From the NCBI GenBank assembly GCA_030737835.1, contig JAUJYN010000026.1, forward strand, positions 1,152,131-1,216,130: a DNA stretch of 64,000 nt, read 5' to 3'. The translations under genes and the position numbers were made by a program. The notes under the pieces were generated by a model, which was given only the letters and a program-made list of their open reading frames with translations, was not told the DNA's origin and made no database searches. Shown one piece after another: positions 1 to 64,000 of this stretch. Every line of letters begins with the position of its first letter. Position 1 is the stretch's first letter. The DNA comes from Acorus gramineus. Its lineage: Eukaryota > Streptophyta > Magnoliopsida > Acorales > Acoraceae.

Positions 1-2126
1 AATCGGACGGTAAACGGGTCGCTACCACACCTATATAAAACACAAAACCAAAATGTGCACCTTTTTTTTTTCTTTAACATACTAATATAATAAAACTGGA
101 AATGATAAAACATTAAAACAATATCCCAAATTTCCAAACCACTCATGGTCATACAAAATATCAGAGTTTGACGGAAACAAAATACTAAAATGAAAAGACA
201 TACTAAACCACCCCTATGGGAGCCATCTAACTAAAATAAAACCAAATAGTCGGCTACGACTATTATTTATTTTCCAACACTGCTACCTCGAGATCCCTGA
301 AGTGTATGAAAAGTTCAAGCTTTGTCTTGATCCTCAGAAGATGAACTACCTGGTTATAAAACAACCAGCCATTTGGAATAGGGTGAGCGATTAACTCAGT
401 GAATAGACTCACAGACATATTATCTCATATGACAATTATATATAAAAAAAAATAAAGTTATGTGAAAAAAAACAAGAATTTCCTTTGATAAATCAATTTA
501 AAATCATGATCATGAACATAAAAGTATTTTAATGCAATCACGTGGCCCAATCCTTGGCCCACGTTATAGAAATCATATAGTTTAAATGGTGTGACCGGGT
601 AGGGTTCTCAATCAGAAGAACCGTTCCCCCAAAACAGGTGTGCCAAACCCCAAGCGACTAAATCGCTCAAAAAGCTCCCTCGAGGAGACGTCAGATCTAG
701 AAGACGCTGATGGGTCGCCGCTGCCATCACTACGAGAACACCAGCACAGGATGCCCCGGTTGCTGCAAACTCTAAACGAAGAAATCTGCCGTTGCAAGGA
801 ATGCTTTACCACACCCCTCACCGATCTTAGGACTCTTCGAGTCCTAGACCTTCCTCCCCAAAGGCGAAATACAACGGGGGGATTTGTTCTTGAAATATGC
901 TATGATGTGCATCTTAATAAAATCTTTTAGGACTAGGTTGCCTCCACTAGTTCTAAATTTTTTCAAAAATCTCAAAAATGATAATATTTAATCCAAATAT
1001 TATTTCAAAAACATAAGCATCAGAAATTGTATTATAAAAAATTTTGAAACATGAATAGCATAATTCATGCTATTTAAATGACACGATGAAGGAATTAAAT
1101 CATGCAACTTTATTTAATAAATGATGCAATTTTTACAATATGTACAACAATAAAATCATGCATAATTATCATAATATAAATGCATGAATAACTTATAATA
1201 TCGCTAGAAAAAATTAATCTAAATCGACATTTGAGAATAAAGAATACATGGTTCTAGGGTAAGAACCCATATGAATAGGTCGGTAAGCCCACTCACCTTG
1301 AATGGATCCTAGGTCCGGAGAACGAAGCTCGCAATTAGAACCTAGATGAACCATATAAATGATTAATTAAAATCTATTATTTAAGCCTACGTCCAAGACC
1401 TAAATATCTATCCATAATTAATGGGTATAAATTTTTACTCAACAATATAGACCCATACTCACATATACAACACACAACCTAAAAAGATGATCAAAAACCT
1501 ATTTACCATATAACCAGGCACTAAAAGACGAAACCAGAAAAGACAAAAACTAGAAAAGACAAAACAGAAAACAATAGAAAAAAAAATCCAGAAATTCAAA
1601 ATAATAATAAAATAACAAAAATTCATAAAATACTATGAAAACATACATTTTTTTTTTATATAAACATAATTATTAATTGATAAAAGTTGAAAATATATAA
1701 AACTTATCATGTATTTGTATAAATCATAACCCTCGTATGATTAAAAACTCATATTTTAGAAATCTAAACACAGATCTAATCTTTAAAATAAATAATAAAT
1801 CAAAACCCTAAGTTTATGAAGACTAAAAAAAAATCCAAATATCCAACATACATCTAATAATAATAAATAAAAATCAAAACCCTTGTTTTTATTTTTATAA
1901 AATCATAAGAATCTAACAACACATATATATCAAAACTCTAACTTGATCAAAACTAAAAATCCCATAACATAAAAATATATTAAATTCTTAAAATAAATAA
2001 AAACCCTAATTTTATCTTTAAAATAAATAAATAAATAAATGAATAAAAACTTAATAACCCAAACATAAATCCAATATCACTAAAAAAATAACAATGATTT
2101 AGAAGAAAATCAAAAGGTAAGAAGAG

Positions 2127-2167
<41 letters not shown>

Positions 2168-2514
2168 CGCCTAATAGAATACACGGCTCACCCTAATTTT
2201 TTTTTTTTTTTTCATTAAGGGTTACTATATAGAGGAGAAGATATGCCATATAAGGAAATTGTATGCACTGCTCACGTGCATGATTTCCCATGCATATGGG
2301 CCCTCTTTGGTTTCCCTCATAAGGCCCATCATGGGCTGAACCCAACACCCCTATTTCATTTACACACACCCACATATTCTAATCTAATATCTTATACATT
2401 AAAAAAATAATTAAACATTGAAATTTGATTGAAATGCAATTATGTATGCAATGAATATATATATTTTTTTAAATAAATAAATAAAATTTAAATTCAAAAT
2501 ATGCAATCGTCACA
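1..2514 (-). mobile_element. Partial LTR of a third family (LTR-C), minus strand
   Basis: This AT-rich stretch reads as an LTR on the minus strand. Its right border is CGTCACA at 2514, where sequence typical of another LTR (a GCTTGAGAG motif) begins abruptly. A segment near 385-410 (GGGTGAGC, then CTCAGTGAATAG) matches the same signature in the solo LTR at 22362-24830 and in all the larger LTRs of the window, so the families look distantly related. The left end lies outside the window. No coding domain was recognised; short open frames here look random. It probably inserted into the LTR fragment that follows, so it is younger than that fragment. The matching target duplication would lie upstream and cannot be checked. 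Confidence 0.6.
2130..2163. repeat. (CT)17 microsatellite
   Basis: A run of about 17 CT units lies inside the LTR-C remnant. An oligo-T tract follows near 2198-2213. Confidence 0.95.
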
Positions 2515-3184
2515 GCTTGAGAGGAGAGAAGACAAGCAACAACAACAATACTTACACAAAGATTCACTTGCACATGCACCTTTTCCTTCTCTTCTCTTTG
2601 GGACATTTAAACAAACACCATGGGGGCTTGTGAGGGAGGAAGAGAGAGAGCTAAAATGAGCTAGGCGTGGAAGTGAGAGGGAGAGAGAGAGAGAGAGAGA
2701 GAGAAGATATTTATCACACAAATATCTAAAGAGGGAATGAAATGACTAAGTCGCCCTTTGACCAGAAATTCTGCGCATGCTTCACTGGAACAGCCATAAC
2801 TTCCTCAATATAGCTCCGAATTGTACAATTCCAAGTCCGTTGGAAAGCCAAGAGGATTATCTATAACTTTCATGTTTATGCCAAGATCAAAAATCTCTCC
2901 AGCTATTCCGAAATTAGAGCTAAACATAGAACAGGGCTGCTGCCAGAATTTCCCTCCCCGGGGTATACTTGGAAAAATACCCATAACTTTTACTACAAGA
3001 ATCCAGTTGATCTAATTCCACTTCTGTACTAGACATCTCATAATAAAATCATATTTAAACCTCTTCATCTTGGATTTTAACAAAATCAAATCCAAATACC
3101 AAATCAGGAATACATAACTTCTAGGAAAAAAAATTATGTACCCAAATTTTCAAACAGAGTGCTCCAAATGACACATGCACAACA
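2515..3184 (-). mobile_element. LTR fragment, GTGTCATTTGGAGC subfamily (LTR-A), minus strand
   Basis: Reading the minus strand from 3184, the sequence starts TGTTGTGCATGTGTCATTTG and carries the block also seen near 18200, 19500, 37300, 41740, 51750 and 60800 (CCCCGGGGTATACTTGG). It is therefore the U3 side of an LTR of the main superfamily. The rest of the LTR is displaced to the left of the window by the LTR-C insertion at 2514/2515. A TATA-like ATAAATATC followed by a CT-rich initiator region lies at about 2690-2715 on the minus strand. Confidence 0.75.
2679..2704. repeat. (GA)n tract next to a TATA-like box
   Basis: A GA run lies directly beside GATATTTATCACAC. On the minus strand it reads as an ATAAATA box followed by a pyrimidine patch, as in sister LTRs at 17940, 19250, 41490, 51500 and 61040. 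Confidence 0.85.
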
Positions 3185-3516
3185 GTGAGAGTGATGATGT
3201 AGATAAGAGATGGTGATACGGTGAGGGAAGTGAAGGGAAGAGATATTCACCAGTGAAGCGGAGAGGGCAGGTTAGAGAGAGAGTGTGTTTTCGTTTTGTG
3301 GAAGACAAAGTATTTTTAGTTGAAGAAAGAGAGAGAGTGAGTGTGTTTTGTGGAAAACGAATGGGGAGAGAGAAAAGTTGCATTGGAACTCGAAACGAAT
3401 AAGTGTATACAGAAAAATTGATGGAACATGGTACACACCCAACTAGAAAAGTACATGCTGCTTACAAAGGCGCATATAATGCCCACATTTGAACTGCATG
3501 TCCTTCGAGAATGGTC
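3185..3516. other. Unassigned purine-rich stretch between two LTRs
   Basis: This starts right after the LTR end at 3184 and ends at the target duplication of the next solo LTR. It is rich in GAGAG and GTGTG motifs and matches none of the LTR families here. It is continuous with 9355 onward once the solo LTR is discounted. It may be older host sequence or an unrecognised element. Confidence 0.4.
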
Positions 3517-3796
3517 GATGGTGTTATATATGTGTCACTTTTAGCCTTCTGGTCACCATTGGAGCATTCTGGCAGTTTTTCAACTTTTTCTTTTTTCGAT
3601 CGGAACAGCTAAAATTTTGGACTTTTGGCTATCATCATGAGCTTGAGAACTCCGATTGAAAATCTAACTGCACATTATGTGTCCTGGTGCCATTTCAAGC
3701 CACTCATGAAAATTTCATCGAATTTCGGTAACGTTTCAGAATTTAGCAGTTCCGAATCATATCCGGGTTTTGACCAAGCGAAAAGTCATTGGGAGA

Positions 3797-3896
3797 CTTG
3801 ACCAAGTCAAAGATGACTTTGACCAAGTCAAGTTTGACCCTTGACTTGGTCAAAAGTTTTTGTTTGTTTGTGTGGATGAGTTGACCAAAGGTCAAA
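3797..3896 (+). promoter_or_regulatory. Cluster of W-box cores in the LTR U3 region
   Basis: About nine TTGACC/TTGACT cores on both strands lie within 100 bases. TTGAC[C/T] is the known binding core of WRKY transcription factors. The same cluster recurs at 25336-25442, 54261-54386 and 59160-59290 in sister LTRs. Function is inferred from the motif only. Confidence 0.6.
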
Positions 3897-4389
3897 GCTC
3901 ACCAAATGACAAAAAACCCTAAGTGTGAGTGTGTGAGTGACTAAGTGTGTGTGTGTGAGCCTAAGTGATGTCCACGCCCACCAATAGTTCTTCTTCTTCT
4001 CTCTCACACACTCACACACACAAATCTCTCATTCCCTCTCTTGAATCTCCCTTTTTGATATAGTAGAAGTGGTTGAAAAGAAGAGCCCTAGAAGAAGAAA
4101 AGGAAGGTGAGGTCTTGATCTACCTTTCCATGGTCTTGGATTTGATTTTCCCCCTTGTTGACCTCCTCTCATGGACCCCTTTCTCCTCTGATTTTCAGCC
4201 TTTTCTAGGGCTGAGGGAGATCTTGGTGGTGGTCTTGGTGGTGGCGATTCGGTGCGCAAAGAGCACCCGAATTCCCTCCCTTTCCTTTCCTCCCTTGGGT
4301 GAGTCCTTCTCCTCCCTTTTTCCTGTGTAGATGCATGATTAGGGTGTGTTTTTGGGTGTGCATGGTATGCATGTGTGTTAGGGGTGTGG

Positions 4390-4790
4390 GAGGGCTGAGG
4401 GAGGTGGTGGGAAGGGCTCGGGCGCGCGTGCGGGGTCATCTGCGCGCGTGCGTGCGTACGCGCGGGCGCACGGGCGTGCGCGTGGTGTGCTGCACAGGGA
4501 CACAGTGCGCGGGGTGCTGCGCAAGGGCGCAGTACGTGCGGGTAGGCGCAGGGCTGGACGCGCGGGCGCGCACTAGCGTGCGCGCGCGCGCGACAGCGTG
4601 TCTGGGCACGCGGGCAGAGGCGCAGCAGCGCGTCTGGGCGCGCGGGCTGGGGCGCGGCAATGCACCCGGGGCACGGGGGTGCGTGCGTACGTGCACACCG
4701 GTGTGTACGCGTGCGGGTGGCCGTGCGCATGGCTGCCCGTGGGTGTGGAAGGGGGTCGGGGCACTCAGACTCGCGTGCGTGCGGGCCCGT
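4390..4790 (+). repeat. CpG-dense low-complexity block inside the LTR
   Basis: Alternating GCGCGC/GTGCGT sequence of very high GC content lies inside an otherwise mixed LTR. It sits between a donor-like GTGAGT (4299) and the TTGCAG at 4875-4880. Long open frames in it are rich in Arg, Ala, His and Pro on either strand and come from composition, not from genes. Confidence 0.8.
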
Positions 4791-4880
4791 ATGCATGCTT
4801 GTCCGAGTGTTGGGTATTTCTAGCGTATTTCTTATGTATTTGTGTAATTACTCACCATTTTGATTACCCATGTCTTGCAG

Positions 4881-4916
4881 ATCTTGACGGGCGGTCACGC
4901 GACGACCCGGGTGTTG
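4881..4916 (+). other. Conserved 36-nt segment framed by splice-like sites
   Basis: TTGCAG precedes the segment and GTGAGT follows it. The core (CACGCGACGACCCGGGT) is preserved in most sister LTRs. It may be a small leader exon or a conserved binding site. Confidence 0.5.
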
Positions 4917-5318
4917 GTGAGTGGGACAATCCAACCCAGTAGGGAGGCGTTCGATGCACGTAGGCGTGCATTGCCCTCCCCTGGGGCACCATAGTTGCAT
5001 ATTAGCTAGTATTAAATGTAAACTATGCTTTGCATGAATATTATGTTGTATCCATGCCACCTTAGACCTGCATGCTAGGGATATGCACCCTTATATTGAT
5101 TATTATGATGTATCCATGCCACCTTAGATTTGTATGCTAGGGATATGCACCCTTACATCATGTTAGAGGCCTATGCATGTCTAGACACCTTGCCCCGAAC
5201 TACGCATGTTCCCACCTAGTTTAATTTAATTAAATCAAATGTGAGCATGCCTTAGAGAATATTATAACCTTGTTGTTATAATATATGTCTCCCCGCATCT
5301 TAGTTATGCGCCCTGGAG

Positions 5319-5334
5319 GAATTCTTGTGAATTC
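5319..5334. repeat. GAATTC-N4-GAATTC inverted repeat
   Basis: Both 6-base arms are perfect and the spacer is TTGT. It lies about 60 bases before the insertion point of the next LTR, and twelve LTR copies in the window carry it. Confidence 0.8.
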
Positions 5335-7048
5335 ATGACATTATTTAGCGTTACCATCGGTGTCGACGGATCCATGAGGATCGTATCCGTGTGTGTCACG
5401 CCCCAGGGCGGCCAACCCAGGGACGCGGCAAGTGTATGTATCATATCAGAAGCCTACACAGGAGGTCAATAATATATATCATACACAGACAACTAGAATG
5501 ACACACATGCAACAAAAGGGACTGACATGATATATACACCAAATGCGGAAGCAAAAGACTGAATCTGTGAATAAACATTCTACAGACTCGATACACAATC
5601 ATACGTCCTGTGAGAGCCAATATACACAATATACAACTGAACATATACCAACACGTGCCAAGCACGGAAATAAAATACATACAGCCAAGGAAAGGGATGC
5701 TGATAGCCTCTGGTACTCGCGGACGTAGCGCTGCTCCGCTACTGAAGAAATCCCTCGGAAAGCTCCAACTGCTGCTCCGGCTCCAGCTCAGGCTCAGTGG
5801 CAACTGGGGAAAAACATATGCGAGGGGTGAGCCGCACGCTCAGTGAACAGCACAACCCATGCATCACAGACAATATTTACCAATATTCCATTATTTTATC
5901 CAGCCATCAATACATAACAACACAAACCAGTGGTTCGTACTTCGCCGAACCACCACACCCTCACCCTCACCCATCCATGGGTGACATAGGATTTTGGGAC
6001 TGATAATCATCTATTCACAAATCCAGTAGGTCGCTCATCGCCAACCCACTACACCCTCACCCTCACCCTCAACGGGTGACATAGGATTTTGGGACTGACT
6101 AGGCTGTTGGTCACCCTTGGTCCACCGATAGTCTCTCCCTCCACTCCGTAGGCCGCCTGGTCTACTCCCACATTCAGCACAGTCCGAAACCAAATCAGGA
6201 GGTGCCTACTAATGGGAGCCCTCTGTCAGGAAGGCCCTGTCTAACGCTGGGGGTAGCCTCTACCGAATCCAACGCAGGGAACAGAACAGCCTATCCATAC
6301 GCATATGATCCACTCGGATCCGCCAACTACATATCATTACAACTCAAATGTCATGAATTCCTCTGAATTCAACCAGGTGCATCATCAAGATGCGGGAACA
6401 TGTACAAAAATCAGTAAGGCTGGAATATCATTGGGGGAAAGAAACTCGGAAGGGCGGCGTGAGTTCCCGTTACAGGATACCCCGACAACCAAACAAGGAA
6501 CACGGAGTACCCTAACCCGGGTCTCACCGCTGTCCTTGCAAGGCCCCTCCCCTATAATATCTACCAACTATACTAATAATTATACCCATCATACAATCAT
6601 TACATATAATATTATTGGGACTAGAACCTTGGGAGGGCAGCCCGAGGTCCCGATACAGGACATCCCGACAACCAAACAAGGAACACGGAGTACCCTAACA
6701 CGGGTCTCAGCGTTGACCTCGCAAGGCTCCTCCCTATAATATTATCCTAAGGCATGCGATCTAACAGATACCAGCATTTAATTTAATAATTAAACTAGTA
6801 GGACGCATGCATAGGCCGGGGTTTCCTAGCATGAAAACCAGGGGACATGCTGCATGGCTCATACACATATCCTATGGGTGCAAGTCCCTAACATAAAAGC
6901 CTAGGGTAGCATGCATTCTACATTTTCATCATGCTCACATGCAATACATATTATTATAGGTTAATATAATCCACGGTGCCCCAGGAGAGGTCGGTATACG
7001 CCCAAGTGCGTATAACACCTCTCTACTGGATTGGATTGTCCCACTCAC

Positions 7049-7083
7049 AGTATCTGGGTCGTCGCGCGACCGTCCGTCTAGAT
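7049..7083 (-). other. Conserved 35-nt segment with splice-like borders
   Basis: On the minus strand it is preceded by TTGCAG and followed by GTGAG. This is the only 35-nt copy; most are 36 nt. Confidence 0.45.
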
Positions 7084-7179
7084 CTGCAAGACAGACATTA
7101 TTTGGTAAGTATTAATCCACAAATATTATTAAATACTCAATTAAATACCCCAAAGCCCACAACAACCACCTAACACTCG

Positions 7180-7800
7180 GGCAAACGTGCACGCGACCCG
7201 CACGCACGTTAGCCCGAGCACTCCGGTAACTACCCGCGCGGCCGGCAACCACCCGCACGGCCACCCGACCGCCCGGGTGCACCGCCGAGCCTCCGCCCGC
7301 GCACCCCGCGCGCCTCGCGCCGCCCGCGAGCACCCTGCGCGCCCCCGCGCGCAGCGCCTCGCCTCGCCTCGCGCGCACCCTGCGCGCACCTCCGCCACCT
7401 CGCCGCACCTCGCGCGCACCTCGCACGCACCTCCGCCACCTTGCCGCACCTCGCGCGCACCTCGCGCGCACCTCGCGCGCACCTCCGCCACCTTGCCGCA
7501 CCTCGCGCGCACCTCGCACGCGCCTCGCCTGCCCCGCTGCGCCTCGCGCACACCTCGCACGCACCTCCGGGCGCACGCCCGCGCGCGCACGCACGCGCGC
7601 ACGCCCAGCCGGCCCCCTGCGCTCGCTGCCAGCACTGCCAGCACGTCCCGCGCGCCCAGCACGACCAGCACCTCGCGCCAGACCCGCGCACGCCCGCGCG
7701 CACGCCGCGCGCACGCACGCCCGCGCGCGCACGCGCGCCCGCACGCGCCCAGCCCGCGCGCTGCCTGGGCCGCTGCCGCCGCTGCCTGCTGCCCGGGACT
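7180..7800 (-). repeat. CpG-dense low-complexity block
   Basis: This is one of the two longest blocks of its kind here. Part of it is a degenerate tandem array of GCGCACCTC-like units (about 7370-7570), which suggests growth by slippage. Confidence 0.8.
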
Positions 7801-9354
7801 GCCCAGCCACTGCTCGAGCGCCACCACCGCCCCTCCCACGACCTCCGACCACCTCCGACCACCTCCAACCACCCTCCGACGACCCCCACTGCCGCTGACC
7901 ACCCCCAAACACAAACCCCCCCCCCCTAGCAATCATCTAAGCAAGAAAAAAAAAAGGAAAGAAGCTTACCGAGGGGGAGGAAGGGGTGACCGGGTGCTCT
8001 CCGCGCGCCGAAACCTTTCCCAAAGGCCTTCTCACGCCCCGATCTATCACGGCCCTCGATTTGGCTCGAAACAGAGGAGAGAGAGGGGAGGTCGGGGAGG
8101 CTAGGATCGTCAGAATCGGGTTTTGAAGGCACCGGGGTGTAGATCGGGACCCGATCTACACTTCCCGTGCTTTGGGTTTTCGATTTCGAGGGGTCTAGGG
8201 GGCTTGAAAGGAAGAAAAACGGAGAGGGGAGAGAGAGAGATCTCGACGAGGAAGACAATGAATAGTGTTTAGATATTTTTGATTCCTTTTAAGTAGAGCA
8301 CGACTTAAAAACCCGGATACGCCCTGGAACTGCGAAATTTTTGCAAACGATGCCGGAATTCGATGAAATTTTCGTGAGAGGTCTAAAATGGCACCAGGAC
8401 ACCAAATATGCAGTCAGATTTCCAATCGGAGTCCTCTAGCTCAGACGATAGCTAACAGTCCAAAAATAAGCGGTTCCGATCGAAAACCCTAAAAATTTTA
8501 AAAACTGCCAGGACGCTCCAACGGTTACCAGCAGGTTAAAAGTGACACAAATATAACATGTGAGTAGGCTGTCTTCTCCTTATTAGTTGGATCCGATGTA
8601 GGTACTCCCCGACGATGGCTGACCTGACAGAGGGCTTCCGTCTGGTACCTCCGATGTGTTCGGACAGTACTGGTAGTTGGAGTGGACTAGGTCGAGGCTA
8701 CGAGGGTGGGAAAGGGCTACCGGGTGGACCAGGGGTGGAGAGCGGTCTAGTATGCCCCAAGAGACCCATGTCACCCCTCGGAAAGGGTGAGGGTGAGGGG
8801 AGGGAAAGTGGGTTGGCGATGAGACGACCCACTAGAATGTGTAGTTGCTCCCGTGTTAAGGGCTATAATTAATTGAGGTTAATATGAATTGTGATGCATG
8901 GGTTGTGCTATTCACTGAGCGTGTGGCTCACCCCTCGCATATATTTTCTCCAGTGCTATCTGAGTCAGATCTGGAGGAGGAGCTCCCCGAGGCACATCAG
9001 CAGTAGCGGAGCAGCGTCACGTTCTGCGAGTGAGAGACCATCAGCATCCCCTTTTGATTGTATGTATTGTATTCTGTGCTTGGGCACATGTTTGTGTTAT
9101 ATTTAGATGTCGTTGTATATATATTGGCTCTCACAGGACAGTTGATTATGTATCGAGTCTGTAATATGCCTTTTGAATTACAGACTCAGTCTTTTAGCTT
9201 CCGCTATTTGTATATATCATGTCAGCCACTTTTCTGTCTGTGTTGTCATTTTCGATGTTGTATAGAGTATTTTATTGATCTCTATATAGACAGCTGATAT
9301 CATATATACCATTGCCGCGTCTCGGAGACGGCCGCCCAGGGGCGTGACAGATGG

Positions 9355-11149
9355 GTCATGTGATGTTGTCAGAAACGTCAGTTCGACCATTTAATGCAGT
9401 GTCAGAGGACCATTTAATGTGGTGATATCGTCAAATTTTGAAGTTCAAAATTTGAAACACATCGAGCCCGCCTAATTTAAAAAACCACCAAATCTAAGTC
9501 ATCTCAGCTTTCCATGTAGGATCTGATGTGGGGAGTGAGTTCCAGACTGTGAACTAGTCGGAGTGTATCATTTTCCAATCCAAAAGGCCCTTAAAAAAGA
9601 GATGCAAGACCATTGAAAGGAGAAGCGACCGTAGATGTGAGGGGGCTGGTCATTCATTCCAGCTATTTTTTTGTTGGGGAAGGAAGAGTGTGAGGGAGAG
9701 GTGAGGTGGTTTAAACAGTGGGCATTGGTGGTTTTGAAGGGGATATAAAAAGGGACGTTGGGAGAGAGAAAAAGGGGGGGGGACCTGGCTGTTTTCGGGG
9801 AGTTTTTTTTTTTTTGTTGGTCGGCTATTACACAGAGAGTAAAGAAAGAGAGAGAGAGAGAGAGAGTGAGAGATAACAGAGAGTGGAAGAAGAGAAGTTG
9901 ATACACAAGCTTTTACACCAACACAAAACAGGGTCTTCTATTTTGTTGTTTTTGTTATTTTCATTTATTAGTTAAAACTCATTTACATTATTTTGTTTAG
10001 TCTATCGACTCCAACTCATTTTTCATTGTATTTTTAAGGGATAAATCTTTTGGGAGAGGGGTTAGTAAAATCATTGCTAGTCCCTCTCCCCAAACCAACC
10101 AACGCGGTGCGTGTTCAAAATTCATATTTTATTTCCTTTTATTTTAGAATAACTTAATACACTATTATTCAAACCGGATCTTAATCATTTTGTGCGAGAT
10201 ACCTAAACTTCATCGCGTTGCGTGGCCGGCTATGCCAACGTAAAGAGAATCCACAATTTTTTGGTATAGACAAGGAACAGAAGAACATCCTTTATTCTTG
10301 CTTTTAAGGAAAAGCAACTGGCGATCACAACTACGTCCTAGTGAACAGTCAAGCAAGCTAGGATGATCCTTCAGACAATGATTCGGTACATCGTGTACAA
10401 ACTGGAACCAAGTTTGAAAGAACCCGGATTGACGTCCCCTAGTCAAAATCCATATCAATAATTATTATTGTTTAAATGGACTGTAATGTCTATGTAATTA
10501 AGTGGTGATGGAATATGCTCATATTATTTTATCAAATTTGAATGGAAATTTAACGTAAAGATGATAATTTGATTGTTGTGAGTTTTTGGGAAGTTGTACA
10601 TCTACCCAACTTTGACTAGTTAAATATGGGATTATCCATGTTTGCAGGGATGTGGATGTCTTTAATTTTTTTTTAACAAATAATTGTATTTTTCTAGGTC
10701 ATTCTATCTCCTTTTCGTTGCTTATCTGTATGTTTTTAACTTTCATATCTGCACGTTATGTAGATGTCTGAAATACTCTTTCCTATATTGTTATGTATTA
10801 TATGTATGTTGTTAACTTGTGTATTATTATCCATCCCTTGTAAATTATTATGTCATTTTTGTATTTTGTTATGCATCTATTTACGCTACTAGATCTTGTA
10901 TATTGATATCCATTTTTATACATTGTTACCTAATATGCACATACAAATCATATTTGAATGAAAGGACCTGGACAATCATTTTAAAAAAGTGTAAAGGATT
11001 GCAAATATATAGGGTCATTTGTTAGGCTTCTAAACGACCATAGTTCAGCTAGAGTTGTGGCCACAAGTATGTGCAACATTTAAGGAAGTATATGTAAATT
11101 TCTAGACATTTAAGTAAAAAATAGTGAGATAGAGTTATTACTCAAGGTA
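9355..11149. other. Unassigned 1.8-kb stretch between an LTR and the LINE
   Basis: The sequence matches no family in the window. It starts after the GATGG duplication with two nearby GACCATTTAATG repeats, then has a GA-rich leader-like zone (9600-9900) and an AT-rich tail (10450-11150) without long frames. I recognise no protein domain. It could be genuine non-repeat DNA, an old LTR, or the flank into which the LINE inserted. Together with 3185-3516 it is the only part of the window I cannot give to an element. Confidence 0.4.
9744..9872 (+). promoter_or_regulatory. Candidate core promoter: TATAAAA box followed by a GA-rich tract
   Basis: TATAAAA at 9744-9750 is followed by a G-run, a T-run and a (GA)n tract at about 9848-9866. 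The layout resembles a plant or LTR promoter, but no gene follows. It is a weak call from motif alone. Confidence 0.25.
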
Positions 11150-11184
11150 TGGAGCATTTAAGATGACAATAAATTTGGAGCGGG

Positions 11185-12950
11185 GTGGAAGGGCGGCGTA
11201 CGAGCGAGGTGAAGGAGGATGACAATCAAGGGAGGTCAGACTCTGCAGGCAGCGGTGGAAACCCTTCCGTGAGACAAGTTGTGCCAGGGAAGAGGAAAGA
11301 GGTGGTTGTTGAGGAGTGGCAGAATGTGCGTAACAAGCATCGAAGGATGATTGCTCGGCTAAGCCCAAGCAAACAGCAGTCCCCCTGCACAGTGAGGAAG
11401 GTGTTTCTGGTGCTTGAGATTAGGGCACTGGAGTAAAGAATGCCCTGATTTGGTGGTTTGCTAGCGTTGCAAGGGAGTGGGGCATCTAGTAACTGCCTGC
11501 AAACGTGGTCATCTGGGCCCTCGACTGATGGCCCCATGGGACAGGCTCCTCCACCTCCACTACAACCCATATCTCACATAAGGCTCCTTATTTCACACTT
11601 TGTTGGTGCTGCTGTGAACTATCTCAAGGGATGTATAGTTGCTAAGGCATGTGGACATAGGCCATGCTCGAAGGTGGTGAAGGATGACGTTTTGGCGCTT
11701 GTGGGGGGCGAGGGTTTGTTCCCTGGTCCGCTAGGTGGGGGAGGATACTTTTATCATCATAGTGCCTTCACCACATATTCGGGAGGATATGCTTGAGGCG
11801 GGCTCCATGTTCGGAGGGGGTGGTTCCTTTGGGCTATCAGCCTGGATGCCTACTCTCGGGATGGCTCAGGTTCCTTTGAGGCGATGATATGTTCGATTCA
11901 CTAGACTTCCACTCCACTAGATGGAGGCGGGTTGTTTCACTGAACTAACAAAACGGTTTGGTCGTTTGTTGGATATAATAGTGGCAGACATTGACAAGGA
12001 AGGGAAATTCTTAAGGAGTTGGTGGTTGAAGAGATGGAGGAGTAGATGGCTGGAATGCTCCATATGATGATTGGAAGGGAGACATTCAACATTCCGTCCT
12101 CGTTTTGGGAGTGGAGAGGGAAGGCGTATGTTTCGCTCTTTCACGAGTCGCAGGCAGATGTTTGAGTCCGCGTCACCACGTGTGCAAGCGACTCGGTGGA
12201 AAGAGCAAGTCACTCGAGAAGTGACGGGTCAGGGTTGGTCAAGGGGACAACACCATGAGGTGACTGCTCAAATGGCAAAGGTGTCCGGGCTGAAGCAAAA
12301 GGAACATGCAACGATCTCAGTTGAGTGAGGGATTTTGCCCTCGGGAGGGGGTTCTAGTCAAAAGGGGTTAGATCAAGGAGCTCCCCGCGTACCCGTACAA
12401 GCGCCAGAATTTCTTGGTTCAGTGGATGAGGCAAATTGCATGTTCAGATATGTTCCGCTTTTGACGTGAAACAAGGAGGACATCTCCAAATGTGGAGGGT
12501 TCAAACTCTGAGCCCACATCCCCCATGGACCATGGTGGGATTGTCGAACCCATCTATGGGCCCCCAGTCCGTCTACCCGTGGGGTTGTTGGGCGAATCTC
12601 TTTTTGGAACAGGTTCAACAGGGCCCGACTGGTCTTGCACTTGGTGGAACCAGACCATGTCCCGAATGAGGATATTTTATGTTCGGTGCTCAATCAGAGG
12701 GTTGTTTTGAACCCTTCTGCAATGGGAATCATCCATCCTTCCTCTCTACCCTCCTTTCTGCAGGGAGTTTGGAGGCACAAATCATAGACATGTCGAAGCC
12801 ACGTGGGACCTCTACCCCCCGATGGTGTTAGTGGGCCCTATAGCCTCGACTCCCTCATCTCCAAGATCGGATCCGGGCTCCCCCGGATGTGGTGACGCTT
12901 TAGCATGGTCACAATCACATTGTATGGGTGATGCAGATATCATAGCACAA
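11185..12950 (+). pseudogene. LINE ORF1 relic with tandem CCHC zinc knuckles
   Basis: ORF1 of plant L1 LINEs makes an RNA-binding protein that packages the LINE RNA. Here 11185-11390 reads as a basic, polar stretch (PGKRKEVVVEEWQNVRNKHR). The frame then changes. Knuckle 1 lies at 11402-11443, CFWCLRLGHWSKEC, a perfect C-X2-C-X4-H-X4-C. Knuckle 2 lies at 11459-11500 with the same spacing, C-x-R-C-KGVG-H-LVTA-C, where x is a TAG stop at 11462. The pair, 15 bases apart and in the same frame, is a layout I know from plant LINE and retroelement nucleocapsid-like proteins. Sequence to about 12950 is broken over all three frames and shows no further domain I can name. Confidence 0.7.
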
Positions 12951-13650
12951 AGTATATGGACGGATGAGATTAAATAGACCAAAAAAAAAAGAAGACGTTT
13001 TAATTGTTTGGGAGTACCGTGATTTCAAATGCTCATAACTTTCAAACCGTAGATCATACTCGCCATTATAATATGTCCACACGTTCGTATCGACGAGCCA
13101 TACAGGAGTAGTGCTATGCTATTATGCCAAATTTCAGAAAGATCTAAGATTGTCTTGGGGGTCAAATTGACGGTTGAAAGTTATTTTTACTATTTTTGGC
13201 AGTTTTTGAGTTTGTTAGGATTTCTTTCCTTGTTTTTGGATTTATATTTAAATTTGAATTTAAATTTTGAATTTGAATTCAAATTGGAATATTAGTTAGG
13301 ATTTAATGAGGATTTATTTATGATTTGAGGGATTTAGAGAGATTTTTTGAGATCCTAGTTTGTTAAGGATTCTTTGCTCTATAAATATGCTTGTAATCAC
13401 ATAATTAATTCATATTTGGTTAATATAATGTTATTTTCTCTGCTGTATTTTGTTATCTTAGGAGGATTATCAAATACATAGATTTCCATCGTTTCTTCTA
13501 TTCTTAGGAATCAACAGCTAGACTCATTGAAGCGCATTATCTTGGTATTCTTCACAAATCAACCACGTCATTGGAGCCTGCAGATCTCGCTGCATCCCTG
13601 AAGGTTGATTGGGTCAATAGAAGAGCGTAATCCCTATGCTGTCTCAGTGA
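12951..13650 (+). other. AT-rich insert-like segment between LINE ORF1 and ORF2
   Basis: The composition drops to AT-rich and a TATAAATA box lies at 13380-13387, followed by a leader-like region. This is longer than the usual ORF1-ORF2 spacer of L1 elements, so a small LTR-like or other insertion is possible. I could not find matching terminal duplications, so its borders are approximate. Confidence 0.35.
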
Positions 13651-13817
13651 GCATACATATCCCCACTGAGGAGGACAGAAGAAGGTTCAACAAATTCCTA
13701 TGGGAAGCGTTCTAGGGCTAGAGAGAAATCAAGCAAAACACAAATACAGTAGTAGGGTATAGGCACAGGAGGTGCCATCGTCCGTTGCGGATATGGCCGC
13801 AAGGCCCAGTAGTGGTC

Positions 13818-14686
13818 CATGTTGAACATCCTCTCTTGGAACACCGGGGGGCTAAAGGACCTGGGGAAGCAAGCAGTGGTGAAGGAGCTCGTGTTGAAGC
13901 AGGGGGTCCAGATCTGTTGTATTTAGGAGACCCAGATCCAATTGGTCGAGAGAAAAATCCTCAGAGCTTTTGCTGGGGGGGACATTAAATGAGATGATCT
14001 GTCAAGGGGCGGATGGTAATGCTCGTGGTATAATTTTGGTGTGGAACTCTGTCCAAAGGAAATGTGTGGACAGTGGTCTTTTTCGGGGTCTACGGACCAG
14101 ACAAGGATTCAGAGAGGTTGGCAATGTGGGAAGAATTGTCTGCAATCCGTGGACGTTGGGCTGCTCCGTGGTGTGCGGCAGGTGACTTTAATATCACCAG
14201 GTCGACAGATGAACAAAATAGAGATGGGGCACTCTCTACGGCCATGTAGAGTTTCAATGAGTGGATGGACTCAGAGGACCTTCTCGACCTCCCAATTCCA
14301 AACACGACCTTCACATGGAGTAATATGCGGGAGTCACCTTCCCTTGCCCGAATGGACATTATCTTTGTATGCACGCAATGGGATGCTATTTTTCCAGGTT
14401 TGGAGGTGATGAGTTTGTCTCACTCAGTTTCAAACCATGCACCGTTGTTGCGAAAGGGAGAGTTCAGGAAGAAGAAACAATTCAAATTTGAATCTTGGTG
14501 GGCAAAGTGGCCAAGGCTAAAAGAGGTGGTGCGTGAGTCATGGGCTGGAGGGGGGGAGGGGGGCGCTCCGAGATTCTCTTAAGCTAGCCTACAAGTTACA
14601 CAGTCCTAAGAAAAGACTCAGACAATGGGGCAGAGAGGCGTGGGAGGCCAAGTGGGCAACTAAAGAAGCCTGCCTACGGGTGATCG
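13818..14686 (+). pseudogene. LINE ORF2 relic: apurinic-type endonuclease domain and linker
   Basis: ORF2 starts with an ATG at 13818, giving MLNILSWNTGGLKDLGKQ, the typical beginning of plant L1 ORF2. In one frame it shows ICC-x-ETQ (x is a TAG; E is the catalytic Glu position), GVYGPD, AAGDFNI (catalytic Asp and Asn), TFTWSN, and SLARMDIIFV. SNHAPLL replaces the usual SDH-PLL, so the expected catalytic Asp is Asn here. In-frame stops lie at 13923, 13986 and 14247, and a frameshift occurs in the G-run near 14553. The linker (LAYKLHSPKKRLRQWGREAW) continues in another frame to the LTR insertion at 14687. The domain nicks target DNA for target-primed reverse transcription in living relatives. 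Confidence 0.85.
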
Positions 14687-17600
14687 TGTCACGCCCCAGG
14701 CGTCCCCGAGACGTGGCAAAATAATAAAATATCATATCAGCTATCAATACCTGAGGTCAATAAAGACTCCAACAACAATACACAAGGCGGCAAAGTAAGA
14801 TAATGATAACTGACTGAAAAGCGGAAGCATAATATATAAACAATGTCTGTAAACCAAAAACATTATTACAGACCCGAATACACAATCAATGTCCTGTGAA
14901 AGCCAAGTCTAGACCAAAGAAAATACAAAGCATAAAATGACTCTAGGAATGCTGACAGCCACACACTCACCACCCGCCGGCAGAACGCACCACGCCCATA
15001 AGACAACGCCACAAGAAAGCTCCAGCTCCACGCCCAACACTGCCCCTGAAAAGAAACAGTATGCGAGGGGTGAGCTATAAGCTCAGTGAGTGGCTGGAAA
15101 CCAATCACCATACTACAGTTCAATACATAATCAATTCCCTTTTTCAAGGAAAAACATGGGTAGAAACCCAATGGATAACAGGGTCACACGGCGGCGCGAC
15201 CAACCTCACCCCCACCCTCACTCCCGGAGGGAGTCTTTTGGGACTTATGGGGAGAGACCATACCGTCGATCGAAGAGACCTGGATTTACTGGTCTAGGGA
15301 CCATACCGTCGGTCGAAGAGACCCGGATTTACTGGTCTACTCAACACTACTGGATCATCTACATCTAGATAATCATCCATCGATGTCCTTCAACATCCAT
15401 CACGAGACCGGACCCAACATCTATGGGAACGGTCAAACAACGAATGGGTCACGAGGCGACGCGTCTTCGCCTCATCCACACCCTCACTCCTGAAAGGAGA
15501 CATCTTGGGACTTTGGGAAGAGACTTAGACTGCTCTACACCCCTGGTCCACCGGTAGCCTCTCCCCGCTCCGTAGCTTACCTGGTATACTCCCACGATCA
15601 GCACTGTCCGAACACATCGGAGGTACCTACAGATGGGAGCCCTCTGTCAGGACAGCCTGTCTAACGCCGGGGCTGTACTACACGGATCCAACGAAGGGGA
15701 GAACGATTCCACGCTCGCGATATCATTCGTTAGCCCTCTTCCGGGTAGCCTCTACCTGGTATACTCCCACGATCAGTACCCCTCCGACTGCATCGGTGGT
15801 ACCTACGGATGGGAGCCCTCTGTCAGGATAGCTACAACCCGGCCTCTTCAACTCGACAACCCTGGGAGTGAACATTCCATGTTCGCAAGGCGAACCCCAT
15901 GGAAACAACTACCACTATGGAGGAGAAGAATATGCGAGGGGGGTTGGGCCACACACTCAGTGAATGGCACCAACTATGCATCACAATTCATATCAACCTT
16001 ATATAATGTATAGCCCCTAACACGGGAGCGACCACACAAGCTAGTGGGTCGTTACATCGCCGACCCACCACACCCTCACCCTCACCCTCAAAGGGGTGAC
16101 ATGGGCCTTTTGGGACTGACTAGACTGTTATTCACCCTTGGTCCACCGGTAGCCTCTCCCTGCTCCGTAGCTTACCTGGTATACTCCCACGATCAGCACT
16201 GTCCGAACACATCGGAGGTACCTACAGATGGGAGCCCTCTGTCAGGACAGCCTGTCTAACGCCGGGGCTGTACTACACGGATCCAACGAAGGGAAGAGAA
16301 CAGCCTACCCACACGCATGCGATCCTCTTGGATCCGTCAACAACGCTTTCTAACATTTCTAATGACGTGAATTCTCAAGAATTCCTCCAGGGCACATAAC
16401 CAAGATGCGGGGAGACATATATTATAACAACAAGGTTATAATATTCTCTAAGGCATGCTTACAACAATATGCTCACATAATCCCATCTTGATTTAAATAA
16501 ATTAAACTAAATGGGAACATGCATAGGTTCAGGGCTTTCCTAGCATGAAACATGGTGACTAAACATGCATAGGCCGCTATACATGATATAAGGGTGCATA
16601 TCCCTAGCATACAAAGTCTAAGGTGGCATGGATACATCATATTAATCATGCATAGATCAAGGCTTTTAAGTACAGGACATGGTGTCCAGGCATGTACGGG
16701 CTTCTATACACGATACATGGATGTATATCCCTAGCATGCAAAATATCTACATATTTTAGCTAGGGGGCCCCATCGATGCGCGACGCGCGTCTATGCGGGT
16801 CGAGCGCATCCCTAGAGAGGGGGGGGGGGAGATTGGAACCGAACCACTCACCTTACGACCCGGGACCTCGCGCATCCCATCCGACGAGATCTGCAAGGTA
16901 GGGGCATCCAACTGGTGAGAAACAACACAATTTACACATAGAAAACATTAAAAATACCCCATACTCGGACAAGCATGCATACGGGCTCGCACGCATGCGA
17001 GCACGCACGTACGCACGCGAGTCTGAGTGCCCCGACACCTACCTGAACCCTCGGGCAGCCACACGCATGGCCCCCCGCACGCGCACGCACGAATGCGCAT
17101 GCACGCACGCACCCCAGCACCATCGGTGCACTACCGCGCGCCTGCCCGCGCGCCAAGACGCGCTGCCGCGCCCACGCGCACCCTCGCGCGCGCCCGCGCG
17201 CACCACGCGTCCAGCCCGCACCCATCGCGCAGCACCCCACGCACGCCCCAGCACGCGCACTCACGCACGCGCGCGCATTGGTCCCCAGCCCAGCGCCCAG
17301 GCGCATGCCCAGGCGCCTGGTCCGCGCGCGCGCACGCTCGTGCGCACGCCCGCGCGCACCCCCGATCGCGCCAGCGCCTGTGTGCACCCGCGCAACCACT
17401 CCGCGCGCACCCGCGCACTCGCGCGCGTCTGCGCGCCCGACTGCGCCTGCCAGCGCCCGCCTGCGCGCGCACGCGCGCAGACTGCGCCCAGCGCGCGCCC
17501 AGCCCATCCCAACCTCATTTTAACCCTTCCCAACCCCTCACACACACCCTAACCCATCTACCTAGCATGCATGACCTCCCTAACATCCCCTTAAGCCATG

Positions 17601-18437
17601 AAAACCAAGAAAAGAAGGGGAGGAGCTCACCTTGGAGGGGGAACGAAAGGGGGAGGTTCGGGGGCCCTCGACGCACCCGCGACCACCTCAACCGCCACCA
17701 CCACTACCACCACCTCCTCAGCCTCTCCTCAGCCTCCTCTTCAGCTGAAAATCAGGGGAGGGGAGAACAAGATATGAGAGCATGAGAGTGGAGGATCAAC
17801 AACACCAAACAAAACCTAGCCAAAGCTTCTTCACCTTCTCCTTCACTTCTCTTTGAGACCTTTAATCAAACACCCAGGGGGCTTGGATGAGAGAAAGGGA
17901 GGGCATGAATAATAGGCGTGGAAGTGAGAGGGAGAGAGAGAGAGAGAAGATATTTATCACAAATATCTAAGGAGGGAAAAGACCTAGACGCCCTTTGACT
18001 AGAAATTCTGCGCAAGCTTCACTGGAACAGCCATAACTTCCTCGATATAGCTCCGAATTGCACAATTCCAATTCCGTTGGAAAGCCAAGAGGATTATCTA
18101 CAACTTTCATGTTCATGCCAAGATCAAATAATCCTTCTAGCTATTCCGAAATTAGAGCTAAACATAGAACAGGGCTGCTGCCAGAATTTCCATCCCCGGG
18201 GTATACTTGGAAAAATACCCATAACTTTTACTACAAGAATCCAGTTGACCTAATTCCATTTCTGTACGAAAGCTAACTCAAAACTGGACATCTCATAATA
18301 AAATCACATTTAAACCTCTTCATCTTGGATTTTAACAAAATCAAATCCAAATACCAAATTGAAAATATATAACTTAGGAAAAAAATTATGTACCCAAAAT
18401 TTTCAAACAGAGCGCTCCAAATGACACAGGCACAACA
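14687..18437 (-). mobile_element. 3' LTR of the collapsed element
   Basis: About 3.75 kb, the longest uninterrupted LTR here. On the minus strand it runs from TGTTGTGCCTGTGTCATTTG (18437) to GGGGCGTGACA (14687). It contains the palindrome at 16369-16384, a 39-nt version of the conserved segment at 16852-16890, a CpG-dense block at about 16985-17505, and two 43-bp repeat units near 15271-15340. A segment around 15490-15830 is similar to 16090-16270, which suggests a partial internal duplication. Confidence 0.8.
16852..16890 (-). other. Conserved 39-nt segment with splice-like borders
   Basis: On the minus strand TTGCAG precedes and GTGAG follows. The 39-nt form is shared with 38541-38579 and ends GTCGTAAG. 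Confidence 0.45.
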
Positions 18438-18595
18438 TTCTTTCCCCCTTAGGAAATTTAGTCCTCGAAATTTAAGGAAACCCAAAGGGAAGACCGAAAG
18501 TATCATGCATAGACCTTTTGCTCCCAAGTGGTCTTCGCACCGGACTGGCGCTACCAACACACTATAATCAAAGGAACGGTCTTAGCGTGGAGCCT
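18438..18595 (-). pseudogene. Residual internal region: polypurine tract and chromodomain-like end
   Basis: Directly next to the LTR lies the purine tract (minus strand AAGGGGGAAAGAA), then sequence matching the 3' end of pol in the sister elements at 36180-36327 and 41985-42140. It is a 158-bp stub that ends abruptly in the CpG block of the second LTR. Confidence 0.75.
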
Positions 18596-19741
18596 ACGCG
18601 CGCGCACTGGTCCCCAGCCCCTCGCCCAGGCGCATGCCCAGGCGCCTGCTCCGAGCTCGCGCACGCTCGCGCTCACGCCCGCGCGCACTCGCGTGTACTC
18701 CCGCGCGCACCCCTGCTCGCGCCAGTGCCTGCGCGCACCCGCGCGCGTCTGCGCGCCCGACTGCGCCCGCCTGCGCGCGCAGACTGCGCCCAGCGCGCGC
18801 CCAGCCCATCCCAACCTCATTTTAACCCTTCCCAACCCCTCACACACACCCTAACCCATCTACCTAGCATGCATGACCTCCCTAACATCCCCTTAAGCCA
18901 TGAAAACCAAGAAAAGACTGGGAGGAGCTCACCTTGAAGGGGGAACGAAAGGGGGAGGTTCGGGGGCCCTCGACGCACCCGCGACCACTTCAACCGCCAC
19001 CACCACTACCACCACCTCCTCAGCCTCTCCACAGCCTCCTCTTCAGCTGAAAATCAGGGGGGGGGGAGAACAAGATATGAGAGCTTGAGAGGGGAGGATC
19101 AACAACACCACACAAAACCTAGCCAAAACTTCTTCACCTTCTCCTTCACTATCTCTTTGAGACCTTTAATCAAACACCCAGGGGGCTTGGATGAGAGAAA
19201 GGGAGGGCTTGAATAATTGGCGTGGAAGTGAGAGGAAGAGAGAGAGGGAGAAGATATTTATCACAAATATCTAAGGAGGGAAAAGACCTAGACGCCCTTT
19301 GACTAGAAATTCTGCGCAAGCTTCACTGGAACAGCCATAACTTCCTCGATATACCTCTGAATTGCACAATTCCAATTCCATTGGAAATCCAGGAGGATTA
19401 TCTACAACTTTCATGTTTATGCCAAGATCAAATAATCCTTCTAGCTAATCCGAAATTAGAGCTAAACATAGAACAGGGCTGCTGCCAGAATTTCCATCCC
19501 CGGGGTATACTTGGAAAAATACTCATAACTTTTACTACAAGAATCCAGTTGACCTAATTCCACTTCTGTGCGAAAGCTAACTCAAAACTGGACATCTCAT
19601 AATAAAATCACATTTAAACCTCTTCATCTTGGATTTTAACAAAATCAAATCCAAATACCAAATTGAAAATACATAACTTCTAGGAAAAAATTATGTACCC
19701 AAATTTTCAAACAGAGCGCTCCAAATGACACAGGCACAACA
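18596..19741 (-). mobile_element. Truncated 5' LTR of the collapsed element
   Basis: It matches about 17270-18437 of the 3' LTR, starting inside the CpG block and running to the LTR end. The two copies look very alike by eye, so the element is not ancient. Confidence 0.8.
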
Positions 19742-20240
19742 GATCGATCGGTGGAACCTCAAGGAGGAGATCAACCCCCTTCCTTCAGGGGCATGGCAAG
19801 AAAGACAGGAGGCAAAAGAACGACTTGTAATGATGGTTCAGATGGAGGAGAGCGAGTTGTAGCAGCGGTCTAAAGATCTTTGGCTTAAACTAGGTGATAA
19901 CAATACCAAGTTCTTCCACAACTCAGCCTCCACTGGAAATATGTTGAACCACATTCAGGGGATGGATTTCGACAGAGTTCGAATTGAGGATCCAGAGGTC
20001 TTACAAGGAAAGGTTGTAGAGCACTTCAAAAAGGCATTCTCTAAATGGACGGGGTGGAAACCGTTATGGGAAGATGCTTTCCTAAAGCAAATCCAAACTA
20101 GCGCCCGTCCAAAGCTAGGCTTGCCATTCTCCAAAGAGGAAGTCCTACTAGTAATCCTGAGTTCTGAGGGGGACAAAGCCCCGAGCCTGAACAGTTTCAG
20201 AATTGGATTCTACCAACTGCTCTGGCAGATTGTGGGTGCC
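19742..20240 (+). pseudogene. LINE ORF2 relic: linker and start of the reverse transcriptase
   Basis: This continues the LINE after the GATCG duplication. It reads KDLWLKLGDNNTKFFHNSA, the well-known plant LINE motif (WL-x-x-GD-x-NTKFFH). Then follow NHIQGM, IEDPEVLQGKVVEHFKKAFS, a LGLPFSKEEVLLVI motif and GDKAPSLNSFRIGFYQLLW, the region just before the palm (usual form DKAPGPDGF). A TAG lies at 19858. The sequence stops at about 20240, so the catalytic FADD box is absent from the window. No host gene is implied. Confidence 0.85.
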
Positions 20241-21535
20241 TGATTGAATTTTTTAAGTTATTATTAATTACCGCAAGTGCACGGATCGTTACAGAAGTAT
20301 AGATCTAGCAAATATGGGTCAATCCCACAGAGAATTGTTCAAATTAAATTATTAATTGATTTAACTAATCGAACTAGAAAGGAAGATTGATGAAGGTTTA
20401 TTTTTATTTTTATTTTTTTAAAAGCGAATATTAATATAAAAAGATAACTAGGGTTTTAGAATCCACCATGCAATACCAATTTACGGTTTATATTCAAATA
20501 CAAAACTCCATCATATAACTCAATAAATATTGACGTTAATCAAATACCAATCGGAAAATAAATATTTAAAATCAGTTTAATTATTTCATAAAATCAGTTT
20601 AATTATTTCATAAAATCAGTTTTAAAATCAAAACAATCATCTCAATATTCACACATTAGGAAGAGAATAAGATATCAAAATAGTTAATCAAGCATACCCT
20701 ATCAAACCCTAAACAAGAGATCCTTGAAGATGATTCTATGATTAAAAACCTTGATTTATGAAAACCCAATATAATGATCTATCTCCCTTCCCTTTATAAA
20801 ATCTACCAACTCAATGTTCAACTTGTTAAGAAGAGCATAAAATATCAGAGAACTCAATCAAAGCATATTTTATCAAATCAAATATAAGAGATTTTTTAAG
20901 AAGGTAATAAAAAATTCACATAAACAGTTTCAAAAGAGAATTGAAGGAGAGATTGATACTCAATGAAGCAAACAATATGGAGAATTTAGATCTAAATATA
21001 AAATCCTAAACTAGCATAGCATGGTTTCATCTTCAACGCTAGTTTAAGATTTAGCTACTAGAAAACATGATCAAACTAAAAAAAATAAAATAAATAAAAG
21101 ACATCATATTATTGAAAAATTCTTGAAAATAAAAATACTAAAGTAATATTAAAATTCAGATCTAAATATATACAAAACAATTGAAAAGAAAAACAAAAAG
21201 AAAACTCTTGAATCTTTCTCCTTTGGTTATCCCTTTGCCTCCTTGTTTGATGCCCTCTTCTTGGATTCATATGTGTTCCTTTTATAGCCTTCAGCCTTGA
21301 ATCTCGACCATTGATTTGCAATGAATTGGATGGTCAAGATTAGCCATCAATCTTTCTCATATGAATATTTGACAAGTTTAGCAGGTAAAATTTTTCATTC
21401 CCGTCATTAATTTTCTACAGAATATTCGGATGAATTTTTTACCCCAAATAAGGTAGAATTGCAAAATATTCATGAAACATTGATTTATAGATCTTGAAAA
21501 TATTTTTCCAACGCCATATTTTGGACCAAAATACG
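20241..21535 (-). mobile_element. LTR-like insertion, possibly Tat/Ogre type
   Basis: The LINE frame ends and an AT-rich sequence starts with TGATTGAAT, then CCGCAAGTGCACGG and GGGTCAATCCCACAGAG. From memory these resemble one end of Tat/Ogre-type LTRs in reverse orientation. A CTTTTATAGCC near 21279 would be a reverse TATA box. The right border is hidden by the LTR at 21536, so the far end and target duplication cannot be seen. The family call is tentative. Confidence 0.4.
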
Positions 21536-22125
21536 TGTTATGCCTGTGTTATTTGGAGCCTTATTTTTTCATCGGAGTTGTTAAAATTTTGGCTTTTAGC
21601 TACCCGCGGGAGTTGGGATGCTCTGATTAAAAATCTGACTGCATAATTGTTCTCCTGGTACTGGCATTGGCCTACTTGTAAATTTTTGTCACATTCTAAC
21701 GTCTTTTTAGAAGTTATGCAATTCGGATTGGTATTCGGATTTAATTTTCTTAATGCCCAAGATGGAATAGTTTAAATATGATTTTATCCTGAGATGTTTA
21801 GTTTTGAGTTAGCTTTCATACAAAAGTAGAATTAGATCAACTGTATTCATGTAGCAAAAGTTATGGATATTTTTTCAATTATACCCCGGGGATGAGAAAA
21901 TCCTGGCAGCAGCCCTATTGGATGTTTAGCTCCCATTTTTGAATACCTGGAGGGTTTATTTGATCTGATCATAAACATAAAAGTTGTAGATAATCTTCTT
22001 GGATTTTCAAAGGATTTCGAATTGTGAAATTCGGAACTATATTGTGAAAGTTATGGCTATTTTAGTGAAGCCTGTGCAGAATTTATGGTAAGGGACGATT
22101 TGGTCTTTTGAACCCCACTTTTGAC

Positions 22126-22180
22126 TATTTAAAGCCCCCAAGTGAGAATGTCTCTCTCTCCCCCCCCCCCCCCCCCCCCC
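22126..22180 (+). promoter_or_regulatory. TATTTAAA box followed by a CT run and a C20 homopolymer
   Basis: TATTTAAA at 22126-22133 is followed by TCTCTCTC and about 20 C residues (to 22180). The position matches the core promoter of sister LTRs. The C-run could fold as an i-motif or, on the other strand, a G-quadruplex. Confidence 0.45.
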
Positions 22181-22361
22181 TCCCAAAACCCATCCGACCA
22201 GCACTTTTTCCATCCCTTTTTGTGTGTGTTTGATGGAGAAGAAGGAGTGGATGAAGGAATAGAAGAAGAGGAAGTGCAAGTGTAAGTCTAGGTGAGTTTG
22301 TGTGTATGCTTGTGTTGTTGCCCCTCTTTCCCTTCCTCCTCTAGCTCCCCCTCATGGATCC

Positions 22362-24830
22362 TGTAACGCCCCCCCGGATCCACGGCCCCGTTTTGAAGCG
22401 TGAAATCCGGGTGCGTTAACTAAATTCCTCGAATCTCAGAGTTCTATATATATATATATTTTTTCATCAAGAGAACATACGAATACATCCCATAATTATA
22501 CATATATTGTCAATGCTAAAATCCAACACAAATTCAATATACATCAGGAACAACTAAATTTATATGTCCACACTATCATACATATGGGTCCTCTACATGC
22601 CAAAGAAATGACCAACACCTTTTACACAAGTCTAGTGCTCCGGAAATAAAATACGAGCTTCAACCTCCAACGCCTTAACGAGATCGACAACCACCAACAG
22701 CTAATCTGAAAGGTTGGGAAGAGAGGGGTGAGCTACAACACGCTCAGTGAATGGACCATCATCATCCCGTTAGTACATTTATATTCAAAATATCAATATC
22801 GTAATATGTCTACACAGACATGTAATATATCAAGAAAATAAATATACAACAAGGCCACCAAGACATGCAATAATATATATACACACGCACACAAATCCTA
22901 TCCAACATGATGCATGCAACACCACGAACACGCATGTCCGTCTTCGCAGCACCTAGCTCGCGGGGCCTTTCACAGGCATGGCCACGTAGACATAGCCACA
23001 AAGACTTGGGTCCTACGTTCTCGGACCTGGCCACGTAGACGTACGCCCACCTAGACGTTGGCCACCAAGACTGAGCCACCTAGACGGAATGGATGCATTG
23101 ATAACCTATCATATCTTTAAAAAAATCACAAAAGAATAGAGCATGCAAAAATCTCAACACACCAATCAATTCATGATAAATATCTCAATAAAAAGCATGC
23201 TCATATTTTTATTTCGAAACTAGCAGTTATATTCCACAAAATAGATGGTCCTAGCATGAATACATAATATATTCTTTTGAAACTACATATGAAACTCAAG
23301 TCCACTCACCTCCAGTCCACGCAATACAAACCGATGCACGTGCATGAACGCTACATCCTCGCACGTGGATAACCTAGCATAACAATTATGCAATCAATAA
23401 ATAAGAAAATCATTCAATCATGACAAACAACTGACAAACAACTTACAACAACACTCAGCCCAATAATCCCAAGAGCCCGTACCAAATAGACCTACAATCC
23501 GCAACTCACCTTAAAGGCCTAACAAAAATCCCAACTCCAAATAAATATTAAAATGTTCATATCTCACAATGATCCGATAATCAATATCCATTTATTTCAT
23601 AAGGCCCACATAATCGATCAATCCTCGAATAAAATATTTAGACAAATCCGATGATGCTCACTACAACTCCAATGATTCAAATAACTCAATCCAATCAATT
23701 TACATCCAAATAACAAAATATCAATTAATATTCATTGATCCCACTAAACCAAATTAATTGATTTAAGATCCAAATTGAGTCACCAAGATCAATAAAATCA
23801 TCAAAACCCACAAATCAAATTATACTCATTAAACATCCATTTGGGATCCCTTTAATCTCTAAAATTCATCAAACTTGATCATGAAGCTAAATATTTGAAT
23901 TATAAGAAACTGCACAGAAATCTTTGAAAAATCATAACTTTCTACCCGTAACTCCAAATCAGACGATTCAAGATTCGTTGGAAAGATCTTTTCGAAACCT
24001 ATTTCTGTTTGTGAAATACAATTTTCCCAGAAACGACTCTATCATAGTCAAAAACACGATTTAATGATCAGGTATTCAATCCACCCGAAAATAACCCTTA
24101 AATCCCAAAACCAATAAATCTAGTTTGATCTTAAGAAATCCTTCAAGATCCATTGAAATCTAATAAAAACATCATCTATTTAAAATCAATCAAACCCTAA
24201 CCCTAATCCATCAACATTCTTTCCCAAATAATAGATTGACACAATCATCTCCTAACCAAACTAAATTGAAACACTAAACAATAAAAATCAATAGAGAAAG
24301 ATTTATCACCTTGTAGTGCTCGACGGGTAGAGTTAGGTCATCACCACCTTTCTTGTCCCATGAGAATTCTGATGCAAACCCTAACCCAAAATGTGTTATA
24401 TATAAAAGGGTTTTTACCAAATTACAAAACGACCCCTCAAGTATTACGGGTTTACAACTAGGTCCTTATCCGATTTACAGACAGATCCCTATCCGATTTA
24501 CAAACGGATCCCTGAAGCCTATTAAAAGATATTCTGGATTCGCAACTAGATCCCTGGGCCCAATAACTTAACACAAAATCCTAAAAACCTAATTTCCCTA
24601 ACTCCGAATCTCACCAAATTTCAACCAAAATATCTTGAGACTATAAAGATCTCCAAAAAAATATAAAATAAATATTTCAACATCAATTTATAATTATCAA
24701 AATTATAAATCAAATTAGACCCATTTGGGCCTACCGCCAAATAAAAAAAATGAAATAATTAAATTTCAATTAAAATTTCCATTATATATTTAAAATAAAT
24801 ATATAAGGCTAAAAATACAGAGACGTTACA
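22362..24830 (-). mobile_element. Solo LTR of the third family (LTR-C)
   Basis: It has perfect inverted ends (TGTAACG at 22362, CGTTACA at 24830) and a perfect 5-bp duplication, GATCC (22357-22361 and 24831-24835). It is 2469 bp, AT-rich, with no primer site or coding domain. Near 22725 it has the GGGTGAGC and CTCAGTGAATGG signature shared with the large LTR superfamily. A tandem-like stretch of CCACGTAGAC / CCACCTAGAC units lies at about 22980-23090. Orientation is set by that shared signature, which lies on the minus strand. Confidence 0.85.
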
Positions 24831-25335
24831 GATCCCCTATTTTCCCCACCCATTTTAATTCAGCCATGAAGAAGAGAAGCAAAGGAGATGGTGGTGATGG
24901 TGGTGAAGTGGTGGTGGTGTGTGTGTGGTGTCATTGTGAGCCCCAACACCTTCCCTTCTCCTCCCCCTCTCTTGGTAATCTTCTTCCCCCTCTTTTATGC
25001 TTACTAGGATGTTGTAGAGGGCATGCATGTGGGTGCTGTTGGGGGAATCGCTCGATTATGTGTTATGCCTGTGTCATTTGGAGCCATTTCGGTTAAGCCT
25101 TGGTCACTTCTGGGTCATTCAGGGCCTTTTTAATTTTTCGATCGGAGCCGCTAAAATTTTGGCTTTTAGCCACCTGCGGGAGTTAGAGTACTCTGATTGA
25201 AAATCTGGCTGCATATTATGGGTCCTGGTACCATTTGGTATTGCCCACAGAAATTTCATCGAGTTCTAGTTACGTTTTAGAAAATTTTGCAGTTCCGAAT
25301 CGTATCCGGGTTTTGATCGATTTTGAAGTGTCAAA

Positions 25336-25442
25336 GGGTGACTTTGACCAAGTCAAGTGGACTTGGACCAAGTCAAAGAAGACCATTGACTAGGTCAATG
25401 GGTTTTGTTTTCTAGTTTGGTTGGGTTGACTCAAAGTCAATC
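25336..25442 (+). promoter_or_regulatory. W-box cluster in U3
   Basis: At least seven TTGAC cores on both strands are present, including TTTGACC and GGTTGACTC. The copy in the 3' LTR at about 36600-36705 keeps most of them. Confidence 0.55.
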
Positions 25443-26364
25443 CCCACCCACTCCATTTTTCTCAAATAAATGCCAAGTGTGTGAGTGTGTGTGTGTGAGT
25501 GTGCTTGAGGTGGGCGTCCACTTCATTTCCCTCTCCCTCTCACTCTCTCCTTCACTCCCTGGTTTTCTTTGTTTTCTTGGGTTAAATAAAAGAAGAACAT
25601 GAAGGAGAAGAAGAAACATTAAAAGGAAAAGAGAAAGGTATGTGTGTGCAAGCTTTGGGTGTTGTAGTTGTTGTTGTTGTTTCTCTTCTCATTAGCTCCT
25701 TCTCATGCCTTCCCCCCCCCCCCTGTTTTCAGCCAAGGAAGGCTGGTGGAGTGGCTGATGAGGTGGTGGTAGTGGTGGTGGTGGTAGAGGTGGTCGTGGG
25801 TGTGTCGAGAACCCCGCATCTCCCCATTTCCCTTCCCCTGTTTTGGTAAGGCAGCACACTGTCTTTTAAAGATATCAGTGAATCTAGTATTTAGAGGCAT
25901 ATTGTTAGGATTATGTCTTCTTATGATTTGATCAGCTATGTGTCTAGATGTTATATATGAAATTTGGGGTCATTATGATATCTGTGGTGTAAGTTAGAAC
26001 CAGTTTTGCATGACCTGTCCAGATTCGAGTAGGAATTGACCAGCTTCGGGAAATGATTTGTTTCGGGCTTGTAGAGGCAAAATTAGGTTCTAATGTCTGC
26101 ATGGATTATGATCCCAGCATATCATAGAATGTGCATGATTTATTTCATAATTTTTGGAAATGTATTGGGTGCTGTGAAGACCAATTAGTAGGGCTGGTTG
26201 CAGCAGGTTTAGCAGTTTTGCTTGGTTGAGTGTCAAGGAGTTGGTTGCATGTGTCTTGGGTGATAATATGGAAGTATCAGGGGTTAGGGTTTTCATGAAG
26301 TAAGCTTATATGTGTGATAGGAGGTTCCATAATTTAATTATGGATCATTGGTTGTGTTTTGCAA

Positions 26365-26400
26365 ATCTCGTAGACCGGACGCGCGGCGATCCGGGTATCG
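26365..26400 (+). other. Conserved 36-nt segment with splice-like borders
   Basis: GTGAGT follows directly. The upstream dinucleotide is AA (TTTTGCAA) where all other copies have AG. Confidence 0.4.
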
Positions 26401-27838
26401 GTGAGTGGTTCGATCCAATCCCCCCCCCCCTCTCGGGATGCGCTCGATGCGCGTAGACGCGCGTCGCGCATCGATGGGCCCCCCTAGCTATACTACTTGT
26501 CTAGATAAGTAGTATGGCCATGCTTAAGCTATAATATGTAGATATCTTGCATGCTAGGCTTATATACATGTATTGTATCCATGTATGAATGATTGTGTTG
26601 CATGCGCCCCTCTAGTATGGGCATGTATTTTGTAAACGTGTATGATGTATAGAATATGGCATGCCTTAGGTAGTATTGTAATACTACTCCCACCATATTA
26701 ATTGGAATATCGAACATGAATAAGTCTGGGTTAATAACGGGCAACCACCTAATATTCCCTTGCGATAAGACTCGAGGGCGTGGTGTAGTTGTTGCGCCCA
26801 TGCTAATGGGGCAAAGCTATGACCAGCTTCATGAGATGATGATCTCCCCCGCCCTCTCCCTCTGAACGAACTGAGTAAGTAGATGCGATTTCCTACTCGA
26901 CTCAGGTTCGTTTGGAATATTGGCATGCACCTGTTAGTGCGTGAGATCGCGCTTGCCCCTTTCTTTTAAGTTGGCAATATCCAACGGATGTTAGAGTATA
27001 TTTTGTATGTTTATGTGATTAATGACCATGTATGCATGTTGTATGAATTATTATGATGTAATCCATGTTAGGGAGTGTCCCTATAATTATTAGATGATTG
27101 TGCATATGGTTCATGCACATAGCTAAGATTAAATTCTCCTATAAAATATATGCGCATGTTAAAACTAATCAGGCCTATCTGGGATAGGCGTGGGTATGAC
27201 CCGCTGTCGGGTTGTACCTTATTAGTTAAAACGCTAGCGATGTAATCGCCCCGTGCATCCGAGCGATGCACTCGTTTGGAATTCAGGAGGGTGAGGGTGA
27301 GGGTGGTCGCGCCGCCGCGTGACCCTGTTATCCATGGGTTTCCACCCATGTTTACCTTGAAAGGAAATTGTTTATGTATTGAACTGTTGTATGGTGATTG
27401 ATTTCCAGCCACTCATTGAGCTTGTAGCTCACCCCTCGCATACTGTTTCTTTTCAGGGGCAGTGTTGGGCGTGGAGCTGGAGCTTTCTTGTGGCGTGGTC
27501 TTATGGGCGTGGAGCATTCTTCCGGCGGGTGGCGAGTGCGAGGCTGTCAGCAGTCCTAGAGTCATTGTATGTATTGTAAATCGTGCATGTGGCACAGGTT
27601 GTATTTTCATTGGTCTAGACTTGGCTCTCACAGGACAGTGATTGTGTATTCGAGTCTGTATAATATTTTTGGTTTACAGACATTGTTTATATATTATGCT
27701 TCCGCTTTTCAGTCAGTTATCATTATCCTTGCTTTGCCACCTTGTGTGTTGTTGTTGGAGTCTTTATTGACCTCAGGTATTGATAGCTTATATTTTATTA
27801 TTGCCACGTCTCGGGGACGGCCGCCCTGGGGCGTGACA

Positions 27839-29323
27839 AAAATTGGTATCAGAGCCTGGTTATGTTAGAGACTAAGTCTAGTCGTATAGATGATGAGTCG
27901 TAGGATTGTCATCTGAGTACTCTTGTTTTAGAAGTTATCTTAGGTTGCTGACATGCCTCCTCGCATCCGTTGACGTGGACGTGACCCCTTGGACCCACCC
28001 TTAAGTTGTCAACTGGGTCGACTGAACAGGGTCAGTTGTTGGATCCCTTATTGCGGGATTAAGGCTTGGGTAAGAGATTCCAGCCCAGTAGTATGATAGT
28101 GATGAATTGGTCGTAATTTCTAAGGTATGGATTGCGTCTCGATAATGGAGCTCTTTCCCGTGCATCGGTATTGCTGGTAACCATGGAGTTCACGTGCGGC
28201 GCCAGTTTCAAGTGTTGAGGATGTGGCGTATTGCTCATTAAGGGATGATGTCTTCTTCCAGCCTTCCTACTCAGGATTAAGGGGCCTTGCGGGGTCATCG
28301 TTGAGACCCAGGCTAGGGTACTCCGTGTTCCTTGTTTGGTTGTCGGGATATCCTATATCGGGCCCTCATAGTGCCCTGCCAAGGTTCTTTTCCCAGTCAA
28401 AGAATACCTTTGAAGCATCAAATTGATGATGGATTTTTCCTCTCACTTGGAAGGTGCTGCAGCGAGTGGTGATGCGTACGATCGGGATTGGCTACATCCT
28501 ATTGCAGCTTGGTGGGCGATTGCTCGTGGACTGGGTTCCATAGTGGCATTTGGAGTAGCTTCGATATATCATTGTATGTTGTAGCTGCCCGGATGAGGCC
28601 AGAGCCCTGTGAGGTGCTCCCAGATGCTATGCTTGTTGGTGCGCCCATATGGCAGAGATAGCGGGCCTGGGAGGCTACCAGGTGGAGGCCACACCGGGAG
28701 AGTGCTACTAGATGATGTTGAGAGCGTGGACTCCCTGTGATGAATCTGCCCATGGAGTGCAGGATGTTGGAGTTCCAATGGTTATAGTTGAGCGACCTAT
28801 CTCTGGTGGCATGTGAAGCACAGTTGTGGATACTGTCGCGTTTTACCCCACATTGGTCGCAAAGGAGGAGACGCGATGCTAACGTTCGTGATGGGACTCA
28901 ACCGCCCTATCAGATAGATGACGTCGCATAGGCATTGTCAAGGTTCGACGACCCCTTATTGCGTGTCTTGTGGATTAAGTGCGGTTGAGCGGCTTACCAA
29001 GCGTGTAAGTGTCATCATGAGCACCAGCCATGCTCGAGGAGTAGAATCTGGACTTAATTGTTCATGGTGTTGTTTTGATCTCCCCGTGGAGGTAGAAGAT
29101 CAATTACCCTTGCTGTGAATTGATGATCTATTTGACCAGCTCTGGGAGCGAGTGTTTTCTGTTAGATCAATTTTTGCACAAGGGTATCACAAGTCGGAGA
29201 TCCGGGAGTTAGACATCCCGTAGATGGCCTTTCGTGACCGTTCAGGCACTACGAGTTTTAAGTACTGCTGTCGGGGTTGACGAATGCGCCGGATGCCTTC
29301 GTGGATCTCAAAAGTTTATTGGG
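27839..29323 (+). pseudogene. First internal piece: gag start and reverse-transcriptase relic
   Basis: A gag-like start (MPPR) lies at 27951, as in other plant gypsy elements. The middle (28200-28900) has no domain I can name but is shared almost base for base with 33940-34660, 59750-60480 and, in reverse, parts of 46892-47700. Near 29087-29323 a chromovirus reverse-transcriptase motif (IDDLFDQ and what follows) is recognisable. The piece ends at the inverted LTR. It is broken in many places. Confidence 0.65.
27844..27855 (+). other. Primer binding site, initiator tRNA-Met
   Basis: TGGTATCAGAGC lies six bases after the LTR end. It is complementary to the 3' end of plant initiator tRNA-Met, the usual primer of gypsy and copia elements. 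Confidence 0.9.
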
Positions 29324-31601
29324 CTAGCTTAATGCCACAACTACCGGCTTAACAAAACTGATAAGATAATGAATTCTCCTGAATTCCAAACGTGTGCATC
29401 CCTCGGATGCACGGGGGCAATTACATCGCTAGCGCTCTAACTAATAAGGTACAACCCGACAACGGGTCATACCCACGCCTATTTCAGATAGGCCTAATCA
29501 GTTTTAACATGCGCATATATATCCAGGAGAATTATATCTTAGTTATGTACATGAACTACATGCACGATAACCTATCAAATAATTATAGGGATACTCCCTA
29601 ACATGGATTTACATCATAATAAATCATACAACATGCATACATGGCCATTAATCACATAAGCACACAAGGCCTAACTTAAGCATGCGTTGGATATCACCAA
29701 CTTAAAAGGTAAGGGTCAAGTACAAATCTCACGCACTTAACAGGTGCATGCCAATATTCCAAACGAACCTGAGTCGAGTAGGAAATCGCATCTACTTACT
29801 CAGTTCGTGCAGAGGGAGAGGGCGAGAGAGATCATCATCTCATGAAGTTGGTCATTGCCTTGCCCCATTAGCATGGGCGCAACAACTACACCACGCCCTC
29901 GAGTCTTATCGCAAGGGAATATTAGGCAGGTGCCCGTTATTAACCCAGACTTAATCATGCTGGATATTTCAATTAATATGGTGGGAGTAGTATTACAATA
30001 CTACCTAAGGCATGCCATATTCTATACATCTATACACATTACAGAATACATGCCCATACTAGAGGGGCGCATGCGATACAGTCATTCATACATGGATACA
30101 ATACATGCAATATAAGCCTAGCATGCAAGATATCTAACATATTATGAGTTAGACATGACCATACTACTTATCTAATTAAGTAGTATAGTCAGGGTGCCCA
30201 ACGGATGCGCAACGCATGACTACGTGCATCCAACGCTGCCCGAAGGGTTGGATCAAACCACTCACCGATACCCGGATTGCCGCACGTCCGGTCTACGAGA
30301 TCTGCAAAACACAACCAATGATCCATAATTAAATTATGGAACCTCCTATCACACATATAAGCCTACTTCATGAAGACCCTAACCCCTGATACTTCCATAT
30401 TATCACACAAGACACATGCAAACAACTCCTTGACACTCAACCAAACAAAACTGCCAAACCTGCTGCAACCAGCCCTACTAATTGATCTCCACAGCACCCA
30501 ATACACTTCCAAAAATTATGAAATAAAACATGCACATTCTCTGATATGCTGGGATCATAATCCATGAAGATATTAAAACCTAATTTTGCCTCTACAAGCC
30601 CGAAATAAATTATTTCCTGAAGCAGGTCAATTCCTACCCGAATCTGGACAGGCCATGCAAAACAGGTTCTAACTTACACCACAGATATCATAATGAGCCC
30701 AAATTTCATATATAACAACTAGACACATAGATGATCATATCATATGAAGACATAATCCTAAAAATGTGTCTCTAAATACTAGATGCACTGAGATCTTTAA
30801 AATACAGAGTGCTGCCTTACCAAAACAGGGGGAGGGAAATGGGGAGATGCGGGTTCTTGACACACCCACGACCACCTCAACCACCACCACCACTACCACC
30901 ACCTCATCAGCATCTCCTCAAGCCCTTCATGGCAGAAAACAGGGGTGCAAAGGGGCATGAGAAGGGGATAGAGAGAAGAGAAACAACAACAACACATACT
31001 CACCCTTTCTCACTCTTTCTTGTGCTTCTTCTTCATCTTTTCCTTCAATTGCTTCTTCCTCCTCCTTCTTCACACACAAAGAGGAGAAAAAAAGAGACCA
31101 AGAGAGGGAGAGAAGGTGTTCCACGAAATGGGAGAGAGGGGGAGAGAGAGAGAGGGCAAAAAAGTCATTTTCATGCCTAAATAGTGCCTAGGGGTGACCT
31201 TAAGGGGGGGTGAGGTTAGGGTTAGACTCACCCACTCACATATCAAATAACCAATGGTTTTTTCATCCCCAAGCAAGGTGGGGGTAAGGTTACCAAGGGT
31301 CACCACATCCCCAAAATATCTCACACTATTCGACCAACCAGGAACTCTCAAAACCTGGATACAGTTCGGAACTGCATATTTTTTAAAACATTACCGGAAT
31401 TCGATGAAATTTTGATGGGTAGTACGAAATAGTACCAGGACCCATAATATGCAGTTAGATTTCCAATCAGAGTACTCTAACTTCCGCAGGTGGCTAAAAG
31501 CCAAAATTTTAGCGACTCCGATCGAAAAAGAAAAAGGCCCTGAATGACCCAGATGCGACCAAGGCTTAACCAAAATGGCTCCAAATGACACAGGCATAAC
31601 A
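29324..31601 (-). mobile_element. Inverted LTR piece lacking its 3' end
   Basis: Read on the minus strand it starts TGTTATGCCTGTGTCATTTG at 31601 and follows the LTR to a point just past the palindrome, then joins internal sequence at about 29323. Its last 519 bases (29324-29844) are an inverted copy of 31602-32096. It contains the 36-nt segment at 30266-30301 and the palindrome at 29371-29386. Confidence 0.75.
30266..30301 (-). other. Conserved 36-nt segment with splice-like borders
   Basis: On the minus strand TTTTGCAG precedes and GTGAGT follows, so the canonical acceptor absent from the 26365 copy is present here. Confidence 0.45.
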
Positions 31602-33578
31602 CATGAGATGATGATCTCTCTCGCCCTCTCCCTCTGCACAAACTGAGTAAGTAGAGGCGATTTCCTACTCGACTCGGGTTCGTTTGGAATATTAGCATTC
31701 ACCTGTTAGTGCGCGAGATCGCGCTTGACCCTTCCCTTTTAAGTTGGCGATATCCAACGCATGCTTAAGTTAGGCCATGTATGCATGTTGTATGATTTAT
31801 TATGATGTAAATCCATGTTAGGGAGTATCCCTATAATTATTTGATAGGTTATCATGGATGTAGTTCATGTACATTACTAGATATAATTCTCCTGGATATA
31901 TATATGCGCATGTTAAAACTGATTAGGCCTATCTGAAATAGGCGTGGGTATGACCCGTTGTCGGGTTGTACCTTATTAGTTAGAGCGCTAGCGATGTAAT
32001 CGCCCCCGTGCATCCGAGCGATGCACTCGTTTGGAATTCAGGAGAATTCATTATCTTATCGATTTTGTTAAGCCGGTAGTTGTGGCATTAAGCTAGGCCT
32101 ACCCGTGCTAGGCGTGTATATGAACCGCCTGTTGGGTTATGTGCCTTGGGATTATTTCTGCGTGAGAGTAGAGGCAACCCCCTTGTGTCCGAGTGACGCA
32201 ACCGTGTGGGAGTACAATAGTATTCGATATCATCGATATGTGATTATCGAGAGTAGTTATTTTTCCATTGGGTTCGCTTTGCGAACATGGAGTGTTTCCT
32301 CCCAATGTCATCCGTGTTGAAGCGGCCCAGGTTGTAGCTGTCCTAACAGAGGGCCCCCACCTGTAGGTACTATCAATGCATGCGGCAAGATGTACTGATC
32401 ATGGGGGTATACCAAGTAGAGGCTACCCAGGAGAGGGCTAACGAATGATATTGCGAGCGTGGAATCGTTCTCCCCTTTGATGGATCTGATGTAGAAACTT
32501 TTCGGCGTTGGAAAAGTTATCTTGACAGAGGGCTCCCATCCGTAGGTACCACCGATGCGTTCGGAAGCGTACTGATCGTGGGAGTATACCAGGTAGAGAC
32601 TACCTGGGGAAAGGGCTACCGGTGGACCAAGGGTGTAGAGGAGTCTAATCTCTCCAAAAGTCCTATGTCACCTCTAAAGGGTGAGGGTGAGGATGAGGTG
32701 AAGACACGTCGCTGCGTGACCCATTCGTTGTTCGTCCATTCCCATAGTTGTTGGGTCCGGTTGCGTATCGATGTTCAAAGACATCGTTGGGCAGTTATCT
32801 CGATGTAGATGATCCAGTAGTGTTGTGTAGACCAGTAATTCTAGGTCTCTTCGACCAACGGTATGGTCTCTCCCCAAGAGTCCCAAGAGTCTCCCTCCGG
32901 GAGTGAGGGTGAGGGTGAGGTTGGTGATCCAGTAGTGTTGTGTGTGGACCAGTAATTCTGTGTCTCTTCGACCAACGGTATGGTCTCTCCCCAAAAGTCC
33001 CAAGAGTCTTCCTCCGGGAGTGAGGGTGAGGGTGAGGTTGGTCGTGCCGCCGCGTGACCTTGTTATCCATTGGGTTTCTACCCATGTTTTTCCTTGAAAG
33101 GAAATTGTTTTAGTATTGAACTGTTGTATTGGTGATTGGTTTTCAGCCACTCACTGAGCTTGTAGCTCACCCCTCGCATACTGTTTCTTTTCAGGTGCAG
33201 GTTGGGCGTGGAGCTGGAGCTTCCCTGTGGCGTGGTCTTATGGGCGTGGAGCGTTCTTCCGACGGGTGGCGAGTGCGAGGCTGTCAGCAGTCCTAGAGTC
33301 ATTTTATGTATTGTAAATCGTGCATGTGGCACATGTTGTATTTTATTTGGACTAGACTTGGCTCTCACAGGACAGTGATTGTGTATTCGAGTCTGTAATA
33401 ATGTTTTTTGTTTACAGACATTGTTGATATCTTATGCTTCCATTTTTCAGTCAGTTATCATTATCTTTGCTTTGCCATATCTTTTGTGTTGTTGTTGGAG
33501 TCTTTGTTGACCTTAGGTATTGATAGCTAATACTTCATTATTGCCACGTCTCTGGGATGGCCGCCCTGGGGCGTGACA
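31602..33578 (+). mobile_element. Plus-strand LTR piece lacking its 5' part
   Basis: It starts mid-LTR (CATGAGATGATG, matching 26838) and ends GGGGCGTGACA at 33578, followed by a second primer site. It retains the roughly 1 kb zone lost from the 25061 LTR, with the palindrome at 32034-32049 and the acceptor-like CAG at 33192-33194. Confidence 0.8.
32811..33045 (+). repeat. Tandem duplication in the LTR, unit about 120 bp
   Basis: There are two units, each starting GATCCAGTAGTGTTGTGT and ending GGTGAGGTTGGT. A single unit or shorter 43-bp sub-repeats occupy this place in other LTRs. Confidence 0.8.
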
Positions 33579-33583
33579 AAAGT

Positions 33584-33595
33584 TGGTATCAGAGC
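33584..33595 (+). other. Second primer binding site, initiator tRNA-Met
   Basis: TGGTATCAGAGC is six bases after the LTR end at 33578. A second primer site in one element shows that a whole LTR-internal junction was duplicated. Confidence 0.9.
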
Positions 33596-36312
33596 CTGGT
33601 CCTGTCAGAGCCTAAGTCTAGTCGTATAGATGATGAGTCGTAGGATTGTCATCCGAGTACTCTTGTTTTAGAAGTTATCTTAGGTTGCTGACATGCCTCC
33701 TCGCATCCGTTGACGTGGACGTGACCCCCCTAGACCCACCCTTAAGTTGTCGACTGGGTCGACTGATTAGGGTCAGTTGTTGGATCCGTTGTTGTGGATT
33801 AAGGCTTGGGTAGGAAATTCCAGCCAGTAGTATGATAGTGATGAATTGGTTGCAATTTCTAAGGTATGGATTGCGTCTTGATAATGGAGCTTCTTTCCCG
33901 TGCATCGGTATTGCTGGTAACCATGGAGTTCGCGTGCAGCGCCAGTTTCAAGTTTTGAGGATGTGGTGTATTGCTCATTAAGGGGTGATGTCTTCTTCCA
34001 ACCTTCCTACTCAGGATTAAGGGGCCTTGCGGGGTCATCGTTGAGACCCGGGCTAGGGTATTCCGTGTTCCTTGTTTGGTTGTCGGGATATCCTATATCG
34101 GGACCTCATGATGCCCTCCCAAGGTTCTTTTCCCAGTCAAGGAATACCTTTGAAGCATCTAATTGATGATTGATTTTTCCTCTCACTTGGAAGGTGCTGT
34201 AGCGAGTGGTGATGCATGCGCTCGGGATTGGGTGCGTCCTATTGTAGCTTGGTGGGCGATCGCTTGTGGACAGGGTTCCATAGTGGCATCTGGAGTCGCT
34301 TCAATATATCATTGTGCGTTGTAGCTGCCTGGTTGAGGCCAGAGCCCTGTGAGGTGCTCCCAGATACTATGCTTGTTGGTGTGCCCATATGGCAGAGATA
34401 GTGGGCTTGGGAGGCTACCAGGTAGAGGCCACACCGGGAGAGTGCTACTGGATGATGTCGAGAGCGTGGACTCCCTGTGATGAATCTGCCCATTGAGTGC
34501 ATGATGCTAGAGTTCCAATGGTTGTAGTAGGACAACCTGTCGGTGGCGGCATGTGAAGCACAGTTCGTGATATTGTCGTGTTTTGCCCCCACAGGGTCGT
34601 AAACGAGGAGACGCGATGCTAGCATTCGTGATGGGACTCAACCGCCCTATCAGATAGGTGACGTCGCATAGGCATTGTCGAGGTTCGACGACCCCTTATT
34701 GCGTGTCTTGTGGATTAAGCGCGGTTGAGCGGCTTACCAAGCGTGTAAGTGTCATCATGAGCGCCAGCCATGCTCGAGGAGCAGAATCTGGACTTAATTG
34801 TTCGAGGTGTTGTTTTGATCTTCCCGTGAGGGTTGAAGATCAATTATCCTTGCTGCGAATCGATGATCTATTTGACCAAGCTCTGGGAGTCAGTGTCTTC
34901 TCTTAGATCGATCTTCGCACAAGGGTACCACAAGTTGGAGATCCCGGAGTTGGACATCCTGTAGATGGCCTTTCATGACCGTTTCGGGCACTATGAGTTC
35001 TAAGTACTGCCGTCGGGGTTGACGAATGCGCCGGATGCCTTCATGGATCTCAAAAGTTTTATTGGTCCTCCGTGGACTACTTTGGGGTAGTCTTCATTGA
35101 GATTGCTGTAGTGTGATGAAAAGGTGATGTGGGTGACCTTGTTTCCCCAGGTTGGCATGCCCTCAGGCAAAGTTCGAGAATCATCATCATCGCGTTGGAA
35201 AGCGTCAGTCCATGGAGATTCCTCAGTGGACGTGGGAGTGGGTTATCGGGGATTGTTGCGGACTCGCTAATGTCACGTTCGGGTCACGACGCCGTCTAGG
35301 TGATCAATGACCGACTGACTAAGTCCGCGCTTTCCTCCCTAATCCGACTGATTGAGTCTTTGGACGCCTTGACGTGGGTTTTCACCTTCGCGATTGTTCG
35401 TCTTCATGGCACTCCAGTCGGCGCTATTTTCGGTTGAGACGTGAGGGTTACTTTGAGGTTGTGGCGCAGCCTTGGCAGGCTTTGGCGCGAGCCTCCATTT
35501 AAGTATAGCGTTTCATTGCCGATGGACAGCCAGACAAAGAGGACGATTCAGACCTTGGAGGACATGCTAAGTGCCTGCGTGCTCGATGATGAGGGCAGTT
35601 GGGTGAGGCATCACCCATTTGTTGGGGTATGCCTGCAAGACGACTGCCATTCGAGCATCCTGATGGTACTGTGAAAGGCACTCTACAGGCGCAGTTTTAT
35701 ACCTCCCTTGTGTTGGGACGGTTGAGGAGCGCTAGTTGGAGGGGCCACAAATTATTTATTTGACCTTGCAGTGGCCAGGTTGGTTCATGTGTGCATCCGC
35801 ACCTCCCAGAACCGACAAAAGGGCTACGCAGGTCATCGTCGCCAGGATGCTTACCTTTGGGTTTGGCGACCATGTTTTCGTGAAGGTGTCCCAGTTTAAG
35901 GGCATCCTATGTTTCGACGTTCGGGGCAAGCTGAGTTGGCTCTTTAATGGGACTGTTTCTCGTTATTGAGTGGATTGGGGAGGTGGCTTGTCATGTAGCC
36001 TTTCCCTCACAGCTGGCTCATGCCCACGACGTCGTCCTTGTCTCATGGCCGAGGCGTTATGTCCAAGATCTTGCTCATGTCACTCCGTTCGACCGTCTCA
36101 TCCTCGAGCTGGATTTGTCGTTCGTGGAGCAGTGGATCGAGGTCAAGGACCAACATGAGAAGAGGCTCCACGCTAAGACCGTTCTTTTGATTAGAGTGTG
36201 TCGGTAGCGCCAGACTGGTGCATGGACCACTTGGGAGCAAAAGGTCTATGCGAGATACTTGTTATATGTGGTCTTCCCTTTGGGTTTCCTTAAATTTCGA
36301 GGACTAAATTTT

Positions 36313-36327
36313 CTAAGGGGGGAAGAA
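36313..36327 (+). other. Polypurine tract
   Basis: CTAAGGGGGGAAGAA lies directly before the TG of the 3' LTR. It primes plus-strand synthesis in this element class. Confidence 0.85.
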
Positions 36328-37066
36328 TGTTATGCCTGTGTCATTTGGAGCCATTTCGGTTAAGCCTTGGTCACTTCTGGGTCATTCAGGGCCTTTTTAA
36401 TTTTTCGATCGGAGCCGCTAAAATTTTGGCTTTTAGCCACCTACGGGAGTTAGAGTACTCTGATTGAAAATCTGACTGTATATTATGGGTCCTGGTACCA
36501 TTTGGTATTGCCCACAAAAATTTCATTGAGTTCTGGTTACGTTTTAGAAACTTTTGCAGTTCTGAATCGTATCCGGGTTTTGACCGATTTTGAAGTGTCA
36601 AAGGGTGACTTTGACCAAGTCAAGTTGACTTAGACCAAGTCAATGAAGACCATTGACTAGGTCAATGGGTTTTGTTTTCTAGTTTGGTTGGGTTGACTCA
36701 AAGTCAATCCCCACCCACCCCCTTTTTCTCAAACAAATGCTAAGTGTGTGAGTGTGTGTGTGTGTGAGTGTGCTTGAGGTGGGCGTCCCCTTCATTTCCC
36801 TCTCCCTCTCACTCTCTCCTTCACTCCCTGATTTTCTTTGTTTTTTTGGGTAAAATAAAAGAAGAACAAGAAGGAGAAGAAGAAACATTAAAAGGAAAAG
36901 AGTAAGGTATGTGTGTGTAAGCTTTGGGTGTTGTAGTTGTTGTTGTTTCTCTTCTCATTAACTCATTCTCATGCCTTCCCCCCCCCCCCTGTTTTCAGCC
37001 AAGTAAGGCTGGTGGAGTGGCTGATGAGGTGGTGGTAGTGGTGGTGGTGGTAGATGTTGTCGTGGG
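36328..37066 (+). mobile_element. 3' LTR of the rearranged element, cut by the next insertion
   Basis: It matches the first 740 bases of the 25061 LTR with few differences. It stops at GTCGTGGG, where TGTTGTGCC of the next element begins. Confidence 0.85.
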
Positions 37067-38672
37067 TGTTGTGCCTGTGTCATTTGGAGCACTCTGATTG
37101 AAAATTTGGCTACATAATTTTTTTTCCTCGAAGTTATGTATTTCCAATTTGGCATTTGGATTTGATTTTGTTAAAATCCAAGATGAAGAGGTTTAAATAT
37201 GATTTTATTATGAGATGTCCAGTTTTGAGTTAGATCAACTGGATTCTTGTAGTAAAAGTTATGGGTATTTTTCCAAGTATACCCCGGGGATGGAAATTCT
37301 GGCAGCAGCCCTGCTCTATGTTTAGCTCTAATTTCGGAATAGCTAGAGAGATTATTTGATCTTGGCATGAACATGAAAGTTGTAGATAATCTTCTTAGCT
37401 TTCCAACGGACTTGGAATTGTGCAATTCGGAGCTATATTGAGGAAGTTATGGCTGTTCCAGTGAAGCATGTACAGAATTTCAAGTCAAAGGATGATTTGG
37501 TCATTTCCATCCCTTTTAGATATTTGTGTGCAACAAATATCTTCCATCTCTCTCTCTCTCTCATCCCCTCCCAATCCCCACGTCAACTTCTTGGTTCTCC
37601 TTCTCTCTTTCAAACCCCCCCCCCAAGGTGTTTGTGAAAATTCCTCAAAGAGAAGGAGAGGGTGGAAGAGGAAGTGTTGGTGAGGGTTTGTTCATGTATT
37701 GTTGTTGTTGATCTTCTCTTCTCTCAAGCTCCCCCTCATGATCCTTCCCCCCTGATTTTCAGCCAAGGAGGAGGCTGAGGAGAGGCTGAAGAGGTGGTGG
37801 TGGTGGTTGAGGTGGCCGTGGGCGCGTCGAGAGCCCCGCACCTCCCCCTTTCCGTTTCCCTCTTTTGGTAAGTCCTCTTCCCCTTCTTTTTGATTTGTAA
37901 GGGCTGTTGGGATGGTTGGGGAAGTCATGCATGCTATGCATAGGGGTTAGAGTGTGTGTGAGGGGTTGGGGAGGGTTAAAAAGGGGTAAGGGTTGGCTGG
38001 GCGCACGTTTGGGGTTGTCTGCGCGCGTGCGCGCGCAGGCGCGCGCGCAGCAGGGCGCAGACGGGCGCGGGCGCGTGCGCGCAAGTGCGCAGGTGCGCGC
38101 GGAGTGGACGCGCGGGTGTTGGCGCGCGCGGTGCAGTGCGCCTGGGCGCGGGGCAGGGGACCAGTACGCGCGCGCGCGTGCGTGCGCGTGCTGGGGCGTG
38201 CTCGCAGGGTGCTGCGCGGGGGCGCAGTGCACGCGGGTACGCGCTGGGCTGGACGCGCTGTGTGCGCGGGCGCTCGCGCCCGCAGCGCGTCTGGGCGCGC
38301 GGGCAGGCGCGCGGCAGTGCGCCGATGGTGCTGGGGCGCGTGCGTGCGTGTGCGGGGGGCCATGCGTGTGGCTGCCCGAGGGTTCGGGTAGGTGTCGGGG
38401 CACTCGGACTCGCGTGCGTACGTGCGTGCTCGCATGCGTGCGAGTCCGTATGCATGATTGTCCGAGTATTTGGTATTTCTAATGATTTCTATGTGTAAAT
38501 TGTGTTGTTACTCACCAAATTGGATGCCCCTACCTTGCAGATCTCGTCGGATGGGATGCGCGAGGTCCTGGGTCGTAAGGTGAGTGGTTCGATTCCAATC
38601 CCCCCCCCCTCTCTAGGGATGCGCTTGACCCGCATAGACGCGCGTCGCGCATCGATGGGGCCCCCTAGCTAT
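37067..38672 (+). mobile_element. 5' LTR of the outer element, left part
   Basis: It starts TGTTGTGCCTGTGTCATTTG. This subfamily has no W-box cluster; an ATAAATATC-like and CT-rich core promoter lies near 37535-37565. A donor-like GTAAGT at 37868 and a CpG block (about 37990-38460) follow. It is interrupted at GCTAT (38668-38672), the duplicated target of the solo LTR. Confidence 0.85.
38541..38579 (+). other. Conserved 39-nt segment with splice-like borders
   Basis: CCTTGCAG precedes and GTGAGT follows. An alternative GTAAG lies six bases upstream of the donor. Confidence 0.5.
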
Positions 38673-39190
38673 TGTCACTGTCACGCCCGGGCGTCCCCGA
38701 GACGCAGCAAGTGTATATATGATATCAGCAGTCTAAACAAGAGGTCAATAATATACCCTAATCAACATCAATATGACAACACAGACAACAATGAAGCTGA
38801 CAGGATATATACACAAATAGCGGAAGCTAAAAGACTGAGTCTGTAATTCAAAAACATATTACAGACTCGATACATAATCAACTGTCCTGTGAGAGCCAAT
38901 ATATATACAACGACATCCAAATATAATACAACCGCGTGCCCAAGCACGGAATATAATACATACAATCAAAAAGGGATGCTGATAGCCTCTGATACTCGCG
39001 GGACGTGGCGCTACTCCGCTACTGATGAAGTCCCTCGGGGAGCTCCTCCTTCAGATCCGACTCAAACAACACTAGAGAATAATATATGCGAGGGGTGAGC
39101 CACACGCTCAGTGAATAGCACAACCCATGCATCACAATTTATATTAACCACAATTTTATTATTCACACCTCAAAGTGGCAGGAACTGCAC

Positions 39191-39675
39191 AAATCCAGTG
39201 GGTCGCTACATCGCCAACCCACTACACCCCTCACCCTCACCCCTCAATAGGTGACATAGGATATTGGGACTTACTAAGCTGTTAATCATCCTTGGTCCAC
39301 AACTACACAAACCAGTGGGTCGCTACATCGCCGACCCACCACACCCTCACCCCTCAATAGGTGACATAGGATATTGGGACTTACAAACCAGTGGGTCGCT
39401 ACATCGCCGACCCACCACACCCTCACCCTCACCCCTCAATAGGTGACATAGGATATTGGGACTGATTAGGCTGATAATCATCACTACACAAATCCAGTGG
39501 GTCGCTACACCGCCGACCCACCACACCCCCACCCTCAGCCCTCAATAGGTGACATAGGATATTGGGACTGATTAGGCTGATAATCATCACTACACAAATC
39601 CAGTGGGTCGCTACATCGCCGACCCACCACACCCTCACCCTCACCCCTCAATAGGTGACATAGGATATTGGGACT
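39191..39675 (-). repeat. Tandem repeat in the LTR, five units of 69-125 bp
   Basis: Each unit has CCAGTGGGTCGCTAC, then CACCCTCACCCTCA and GGTGACATAGGATATTGGGA. Unit starts lie near 39191, 39316, 39385, 39485 and 39596. Sister LTRs have one or two units. Confidence 0.88.
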
Positions 39676-40414
39676 GACTAGGCTGTTGGTCACCCTTGGT
39701 CCATCGATAGTCTCTCCTCCACTCCGTAGGCCACTTGGCCACTCCCACATTCAGCACAGTCTGTCCCCAATCAGGAGGTGCCTACTGATGGGAGCCCTCT
39801 CACGGGACGGCCTTTCCAACGCTGGGGCAGTCTCTACACGGATCCAACGAAGGGAACAGAACAACCTATCCATACGCATATGATCCACTCGGATCCGCCG
39901 ACAACACATCTCAACAACTCTAATGTCATGAATTCTTCAGAATTCCTCCAGGGCGCATAACCAAGATGCGGGGAACATATATTAATATTATCAGGAAAAG
40001 AAACCTTGGGAGGGCACCATGAGGTCCCGATATAGGACATCCCGACAACCAAACAAGGAACACGAAGTACCCTAGCCCGGGTCTCAATGTTGACCTCGCA
40101 AGGCCCCTTAATATTCCCTAAGGCATGCTAAAAATATCATAAGTTGCATTTAATTTAATAAATTAAACTAATAGGACGCATGCATAGGTCGAGGCTTTCC
40201 TAGCATGAAACATGGTGTCAGGATGCATAGCTCTTACACATATCCTAAGGGTGCAAGTCCCTAACATACAAGGTCTAGGGTGGCATGCATACTACGTATT
40301 AATCATGCTTGCACATATTTACAAGTCAATATAAAACTATGGTGCCCCAGGGGAGGACGGTATATGCCCAAGTGCATATCACGCCTCCCTACTGGGTTGG
40401 ATTGTCCCACTCAC

Positions 40415-40450
40415 CAATACCCGGGTCGTCGCGTGACCGTCCGTCAAGAT
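40415..40450 (-). other. Conserved 36-nt segment with splice-like borders
   Basis: On the minus strand TTGCAG precedes and GTGAGT follows. Identical borders occur in the partner LTR at 50426-50461. Confidence 0.5.
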
Positions 40451-41984
40451 CTGCAAGACAGGTATTTAACACGGTGAGTAAAACACACAAATATATACAA
40501 AGAAATACACTAAAATACCCAACACTCGGACAAACGTACATATGGCCCGTACGTACGCGAGTCCGAGCAACCCGACACACTCTTGAACCCCCGGGCAGCC
40601 ATACGCACGGCCACCCACACGCGCACGCACGAATGCGCACGCACGCACGCACCCCGGCACCATCGGCGCACTGCCGCGCGCCTGCCCGCTCGCCCAGACG
40701 CGCAGCCGCACGCACGCGCACGTTCGCGCGCGCCCTCGCACACCGCGCGTCCAGCCTGCACCCCTCGCGCAGCACCCTGTGCACGCCCTAGAACGCGCAC
40801 GCACGCACGCGCACTGGTCCCCTGCCCCGCGCCCAGGCGCATGCCCAGGCGCCCTGCCCAGCACCCAGGCGCAGTGCCCAGGCGCATGACCAGGCGCTCT
40901 GCCCGCGCGCGCGCATGCTCACGCGCACGCCGCGCGCACCCGCGCGCACCCCCGCTCACGCCTGCACCCGCGCACACCCGCGCACCCGCGCGCATGCACC
41001 CGCGCCCGACTGCTCCCGCTTGCGCCCGCCTCCGCGCGTGCGAGCGCAGACCGCGCCCAGCGCGCGCCCAGCCCATTCTAACCTCTTTTTCACCCATCCC
41101 AACCCCTCACACACACCCAAACCCAACTACCTAGCAAGCATGACCTTCCCACAACCCCTTAAGCCAAGAAAACCAAGAAAAGAAGGGGAGGAGCTCACCT
41201 TGGAGGGGAAACAAAAGGGGGAGGTTCGGGGGCCCTCGACGCACCCGCGACCACCTCAACCACCACCACCACCACCTCGGCCTCCTCAGCCTCCTCTCAG
41301 CCAAAAATCAGGGGGGGGGGAGATCCATGCAAAGAGAGAGCTTGAGAGAGAGGGGAACACCCAACATCAACACAAGAACACAAGATTTACCACCACCTCC
41401 TCCACCACCTCATCCTTCTCATTGGGGCATTCCACCCCAAAGAGAGCAAAAAGTGCTGGTCGGAAGATTTGGGAGGGGAGAGAGAGAGAGAGAGAGAGAT
41501 TTATCAAAATATCTTAAGGGGGGATTACTAAGTCGCCCTTCGACTAGAAATTCTGCGCAAGCTTCACTGGAACAGCCATAACTTCCCCGATACAGCTCCG
41601 AATTGCTTGATTCCAAGACCGATGGAAAGCTAAGAAGATTATCTACAACTTTCATGTTCATGGCAAGATCAGATAATCTCTCCAGATAATCCGAAATTAT
41701 AGATAAACATGGAACAGGGCTGCTGCCAGAATTTCCATCCCCGGGGTATACTTGGAAAAATACCTATAACTTTTACTACAAGAATCCAGTTGATCTAATT
41801 CCACTTCTGCGCGAAAGCTAACTCAAAACTGGACATCTCATAATAAAATCACAATTAAACCTCTTCATCTTGGATTTTAACAAAATCAAATCCAAATACC
41901 AAATCAGGAATACATAACTTAGAGAAAAAAAAATTATGTACCCAAATCTTCAAACAGAGCGCTCCAAATGACACAGACACAACA

Positions 41985-42000
41985 TTCTCCCCCCCTTAGG
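41985..42000 (-). other. Polypurine tract of the young element
   Basis: On the minus strand CCTAAGGGGGGGAGAA lies directly before the 3' LTR. Confidence 0.85.
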
Positions 42001-42059
42001 AAATTTAGTCCTCGAAATTTAAGGAAACCCAAAAGGGAAGACCGAAAGTATCAAGCTTA

Positions 42060-43649
42060 GACCTTTGCTCCCAAGTGGTCTTCGCACCGGACTGGCGCTA
42101 CCAACCCACTGCAATCAAAGGAACAGTCTTAGCGTGGAGCCTCTTCTCATGCTTGTCCCTGACCTCGATCCACTGCTCCACGAACGACAAATCCACCTCG
42201 AGGATGAGGCGGTCGAACAGAAAGACTGAGCAGGATCGTGGACATAACGCCTCGGCCATGGGACAAGGACGACGTCGTGGGCATGAACCAGCTGTGGGGG
42301 AAAGGCTACATGATAAGCCACCTCCCCAATCCACTCAATGACGAGAAATGGTCCCATTAAAGAGCAAACTCAGCTTGCCCCGAACGCCGAAACAGAGGGT
42401 GCCCCTAAACCAGGACACCTTCCTGAAAAATGCCATCGCCAAACCCAAAAGGGAAGCCCCTGGCGACGATGACCTGCGTAGCCTTCTGTCAGTTCTGGGA
42501 GGTGCAGATGTACACACGAACCAACCGGGCCACCGCAAGGTCAAACAACTAACTTATGGCCCCTCCAACTGGCGCTCCACAACCATCCCAACACAAGGGA
42601 GGTATAAAACTGCACCTGTAGAGTGCCCTCACAGATCCATCTGGGTGCTCGAATGGCAGTCGCTTGCAGGCATACCCCAACAAATGGGTAGTGCCTCACC
42701 CAACTACCCTCATCATCGAGCACGCAGGCACATAGCATGTCCTCCAAGGTCCGAATCGTCCTCATTGACTGGCTGTCTATCGGCGATGAAACGCTATACT
42801 TAAATGGAGGCTCACGCCAAAGGCTGCGCCACAACCTCAAAGTAACCCTCGCGTCTCAACCGAAAATAGCGCCGACTGGAGTGCCATGAAGACGAACAAT
42901 CGCGAAGGTGAAAACCCACGTCAAGGCGTCCAGAGACTCAATCAGTCTGATAGGGAGGGAAACACGGACTTAGTCAGTCGGTCAATGATCACCTAGACGG
43001 CGTCGTGACCCGAACGTGACATTAACGAGTCTGCAACAATCCCTGATAACCCACTCCCACGTCCACTGAGGAATCTCGATGGACTGACGCTTTCCACGCG
43101 ATGATGATTCTCGAACTTTGCCTGAGGGCATGCCAACCTGGGGAAACAAGGTCACCCACATCACCTTATCATCACACCACAGCAAACTCAAGAAAGACTA
43201 TCTCAAACTAGTCCACGGAAGCCCAATAAAACTTTTGAGATCCACGAAGGCATCCGGCGCATTCGTCAACCCCGACGGCAGTACTTAAAACTCGTAGTGC
43301 CTGAACGGTCACAAAAGGCCATCTACGGGATGTCCAACTCTCGGATCTCTAACTTGTGCGAAGATCGATCTAACAACAGACACTCGCTCTCTGAGTTGGT
43401 CAAATAGATCATCGATTCGCAGCAAAGGTAATTGATCTTCTACCTCCACGGGGAGATCAAAACAACACCACGAACAATTAAGTTCGGATTCTGCTCCTCG
43501 AGCATGGCTGGTGCTCATGATAACACTTACACACTAGGTAAGCCGCTCAACCGCACTTAATCCACAAGACACGCAATAAGGGGAGGGTCGTCGAACCTCG
43601 ACAATGCCTATGCGACGTCATCTATCCGATATGGCGGTTGAGTCCCATC
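42060..43649 (-). pseudogene. Pol relic: reverse transcriptase, integrase and chromodomain-like end
   Basis: In transcription order (high to low coordinates) there is a reverse-transcriptase stretch with LRIDDLFDQL (about 43400-43450), then an integrase part with IPQWTWEWV (about 43060-43080) and RTIRTLEDMLCACVLDDEGS (about 42700-42780). Next come the integrase C-terminal part (RGKLS, about 42360-42380; AYHVAFPPQLVHAHDVVLV, about 42270-42330) and a WIEV-like chromodomain-type end. The same order and gaps occur at 34816-36250. The protease, the catalytic core of the reverse transcriptase and much of the integrase are not recognisable. Broken. Confidence 0.75.
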
Positions 43650-44610
43650 ACGAATGTCACGCCCCAGGGCGGCCGTCCCCGGGACGCGGCAAGTGTATAT
43701 AAAATATCAGAATCTACACAGGAGGTCAATAATATATCATACACAAACAACCAGAATGGCACACAGACAACAAAGAGGCTGACATGATATATACACCAAA
43801 TGCGGAAGCAAAAGACTGAATCTGTAAATAAACATACTACAGACTCGATACTCAATCATCTGTCCTGTGAGAGCCAATATACACCAATACGACTGAATAT
43901 ACACAGACGCGTGCCAAGCACGAAAATAAAATACATACAGTCAAGAAGGGATGTTGATAACCTCTGGTACTCGCGGAACGTGGCGCTGCTCCGCTACTGA
44001 AGGAATCCCTCGGAAAGCTCCAACTGCTGCTCCGGCTCCAGCTCAGGCTCAGTGGCAACTGGGGAAAACATATGCGAGGGGTGAGCCACACGCTCAGTGA
44101 ACAGCACAACCCATGCATCACAGACAATATTGACCACAATGCAATTATTTATCCAACCTCTAAGTGGCATAACAACATAATCCAGTGGTTCGTACATCGC
44201 CGAACCACCACACCCTCACCCTCACCCATCAATGGGTGACATAGGCTATTGGGACTGATAATCATCCAATCACAAATCCAGCGGGTTGCTCATCGCCAAC
44301 CCACTACACCCTCACCCTCACCCTACCACGGGTGACATAGGATTTTGGGACTGACTAGGCTGTTGGTCACCCTTGGTCCACCGATAGTCTCTCCTCCACT
44401 CCGTAGGCCGCTGGCCTTCACCCATAACTTCAGCACAGTCCGTCACAAATATCGGGAGGCGCCTACTGATGGGAGCCCTCGAAAGGGACGACCTTATCAC
44501 GCTAGGGCAGTCTCTACACGGATCCAACGAAGGGAAACAGAACAGCCTATCCATACGCATATGATCCACTCGGATCCGCCGACAACACATCTCTACAACT
44601 CAAATGTCAT

Positions 44611-44626
44611 GAACTCTTCAGAGTTC
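44611..44626. repeat. Palindrome variant GAACTC-TTCA-GAGTTC
   Basis: Other copies have GAATTC on both sides. Here one base changed in each arm, at paired positions, so the inverted repeat is kept. Confidence 0.8.
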
Positions 44627-45304
44627 CTCCAGGGCGCATAACCAAGATGCGGGGAAACATGTATAATAAAAGCAAGGTTGTAATATCATTGGGGGAAAGA
44701 ACTCGGGAGGGCGGCGTGAGTTCCCGATATAGGATACCCCGACAACCAAACAAGGAACACGAAGTACCCTAACCCGGGTCTCACCGCTGTCCTCGCAAGG
44801 CCCCTCCCCTATAATATTCACTAAATATGCTAATAATCATACCAATTATATAACATTACTTATAATATTAATGGGACTAGAAACCTTGGGAGGGCAGCAT
44901 GAGGTCCCGATACAGAACATCCCGACAACCAAACAAGGAACACGGAGTACCCTAACACGGGTCTCAATGTTGACCTCGCAAGGCTCCTCCCTATAATATT
45001 ATCTAAGGCATGCGAATTAACATACACCAGCATTTAATTTAATAAGTAAACTAGTAGGACGCATGCATAGGCCGAGGTTTCCTAACATGAAAACAGGGGG
45101 CATGGTGCATGGCTCTTACACCTATCCTATGGGTGCAAGTCCCTAACATATAAAGACTAGGGTAGAATGTATTCTACATTTAAATCATGCAAGCATGGAT
45201 TACATATTACTGCTGGTTAATATACATCCATGGTGCCCAGGAGAGGTCGGTATACGCCCAAATGCGTATGACCCCTCTCTACTGGGTTGGATTGTCCCAC
45301 TCAC

Positions 45305-45340
45305 CGAAGTTCGGGTCGTCGCGCGACCGCCCGTCAGGAT
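45305..45340 (-). other. Conserved 36-nt segment with splice-like borders
   Basis: On the minus strand TTGCAG precedes and GTGAGT follows. The CpG block (about 45450-46125) lies on the acceptor side. Confidence 0.5.
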
Positions 45341-46616
45341 CTGCAAGACAGACATTTATATGGTGAGTTAAAATCCACAACTACTACCAAAGACATCAAA
45401 ATTCACAAAACCCACAAACAAACAACCAACACTCGGGCAAACGTGCATACGACCCGCACGCACGCTAGCCTGAGCACCCCGGCAACCACCCGCATGGCCG
45501 GCAACCACCCGCACGGTCACCCGACCGCCCGGGTGCACCGCCGCGCCTCAGCCAACGCACCCCGCGCCCCGCCGGGCCCCCTGCCCGCCGCCTGAACACG
45601 CCGCCGCACCACCCGGGCCACCGCGCGTCCACTGCGCCCAGCCGCAGCAGCCCGCGCGCGCCCCGAACGCCTCGCGCCGGCCCGCGAGCACCCCGCACGC
45701 CCCCGGGCGTAGCGCCTCACCCCGCGCGCACCTCCGCCACCTGACCGCGCCCCGCGCGCACCACAGCCGCCTCGCCGCGCCCCGCGCGCACAACCACTAC
45801 CTCGGCGCGCCCCCAGCACCCGCACGCCCAGCATCGCCAACCCGTCCAGCGCGCCCAGCACGCACTCTGCGCGCATCGCCGCTCGCATCCCTCCCCACAC
45901 CAGCCGCTCGACCAGCCCCTGCACGCACAGCTCGCCACCAGCTCCTCGCGCACAGCTGCTCGACCAGCACCAAGCGCACAGCACCGAGCACACCCAGCAC
46001 GACCAGCACGCACTCGCACAGTACCAAGCACACCCAGCACGACCGCCCGCGCGCACGCACACGCGCACGTCCGCGCGCGCCCAGCCTGCGCGCTGCCTGA
46101 GCTGCTGCCGCTGCTGCCTGCTGCCCGGAACAGACCCCCACTGCCCGAGTACCTCCTCCACCACCCAATGGCCTCCGACGGCCTCCGACCGCCCCCAACC
46201 ACCTCCGACGACCTCCCACAGCCGCCGACCACCTCCCAAACACAAATACCCCCTCCTATTAAGCATCTAAGCATGAAAAAGAGGGAAAGAAAGCTTACCA
46301 AGGGGGAGGAAGAGGTGACCGGGTGCTCTCCGCGCACCAAAACCTTTCTCAAAGGCCCTCCTACGCCCCGATCTATCTCGGCCCTCGAAACGGCCCAAAA
46401 CAGAGGAGAAAGGAGGGAGGACGGGGAGGCTAGGATCGCCGGAATCGGGATTTGAAGGCACCGGGGTGTAGATCGGGACCCGATCTACACTTCTTAGGTT
46501 TTGGGTTTTTGGTTTTGAGGGGTCTAAGGCCTTCAAAAGGGAGAAAAATGAGAGAGAGGAGAGAGGGAAAGGTTGGTAGGGATGATGAATAGTGATTTCG
46601 AAATTTAGATCCCACA

Positions 46617-46624
46617 TATATATA
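46617..46624 (-). promoter_or_regulatory. TATATATA box in the U3 of the innermost solo LTR
   Basis: It lies about 265 bases from the LTR start on the minus strand. This fits a retroelement core promoter. Confidence 0.4.
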
Positions 46625-46891
46625 GTGAGCGACTTAAAAACCCAGATACGCCCCGGAACTGTGAAATTTCAGAAACGTTGCCGAAATTCGATGAAATTTT
46701 CGTGAGAGGCCTAAAATGGCACCAGGACACCAAATATGCAGTTAGATTTCAAATCAGAGTCCTCTAACTCAGGACGATAGCTAACAGTCCAAAAATTAGC
46801 GGTTCCGATCGAAAATCGAAAAAATTGAAAAACTGCCAGAACGCTCCAACGGTTACCAGCAGGTTAAAAGTGACACAAATATAACAACGAA

Positions 46892-47864
46892 TGATAGCAT
46901 CGCGTCTCTTTATTCGCGACCAATGTGGGGCAAACGTGACTGTATCCACAACTGTGCTTACATGCCGCCAGAGATAGGCCACTCATCACAACCATTGGAA
47001 CTCCGGCATCCTGCACTCCATGGGCAGATTCATCACGGGGAGTCCACGCTCTCGTCATCATTTAGCAGCACTCTCCCGGTGTGGCCTCTACCTGGTAGCC
47101 TCCCAAGCCCGCTATCTCTGCCATATGGGCGCACCACAAGCATAGGATCTGGGAGCACCTCACAGGGCTCTGGCCTCAACCGGGCAGCTACAACACACAA
47201 TGATTTATCGAAGCGACTCCAGATGCCTATGGAACCCTGTCCACTAGCGATCGCCCACTGAGCTGCAATAGGACGCACCCAATCCCGATCGTACGCATCA
47301 CCACACCCAACCGTGATGCATCGGAGCAAACTGCGAACCCACCCCTCCCAGACGGAAGGTAAGAACTGGCGCTGAGGTGAGCCTTCGCTTAAACTCCAGG
47401 AAGCTCTCCTCGCAAGACGGGGACCATTCGAACCGGACATCCTTCCGAGCGAGGCGGTTAGGAGGTACAGCCATCTTCGAGAAACCCTCGACAAACCTCC
47501 CGCAATAACCCGCCAAGCCCAGGAAGCTCCGAATCTCTGTGGGGGTTCGACGGTCGACGCCAATTTGACACGGCGAGCGTCTTATCCGGGTCCACAGATA
47601 TGCCCTCGCCAGAAAATCACGTGGCCCAGAAAGGCCATACTCTCCAACCAAAACTCGCACTTAATCCACCATCAATTTGATGCTTCTAAGGTATTCCTTG
47701 ACTGGGAAAAGAAACCTCGGGAGAGCACCATGAGGTCCCGATATAGGATACCCCGACAACCAAACAAGGAACACGGAGTACCCTAGCCCGGGTCTCAACG
47801 CTGACCTCACACGGCCCCTTAAACCAGAAAAGGAACACTAGAAGAAGACATCACCCTTAAAGAA
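46892..47864 (-). pseudogene. Pol relic: reverse transcriptase-RNase H junction
   Basis: At 47298-47660 on the minus strand the conserved chromovirus stretch RTPTEIRSFLGLAGYC is followed by RFVEGFSKMAVPPNRL, FEWSPSCEESF and LTSAPVLTF. This is the end of the reverse transcriptase palm and connection, leading into an RNase H start. The part at 46892-47297 matches the unassigned zone of 28470-28860. A copy of the shared GGGTCTC module lies at about 47700-47815. This block comes before the IDDLFDQL block in transcription order, the reverse of the normal pol order. Broken. Confidence 0.72.
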
Positions 47865-48221
47865 CACTACTAACCCCACTGGATCATCTACATCTAGATA
47901 ATCACCCATCGATATCCTTCAACATCCATCACAAGACCGGACCCAACATCTTTGGGAACGGTCGAACAACAATTGGGTCACGAGACGTCGCGTCTTCGCC
48001 TCATCCACACCCTCACTCCCGAAAGGAGGAAACTTGGGACTTTGGGAGAGACTTAGACTGCTCTACACCCCTGGTCCACCGGTAGCCTCTCCCCGCTCCG
48101 TAGCTTACCTGGTACAGGATAGCCTGTCTAACGCCGGGGCTGTACTACACGGATCTGACGAAGGGGAGAACGATTCCACGCTCGCGACATCATTCAATAA
48201 CCCTCTCCCGGGTAGCCTCTA
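47865..48221 (-). mobile_element. LTR fragment embedded in the internal region
   Basis: It matches LTR sequence such as 15345-15550 and 15700-15760 (GGATCATCTACATCTAGATAA and the CACACCCTCACTCC motif). It is fused directly to gag at about 48222. There is no target duplication, so it arose by recombination or template switching rather than insertion. Confidence 0.65.
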
Positions 48222-48591
48222 GCTCCACCTCCCACACCAGGGGATCCTGAGCTCTCTCCGCTGGAATCACCACGGGGACTGGGGGTACGTCTGGTACCAC
48301 AGGCGGATCTGCCATTAAGGGGACCTGTGGAACTGCCTCGCGGGCCGCCCTCAGCTCCTGAATCTCCCGTGCCTGCTCTGCCAACACTCTAGCCTGGGCC
48401 TCCAGTGCCCTCGCCTGAGTCTCCACCAAATCTGTTATCCGAGCGAACGCACGTTTCCATGCAGGAGGCTCCTGCGCCGATCCTGGCCTCACAGCCGTGG
48501 ACTCTCCAGTAGCATCCTCGCCTCTGGTAGGTCCAGAAACCTCCAAAGGTCGAGAGGGACCATGTCCGCGCCGTCCTCTGCGAGGAGGCAT
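48222..48591 (-). pseudogene. Gag N-terminal relic
   Basis: It starts with an ATG at 48589-48591, 102 bases after the primer site, and reads MPPRRGRRGHGPSRP, the typical start of plant gypsy gag. A heptad-like stretch follows (VETQARALEAQARVLAEQAR), probably a coiled coil. About 123 residues are visible before the fusion to LTR-derived sequence. The capsid and nucleocapsid parts are missing. It is the best preserved gag start in the window; the plus-strand elements keep only its first residues. Confidence 0.75.
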
Positions 48592-48693
48592 ATCAGCAAC
48601 CCAAGAAAACCAGACACTAGGATCAGAATACTCATATAGAAATCCTAGGACTCATCTCTACGAAAAGAAGACCATTGGCTCTGACAGGACCAG

Positions 48694-48705
48694 GCTCTGA
48701 TACCA
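48694..48705 (-). other. Primer binding site, initiator tRNA-Met
   Basis: On the minus strand TGGTATCAGAGC lies six bases after the LTR end at 48711. Confidence 0.9.
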
Positions 48706-49220
48706 ACTTTTGTCACGCCCCGGGCGTCCCCGGGACGCGGCAAGTGTATATATGATATCAGCAGTCTAAACAGGAGGTCAATAACATACCCTAAACAACA
48801 TCAATATGAACACAGACAACAATGAAGCTGACAGGATATATACACAAATAGCGGAAGCTAAAAGACTGAGTCTGTAATTCAAAAACATATTACAGACTCG
48901 ATACATAATCAACTGTCCTGTGAGAGCCAATATATATACAACGACATCCAAATATAATACAACCGCGTGCCCAAGCACGGAATATAATACATACAATAAA
49001 AAGGGATGCTGATAGCCTCTGATACTCACGGGACGTGGCGCTACTCCGCTACTGATGAAGTCCCTCGGGGAGCTCCTCCTTCAGATCCGACTCAGACAAC
49101 ACTGGAGAATAATATATGCGAGGGGTGAGCCACACGCTCAGTGAATAGCACAACCCATGCATCACAATTTATATTAACCACAATTTTATTATTCACGCCT
49201 CAAAGTGGCAGGAACTGCAC

Positions 49221-49685
49221 AAATCCAGTGGGTCGCTACATCGCCGACCCACCACACCCTCACCCTCACCCCTCAATAGGTGACATAGGATATTGGGACT
49301 TACTAAGCTGTTAATCATCCTTGGTCCACAACTACACAAACCAGTGGGTCGCTACATCGCCGACCCACCACACCCTCACCCCTCAATAGGTGACATAGGA
49401 TATTGGGACTTACAAACCAGTGGGTCGCTACATCGCCGACCCACCACACCCTCACCCTCACCCTCAATAGGTGACATAGGATATTGGGACTGATAATCAT
49501 CAATACACAAATCCAGTGGGTCGCTACATCGCCGACCCACCACACCCTCACCCTCACCCCTCAATAGGTGACATAGGATATTGGGACTGATAATCATCAC
49601 TACACAAATCCAGTGGGTCGCTACATCGCCGACCCACCACACCCTCACCCTCACCCCTCAATAGGTGACATAAGATATTGGGACT
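49221..49685 (-). repeat. Tandem repeat in the LTR, five units
   Basis: These are the same units as at 39191-39675, with slightly different spacing. The equal unit number shows the array existed before insertion. Confidence 0.88.
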
Positions 49686-50425
49686 GACTAGGCTGTTGGT
49701 CACCCTTGGTCCACCGATAGTCTCTCCTCCACTCCGTAGGCCACTTGGCCACTCCCACATTCAGCACAGTCCGTCCCAAATCAGGAGGTGCCTACTGATG
49801 GGAGCCCTCTCACGGGACGGCCTTTCCAACGCTGGGGCAGTCTCTACACGGATCCAACGAAGGGAACAGAACAGCCTATCCATACGCATATGATCCACTC
49901 GGATCCGCCGACAACACATCTCAACAACTCTAATGTCATGAATTCTTCAGAATTCCTCCAGGGCGCATAACCAAGATGCGGGGAACATATATTAATATTA
50001 TCGGGAAAAGAAACCTTGGGAGGGCACCATGAGGTCCCGATATAGGACATCCCGACAACCAAACAAGGAACACGGAGTACCCTAGCCCGGGTCTCAATGT
50101 TGACCTCGCAAGGCCCTTAATATTCCCTAAGGCATGCTAAAAATATCATAAGTTCACATTTAATTTAATAAATCAAACTAATAGGATGCATGCATAGGTC
50201 GAGGCTTTCCTAGCATGATAACAAGGTGTCAGGATGCATAGCTCTTACACATATCCTGAGGGTGCAAGTCCCTAACATACAAGGTCTAGGGTGGCATGCA
50301 TAATACATATTAATCATGCTTGCACATATTTACAAGTCAATATAAAACTATGGTGCCCCAGGGGAGGACGGTATACGCCCAAGTGCATATCACGCCTCCC
50401 TACTGGGTTGGATTGTCCCACTCAC

Positions 50426-50461
50426 CAATACCCGGGTCGTCGCGTGACCGTCCGTCAAGAT
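50426..50461 (-). other. Conserved 36-nt segment with splice-like borders
   Basis: On the minus strand TTGCAG precedes and GTGAGT follows. Confidence 0.5.
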
Positions 50462-53224
50462 CTGCAAGACAGGTATTTAACACGGTGAGTAAAACACACA
50501 AATACACACAAAAATACTCTAAAATACCCCACACTCGGACAAACGTACATACGGCCCGTACGTACGCGAGTCCGAGCACCCCGACACACTCTTGAACCCC
50601 CGGGCAGCCATACGCACGGCCACCCGCACGCGCACGCACGAATGCGCAGGCACGCACGCACGCACCCCGGCACCATCGGCGCACTACCGCGCGCCTCCCC
50701 GCCCGCCCAGACGCGCAGCCGCACGCACGCGCACGTTCGCGCGCGCCCGCGCGCACCGCGCGTCCAGCCCGCGCCCCACGCGCAGCACCCCGCGCACGCG
50801 CATGCACGCACGCGCACGCGCGCGCACACTGGTCCCCAGCTCCGCGCCCAAGCGCATGCCAGGGCACCCTGCCCCGCACCCAGGCGCCCAGCCCGCGCGC
50901 GCACACGCTCGCGCGCACGCCCATTCGCACCCCCGCTCGCGCCTGCACCCGCACGCACCCTCGCACCCGCGCGACTGCGCCCCTGCCAGCGCCCGCTTGC
51001 GCGCGCACCTGCGCGCGCAAGCGCGCAGACCGCGCCCAGCGCGCGCCCAAGCCATTCTAACCCCTTTTTCACCCATCCCAACTCCTCACATACACCCAAA
51101 CCCAACTACCTAGCAAGCATGACTTTCCCACAACCCCCTTTAAGCCAAAAAACCAAGAAAAGAAGGGGAGGAGCTCACTTTGGAGGGGGAACAAAAGGGG
51201 GAGGTTCGGGGGCCCTCGACGCACCCAACCGCCACCACCACCACCACCACCACCTCTTCGGCCTCCTCAGCCTCCTCTTCAGCCGAAAATCAGGGGGGGG
51301 GGAGATCCATGCAAAGAGAGAGCTTGAGAGAGAGGGGAACACCGAACATCAACACAAGAACACAAGATTTACCACCACCTCCTCCACCACCTCATCCTTC
51401 TCATTGGGGGCATTCCATCAAACACATGGGGGGTGTGTTTGCAAGTGAGAAAGAGAGCAAAAAGTGCTGGTCGGAAGATTTGGGAGGGGAGAGAGAGAGA
51501 GAGAGATATTTATCAAAATATCTTAAGGGGGAATTACTAAGTCGCCCTTCGACTAGAAATTCTGCGCAAGCTTCACTGGAACAGCCATAACTTCCTCGAT
51601 ACAGCTCCGAATTGCTTGATTCCAAGACCGATGGAAAGCTAAGAAGATTATCTACAACTTTCATGTTCATGGCAAGATCAGATAATCTCTCCAGCTAATC
51701 CGAAATTAGAGCTAAACATGGAACAGGGCTGCTGCCAGAATTTCCATCCCCGGGGTATACTTGGAAAAATACCCATAACTTTTACTACAAGAATCCAGTT
51801 GGTCTAATTCCACTTCTGTACGAAAGCTAACTCAAAACTGGACATCTCATAATAAAATCACAATTAAACCTCTTCATCTTGGATTTTAACAAAATCAAAT
51901 CCAAATACCAAATCAGGAATACATAACTTAGAGAAAAAAAAAATTATGTACCCAAATCTTCAAACAGAGCGCTCCAAATGACACAGACACAACAAGTCAC
52001 GCCCCAAGGTGGCCGTCCCTGAGACGCGGCAATGGTATATAATATCAGCAGTCTATACAGGAGATCAATAACATACTCTAACAACATCAAAATGACAACA
52101 CAGACAATAAGGTGGCTGACATAATATACATACAAATAGCGGAAGCTCAAACGACTGAGTCTGTAATTCAAAAGACATATTACAGACCCGATACATAATC
52201 AACTGTCCTGTGAGAGCCAATATATATACAACGACATCCAAATATAATACAAACGTGTGCCCAAGCACAGGATACAATACATACAATCAAAAGGGGATGC
52301 TGATGACCTCTCACTCGTAGAACGTGACGCTGCTCCACTACTGCTGATGTGCCTCAGGGAGCTCCTCCTTCAGATCCGACTCAGATATCACTGGAGAAAA
52401 ATATATGCGAGGGGTGAGCCACACGCTCAGTGAATAGCACAACCCATGCATCACAATTCATATCAACCTTATACAATTCATAGTCCTTAACACGGGAGCA
52501 GCAACAACATTCTAATGGGTCGTTTCATCGCCAACCCACCACACCCTCACCCTCACCCTCAAGGGGTGACATGGGTCTTTTGGGATTGACTAGGCTGTTA
52601 ATCACCCTTGGTCCACCGATAGCCTCTCCTCCACTCCGTAGCTCGCCTGGTCTACTCCCACGATCAGCACAGTCCGACGCATCGGAGGTACCTACAGATG
52701 GGAGCCCTCTGTCAGGAGAGCCTGTCTAACGCTGGGGAGTCCCTCCACGGATCCAACGAAGGGAAGAGAAACAGCCTACCCACACGGATATGATCCTCTT
52801 GGATCCGTCGACATCGCTTCCTAACATTCTAATGTCATGAATTCATAAGAATTCCTCCACGGCGCATAACTAAGATGCGGGGAACCATATATTATAACCA
52901 CAAGGTTATAATATTCTCTAAGGCATGCTAATAACCATATGCTCGCATTGATTTAAATAAATTAAACTAAATGGGAAACATGCGTAGGTCGAGGCTTTCC
53001 TAGCATGAAAACATGGTATCAGGATGCGTAGGCCTCTATACATAATATAAGGGTGCATATCCCTAGCATACAAAGTCTAAGGCGGCATGGATACAACATA
53101 ATGATCATGCATAGCACAGTTACATTTATTACAACTTAATACGCAATTATGGTGCCCCAGGGGAGGGCAATGCACGCCTACGTGCATCGAACGCCTCCCT
53201 ACTGAGTTGGATTGTCCCACTCAC

Positions 53225-53260
53225 CAAAACCCGGGTCGTCGCGTGACCGCCCGTCAATAT
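53225..53260 (-). other. Conserved 36-nt segment with splice-like borders
   Basis: On the minus strand TTGCAG precedes and GTGAGT follows. It lies in the solo LTR at 38673-54635. Confidence 0.5.
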
Positions 53261-54260
53261 CTGCAAGACAGGGCATTCAACACGGTGAGCAAAATACACC
53301 ATTACATAAGAAATACACTCTAAATACCCAACACTCGGACAAGCATGCATACGGGCCCGCACACACGCGAGCACGCGCGCACGCACGCGAGTCCGAGTGC
53401 CCCGACACTCTTCCGAACCCACAGGCAGCCATACGCACGGCCACCCGCACGCGCACGCCCGAAGGCGCACGCACGCACGCGCCCCTGCGCCCCGGGCGCA
53501 CTGCCGCGCCCCAGCCCGCGCGCCCAGACGCGCTGCCGTGCTCCTGCCCGCGCGTCCAGCCCCAAGTGCACCCGCGCGCACTGCGCCCTAGCGCAGCACC
53601 TCGCGCGCACACCCGCATGCACTGCGCCCCCCACTCAGCACATCGCGCGCAGGCCCCTATCGCGCCCGACTGCGCGCGCCAGCCCTGCCTGCGCGCCCAG
53701 ACTCGCGCGCACGCGCGCGGATGACCCCGCACGCGCGCCCGAGCCCTTCCTACTCCCTTCCTCAACCCTCCCACACCCCTAACACACATGCATACCATGC
53801 ATACACCATTTCACACCCTAACAAGCATCTAATCCTAGCTAGGGGAGGAGGAAAGCTTACCCAAAGGAGGAAGAACCAACGGAGGAACTCGGGTGCCCTT
53901 CGCGCACCGAATCGCCACCACCAAGACCTCCACCACCAAGACTCTTCTCAGCCCTAGCAAAGGCTGAAATCAGGGGAGAAGGGGAGCCTTGAGAGGGAGG
54001 CAAACAAAGGGGAATGCAAAATAAAAACCATAGGAAGGTAGATCCAACCCTTACCTATCTTTTCTCCTTCTAGGGCTTTTCTTTTCTTCCACTCTTACTA
54101 GATCAAAAAGAGGAATTAAAGAGAAGGGATGTGAGGGTTTGTGTGAGTGAAAGAGAGAAGAAGAAGATGAACATGAAGGGGCTGCACGCCTAAGTGAAGC
54201 TCCCACACACACACACACACTCACACACTTAGCCACTTAGGGTTTTTGGTCTTTTGGGAA

Positions 54261-54386
54261 CTTTGACCTTAGGTCAACCCATCCACACAAACAAACAAAA
54301 CCAATTGACCAAGTCAAGGGTCAAACTTGACTTGGTCAAAGTCCTCTTTGACTTGGTCAAGTCTCCCAATGACTTTTCGCTTGGTC
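54261..54386 (-). promoter_or_regulatory. W-box cluster in the U3 of a solo LTR
   Basis: About ten TTGAC cores occur on both strands in 126 bases. This is the counterpart of 3797-3896, inverted. Confidence 0.58.
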
Positions 54387-54640
54387 AAAACCCGGATACG
54401 ATTCAGAACTGTGAAATTCTGAACGTTACCGGAATTCAATGAAATTTTCGTGAGTGGCTTGAAATGGCACCAGGACACGTAATGTTCAGTTAGATTTTCA
54501 ATCGGAGTCCTCAGGCTCAGGATGATAGCAAGAAGTCTGAAATTTTAGCGGTTCCGATCGAAAAAAGAAAAAGTTGAAAAACTGCCAGAATGCTCCAATG
54601 GTGACCAGAAGGCTAAAAGTGACACATATATAACAGCTAT

Positions 54641-56681
54641 AGTATGAAAAACTATGCAATGCATGATTAATATGATATAACCATGCAACATTAGACCTTG
54701 TATGCTAGGGATATGCACTCATATATCATGTATAGAGGCCCATACATGCCTAGACACCATGTCCCTTGATAGGAAAGCCCCTATCTATGCATGTTTCCCA
54801 TTTAGTTTAATTTATTTAAATCAAATGTGATCATATTGTTATAAGCATGCCTTAGAGAATATTATAACCTTGTTGTTATAATATATGTCTCCCCGCATCT
54901 TAGTTATGCGCCCTGGAGGAATTCTTGAGAATTCATGACATTAGTAGTGTTACAAATCGTTGTCGACAGATCCAAGAGGATAGTATACGTGCGAGTAGGC
55001 TGTCTTCTCCTTTTGGTTGGATCCGATGTAGGGACTCCCCGGCGTTGGAAAGCTGACCTGACAGAGGGCTCCCGTCCGTAGGTACTACCGATGCATTCGG
55101 AAGAGTACTGATAGTGGGAGTATACCAGGTAGAGGTTATGGAGTGTGGGAGAGGCTACCGGGTGGACCAGGGGTGGAGAGCGGTCTAGTCTGAAATGGCA
55201 CGTGACACCCCTTAAAGGGTGAGCGTGGGGTGGATCGGCGATGATATGACCCACTAACTTGTGTAGTTACTCCTGTATAGGGACTATGACTACTTTAAGG
55301 TTAATATGAGTGTGTTGATTGTTGTTATGCCTGTGTTTTGTTATCTCAATAAGTGAGTATCGAGAGTAGTTGTTTTTCATTGGGTTTGCTTTGCGAACAT
55401 GGGATCGTTCTCCCCTTCGTTGGATCCGATGTAGGAACTTCTCGGGTTTAGTTGTCCTGACAGAGGGCTCCCATCTGTAGGTACCACCGATGCATTCGGA
55501 CGAGTACTGATCGTGGGAGTATACCAGGTACAGGCTACCCGAGGAAAGGGCTACTGGCGGACCAAGGGTGTAGAGCGATGAGTTGAGGAGACCGGGTTGT
55601 AGATACTACCGGGGAGAGGGTTAACGAATGATGCTGCAGGCGTGGGAATGGTTCTCCCCTTCGTTGGATTCGAGTAGGGACTTCCCGGCGATTACAGCTG
55701 TCCTGACAGAGGGCTCTCATCCGTAGGTACCACCGACGCGTTCGAAAGTGTACTGATCGTGGGAGTATACCAGGTAGAGGCTACGCGGGAGAGGCTACCG
55801 GTGGACCAAGGGTGTAGAGCAGTCTAAGCCTCTTCCAAAAGTCCCAATAGTCTCCCTCCTGGAGTGAGGGTAAGGATGAGGTGAAGACACATCGCCGCGT
55901 GACCCATTCGTTGTTCGACCGTTCCCATAGTTGTTGGGTCCGGTCTTGTATCAATGTTTAAAGGCATCGTTTGAGAGATTATCTAGATGTAGATGATCCA
56001 GTAGTGTGGAGTAGACCAGTAAATCCGGGTCTCTTCGATCGATGGTATGGTCTCTAGACCAGTAAATCCGGGTCTCTTCGACCGACGGTATGGTCTCTCC
56101 CCAAAAGTCCCAAAAGACTCCCTCCGGGAGTGAGGGTGGGGGTGAGGTTGGTCGCGCCGCCGCGTGACCCAGTTATCCATGGGTTTCCACCCATGTTTTC
56201 CTTGGAAGGAAATTGATTATGTATTGAATTGTAGTATGGTGATTGGTTTCTAGCCACTCACTGAGCTTGTAGCTCACCTCTCGCTTACTGTTTCTTTTCA
56301 GGGGCAGTGTTGGGCATGGAGCTGGAGCTTTCCTGTGGCGTGGTCTTATGGGCGTGGAGCGTTCTGCCGGCGGGTGGCGAGTGCGAGGCTGTCAGCATTC
56401 CTAGAGTCATTTTATGTTTGTAAATCATGCATGTGGCACATGTTGTATTTTCCTTGGTCTAGACTTGGCTCTAACAGGACAGTGATTGTGTATTCGGGTC
56501 TGTAATAATGTTTTTGATTTACAGACATTGTTTATATATTATGCTTCCTCTTTTCAGTCAGTTATCATTATCTTGCTTTGCCGCCTTGTGTATTGTTGTT
56601 GGTGTCTTTATTGACCTCAGGTATTGATAGCTGATATTATATTTTATTTTGCCACGTCTCGGGGACGCCTGGGGTGTGACA
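54641..56681 (+). mobile_element. 5' LTR of the outer element, right part
   Basis: It resumes after the GCTAT duplication and ends GGGGTGTGACA at 56681. It contains the palindrome at 54919-54934, two 43-bp repeat units (about 56011-56099) and an acceptor-like TTTCTTTTCAG ending at 56301. Segments resembling 55380-55480 and 55640-55760 repeat within it, so an internal duplication is likely. Confidence 0.82.
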
Positions 56682-56688
56682 ATAAAGA

Positions 56689-56700
56689 TGGTATTAGAGC
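56689..56700 (+). other. Primer binding site, initiator tRNA-Met, variant
   Basis: TGGTATTAGAGC sits eight bases after the LTR end. Confidence 0.8.
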
Positions 56701-58023
56701 CTGGTCCTGTCAGAGCCTAAGTCTAGTCGTATAGATGATGAGTCGTAGGATTGTCATCCTAGTACTCTTGTTTTAGAAGTTGTCTTAGGTTGCTGACATG
56801 CCTCCTCTGTCACGCCCCAGGGCGGCCGTCCCCGAGGCGCGGCAATGGTATGTATGATATCAGCAGTCTATACAGGAGGTCAATAACATACTCTAAACAA
56901 CATCAAAAATGACAACACAGACAACAATGAGGCTGACATAATATATACACAAATAGTGGAAGCTAAAAGACTGAATCTGTAATTCAAAGACATATTACAG
57001 ACTCGATACATAATCAACTGTCCTGTGAGAGCCAATATATACAACGACATCCAAATGGAATACAAACATGTGCCCAAGCACGGAATACAATACATACAAT
57101 CAAAGGGGGATGCTGATGGCCTCTCACACGCAGAATGTGACGCTGCTCCGCTACTGCTGATGTGCCTCGGGGAGCTCCTCCTTCAGATCCGACTCAGATA
57201 TAATGCGAGGGGTGAGCCACACGCTCAGTGAATAGCACAACCCATGCATCACAATTCATATCATCCTCAAATAATTTATAGCCTCTAAGTGGCAGTAACT
57301 ACACAATCTAGTGGGGTCGCTACATCGCCGACCCCCCACACCCTCACCCTCACCCTCAAACTGGTGACATGGTCTTTTGGCACTGACTAGGCTGTTAATC
57401 ACCCTTGGTCCACCGATAGCCTCTCCCCCACTCCGTACCTCGCCTGGTCTACTCCCACGATCAGCACAATCTGACGCATCGGAGGTACCTACAGATGGGA
57501 GCCCTCTGTCAGGACAGCCTGTCTAACGCTGAGGAGTCCCTACACGGATCCAACGAAGGGAAGAGAAATAGCCTACCCACACGGATACGATCCTCTTGGA
57601 TCCGCCGACACCGATTGCAGCTCTACTAATGTCATGAATTTTTCAGAATTCCTCCAGGGCGCATAACTAAGATGTGGGGAGACACATATTATAACAACGA
57701 TGTTATAATATCCGCTAAGGCATGCTAATAACCATAAGCTCGCATTTGATTTAAATAAAATAAACTAAATTGGAAACATGCGTAGGTCGAGGCTCTCCTA
57801 GCATGAAAACATGGTGTCAGGATGTATAGGCCTCTATCCACAACATATTGGTGCATATTTCTAGCATACAAAGCCTAAGGTGGCATGGATGCAACATAAT
57901 GATCATGCATAGCACAATTTACACTTATTACAAATTAATACGCAATTATGGTGCCCCAGGGGAGGGCAATGCACGCCTACGTGCATCGAACGTCTCCCTA
58001 CTGGGTTGGATTGTCCCACTCAC

Positions 58024-58059
58024 CAATACCCGGGTCGTCGCGTGACCGCCTGTCAAGAT
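58024..58059 (-). other. Conserved 36-nt segment with splice-like borders
   Basis: On the minus strand TTGCAG precedes and GTGAGT follows. Confidence 0.5.
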
Positions 58060-59159
58060 CTGCAAGACATGGGAAATCAAAATGGTGAGTAATCTACACA
58101 AATACATAAGAAATAAGCTAGAAATACCCTACACTCGGACAAGCATGCATACGACCCGCACGCACGCGAGTCCGAGTGCCCCGACATCCTCACGCACCCA
58201 CAGCAGCCATGCGCACGGCCACCCACACGTGCACGCATGAGTGCGCACGCACGCATGCACGCCCGCGCCCCGGGCGCACTGTCGCGCCCCAGCCCGCGCG
58301 CCCAGGAGCGCTGCCGCGCCCCTGCCCGCACGCCCAGACACGCTACCGCGCGCGCGCGCACGCTCGCACTCGCCCGCGCGCACCGCGCGTCCAACCCTGC
58401 GTCTACCCGCACGTACTGCGCCCCTGCGCAGCACCCCGCGCACTGCGCCCCGCGCGCACCCCGCGCGCTGCGCCCCGACGCAGCACTCCGCGCGCACGCC
58501 CACGCGCACGCCCGCACGTCCGCGCGTACGCGCGCACGCCCCCAGCGCGTTCGACTGCACGCGCCTGCACTGCTTGCTCGTGCAGACTCGCGCGCACGCG
58601 CGAGGATGAGTCCGCACGCGCGCCCGAGCCAAACCTACACCCTTCCTCAACCCTCCCACACCCCCATACACATGCATACCATGCATACACCATATGCACA
58701 CCCTAACATGCATCTAAACAAGGGAAAGGGAGGAGGAAAGCTCACCCAAAGAGAGGAAGGGAAGGGGAAGAACTCGGGTGCCCTTCACGCACCAAAACGC
58801 CGCCACCAAGGCCACCCCTACCAAGATCTCTTCTCAACCCAAGAATGGCTGAAAATAGAGGAGAAAAGGAGCCAAGAGAGGAGGTCACACAAAGGGGAAA
58901 TCAAAACCGAGACCATAGGAAGATAGATCGGGTCCTCACCTTCCTTTTCTCCTTCAATGGCTTTTCTTTTCAACCACTTCTACTAGATCAAAAAGGGGAT
59001 TTAAAGAGAGGGGATGAGAGGTTTGTGAGAGCTTGAGAGAGTGAAGAAGATGAATAGGAGGGACTATAGGTGGGCGTGGACATTAAGTCCCCACACACAC
59101 ACCCCACACACACACACTCACTTACACTTAGAATTAATTAGGTTTAGTTAGGTTTAGGT

Positions 59160-59290
59160 GAACTTTGACCCTAGTCAACCCAACCACACTAACAAACAAA
59201 ACCAATTGACCAAGTCAAGGGTCAAACTTGACTTGGTCAAAGTCATCTTTGACTTGGTCAAGTCTCCCAATGACTTCTCGCTTGGTCAAA
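59160..59290 (-). promoter_or_regulatory. W-box cluster in U3
   Basis: It closely matches 54261-54386, with about ten TTGAC cores on both strands. Confidence 0.58.
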
Positions 59291-59536
59291 ACCCGGATAC
59301 GATTCGGAACTGCGAAATTCTGAACGTTACTGAAATTCGATGAAATTTTCGTGAGTGGCTCGAAATGGCACCAGGACACATAATGTGCAGTTAGATTTTC
59401 AATCGGAGTTCTCAAGCTCATGATGATAGCCAAAAGTCCAAAATTTTAGCGGTTCCGATCGAAAAAAGAAAAAGTTGAAAAACTACCAGAATGCTCCAAT
59501 GGTGACCAGAAGGCTAAAAGTGACACATATATAACA

Positions 59537-60574
59537 CTCGCATCCGTTGACGTGGACGTGACCCCCTGGACCCACCCTTAAGTTGTCGACTGGGTCGACT
59601 GGTTAGGGTCAGTTGTTAGATCTCTTGTGCGGGATTAAGGTTTGGGTAGGAGATTCCACCCTAGTAGTGTGTTAGTGATGAATTGGTTGCAATTTCTGAG
59701 GTATGAATTGCGTCTCAATAAAGGAGCTCTTTCCCATGTATCGGTATCGCTGGTAACCATGGAGTTCACGTGCGGCGCTAGTTTCAAGTGTTGAGGATAT
59801 GGAGTATTGCTCATTAAGGGGCGATGCCTTCTTCTAGTCTTCCTACTCAGGATAAGGGGCCTTGCAGGGTCAGCGTTGAGACCCGGGCTAGGGTACTCCG
59901 TGTTCCTTGTTTGGTTGTCGGGATATCCTATATCGGGACTTCATGGTGCCCTCCCAAGGTTTCTTTTCCTAGTCAAGGAATACCTTAGAAGCATCAAATT
60001 GATGGTGGATTTTTCCCTCTCACTTGGAAGGTGTTGTAGCGAGTGGTGATGCGTACGATCGGGATTGGGTGCATCCTATTGCAGCTCAGTGGGCGATTGC
60101 TTGTGGACTGGGTTCCATAGTGGCATCTGGAGTCGCTTCGATATATCATTGTGCGTTGTAGCTGCCCGGTTGAGGCCAGAGCCCTGTGAGGTGCTCCCAG
60201 ATGCTATGCTTGTTGGTGCACCCATATGGCAGAGATAGTGGGCTTGGGAGGCTACCAGGTAGAGGCCACATCGGGAGAGTGCAACTGAATGATGTCGAGA
60301 GCGTGAACTCCTTGTGATGAATCTGCCCATGGAGTGTAGGATGCTGGAGTTCCAATGGTTATAGTTGAGCGACCTACTTCTGGCAGCATGTGAAGCACAG
60401 TTGTGGATACTGTCGAGTTTTGCCCCACATGGGTCTTAAATAAGGAGACGCGATGCTAGCGTTCGTAATGGGACTCAACCGCCCTATGAGATAGATGACG
60501 TCGCATAGGAATTGGCGAGGTTCGACAACCCTTATTGCGTGTCTTGTGGATTAAGTGCTGTTGAGCGGCTTACC
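59537..60574 (+). pseudogene. Internal relic of the outer element: gag start region and unassigned zone
   Basis: It matches 27957-28995 and 33697-34735, including the GGGTCTC/GATATCC module (about 59850-59990). No protease or capsid is recognisable. It is interrupted at AAGCG by the next solo LTR and continues at 63895. Broken. Confidence 0.65.
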
Positions 60575-61037
60575 AAGCGTGTTGTGCCTGTGTCATTTGG
60601 AGCGCTCTGTTTGAAAATTTGGGTACATAAATTTTTTGCTATAAGTTATGTATTCCTGATTTTGGTATTTGGATTTGATTTTGTTAAAATCCAAGATGAA
60701 GAGGTTTAAATATGAGTTTACTATGAGATGTCCAGTTTTGAGTTAGCTTTCGTACAGAAGTGGAATTAGATCAACTGGATTCTTGTAGTAAAAGTTATGG
60801 GTATTTTTCCAAGTATAACCCGGGGATGGAAATTTTGGCAGCAGCCCTGTTCTATGTTTAGCTCTAATTTCGGGCATGCAAATAAACATGAAAGTTGTAG
60901 ATAATCTTCTTAGCTTTCCAACGGTTTTGGAATTGTGCAATTCGGAGCTGTATCGAGGAAGTTATGGCTGTTCCAGTGAAGCTTGCGCAGAATTTCTAGT
61001 CAAAGGGCGACTTAGTCATTCCCCCTTAGATATTTGT

Positions 61038-61070
61038 GATAAATATCTCCTCTCTCTCTCTTCCCCTCTC
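61038..61070 (+). promoter_or_regulatory. TATA-like box with pyrimidine patch
   Basis: GATAAATATC is followed by a run of TC repeats. The same pair occurs in the sister LTRs near 2700, 17945, 19255, 37540, 41495 and 51500. Confidence 0.5.
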
Positions 61071-63131
61071 ACCCCCACGTCGACTGCATTTCTTGTCTCT
61101 CTTTCTCTCTTGCAAAGCCCCCCCATGTGTTTGATTAAAGTCCTCAAAGAGAAGAGATGGTGGAGGAGGAGGTGCAAGTGAATCTTGGTGTAGGTTTTGT
61201 GTTGTTGTGTTTGTTCTCCCCTCTCTCAAGCTCCCTTGCATGGATCTTCCCCCCCTGATTTTCAGCTGAAGAGGAGGCTGAGGAGAGGCTGAGGAGGTGG
61301 TGGTAGTGGTGGTGGCGGTTGAGGTGGTCGCGCGTGCGTCGAGGGCCTCTGAGCCTCCCCCTTTCATTCCCCTCCAAAGGTGAGCCTTTCCTCTCCTTTT
61401 TCTTGATTTTTATGGTTTGGGGGATGTTGGGGAGGTCATGCATGCTAGGTAGAGGTGTTAGGGTGTGTGTGAGGGGTTGGGAAGGGTTAAAATGAGAATA
61501 GGACGGGCTGGGCGCGCGCTGGGCGCAGTCTGCGCGCGTGCGCGAGCAGGCGCGCGCGCAGGCGGGTGCTAGCAAGCGCAGTCGGGCACGCAGACGCGCG
61601 CGGGCGCGTGCGCGCGGGTGAACGGGTGTGCGCGGGAGTGCGCTCGGGTGTTGGCGCGAGAGGGGGTGCGCGCGGGGCCCCCTAAATAATACGTAGATAT
61701 TTGCATGCTAGGGATATACATCCATGTATCGTGTATAGAGGCCCGTACATGCCTGGACACCATGTCCTGTACTTCAAGCCTTGATCTATGCATGATCAAT
61801 ATGATGTATCCATGCCACCTTAGACATTGTAAGCAAGGGATATGCACCCTTATAACATGAATAGCAGCCTATGCATGCTTAGACACCAAGCCTCGAGCTA
61901 TGCATGTTCCCATCTAGTTTAATCTAATTAAATCAGAATGTGAGCATGCCTTAGAGAATATTGTAACCTTGTGGTTATGGTATATGTCTCCCCGCATCTT
62001 AGGGGATTATGTGAGCATATAGTTGCAAGCATGCCTTCGAGAATATTATAACCTTGTTGTTATAATATATGTCTCCCCGCATCTTGGTTATGCGCCCTGG
62101 AGGAATTCTTGAGAATTCATGTCATTAGAAATGTTTGGAAGCGTTGTCGACGGATCCAAGAGGATCGCATGCGTGTGGGTAGGCTGTTCCCTTCCCTTCG
62201 TTGGATCCGTGTAGTACATCCCCGGCGTTAGACAGGCTATCCTGACAAAGGGCTCCCATCAGTAGGCACCTCCTGATGTGTTTCGGACTGTGCTGAATCA
62301 TGGGAGTATACCAGGTAAGCTACGGAGCGGGGAGAGGCTACCGGTGGACCAAGGGTGATTAACAGCCTAGTCAGTCCCAAAAGACCATGTCACCCCTTCG
62401 AGGGTGAGGGTGAGGGTGGGGTGGGTCGGCGATGTTACGACCCACTAGCTTGTGTAGTTACTCCCGTTTAGGGACTATGACTACTTTAAGGTTAATATGA
62501 GGGTGTTGGTTGCTGTTATGCATGTGTGTGATATCTCGATGAGCGAGTATCGAGAGTGGTTGTTTTCCATTGGGTTTCGCTTTGCGAACATGGGATCGTT
62601 CTCCCCTTCGTTTGGATCCGATGTAGGGACTCCCCGGCATTGGCTGGCCACGAGGGTGGGAGAGGCTACCGGTGGACCAAGGGTAAGAGCGGTGAGTTGA
62701 GGAGATCGGGTTGTAGATACTACCCCGGAGAGGGCTATTGAATGATGTCGCGAGCGTGGAATCATTCTCCCCTTCGTTGGATCCGAGTAGTGACATCCCC
62801 GGCGTTAGACAGGCTATCCTGACAGAGGGCTCCCATCAGTAGGTACCTCCTGATGTGTTTCGGACTGTGCTGATCGTGGGAGTATACCAGGTAACCTAAG
62901 GAGCGGGGAGAGGCTACCGGTGGACCAGGGGTGTAGAGCAGTCTAAGTCTCTCCCAAAGTCCCAAGTTTCCTCCTTTCAGGAGTGAGGGTGTGGATGAGG
63001 CGAAGACGCGTCACCTCGTGACCCATTCATTGTTCGACCGTTCCCATAGATGTTGGGTCCGGTCTCGTGATGGATGTTGAAGGACATCGATGGGCGATTA
63101 TCTAGATGTAGATGATCCAGTAGTGTTGAGT

Positions 63132-63303
63132 GGACCAGTAAATCCAGGTCTCTTCGACCGACGGCATGGTCCCTGGACCAATAAATCCGGGTCTCTTCGA
63201 CCGACGGCATGGTCCCTGGACCAATAAATCCGGGTCTCTTCGACCGACGGCATGGTCCCTCAACCAGTAAATCCGGGTCTCTTCGACTGACGGTATGGTC
63301 TCC
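63132..63303 (+). repeat. Tandem repeat, four units of about 43 bp
   Basis: Each unit holds AAATCCGGGTCTCTTCGACC and a CGACGGCATGGTC-like tail. Sister LTRs have two units (15271-15340; 56011-56099). Confidence 0.88.
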
Positions 63304-63894
63304 TCCCCATAAGTCCCAAAAGACTCCCTCCGGGAGTGAGGGTGGGGGTGAGGTTGGTCGCGCCGCCGCGTGACCCAGTTATCCTCGGGTTTCTACCCAT
63401 GTTTTTCCTTGGAAAAAGGGAACTTATTATGTGTTGATCTATAGAATGGTGATTGGTTTCCAGCCACTCACTGAGCTTGTAGCTCACCCCTCGCATACTG
63501 TTTCTTTTCAGGGGCAGTGTTAGGCGTGGAGCTGCAGCTTCCTGTGGCGTGGTCTGATGGGCGTGGAGCGTTCTGTCGGCGGGTGGCAAGTGCGAGGCTG
63601 TCAGCATTCCCAGAGTCATTTATGCTTTGTAAATCGTGCATGTGGCACAGGTTGTATTTTCTTTGGTCTAGACTTGGCTTCCACAGGACATTGATTGTGT
63701 ATTCGGGTCTGTAATAATGTTTTTGATTTACAGACATTGTTATATATTATGCTTCCTCTTTTCAGTCAGTTATCTTTATCTTACTTTGTCACCTTGTGTA
63801 TTGTTGTTGGTGTCCTTATTGACCTCAGGTATTGATAACTGATATTACATTTTATTTTGCCACGTCTCGAGGACGCATGGGGTGTGACAAAGCG

Positions 63895-64000
63895 TGTAAG
63901 TGTTATCATGAGCGCCAGCCATACTCGAGGAGCAGAATCTAGACTTAATTGTTCGTGGTGATGTTTTGATCCCCCGTGGCGGTTGAAGATCAATTACCTT
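63895..64000 (+). pseudogene. Internal relic of the outer element, start of the RT region
   Basis: It resumes after the AAGCG duplication and matches 29000-29107 and 34742-34847, just before the IDDLFDQ motif. It is cut by the window end. Confidence 0.65.

Follow-up and report, generated by a model that had tools for sequence, protein, structure and literature searches.

In HIV-2/SIV, a functional intron was reported in the R-U5 leader region, and an influence on genomic RNA packaging was suggested for it (PMC1766366; this and the following papers are cited from excerpts). Among plant elements, Ogre, of the Tat lineage of Ty3/gypsy, is partially spliced (PMC6317226). Different roles were attributed to spliced and unspliced RNA of the Ty1/copia elements BARE1 and EVADE (PMC3735527, PMC12786077), BARE replicating from the unspliced form. 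A 2025 review considered plant LTR retrotransposons generally intronless, with Ogre and EVADE as exceptions (PMC12786077).

The window analysed here is a stretch of 64,000 nt from Acorus gramineus (GCA_030737835.1, JAUJYN010000026.1, 1,152,131-1,216,130). Its LTRs display signals suggesting introns around a 36-base mini-exon, and thereby an RNA occurring in spliced and unspliced forms. As in HIV-2/SIV, the introns predicted for Acorus would lie within an R-U5/LTR leader; the lentiviruses have a single intron, whereas two or three, a mini-exon and a CpG-rich core are predicted here. Ogre is likewise a plant Ty3/gypsy element with an intron, but an internal one, and the introns of BARE1 and EVADE are located in the gag-pol region, the excerpts on these elements not describing a spliced LTR. 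Introns inside plant LTRs were not encountered in the open-access literature of one library. Such introns would have to outlast each round of reverse transcription, which would imply a means of barring spliced RNA from replication.

LTR family and host element

All eleven mini-exon segments were located within true LTRs of 2.6-3.8 kb (Table 1), and the LTR copies in the window split into four diverged subfamilies (A, B, C and D). TG..CA ends, PBS, PPT and target duplication, as expected of LTR retrotransposons, were all encountered: a PBS downstream of three out of 12 LTR ends (c4, the copy ending at 33578 and c9), a PPT upstream of three out of 15 LTR starts (c3, p36 and c7), and a five bp duplication (TTCGT) around c8, which lacked a PBS. 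The host element, in which a PBS, a PPT, a gag-like ORF and part of an RT were recognised, is probably of Ty3/gypsy type. The RT/RNase H fragment (47660-47301) matched retroviral RT chains (best E 3.1e-11) and, below the cut-off, Pfam RT_RNaseH_2; a Pfam search with the gag-like ORF returned no match. Only one LTR pair, c7 and c9 (93 % identical), framed a gag-like ORF, c9 probably being the 5' LTR of this element.

Its long LTR, iMet-type PBS and gag start presumably bring the element close to the Tekay/Del chromoviruses, for which the available part of a plant survey made no mention of LTR introns. A promoter-like stretch (AT-rich box and pyrimidine tract) was located at about LTR position 300-480, and all predicted splice sites fell between this putative start and the PBS.

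Table 1. Predicted leader features of the LTR copies (coordinates are those of the window; a slash marks an exon-intron junction)
Copy	Feature	Position	Strand	Remarks
c1	LTR, 5' part (subfamily B)	3522..5393	+	resumes 8559-9349 past nested LTR c2
c1	probable short first intron	4107..4198	+	92 nt, GAAG/GTGAGG ... TTTTCAG/CC
c1	exon 2	4199..4298	+	
c1	intron 2, CpG-rich core	4299..4880	+	donor at 4299
c1	mini-exon	4881..4916	+	36 nt
c1	hairpin in intron 3	4935..4985	+	
c1	last exon up to LTR end	8954..9349	+	
c2	LTR (subfamily D)	5394..8558	-	donor 7969; last exon start 5803
c2	mini-exon	7049..7083	-	35 nt
c3	LTR (A-type 5' part, C-type 3' end)	14687..18437	-	donor 17630; last exon start 15045
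c3	mini-exon	16852..16890	-	39 nt
c4	LTR (subfamily C)	25060..27838	+	then PBS; donor 25846; last exon start 27457
c4	mini-exon	26365..26400	+	36 nt; acceptor mutated, TGCAA
c5	mini-exon	30266..30301	-	36 nt; exon 2 donor 30820
c6	mini-exon	38541..38579	+	39 nt; exon 2 donor 37868
c7	LTR (subfamily A)	38679..41984	-	PPT before; donor 41198; last exon start 39071
c7	mini-exon	40415..40450	-	36 nt
c8	LTR (subfamily D)	43655..46886	-	donor 46298; last exon start 44058
c8	mini-exon	45305..45340	-	36 nt
c9	LTR (subfamily A)	48711..51994	-	then PBS and gag-like ORF
c9	exon 2	51179..51282	-	limits by homology; short-intron acceptor lost (GG)
c9	intron 2, CpG-rich core	50462..51178	-	
c9	mini-exon	50426..50461	-	36 nt
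c9	intron 3	49102..50425	-	hairpin 50357-50407; tandem array 49412-49687
c9	last exon to LTR end	48711..49101	-	AAAGT, then PBS
c10	mini-exon	53225..53260	-	36 nt; LTR 54635-51996; donor 53860; last exon start 52390
c11	mini-exon	58024..58059	-	36 nt; LTR 59536-56808; donor 58745; last acceptor deleted
c12	LTR	60580..63889	+	donor 61380; last exon start 63512; mini-exon region deleted near 61675

Splice-like signals along the LTR

The preliminary description had listed eleven short segments, whose coordinates and lengths (36 nt in eight copies, 39 nt in c3 and c6, 35 nt in c2) were all recovered, as was the preceding TGCAG, replaced by TGCAA in c4 only. The pattern TGCAR-N35..39-GTGAG was found 13 times in the window (the eleven mini-exons and two unrelated occurrences), whereas 100 dinucleotide shuffles gave 1.28 on average and never more than 4; as the copies are related, this excess excludes chance similarity only. 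The AG of the mini-exon acceptor (A2) was kept in 10 of 11 copies and GTGAGTGG at its donor (D3) in all eleven. In the mini-exon alignment, invariant columns ran longest at GTGAGTGG and TTGCA, and 0.24 % of column shuffles reached an eight-column run. Upstream of A2, nine out of 11 copies displayed a branch-point-like CTCAC or CTTAC, and T was higher on the intron side in 11/11. D3 had no such T contrast (intron side higher in just 6/11); by U1 pairing it ranked second to tenth among GTs in ten of 11 copies, and 45th in c2. Two exact mini-exon patterns, one compared with contigs of viruses and the other with those of prokaryote genomes, gave no match, nor did an Rfam search at gathering thresholds.

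The four plus-strand donors already noted upstream were correct, and nine further copies displayed the same donor (D2), with GT in 13/13. GTGAG and GTAAG alternated there (A/G at +3), mean alignment identity being 0.60. T was higher on the intron side in 13/13, and in 12 of 13 copies D2 ranked first to ninth of 83-320 GTs by U1 pairing; that of c9 was weak (AAA/GTGAGC, rank 68). Column-run tests at D2 were not significant (P 0.08 and 0.91). The CpG block had been rightly assigned to the intron that precedes the mini-exon (GC 0.643, CpG o/e 1.27), the length of this intron 2 being 519-958 nt. Its core is GC-rich, in contrast to typical plant introns.

Intron 3 (834-1806 nt) contained the LTR-wide tandem arrays, as previously proposed, and these repeats included donor-like GGGTGAGG sites of greater strength. 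The AG of the last acceptor (A3) was kept in 10 of 11 copies, with T higher on the intron side in 10/10 and a branch-point-like GCTCACC upstream in 11/11, while its pyrimidine tract had changed among copies. The column-run test was not significant (P 0.21), the invariant block lying upstream of the AG. In ten copies, 359-410 nt separate this acceptor from the LTR end, the earlier figure being about 350. The last exon extends to the LTR end, with the PBS beyond. An extra donor inside it (GTGAGTATC in c9) was dropped, most copies having GCGAG there.

Probably, some copies carry an additional short intron further upstream (71-95 nt where found) that others lack, which would give the leader up to four exons. 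The AG of its acceptor (A1) was kept in 10 of 14 copies and lost in four, c7 and c9 among them; T was higher on the intron side in 14/14, and the column-run test was not significant (P 0.90).

A hairpin was located just inside intron 3, 18 nt past the mini-exon donor in c1. RNAalifold on the plain alignment yielded just 14 pairs, one with a double change. With the c1 fold imposed, 78.2 % of cells were paired (shuffled mean 75.0) and covariation was 0.235, against a shuffled mean of 0.186 (reached by 0/500) and 0.082-0.152 when slid; four pairs displayed a double change (reached by 89/500 shuffles) and 13 further pair types were seen (444/500). The register of the hairpin shifts between subfamilies.

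Interpretation of the leader

D2, A2, D3 and A3 together were kept at 44 of 46 copy-sites, in agreement with U2-type GT-AG introns, and we infer that the LTR leader is spliced. The best reading, which we consider reasonably probable, is a leader spliced within the LTR whose unspliced RNA is kept as genome. The three-exon leader initially proposed is supported in part: it probably missed the short first intron, and the ATGs retained before gag in c9 (see below) speak against a simple role for splicing. The LTR would have the layout of a plant gene's 5' end, RNA starting at the promoter-like stretch and its leader being interrupted by two, in some copies three, spliceosomal introns; the order would be short first intron (some copies), CpG-core intron, mini-exon, hairpin/tandem-repeat intron and last exon. 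Spliced RNA would serve as messenger, perhaps with intron-enhanced expression, and unspliced RNA as reverse-transcription template, since introns would be missing from any LTR copied from a spliced leader. If so, solo LTRs would supply nearby genes with a promoter already equipped with a 5'-UTR intron. In favour of the spliced-leader reading, spliced LTR junctions were absent from the window for E2/E3 (11 copies) and E3/E4 (8 copies), the best matches having 11-14 mismatches in 36 and random joins, one per copy, 9-14. The mini-exon loss in c12 was rejected as a splicing product, its deletion ends being unlike splice sites.

It is conceivable, if rather unlikely, that splicing is how the LTR sorts its RNA, with the intron-3 hairpin and tandem arrays acting as packaging or dimerisation signal. 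Unspliced RNA alone would then be copied into new elements and spliced RNA exported and translated, with the CpG-rich core of intron 2 as a removable regulatory block. Retroviruses as a rule have their packaging signals past the splice donor; a plant counterpart of this arrangement would here lie wholly inside the LTR.

ATG counts bear on what the leader serves. Six copies, picked after the counts were known, had no ATG in internal exons against 278 in introns; over all copies the counts were 13 and 464. ATG:CAT was 13:28 in internal exons versus 464:263 in introns, CAT not being scarce in exons. Exon 1 plus short intron was not ATG-poor (29 versus 26.8 expected). Nine ATGs between last acceptor and gag in c9, and seven in its unspliced exon 1 region, indicate that splicing is not simply clearing the way to gag. 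Those nine ATGs, the many copies devoid of ATG in internal exons, and TTGTATGTATT-type stretches in the last exon, similar to plant poly(A) signals, would suit a separate spliced non-coding unit, or the 5' end of a host gene captured by the LTR, polyadenylated in the last exon and not serving gag. This is unlikely, as all four subfamilies retain the sites beside the PBS despite large divergence, as a need in the element cycle predicts.

Slightly less likely still, the motifs are conserved for other reasons, as protein-binding or structural elements, and are not spliced. The conserved hairpin lies immediately 3' of the mini-exon donor and conservation extends past splice sites (e.g. GTGAGTGGNNCNATCCAA, CTCACCCCTCGCATA), but five independent site types in correct order and polarity, T-rich intron sides and splice-like freedom (A/G at donor +3, the altered A3 tract) argue for splicing.

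A small LTR protein with conserved terminal stop (e.g. DLDGRSRDDPGIVLSESDLKEELPEGLHQ*), encoded across the spliced exons, appears very improbable. A mini-exon of 36 or 39 nt in 10/11 copies, a frame open from mini-exon to last exon up to TAG in c1, c7, c8, c9 and c10, and a 12-nt in-frame difference in c8, whose frame is open through exons 1-2 too, would fit. However, the predicted c8 leader has no start codon in that frame, codon-position differences were flat (16/18/16 in c8/c2 exons 1-2), the c2 exon is 35 nt long, c3 has a stop and c4 lacks the final one; the absent start and flat differences left the coding reading unsupported. Chance splice-like words of one repeat family, multiplied by copying, are hardly credible: such words are short and ancestry is common to all copies, yet the signals persist in copies that share as little as 40 % identity around D2, most other columns having changed.

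LTR copies and subfamilies

The eleven 35-39 nt segments of the preliminary description proved real and all lay within true LTRs, which probably belong to a Ty3/gypsy-type element present in numerous copies (c1 to c13, c3d and p36, with one segment, or mini-exon, in each of c1 to c11), nested in one another within the window. Grouping by eye gave subfamilies A to D. Copies c3 and c12 displayed C-type 3' ends joined to an A-type 5' part, a mixed structure which suggests recombination between subfamilies.

The c9 LTR is followed by AAAGTTGGTATCAGAGCCTGG, which we take to be a primer binding site (PBS) of initiator-Met type, and then by a gag-like ORF. Given the motif preceding c7 and its identity to c9, the two copies probably form the LTR pair of a single damaged element, between which the c8 LTR is nested. 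The c8 copy displayed a 5-bp duplication (TTCGT) and no PBS. A PBS followed three of the 12 LTR ends examined, with a mutated one after c13, and a polypurine tract preceded three of 15 LTR starts.

Coordinates and composition of features in the window
Feature	Position	Strand	Remarks
c9 LTR	51994 to 48711	minus	ends TGTTGTGTCTG...GGGGCGTGACA
c7 LTR	41984 to 38679	minus	AAGGGGGGGAGAA before it; 93% identity to c9
Subfamily A			5' parts of c3, c3d, c6, c7, c9, c12
Subfamily B			c1, c10, c11
Subfamily C			c4, c5, p36
Subfamily D			c2, c8
Mixed A/C, c3	14687-16500
Mixed A/C, c12	60580-63889
RT/RNase H fragment	47660-47301		best E 3.1e-11
LTR 5' part in two copies	17267-18437 and 18596-19741		92.7% identity; short stretch between; local duplication or two insertions
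ORF piece	19863-20240	plus	KDLWLKLGDNNTKFFH...; no Pfam family above cut-off; presumably plant LINE-like
TTGAC/GTCAA words in U3	c1 from ~3812, c4 from ~25350		also c10, c11, p36
Inverted repeat	48870-48897	minus	aligned places in other copies

Layout and conservation of the predicted splice sites

In sense order, the LTR would comprise a promoter-like stretch, exon 1, a short intron, exon 2, intron 2, the mini-exon, intron 3 and a last exon. An AT-rich box and a CT-rich tract, which we take by general criteria to be promoter-like, lay ~300-480 nt into the LTR. Candidate donors of the short intron (71-95 nt), chosen by eye, were found in eight copies (c1, c3, c4, c5, c6, c10, c11 and p36; that listed for c3 is one base off). 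Its acceptor, A1, was AG in 10 of 14 copies, the exceptions being c5, c7, c8 and c9 with TG or GG; donor and AG occurred together in seven.

Exon 2 as delimited measured 95-114 nt (13 copies), and the upstream donor noticed earlier, D2, was confirmed as GT in 13/13 copies. Intron 2 spanned 519-958 nt (11 copies) up to its acceptor, A2. The donor behind the mini-exon, D3, read GTGAGTGG in 11/11 copies, and intron 3 covered 834-1806 nt (eight copies). Its acceptor, A3, was AG in 10 of 11 copies and deleted in c11, a count leaving out c5, c6 and two incomplete copies around 33135 and 15998, the latter two both displaying AG in the alignment. From A3, 359-410 nt of last exon remained to the LTR end (10 copies).

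The pattern TGCAR-N35..39-GTGAG occurred 13 times in the window vs 1.28 in shuffles, an excess mostly reflecting one family. The longest invariant runs of the mini-exon alignment were GTGAGTGG and TTGCA, and an eight-column run arose in 0.24% of column shuffles. Around D2, G, T, purine, A and G were kept at a mean identity of 0.60 (minimum 0.40; 13 copies). Column-run tests were not significant at D2 (P 0.91 for the longest run and 0.08 for the best five columns), A1 (P 0.90) or A3 (P 0.21), where the longest run, GCTCACC, lay upstream of the AG.

T content was higher on the intron than on the exon side at D2 (0.45 vs 0.246; 13/13 copies), A2 (0.43 vs 0.189; 11/11), A3 (0.35 vs 0.237; 10/10) and A1 (0.359 vs 0.20; 14/14). 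D3 displayed no such contrast (0.198 vs 0.189; higher in 6/11). Plant introns are marked by U-richness, according to the available text of the BARE paper (PMC3735527). By U1 pairing, 12 of 13 copies placed D2 first to ninth among 83-320 GTs, c9 being the exception at 68th; D3 came second to tenth in 10 of 11 (45th in c2). GGGTGAGG words of the intron 3 repeats often gave better scores, and the antisense strand attained similar values.

ATG distribution and the predicted intron 3 hairpin

Expectations for ATG were derived from dinucleotide shuffles (n=300). Over all copies, the last exon held five ATGs in its first 110 nt vs 13.7 expected (1/300 shuffles as low) and exon 2 four vs 7.5 (15/300), while the mini-exon was uninformative (four vs 4.8). 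ATG was in excess in introns 2 (139 vs 124.3; 13/300 as high) and 3 (325 vs 290.2; 0/300). CAT numbered seven in exon 2, zero in the mini-exon and 21 at the last-exon start. In the remaining last exon ATG (54 vs 82.6) and CAT (38 vs 77.3) were alike low, and exon 1 with the short intron displayed no ATG depletion (29 vs 26.8; five in c7, seven in c9).

All 13 exon ATGs were confined to c3, c4, c5, c6, c12 and c13. ATG:CAT was 13:28 in exons vs 464:263 in introns over all copies (Fisher 9e-5), and 0:12 vs 278:148 in c1, c2, c7, c8, c9 and c10 (Fisher 4e-6), a set picked after seeing the counts; both tests count related copies as independent. Nine ATGs separated the last acceptor from gag in c9, so that translation of gag would depend on leaky scanning, on reinitiation or on a different start site. 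A coding reading of the spliced exons, whose frame was open up to a common TAG in c1, c7, c8, c9 and c10, is rejected at present, as in c8 this frame lacked a start codon and codon-position differences were flat.

A hairpin-capable stretch starts 18 nt inside intron 3, with predicted stems such as CCCAG..GGGAGG//CCTCCC.CTGGG or GATGCGC//GCGCATC. Equally good folds among windows of the same intron numbered 0/72 (c1), 8/109 (c2), 27/165 (c3), 3/90 (c4), 4/79 (c5), 0/119 (c7), 3/109 (c8), 2/117 (c9), 0/68 (c10) and 0/106 (c11), c6 offering no such windows; GC-rich parts of the LTR gave equally good folds more often (6/272 to 45/154 windows). Shuffle z-scores were +0.40 to -3.22 (8/11 copies), and covariation support was moderate for a fold taken from c1. 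Its place past a splice donor recalls that of retroviral packaging signals, to which the hairpin may be likened by position.

Proposed leader splicing and other features of the LTR

The arrangement is a real and unusual feature, and a leader spliced within a plant retrotransposon LTR, as first proposed, is its most likely reading, the splicing itself being predicted from sequence. RNA would start within the LTR, and splicing would take out the CpG-core intron and the hairpin/repeat intron, leaving a short leader. Part of the RNA would be left unspliced and then reverse transcribed. In the established replication scheme, U5 and R at the 5' end of the RNA are copied into strong-stop DNA; this DNA, if made on spliced templates, would give intronless LTRs, which is why unspliced RNA is proposed as template. 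No intronless LTRs were seen within the window, eleven copies being a small sample.

Such splicing would be a variant of already known retroelement splicing. No plant LTR with internal introns was described in the available text of PMC1766366, PMC3735527, PMC6317226, PMC12786077 and PMC9097378; the search covered open-access literature, and this negative result reaches no further than that.

Several A and B copies displayed a TATATATA stretch within the last exon, which may serve as a second promoter. In subfamilies B and C, U3 held several TTGAC/GTCAA words, such as CTTTGACCAAGTCAAGTTTGACCCTTGACTTGGTCAA, presumably W-box-like. The final 250 nt of the LTR contained an inverted repeat, GTCTGTAAT...ATTACAGAC, which is conserved and may represent a terminator or poly(A) hairpin. 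CpG loss differed strongly between adjoining parts of one LTR, observed/expected ratios being 1.27 in intron 2, 1.73 in the mini-exon and 0.10 in exon 1 with the short intron.
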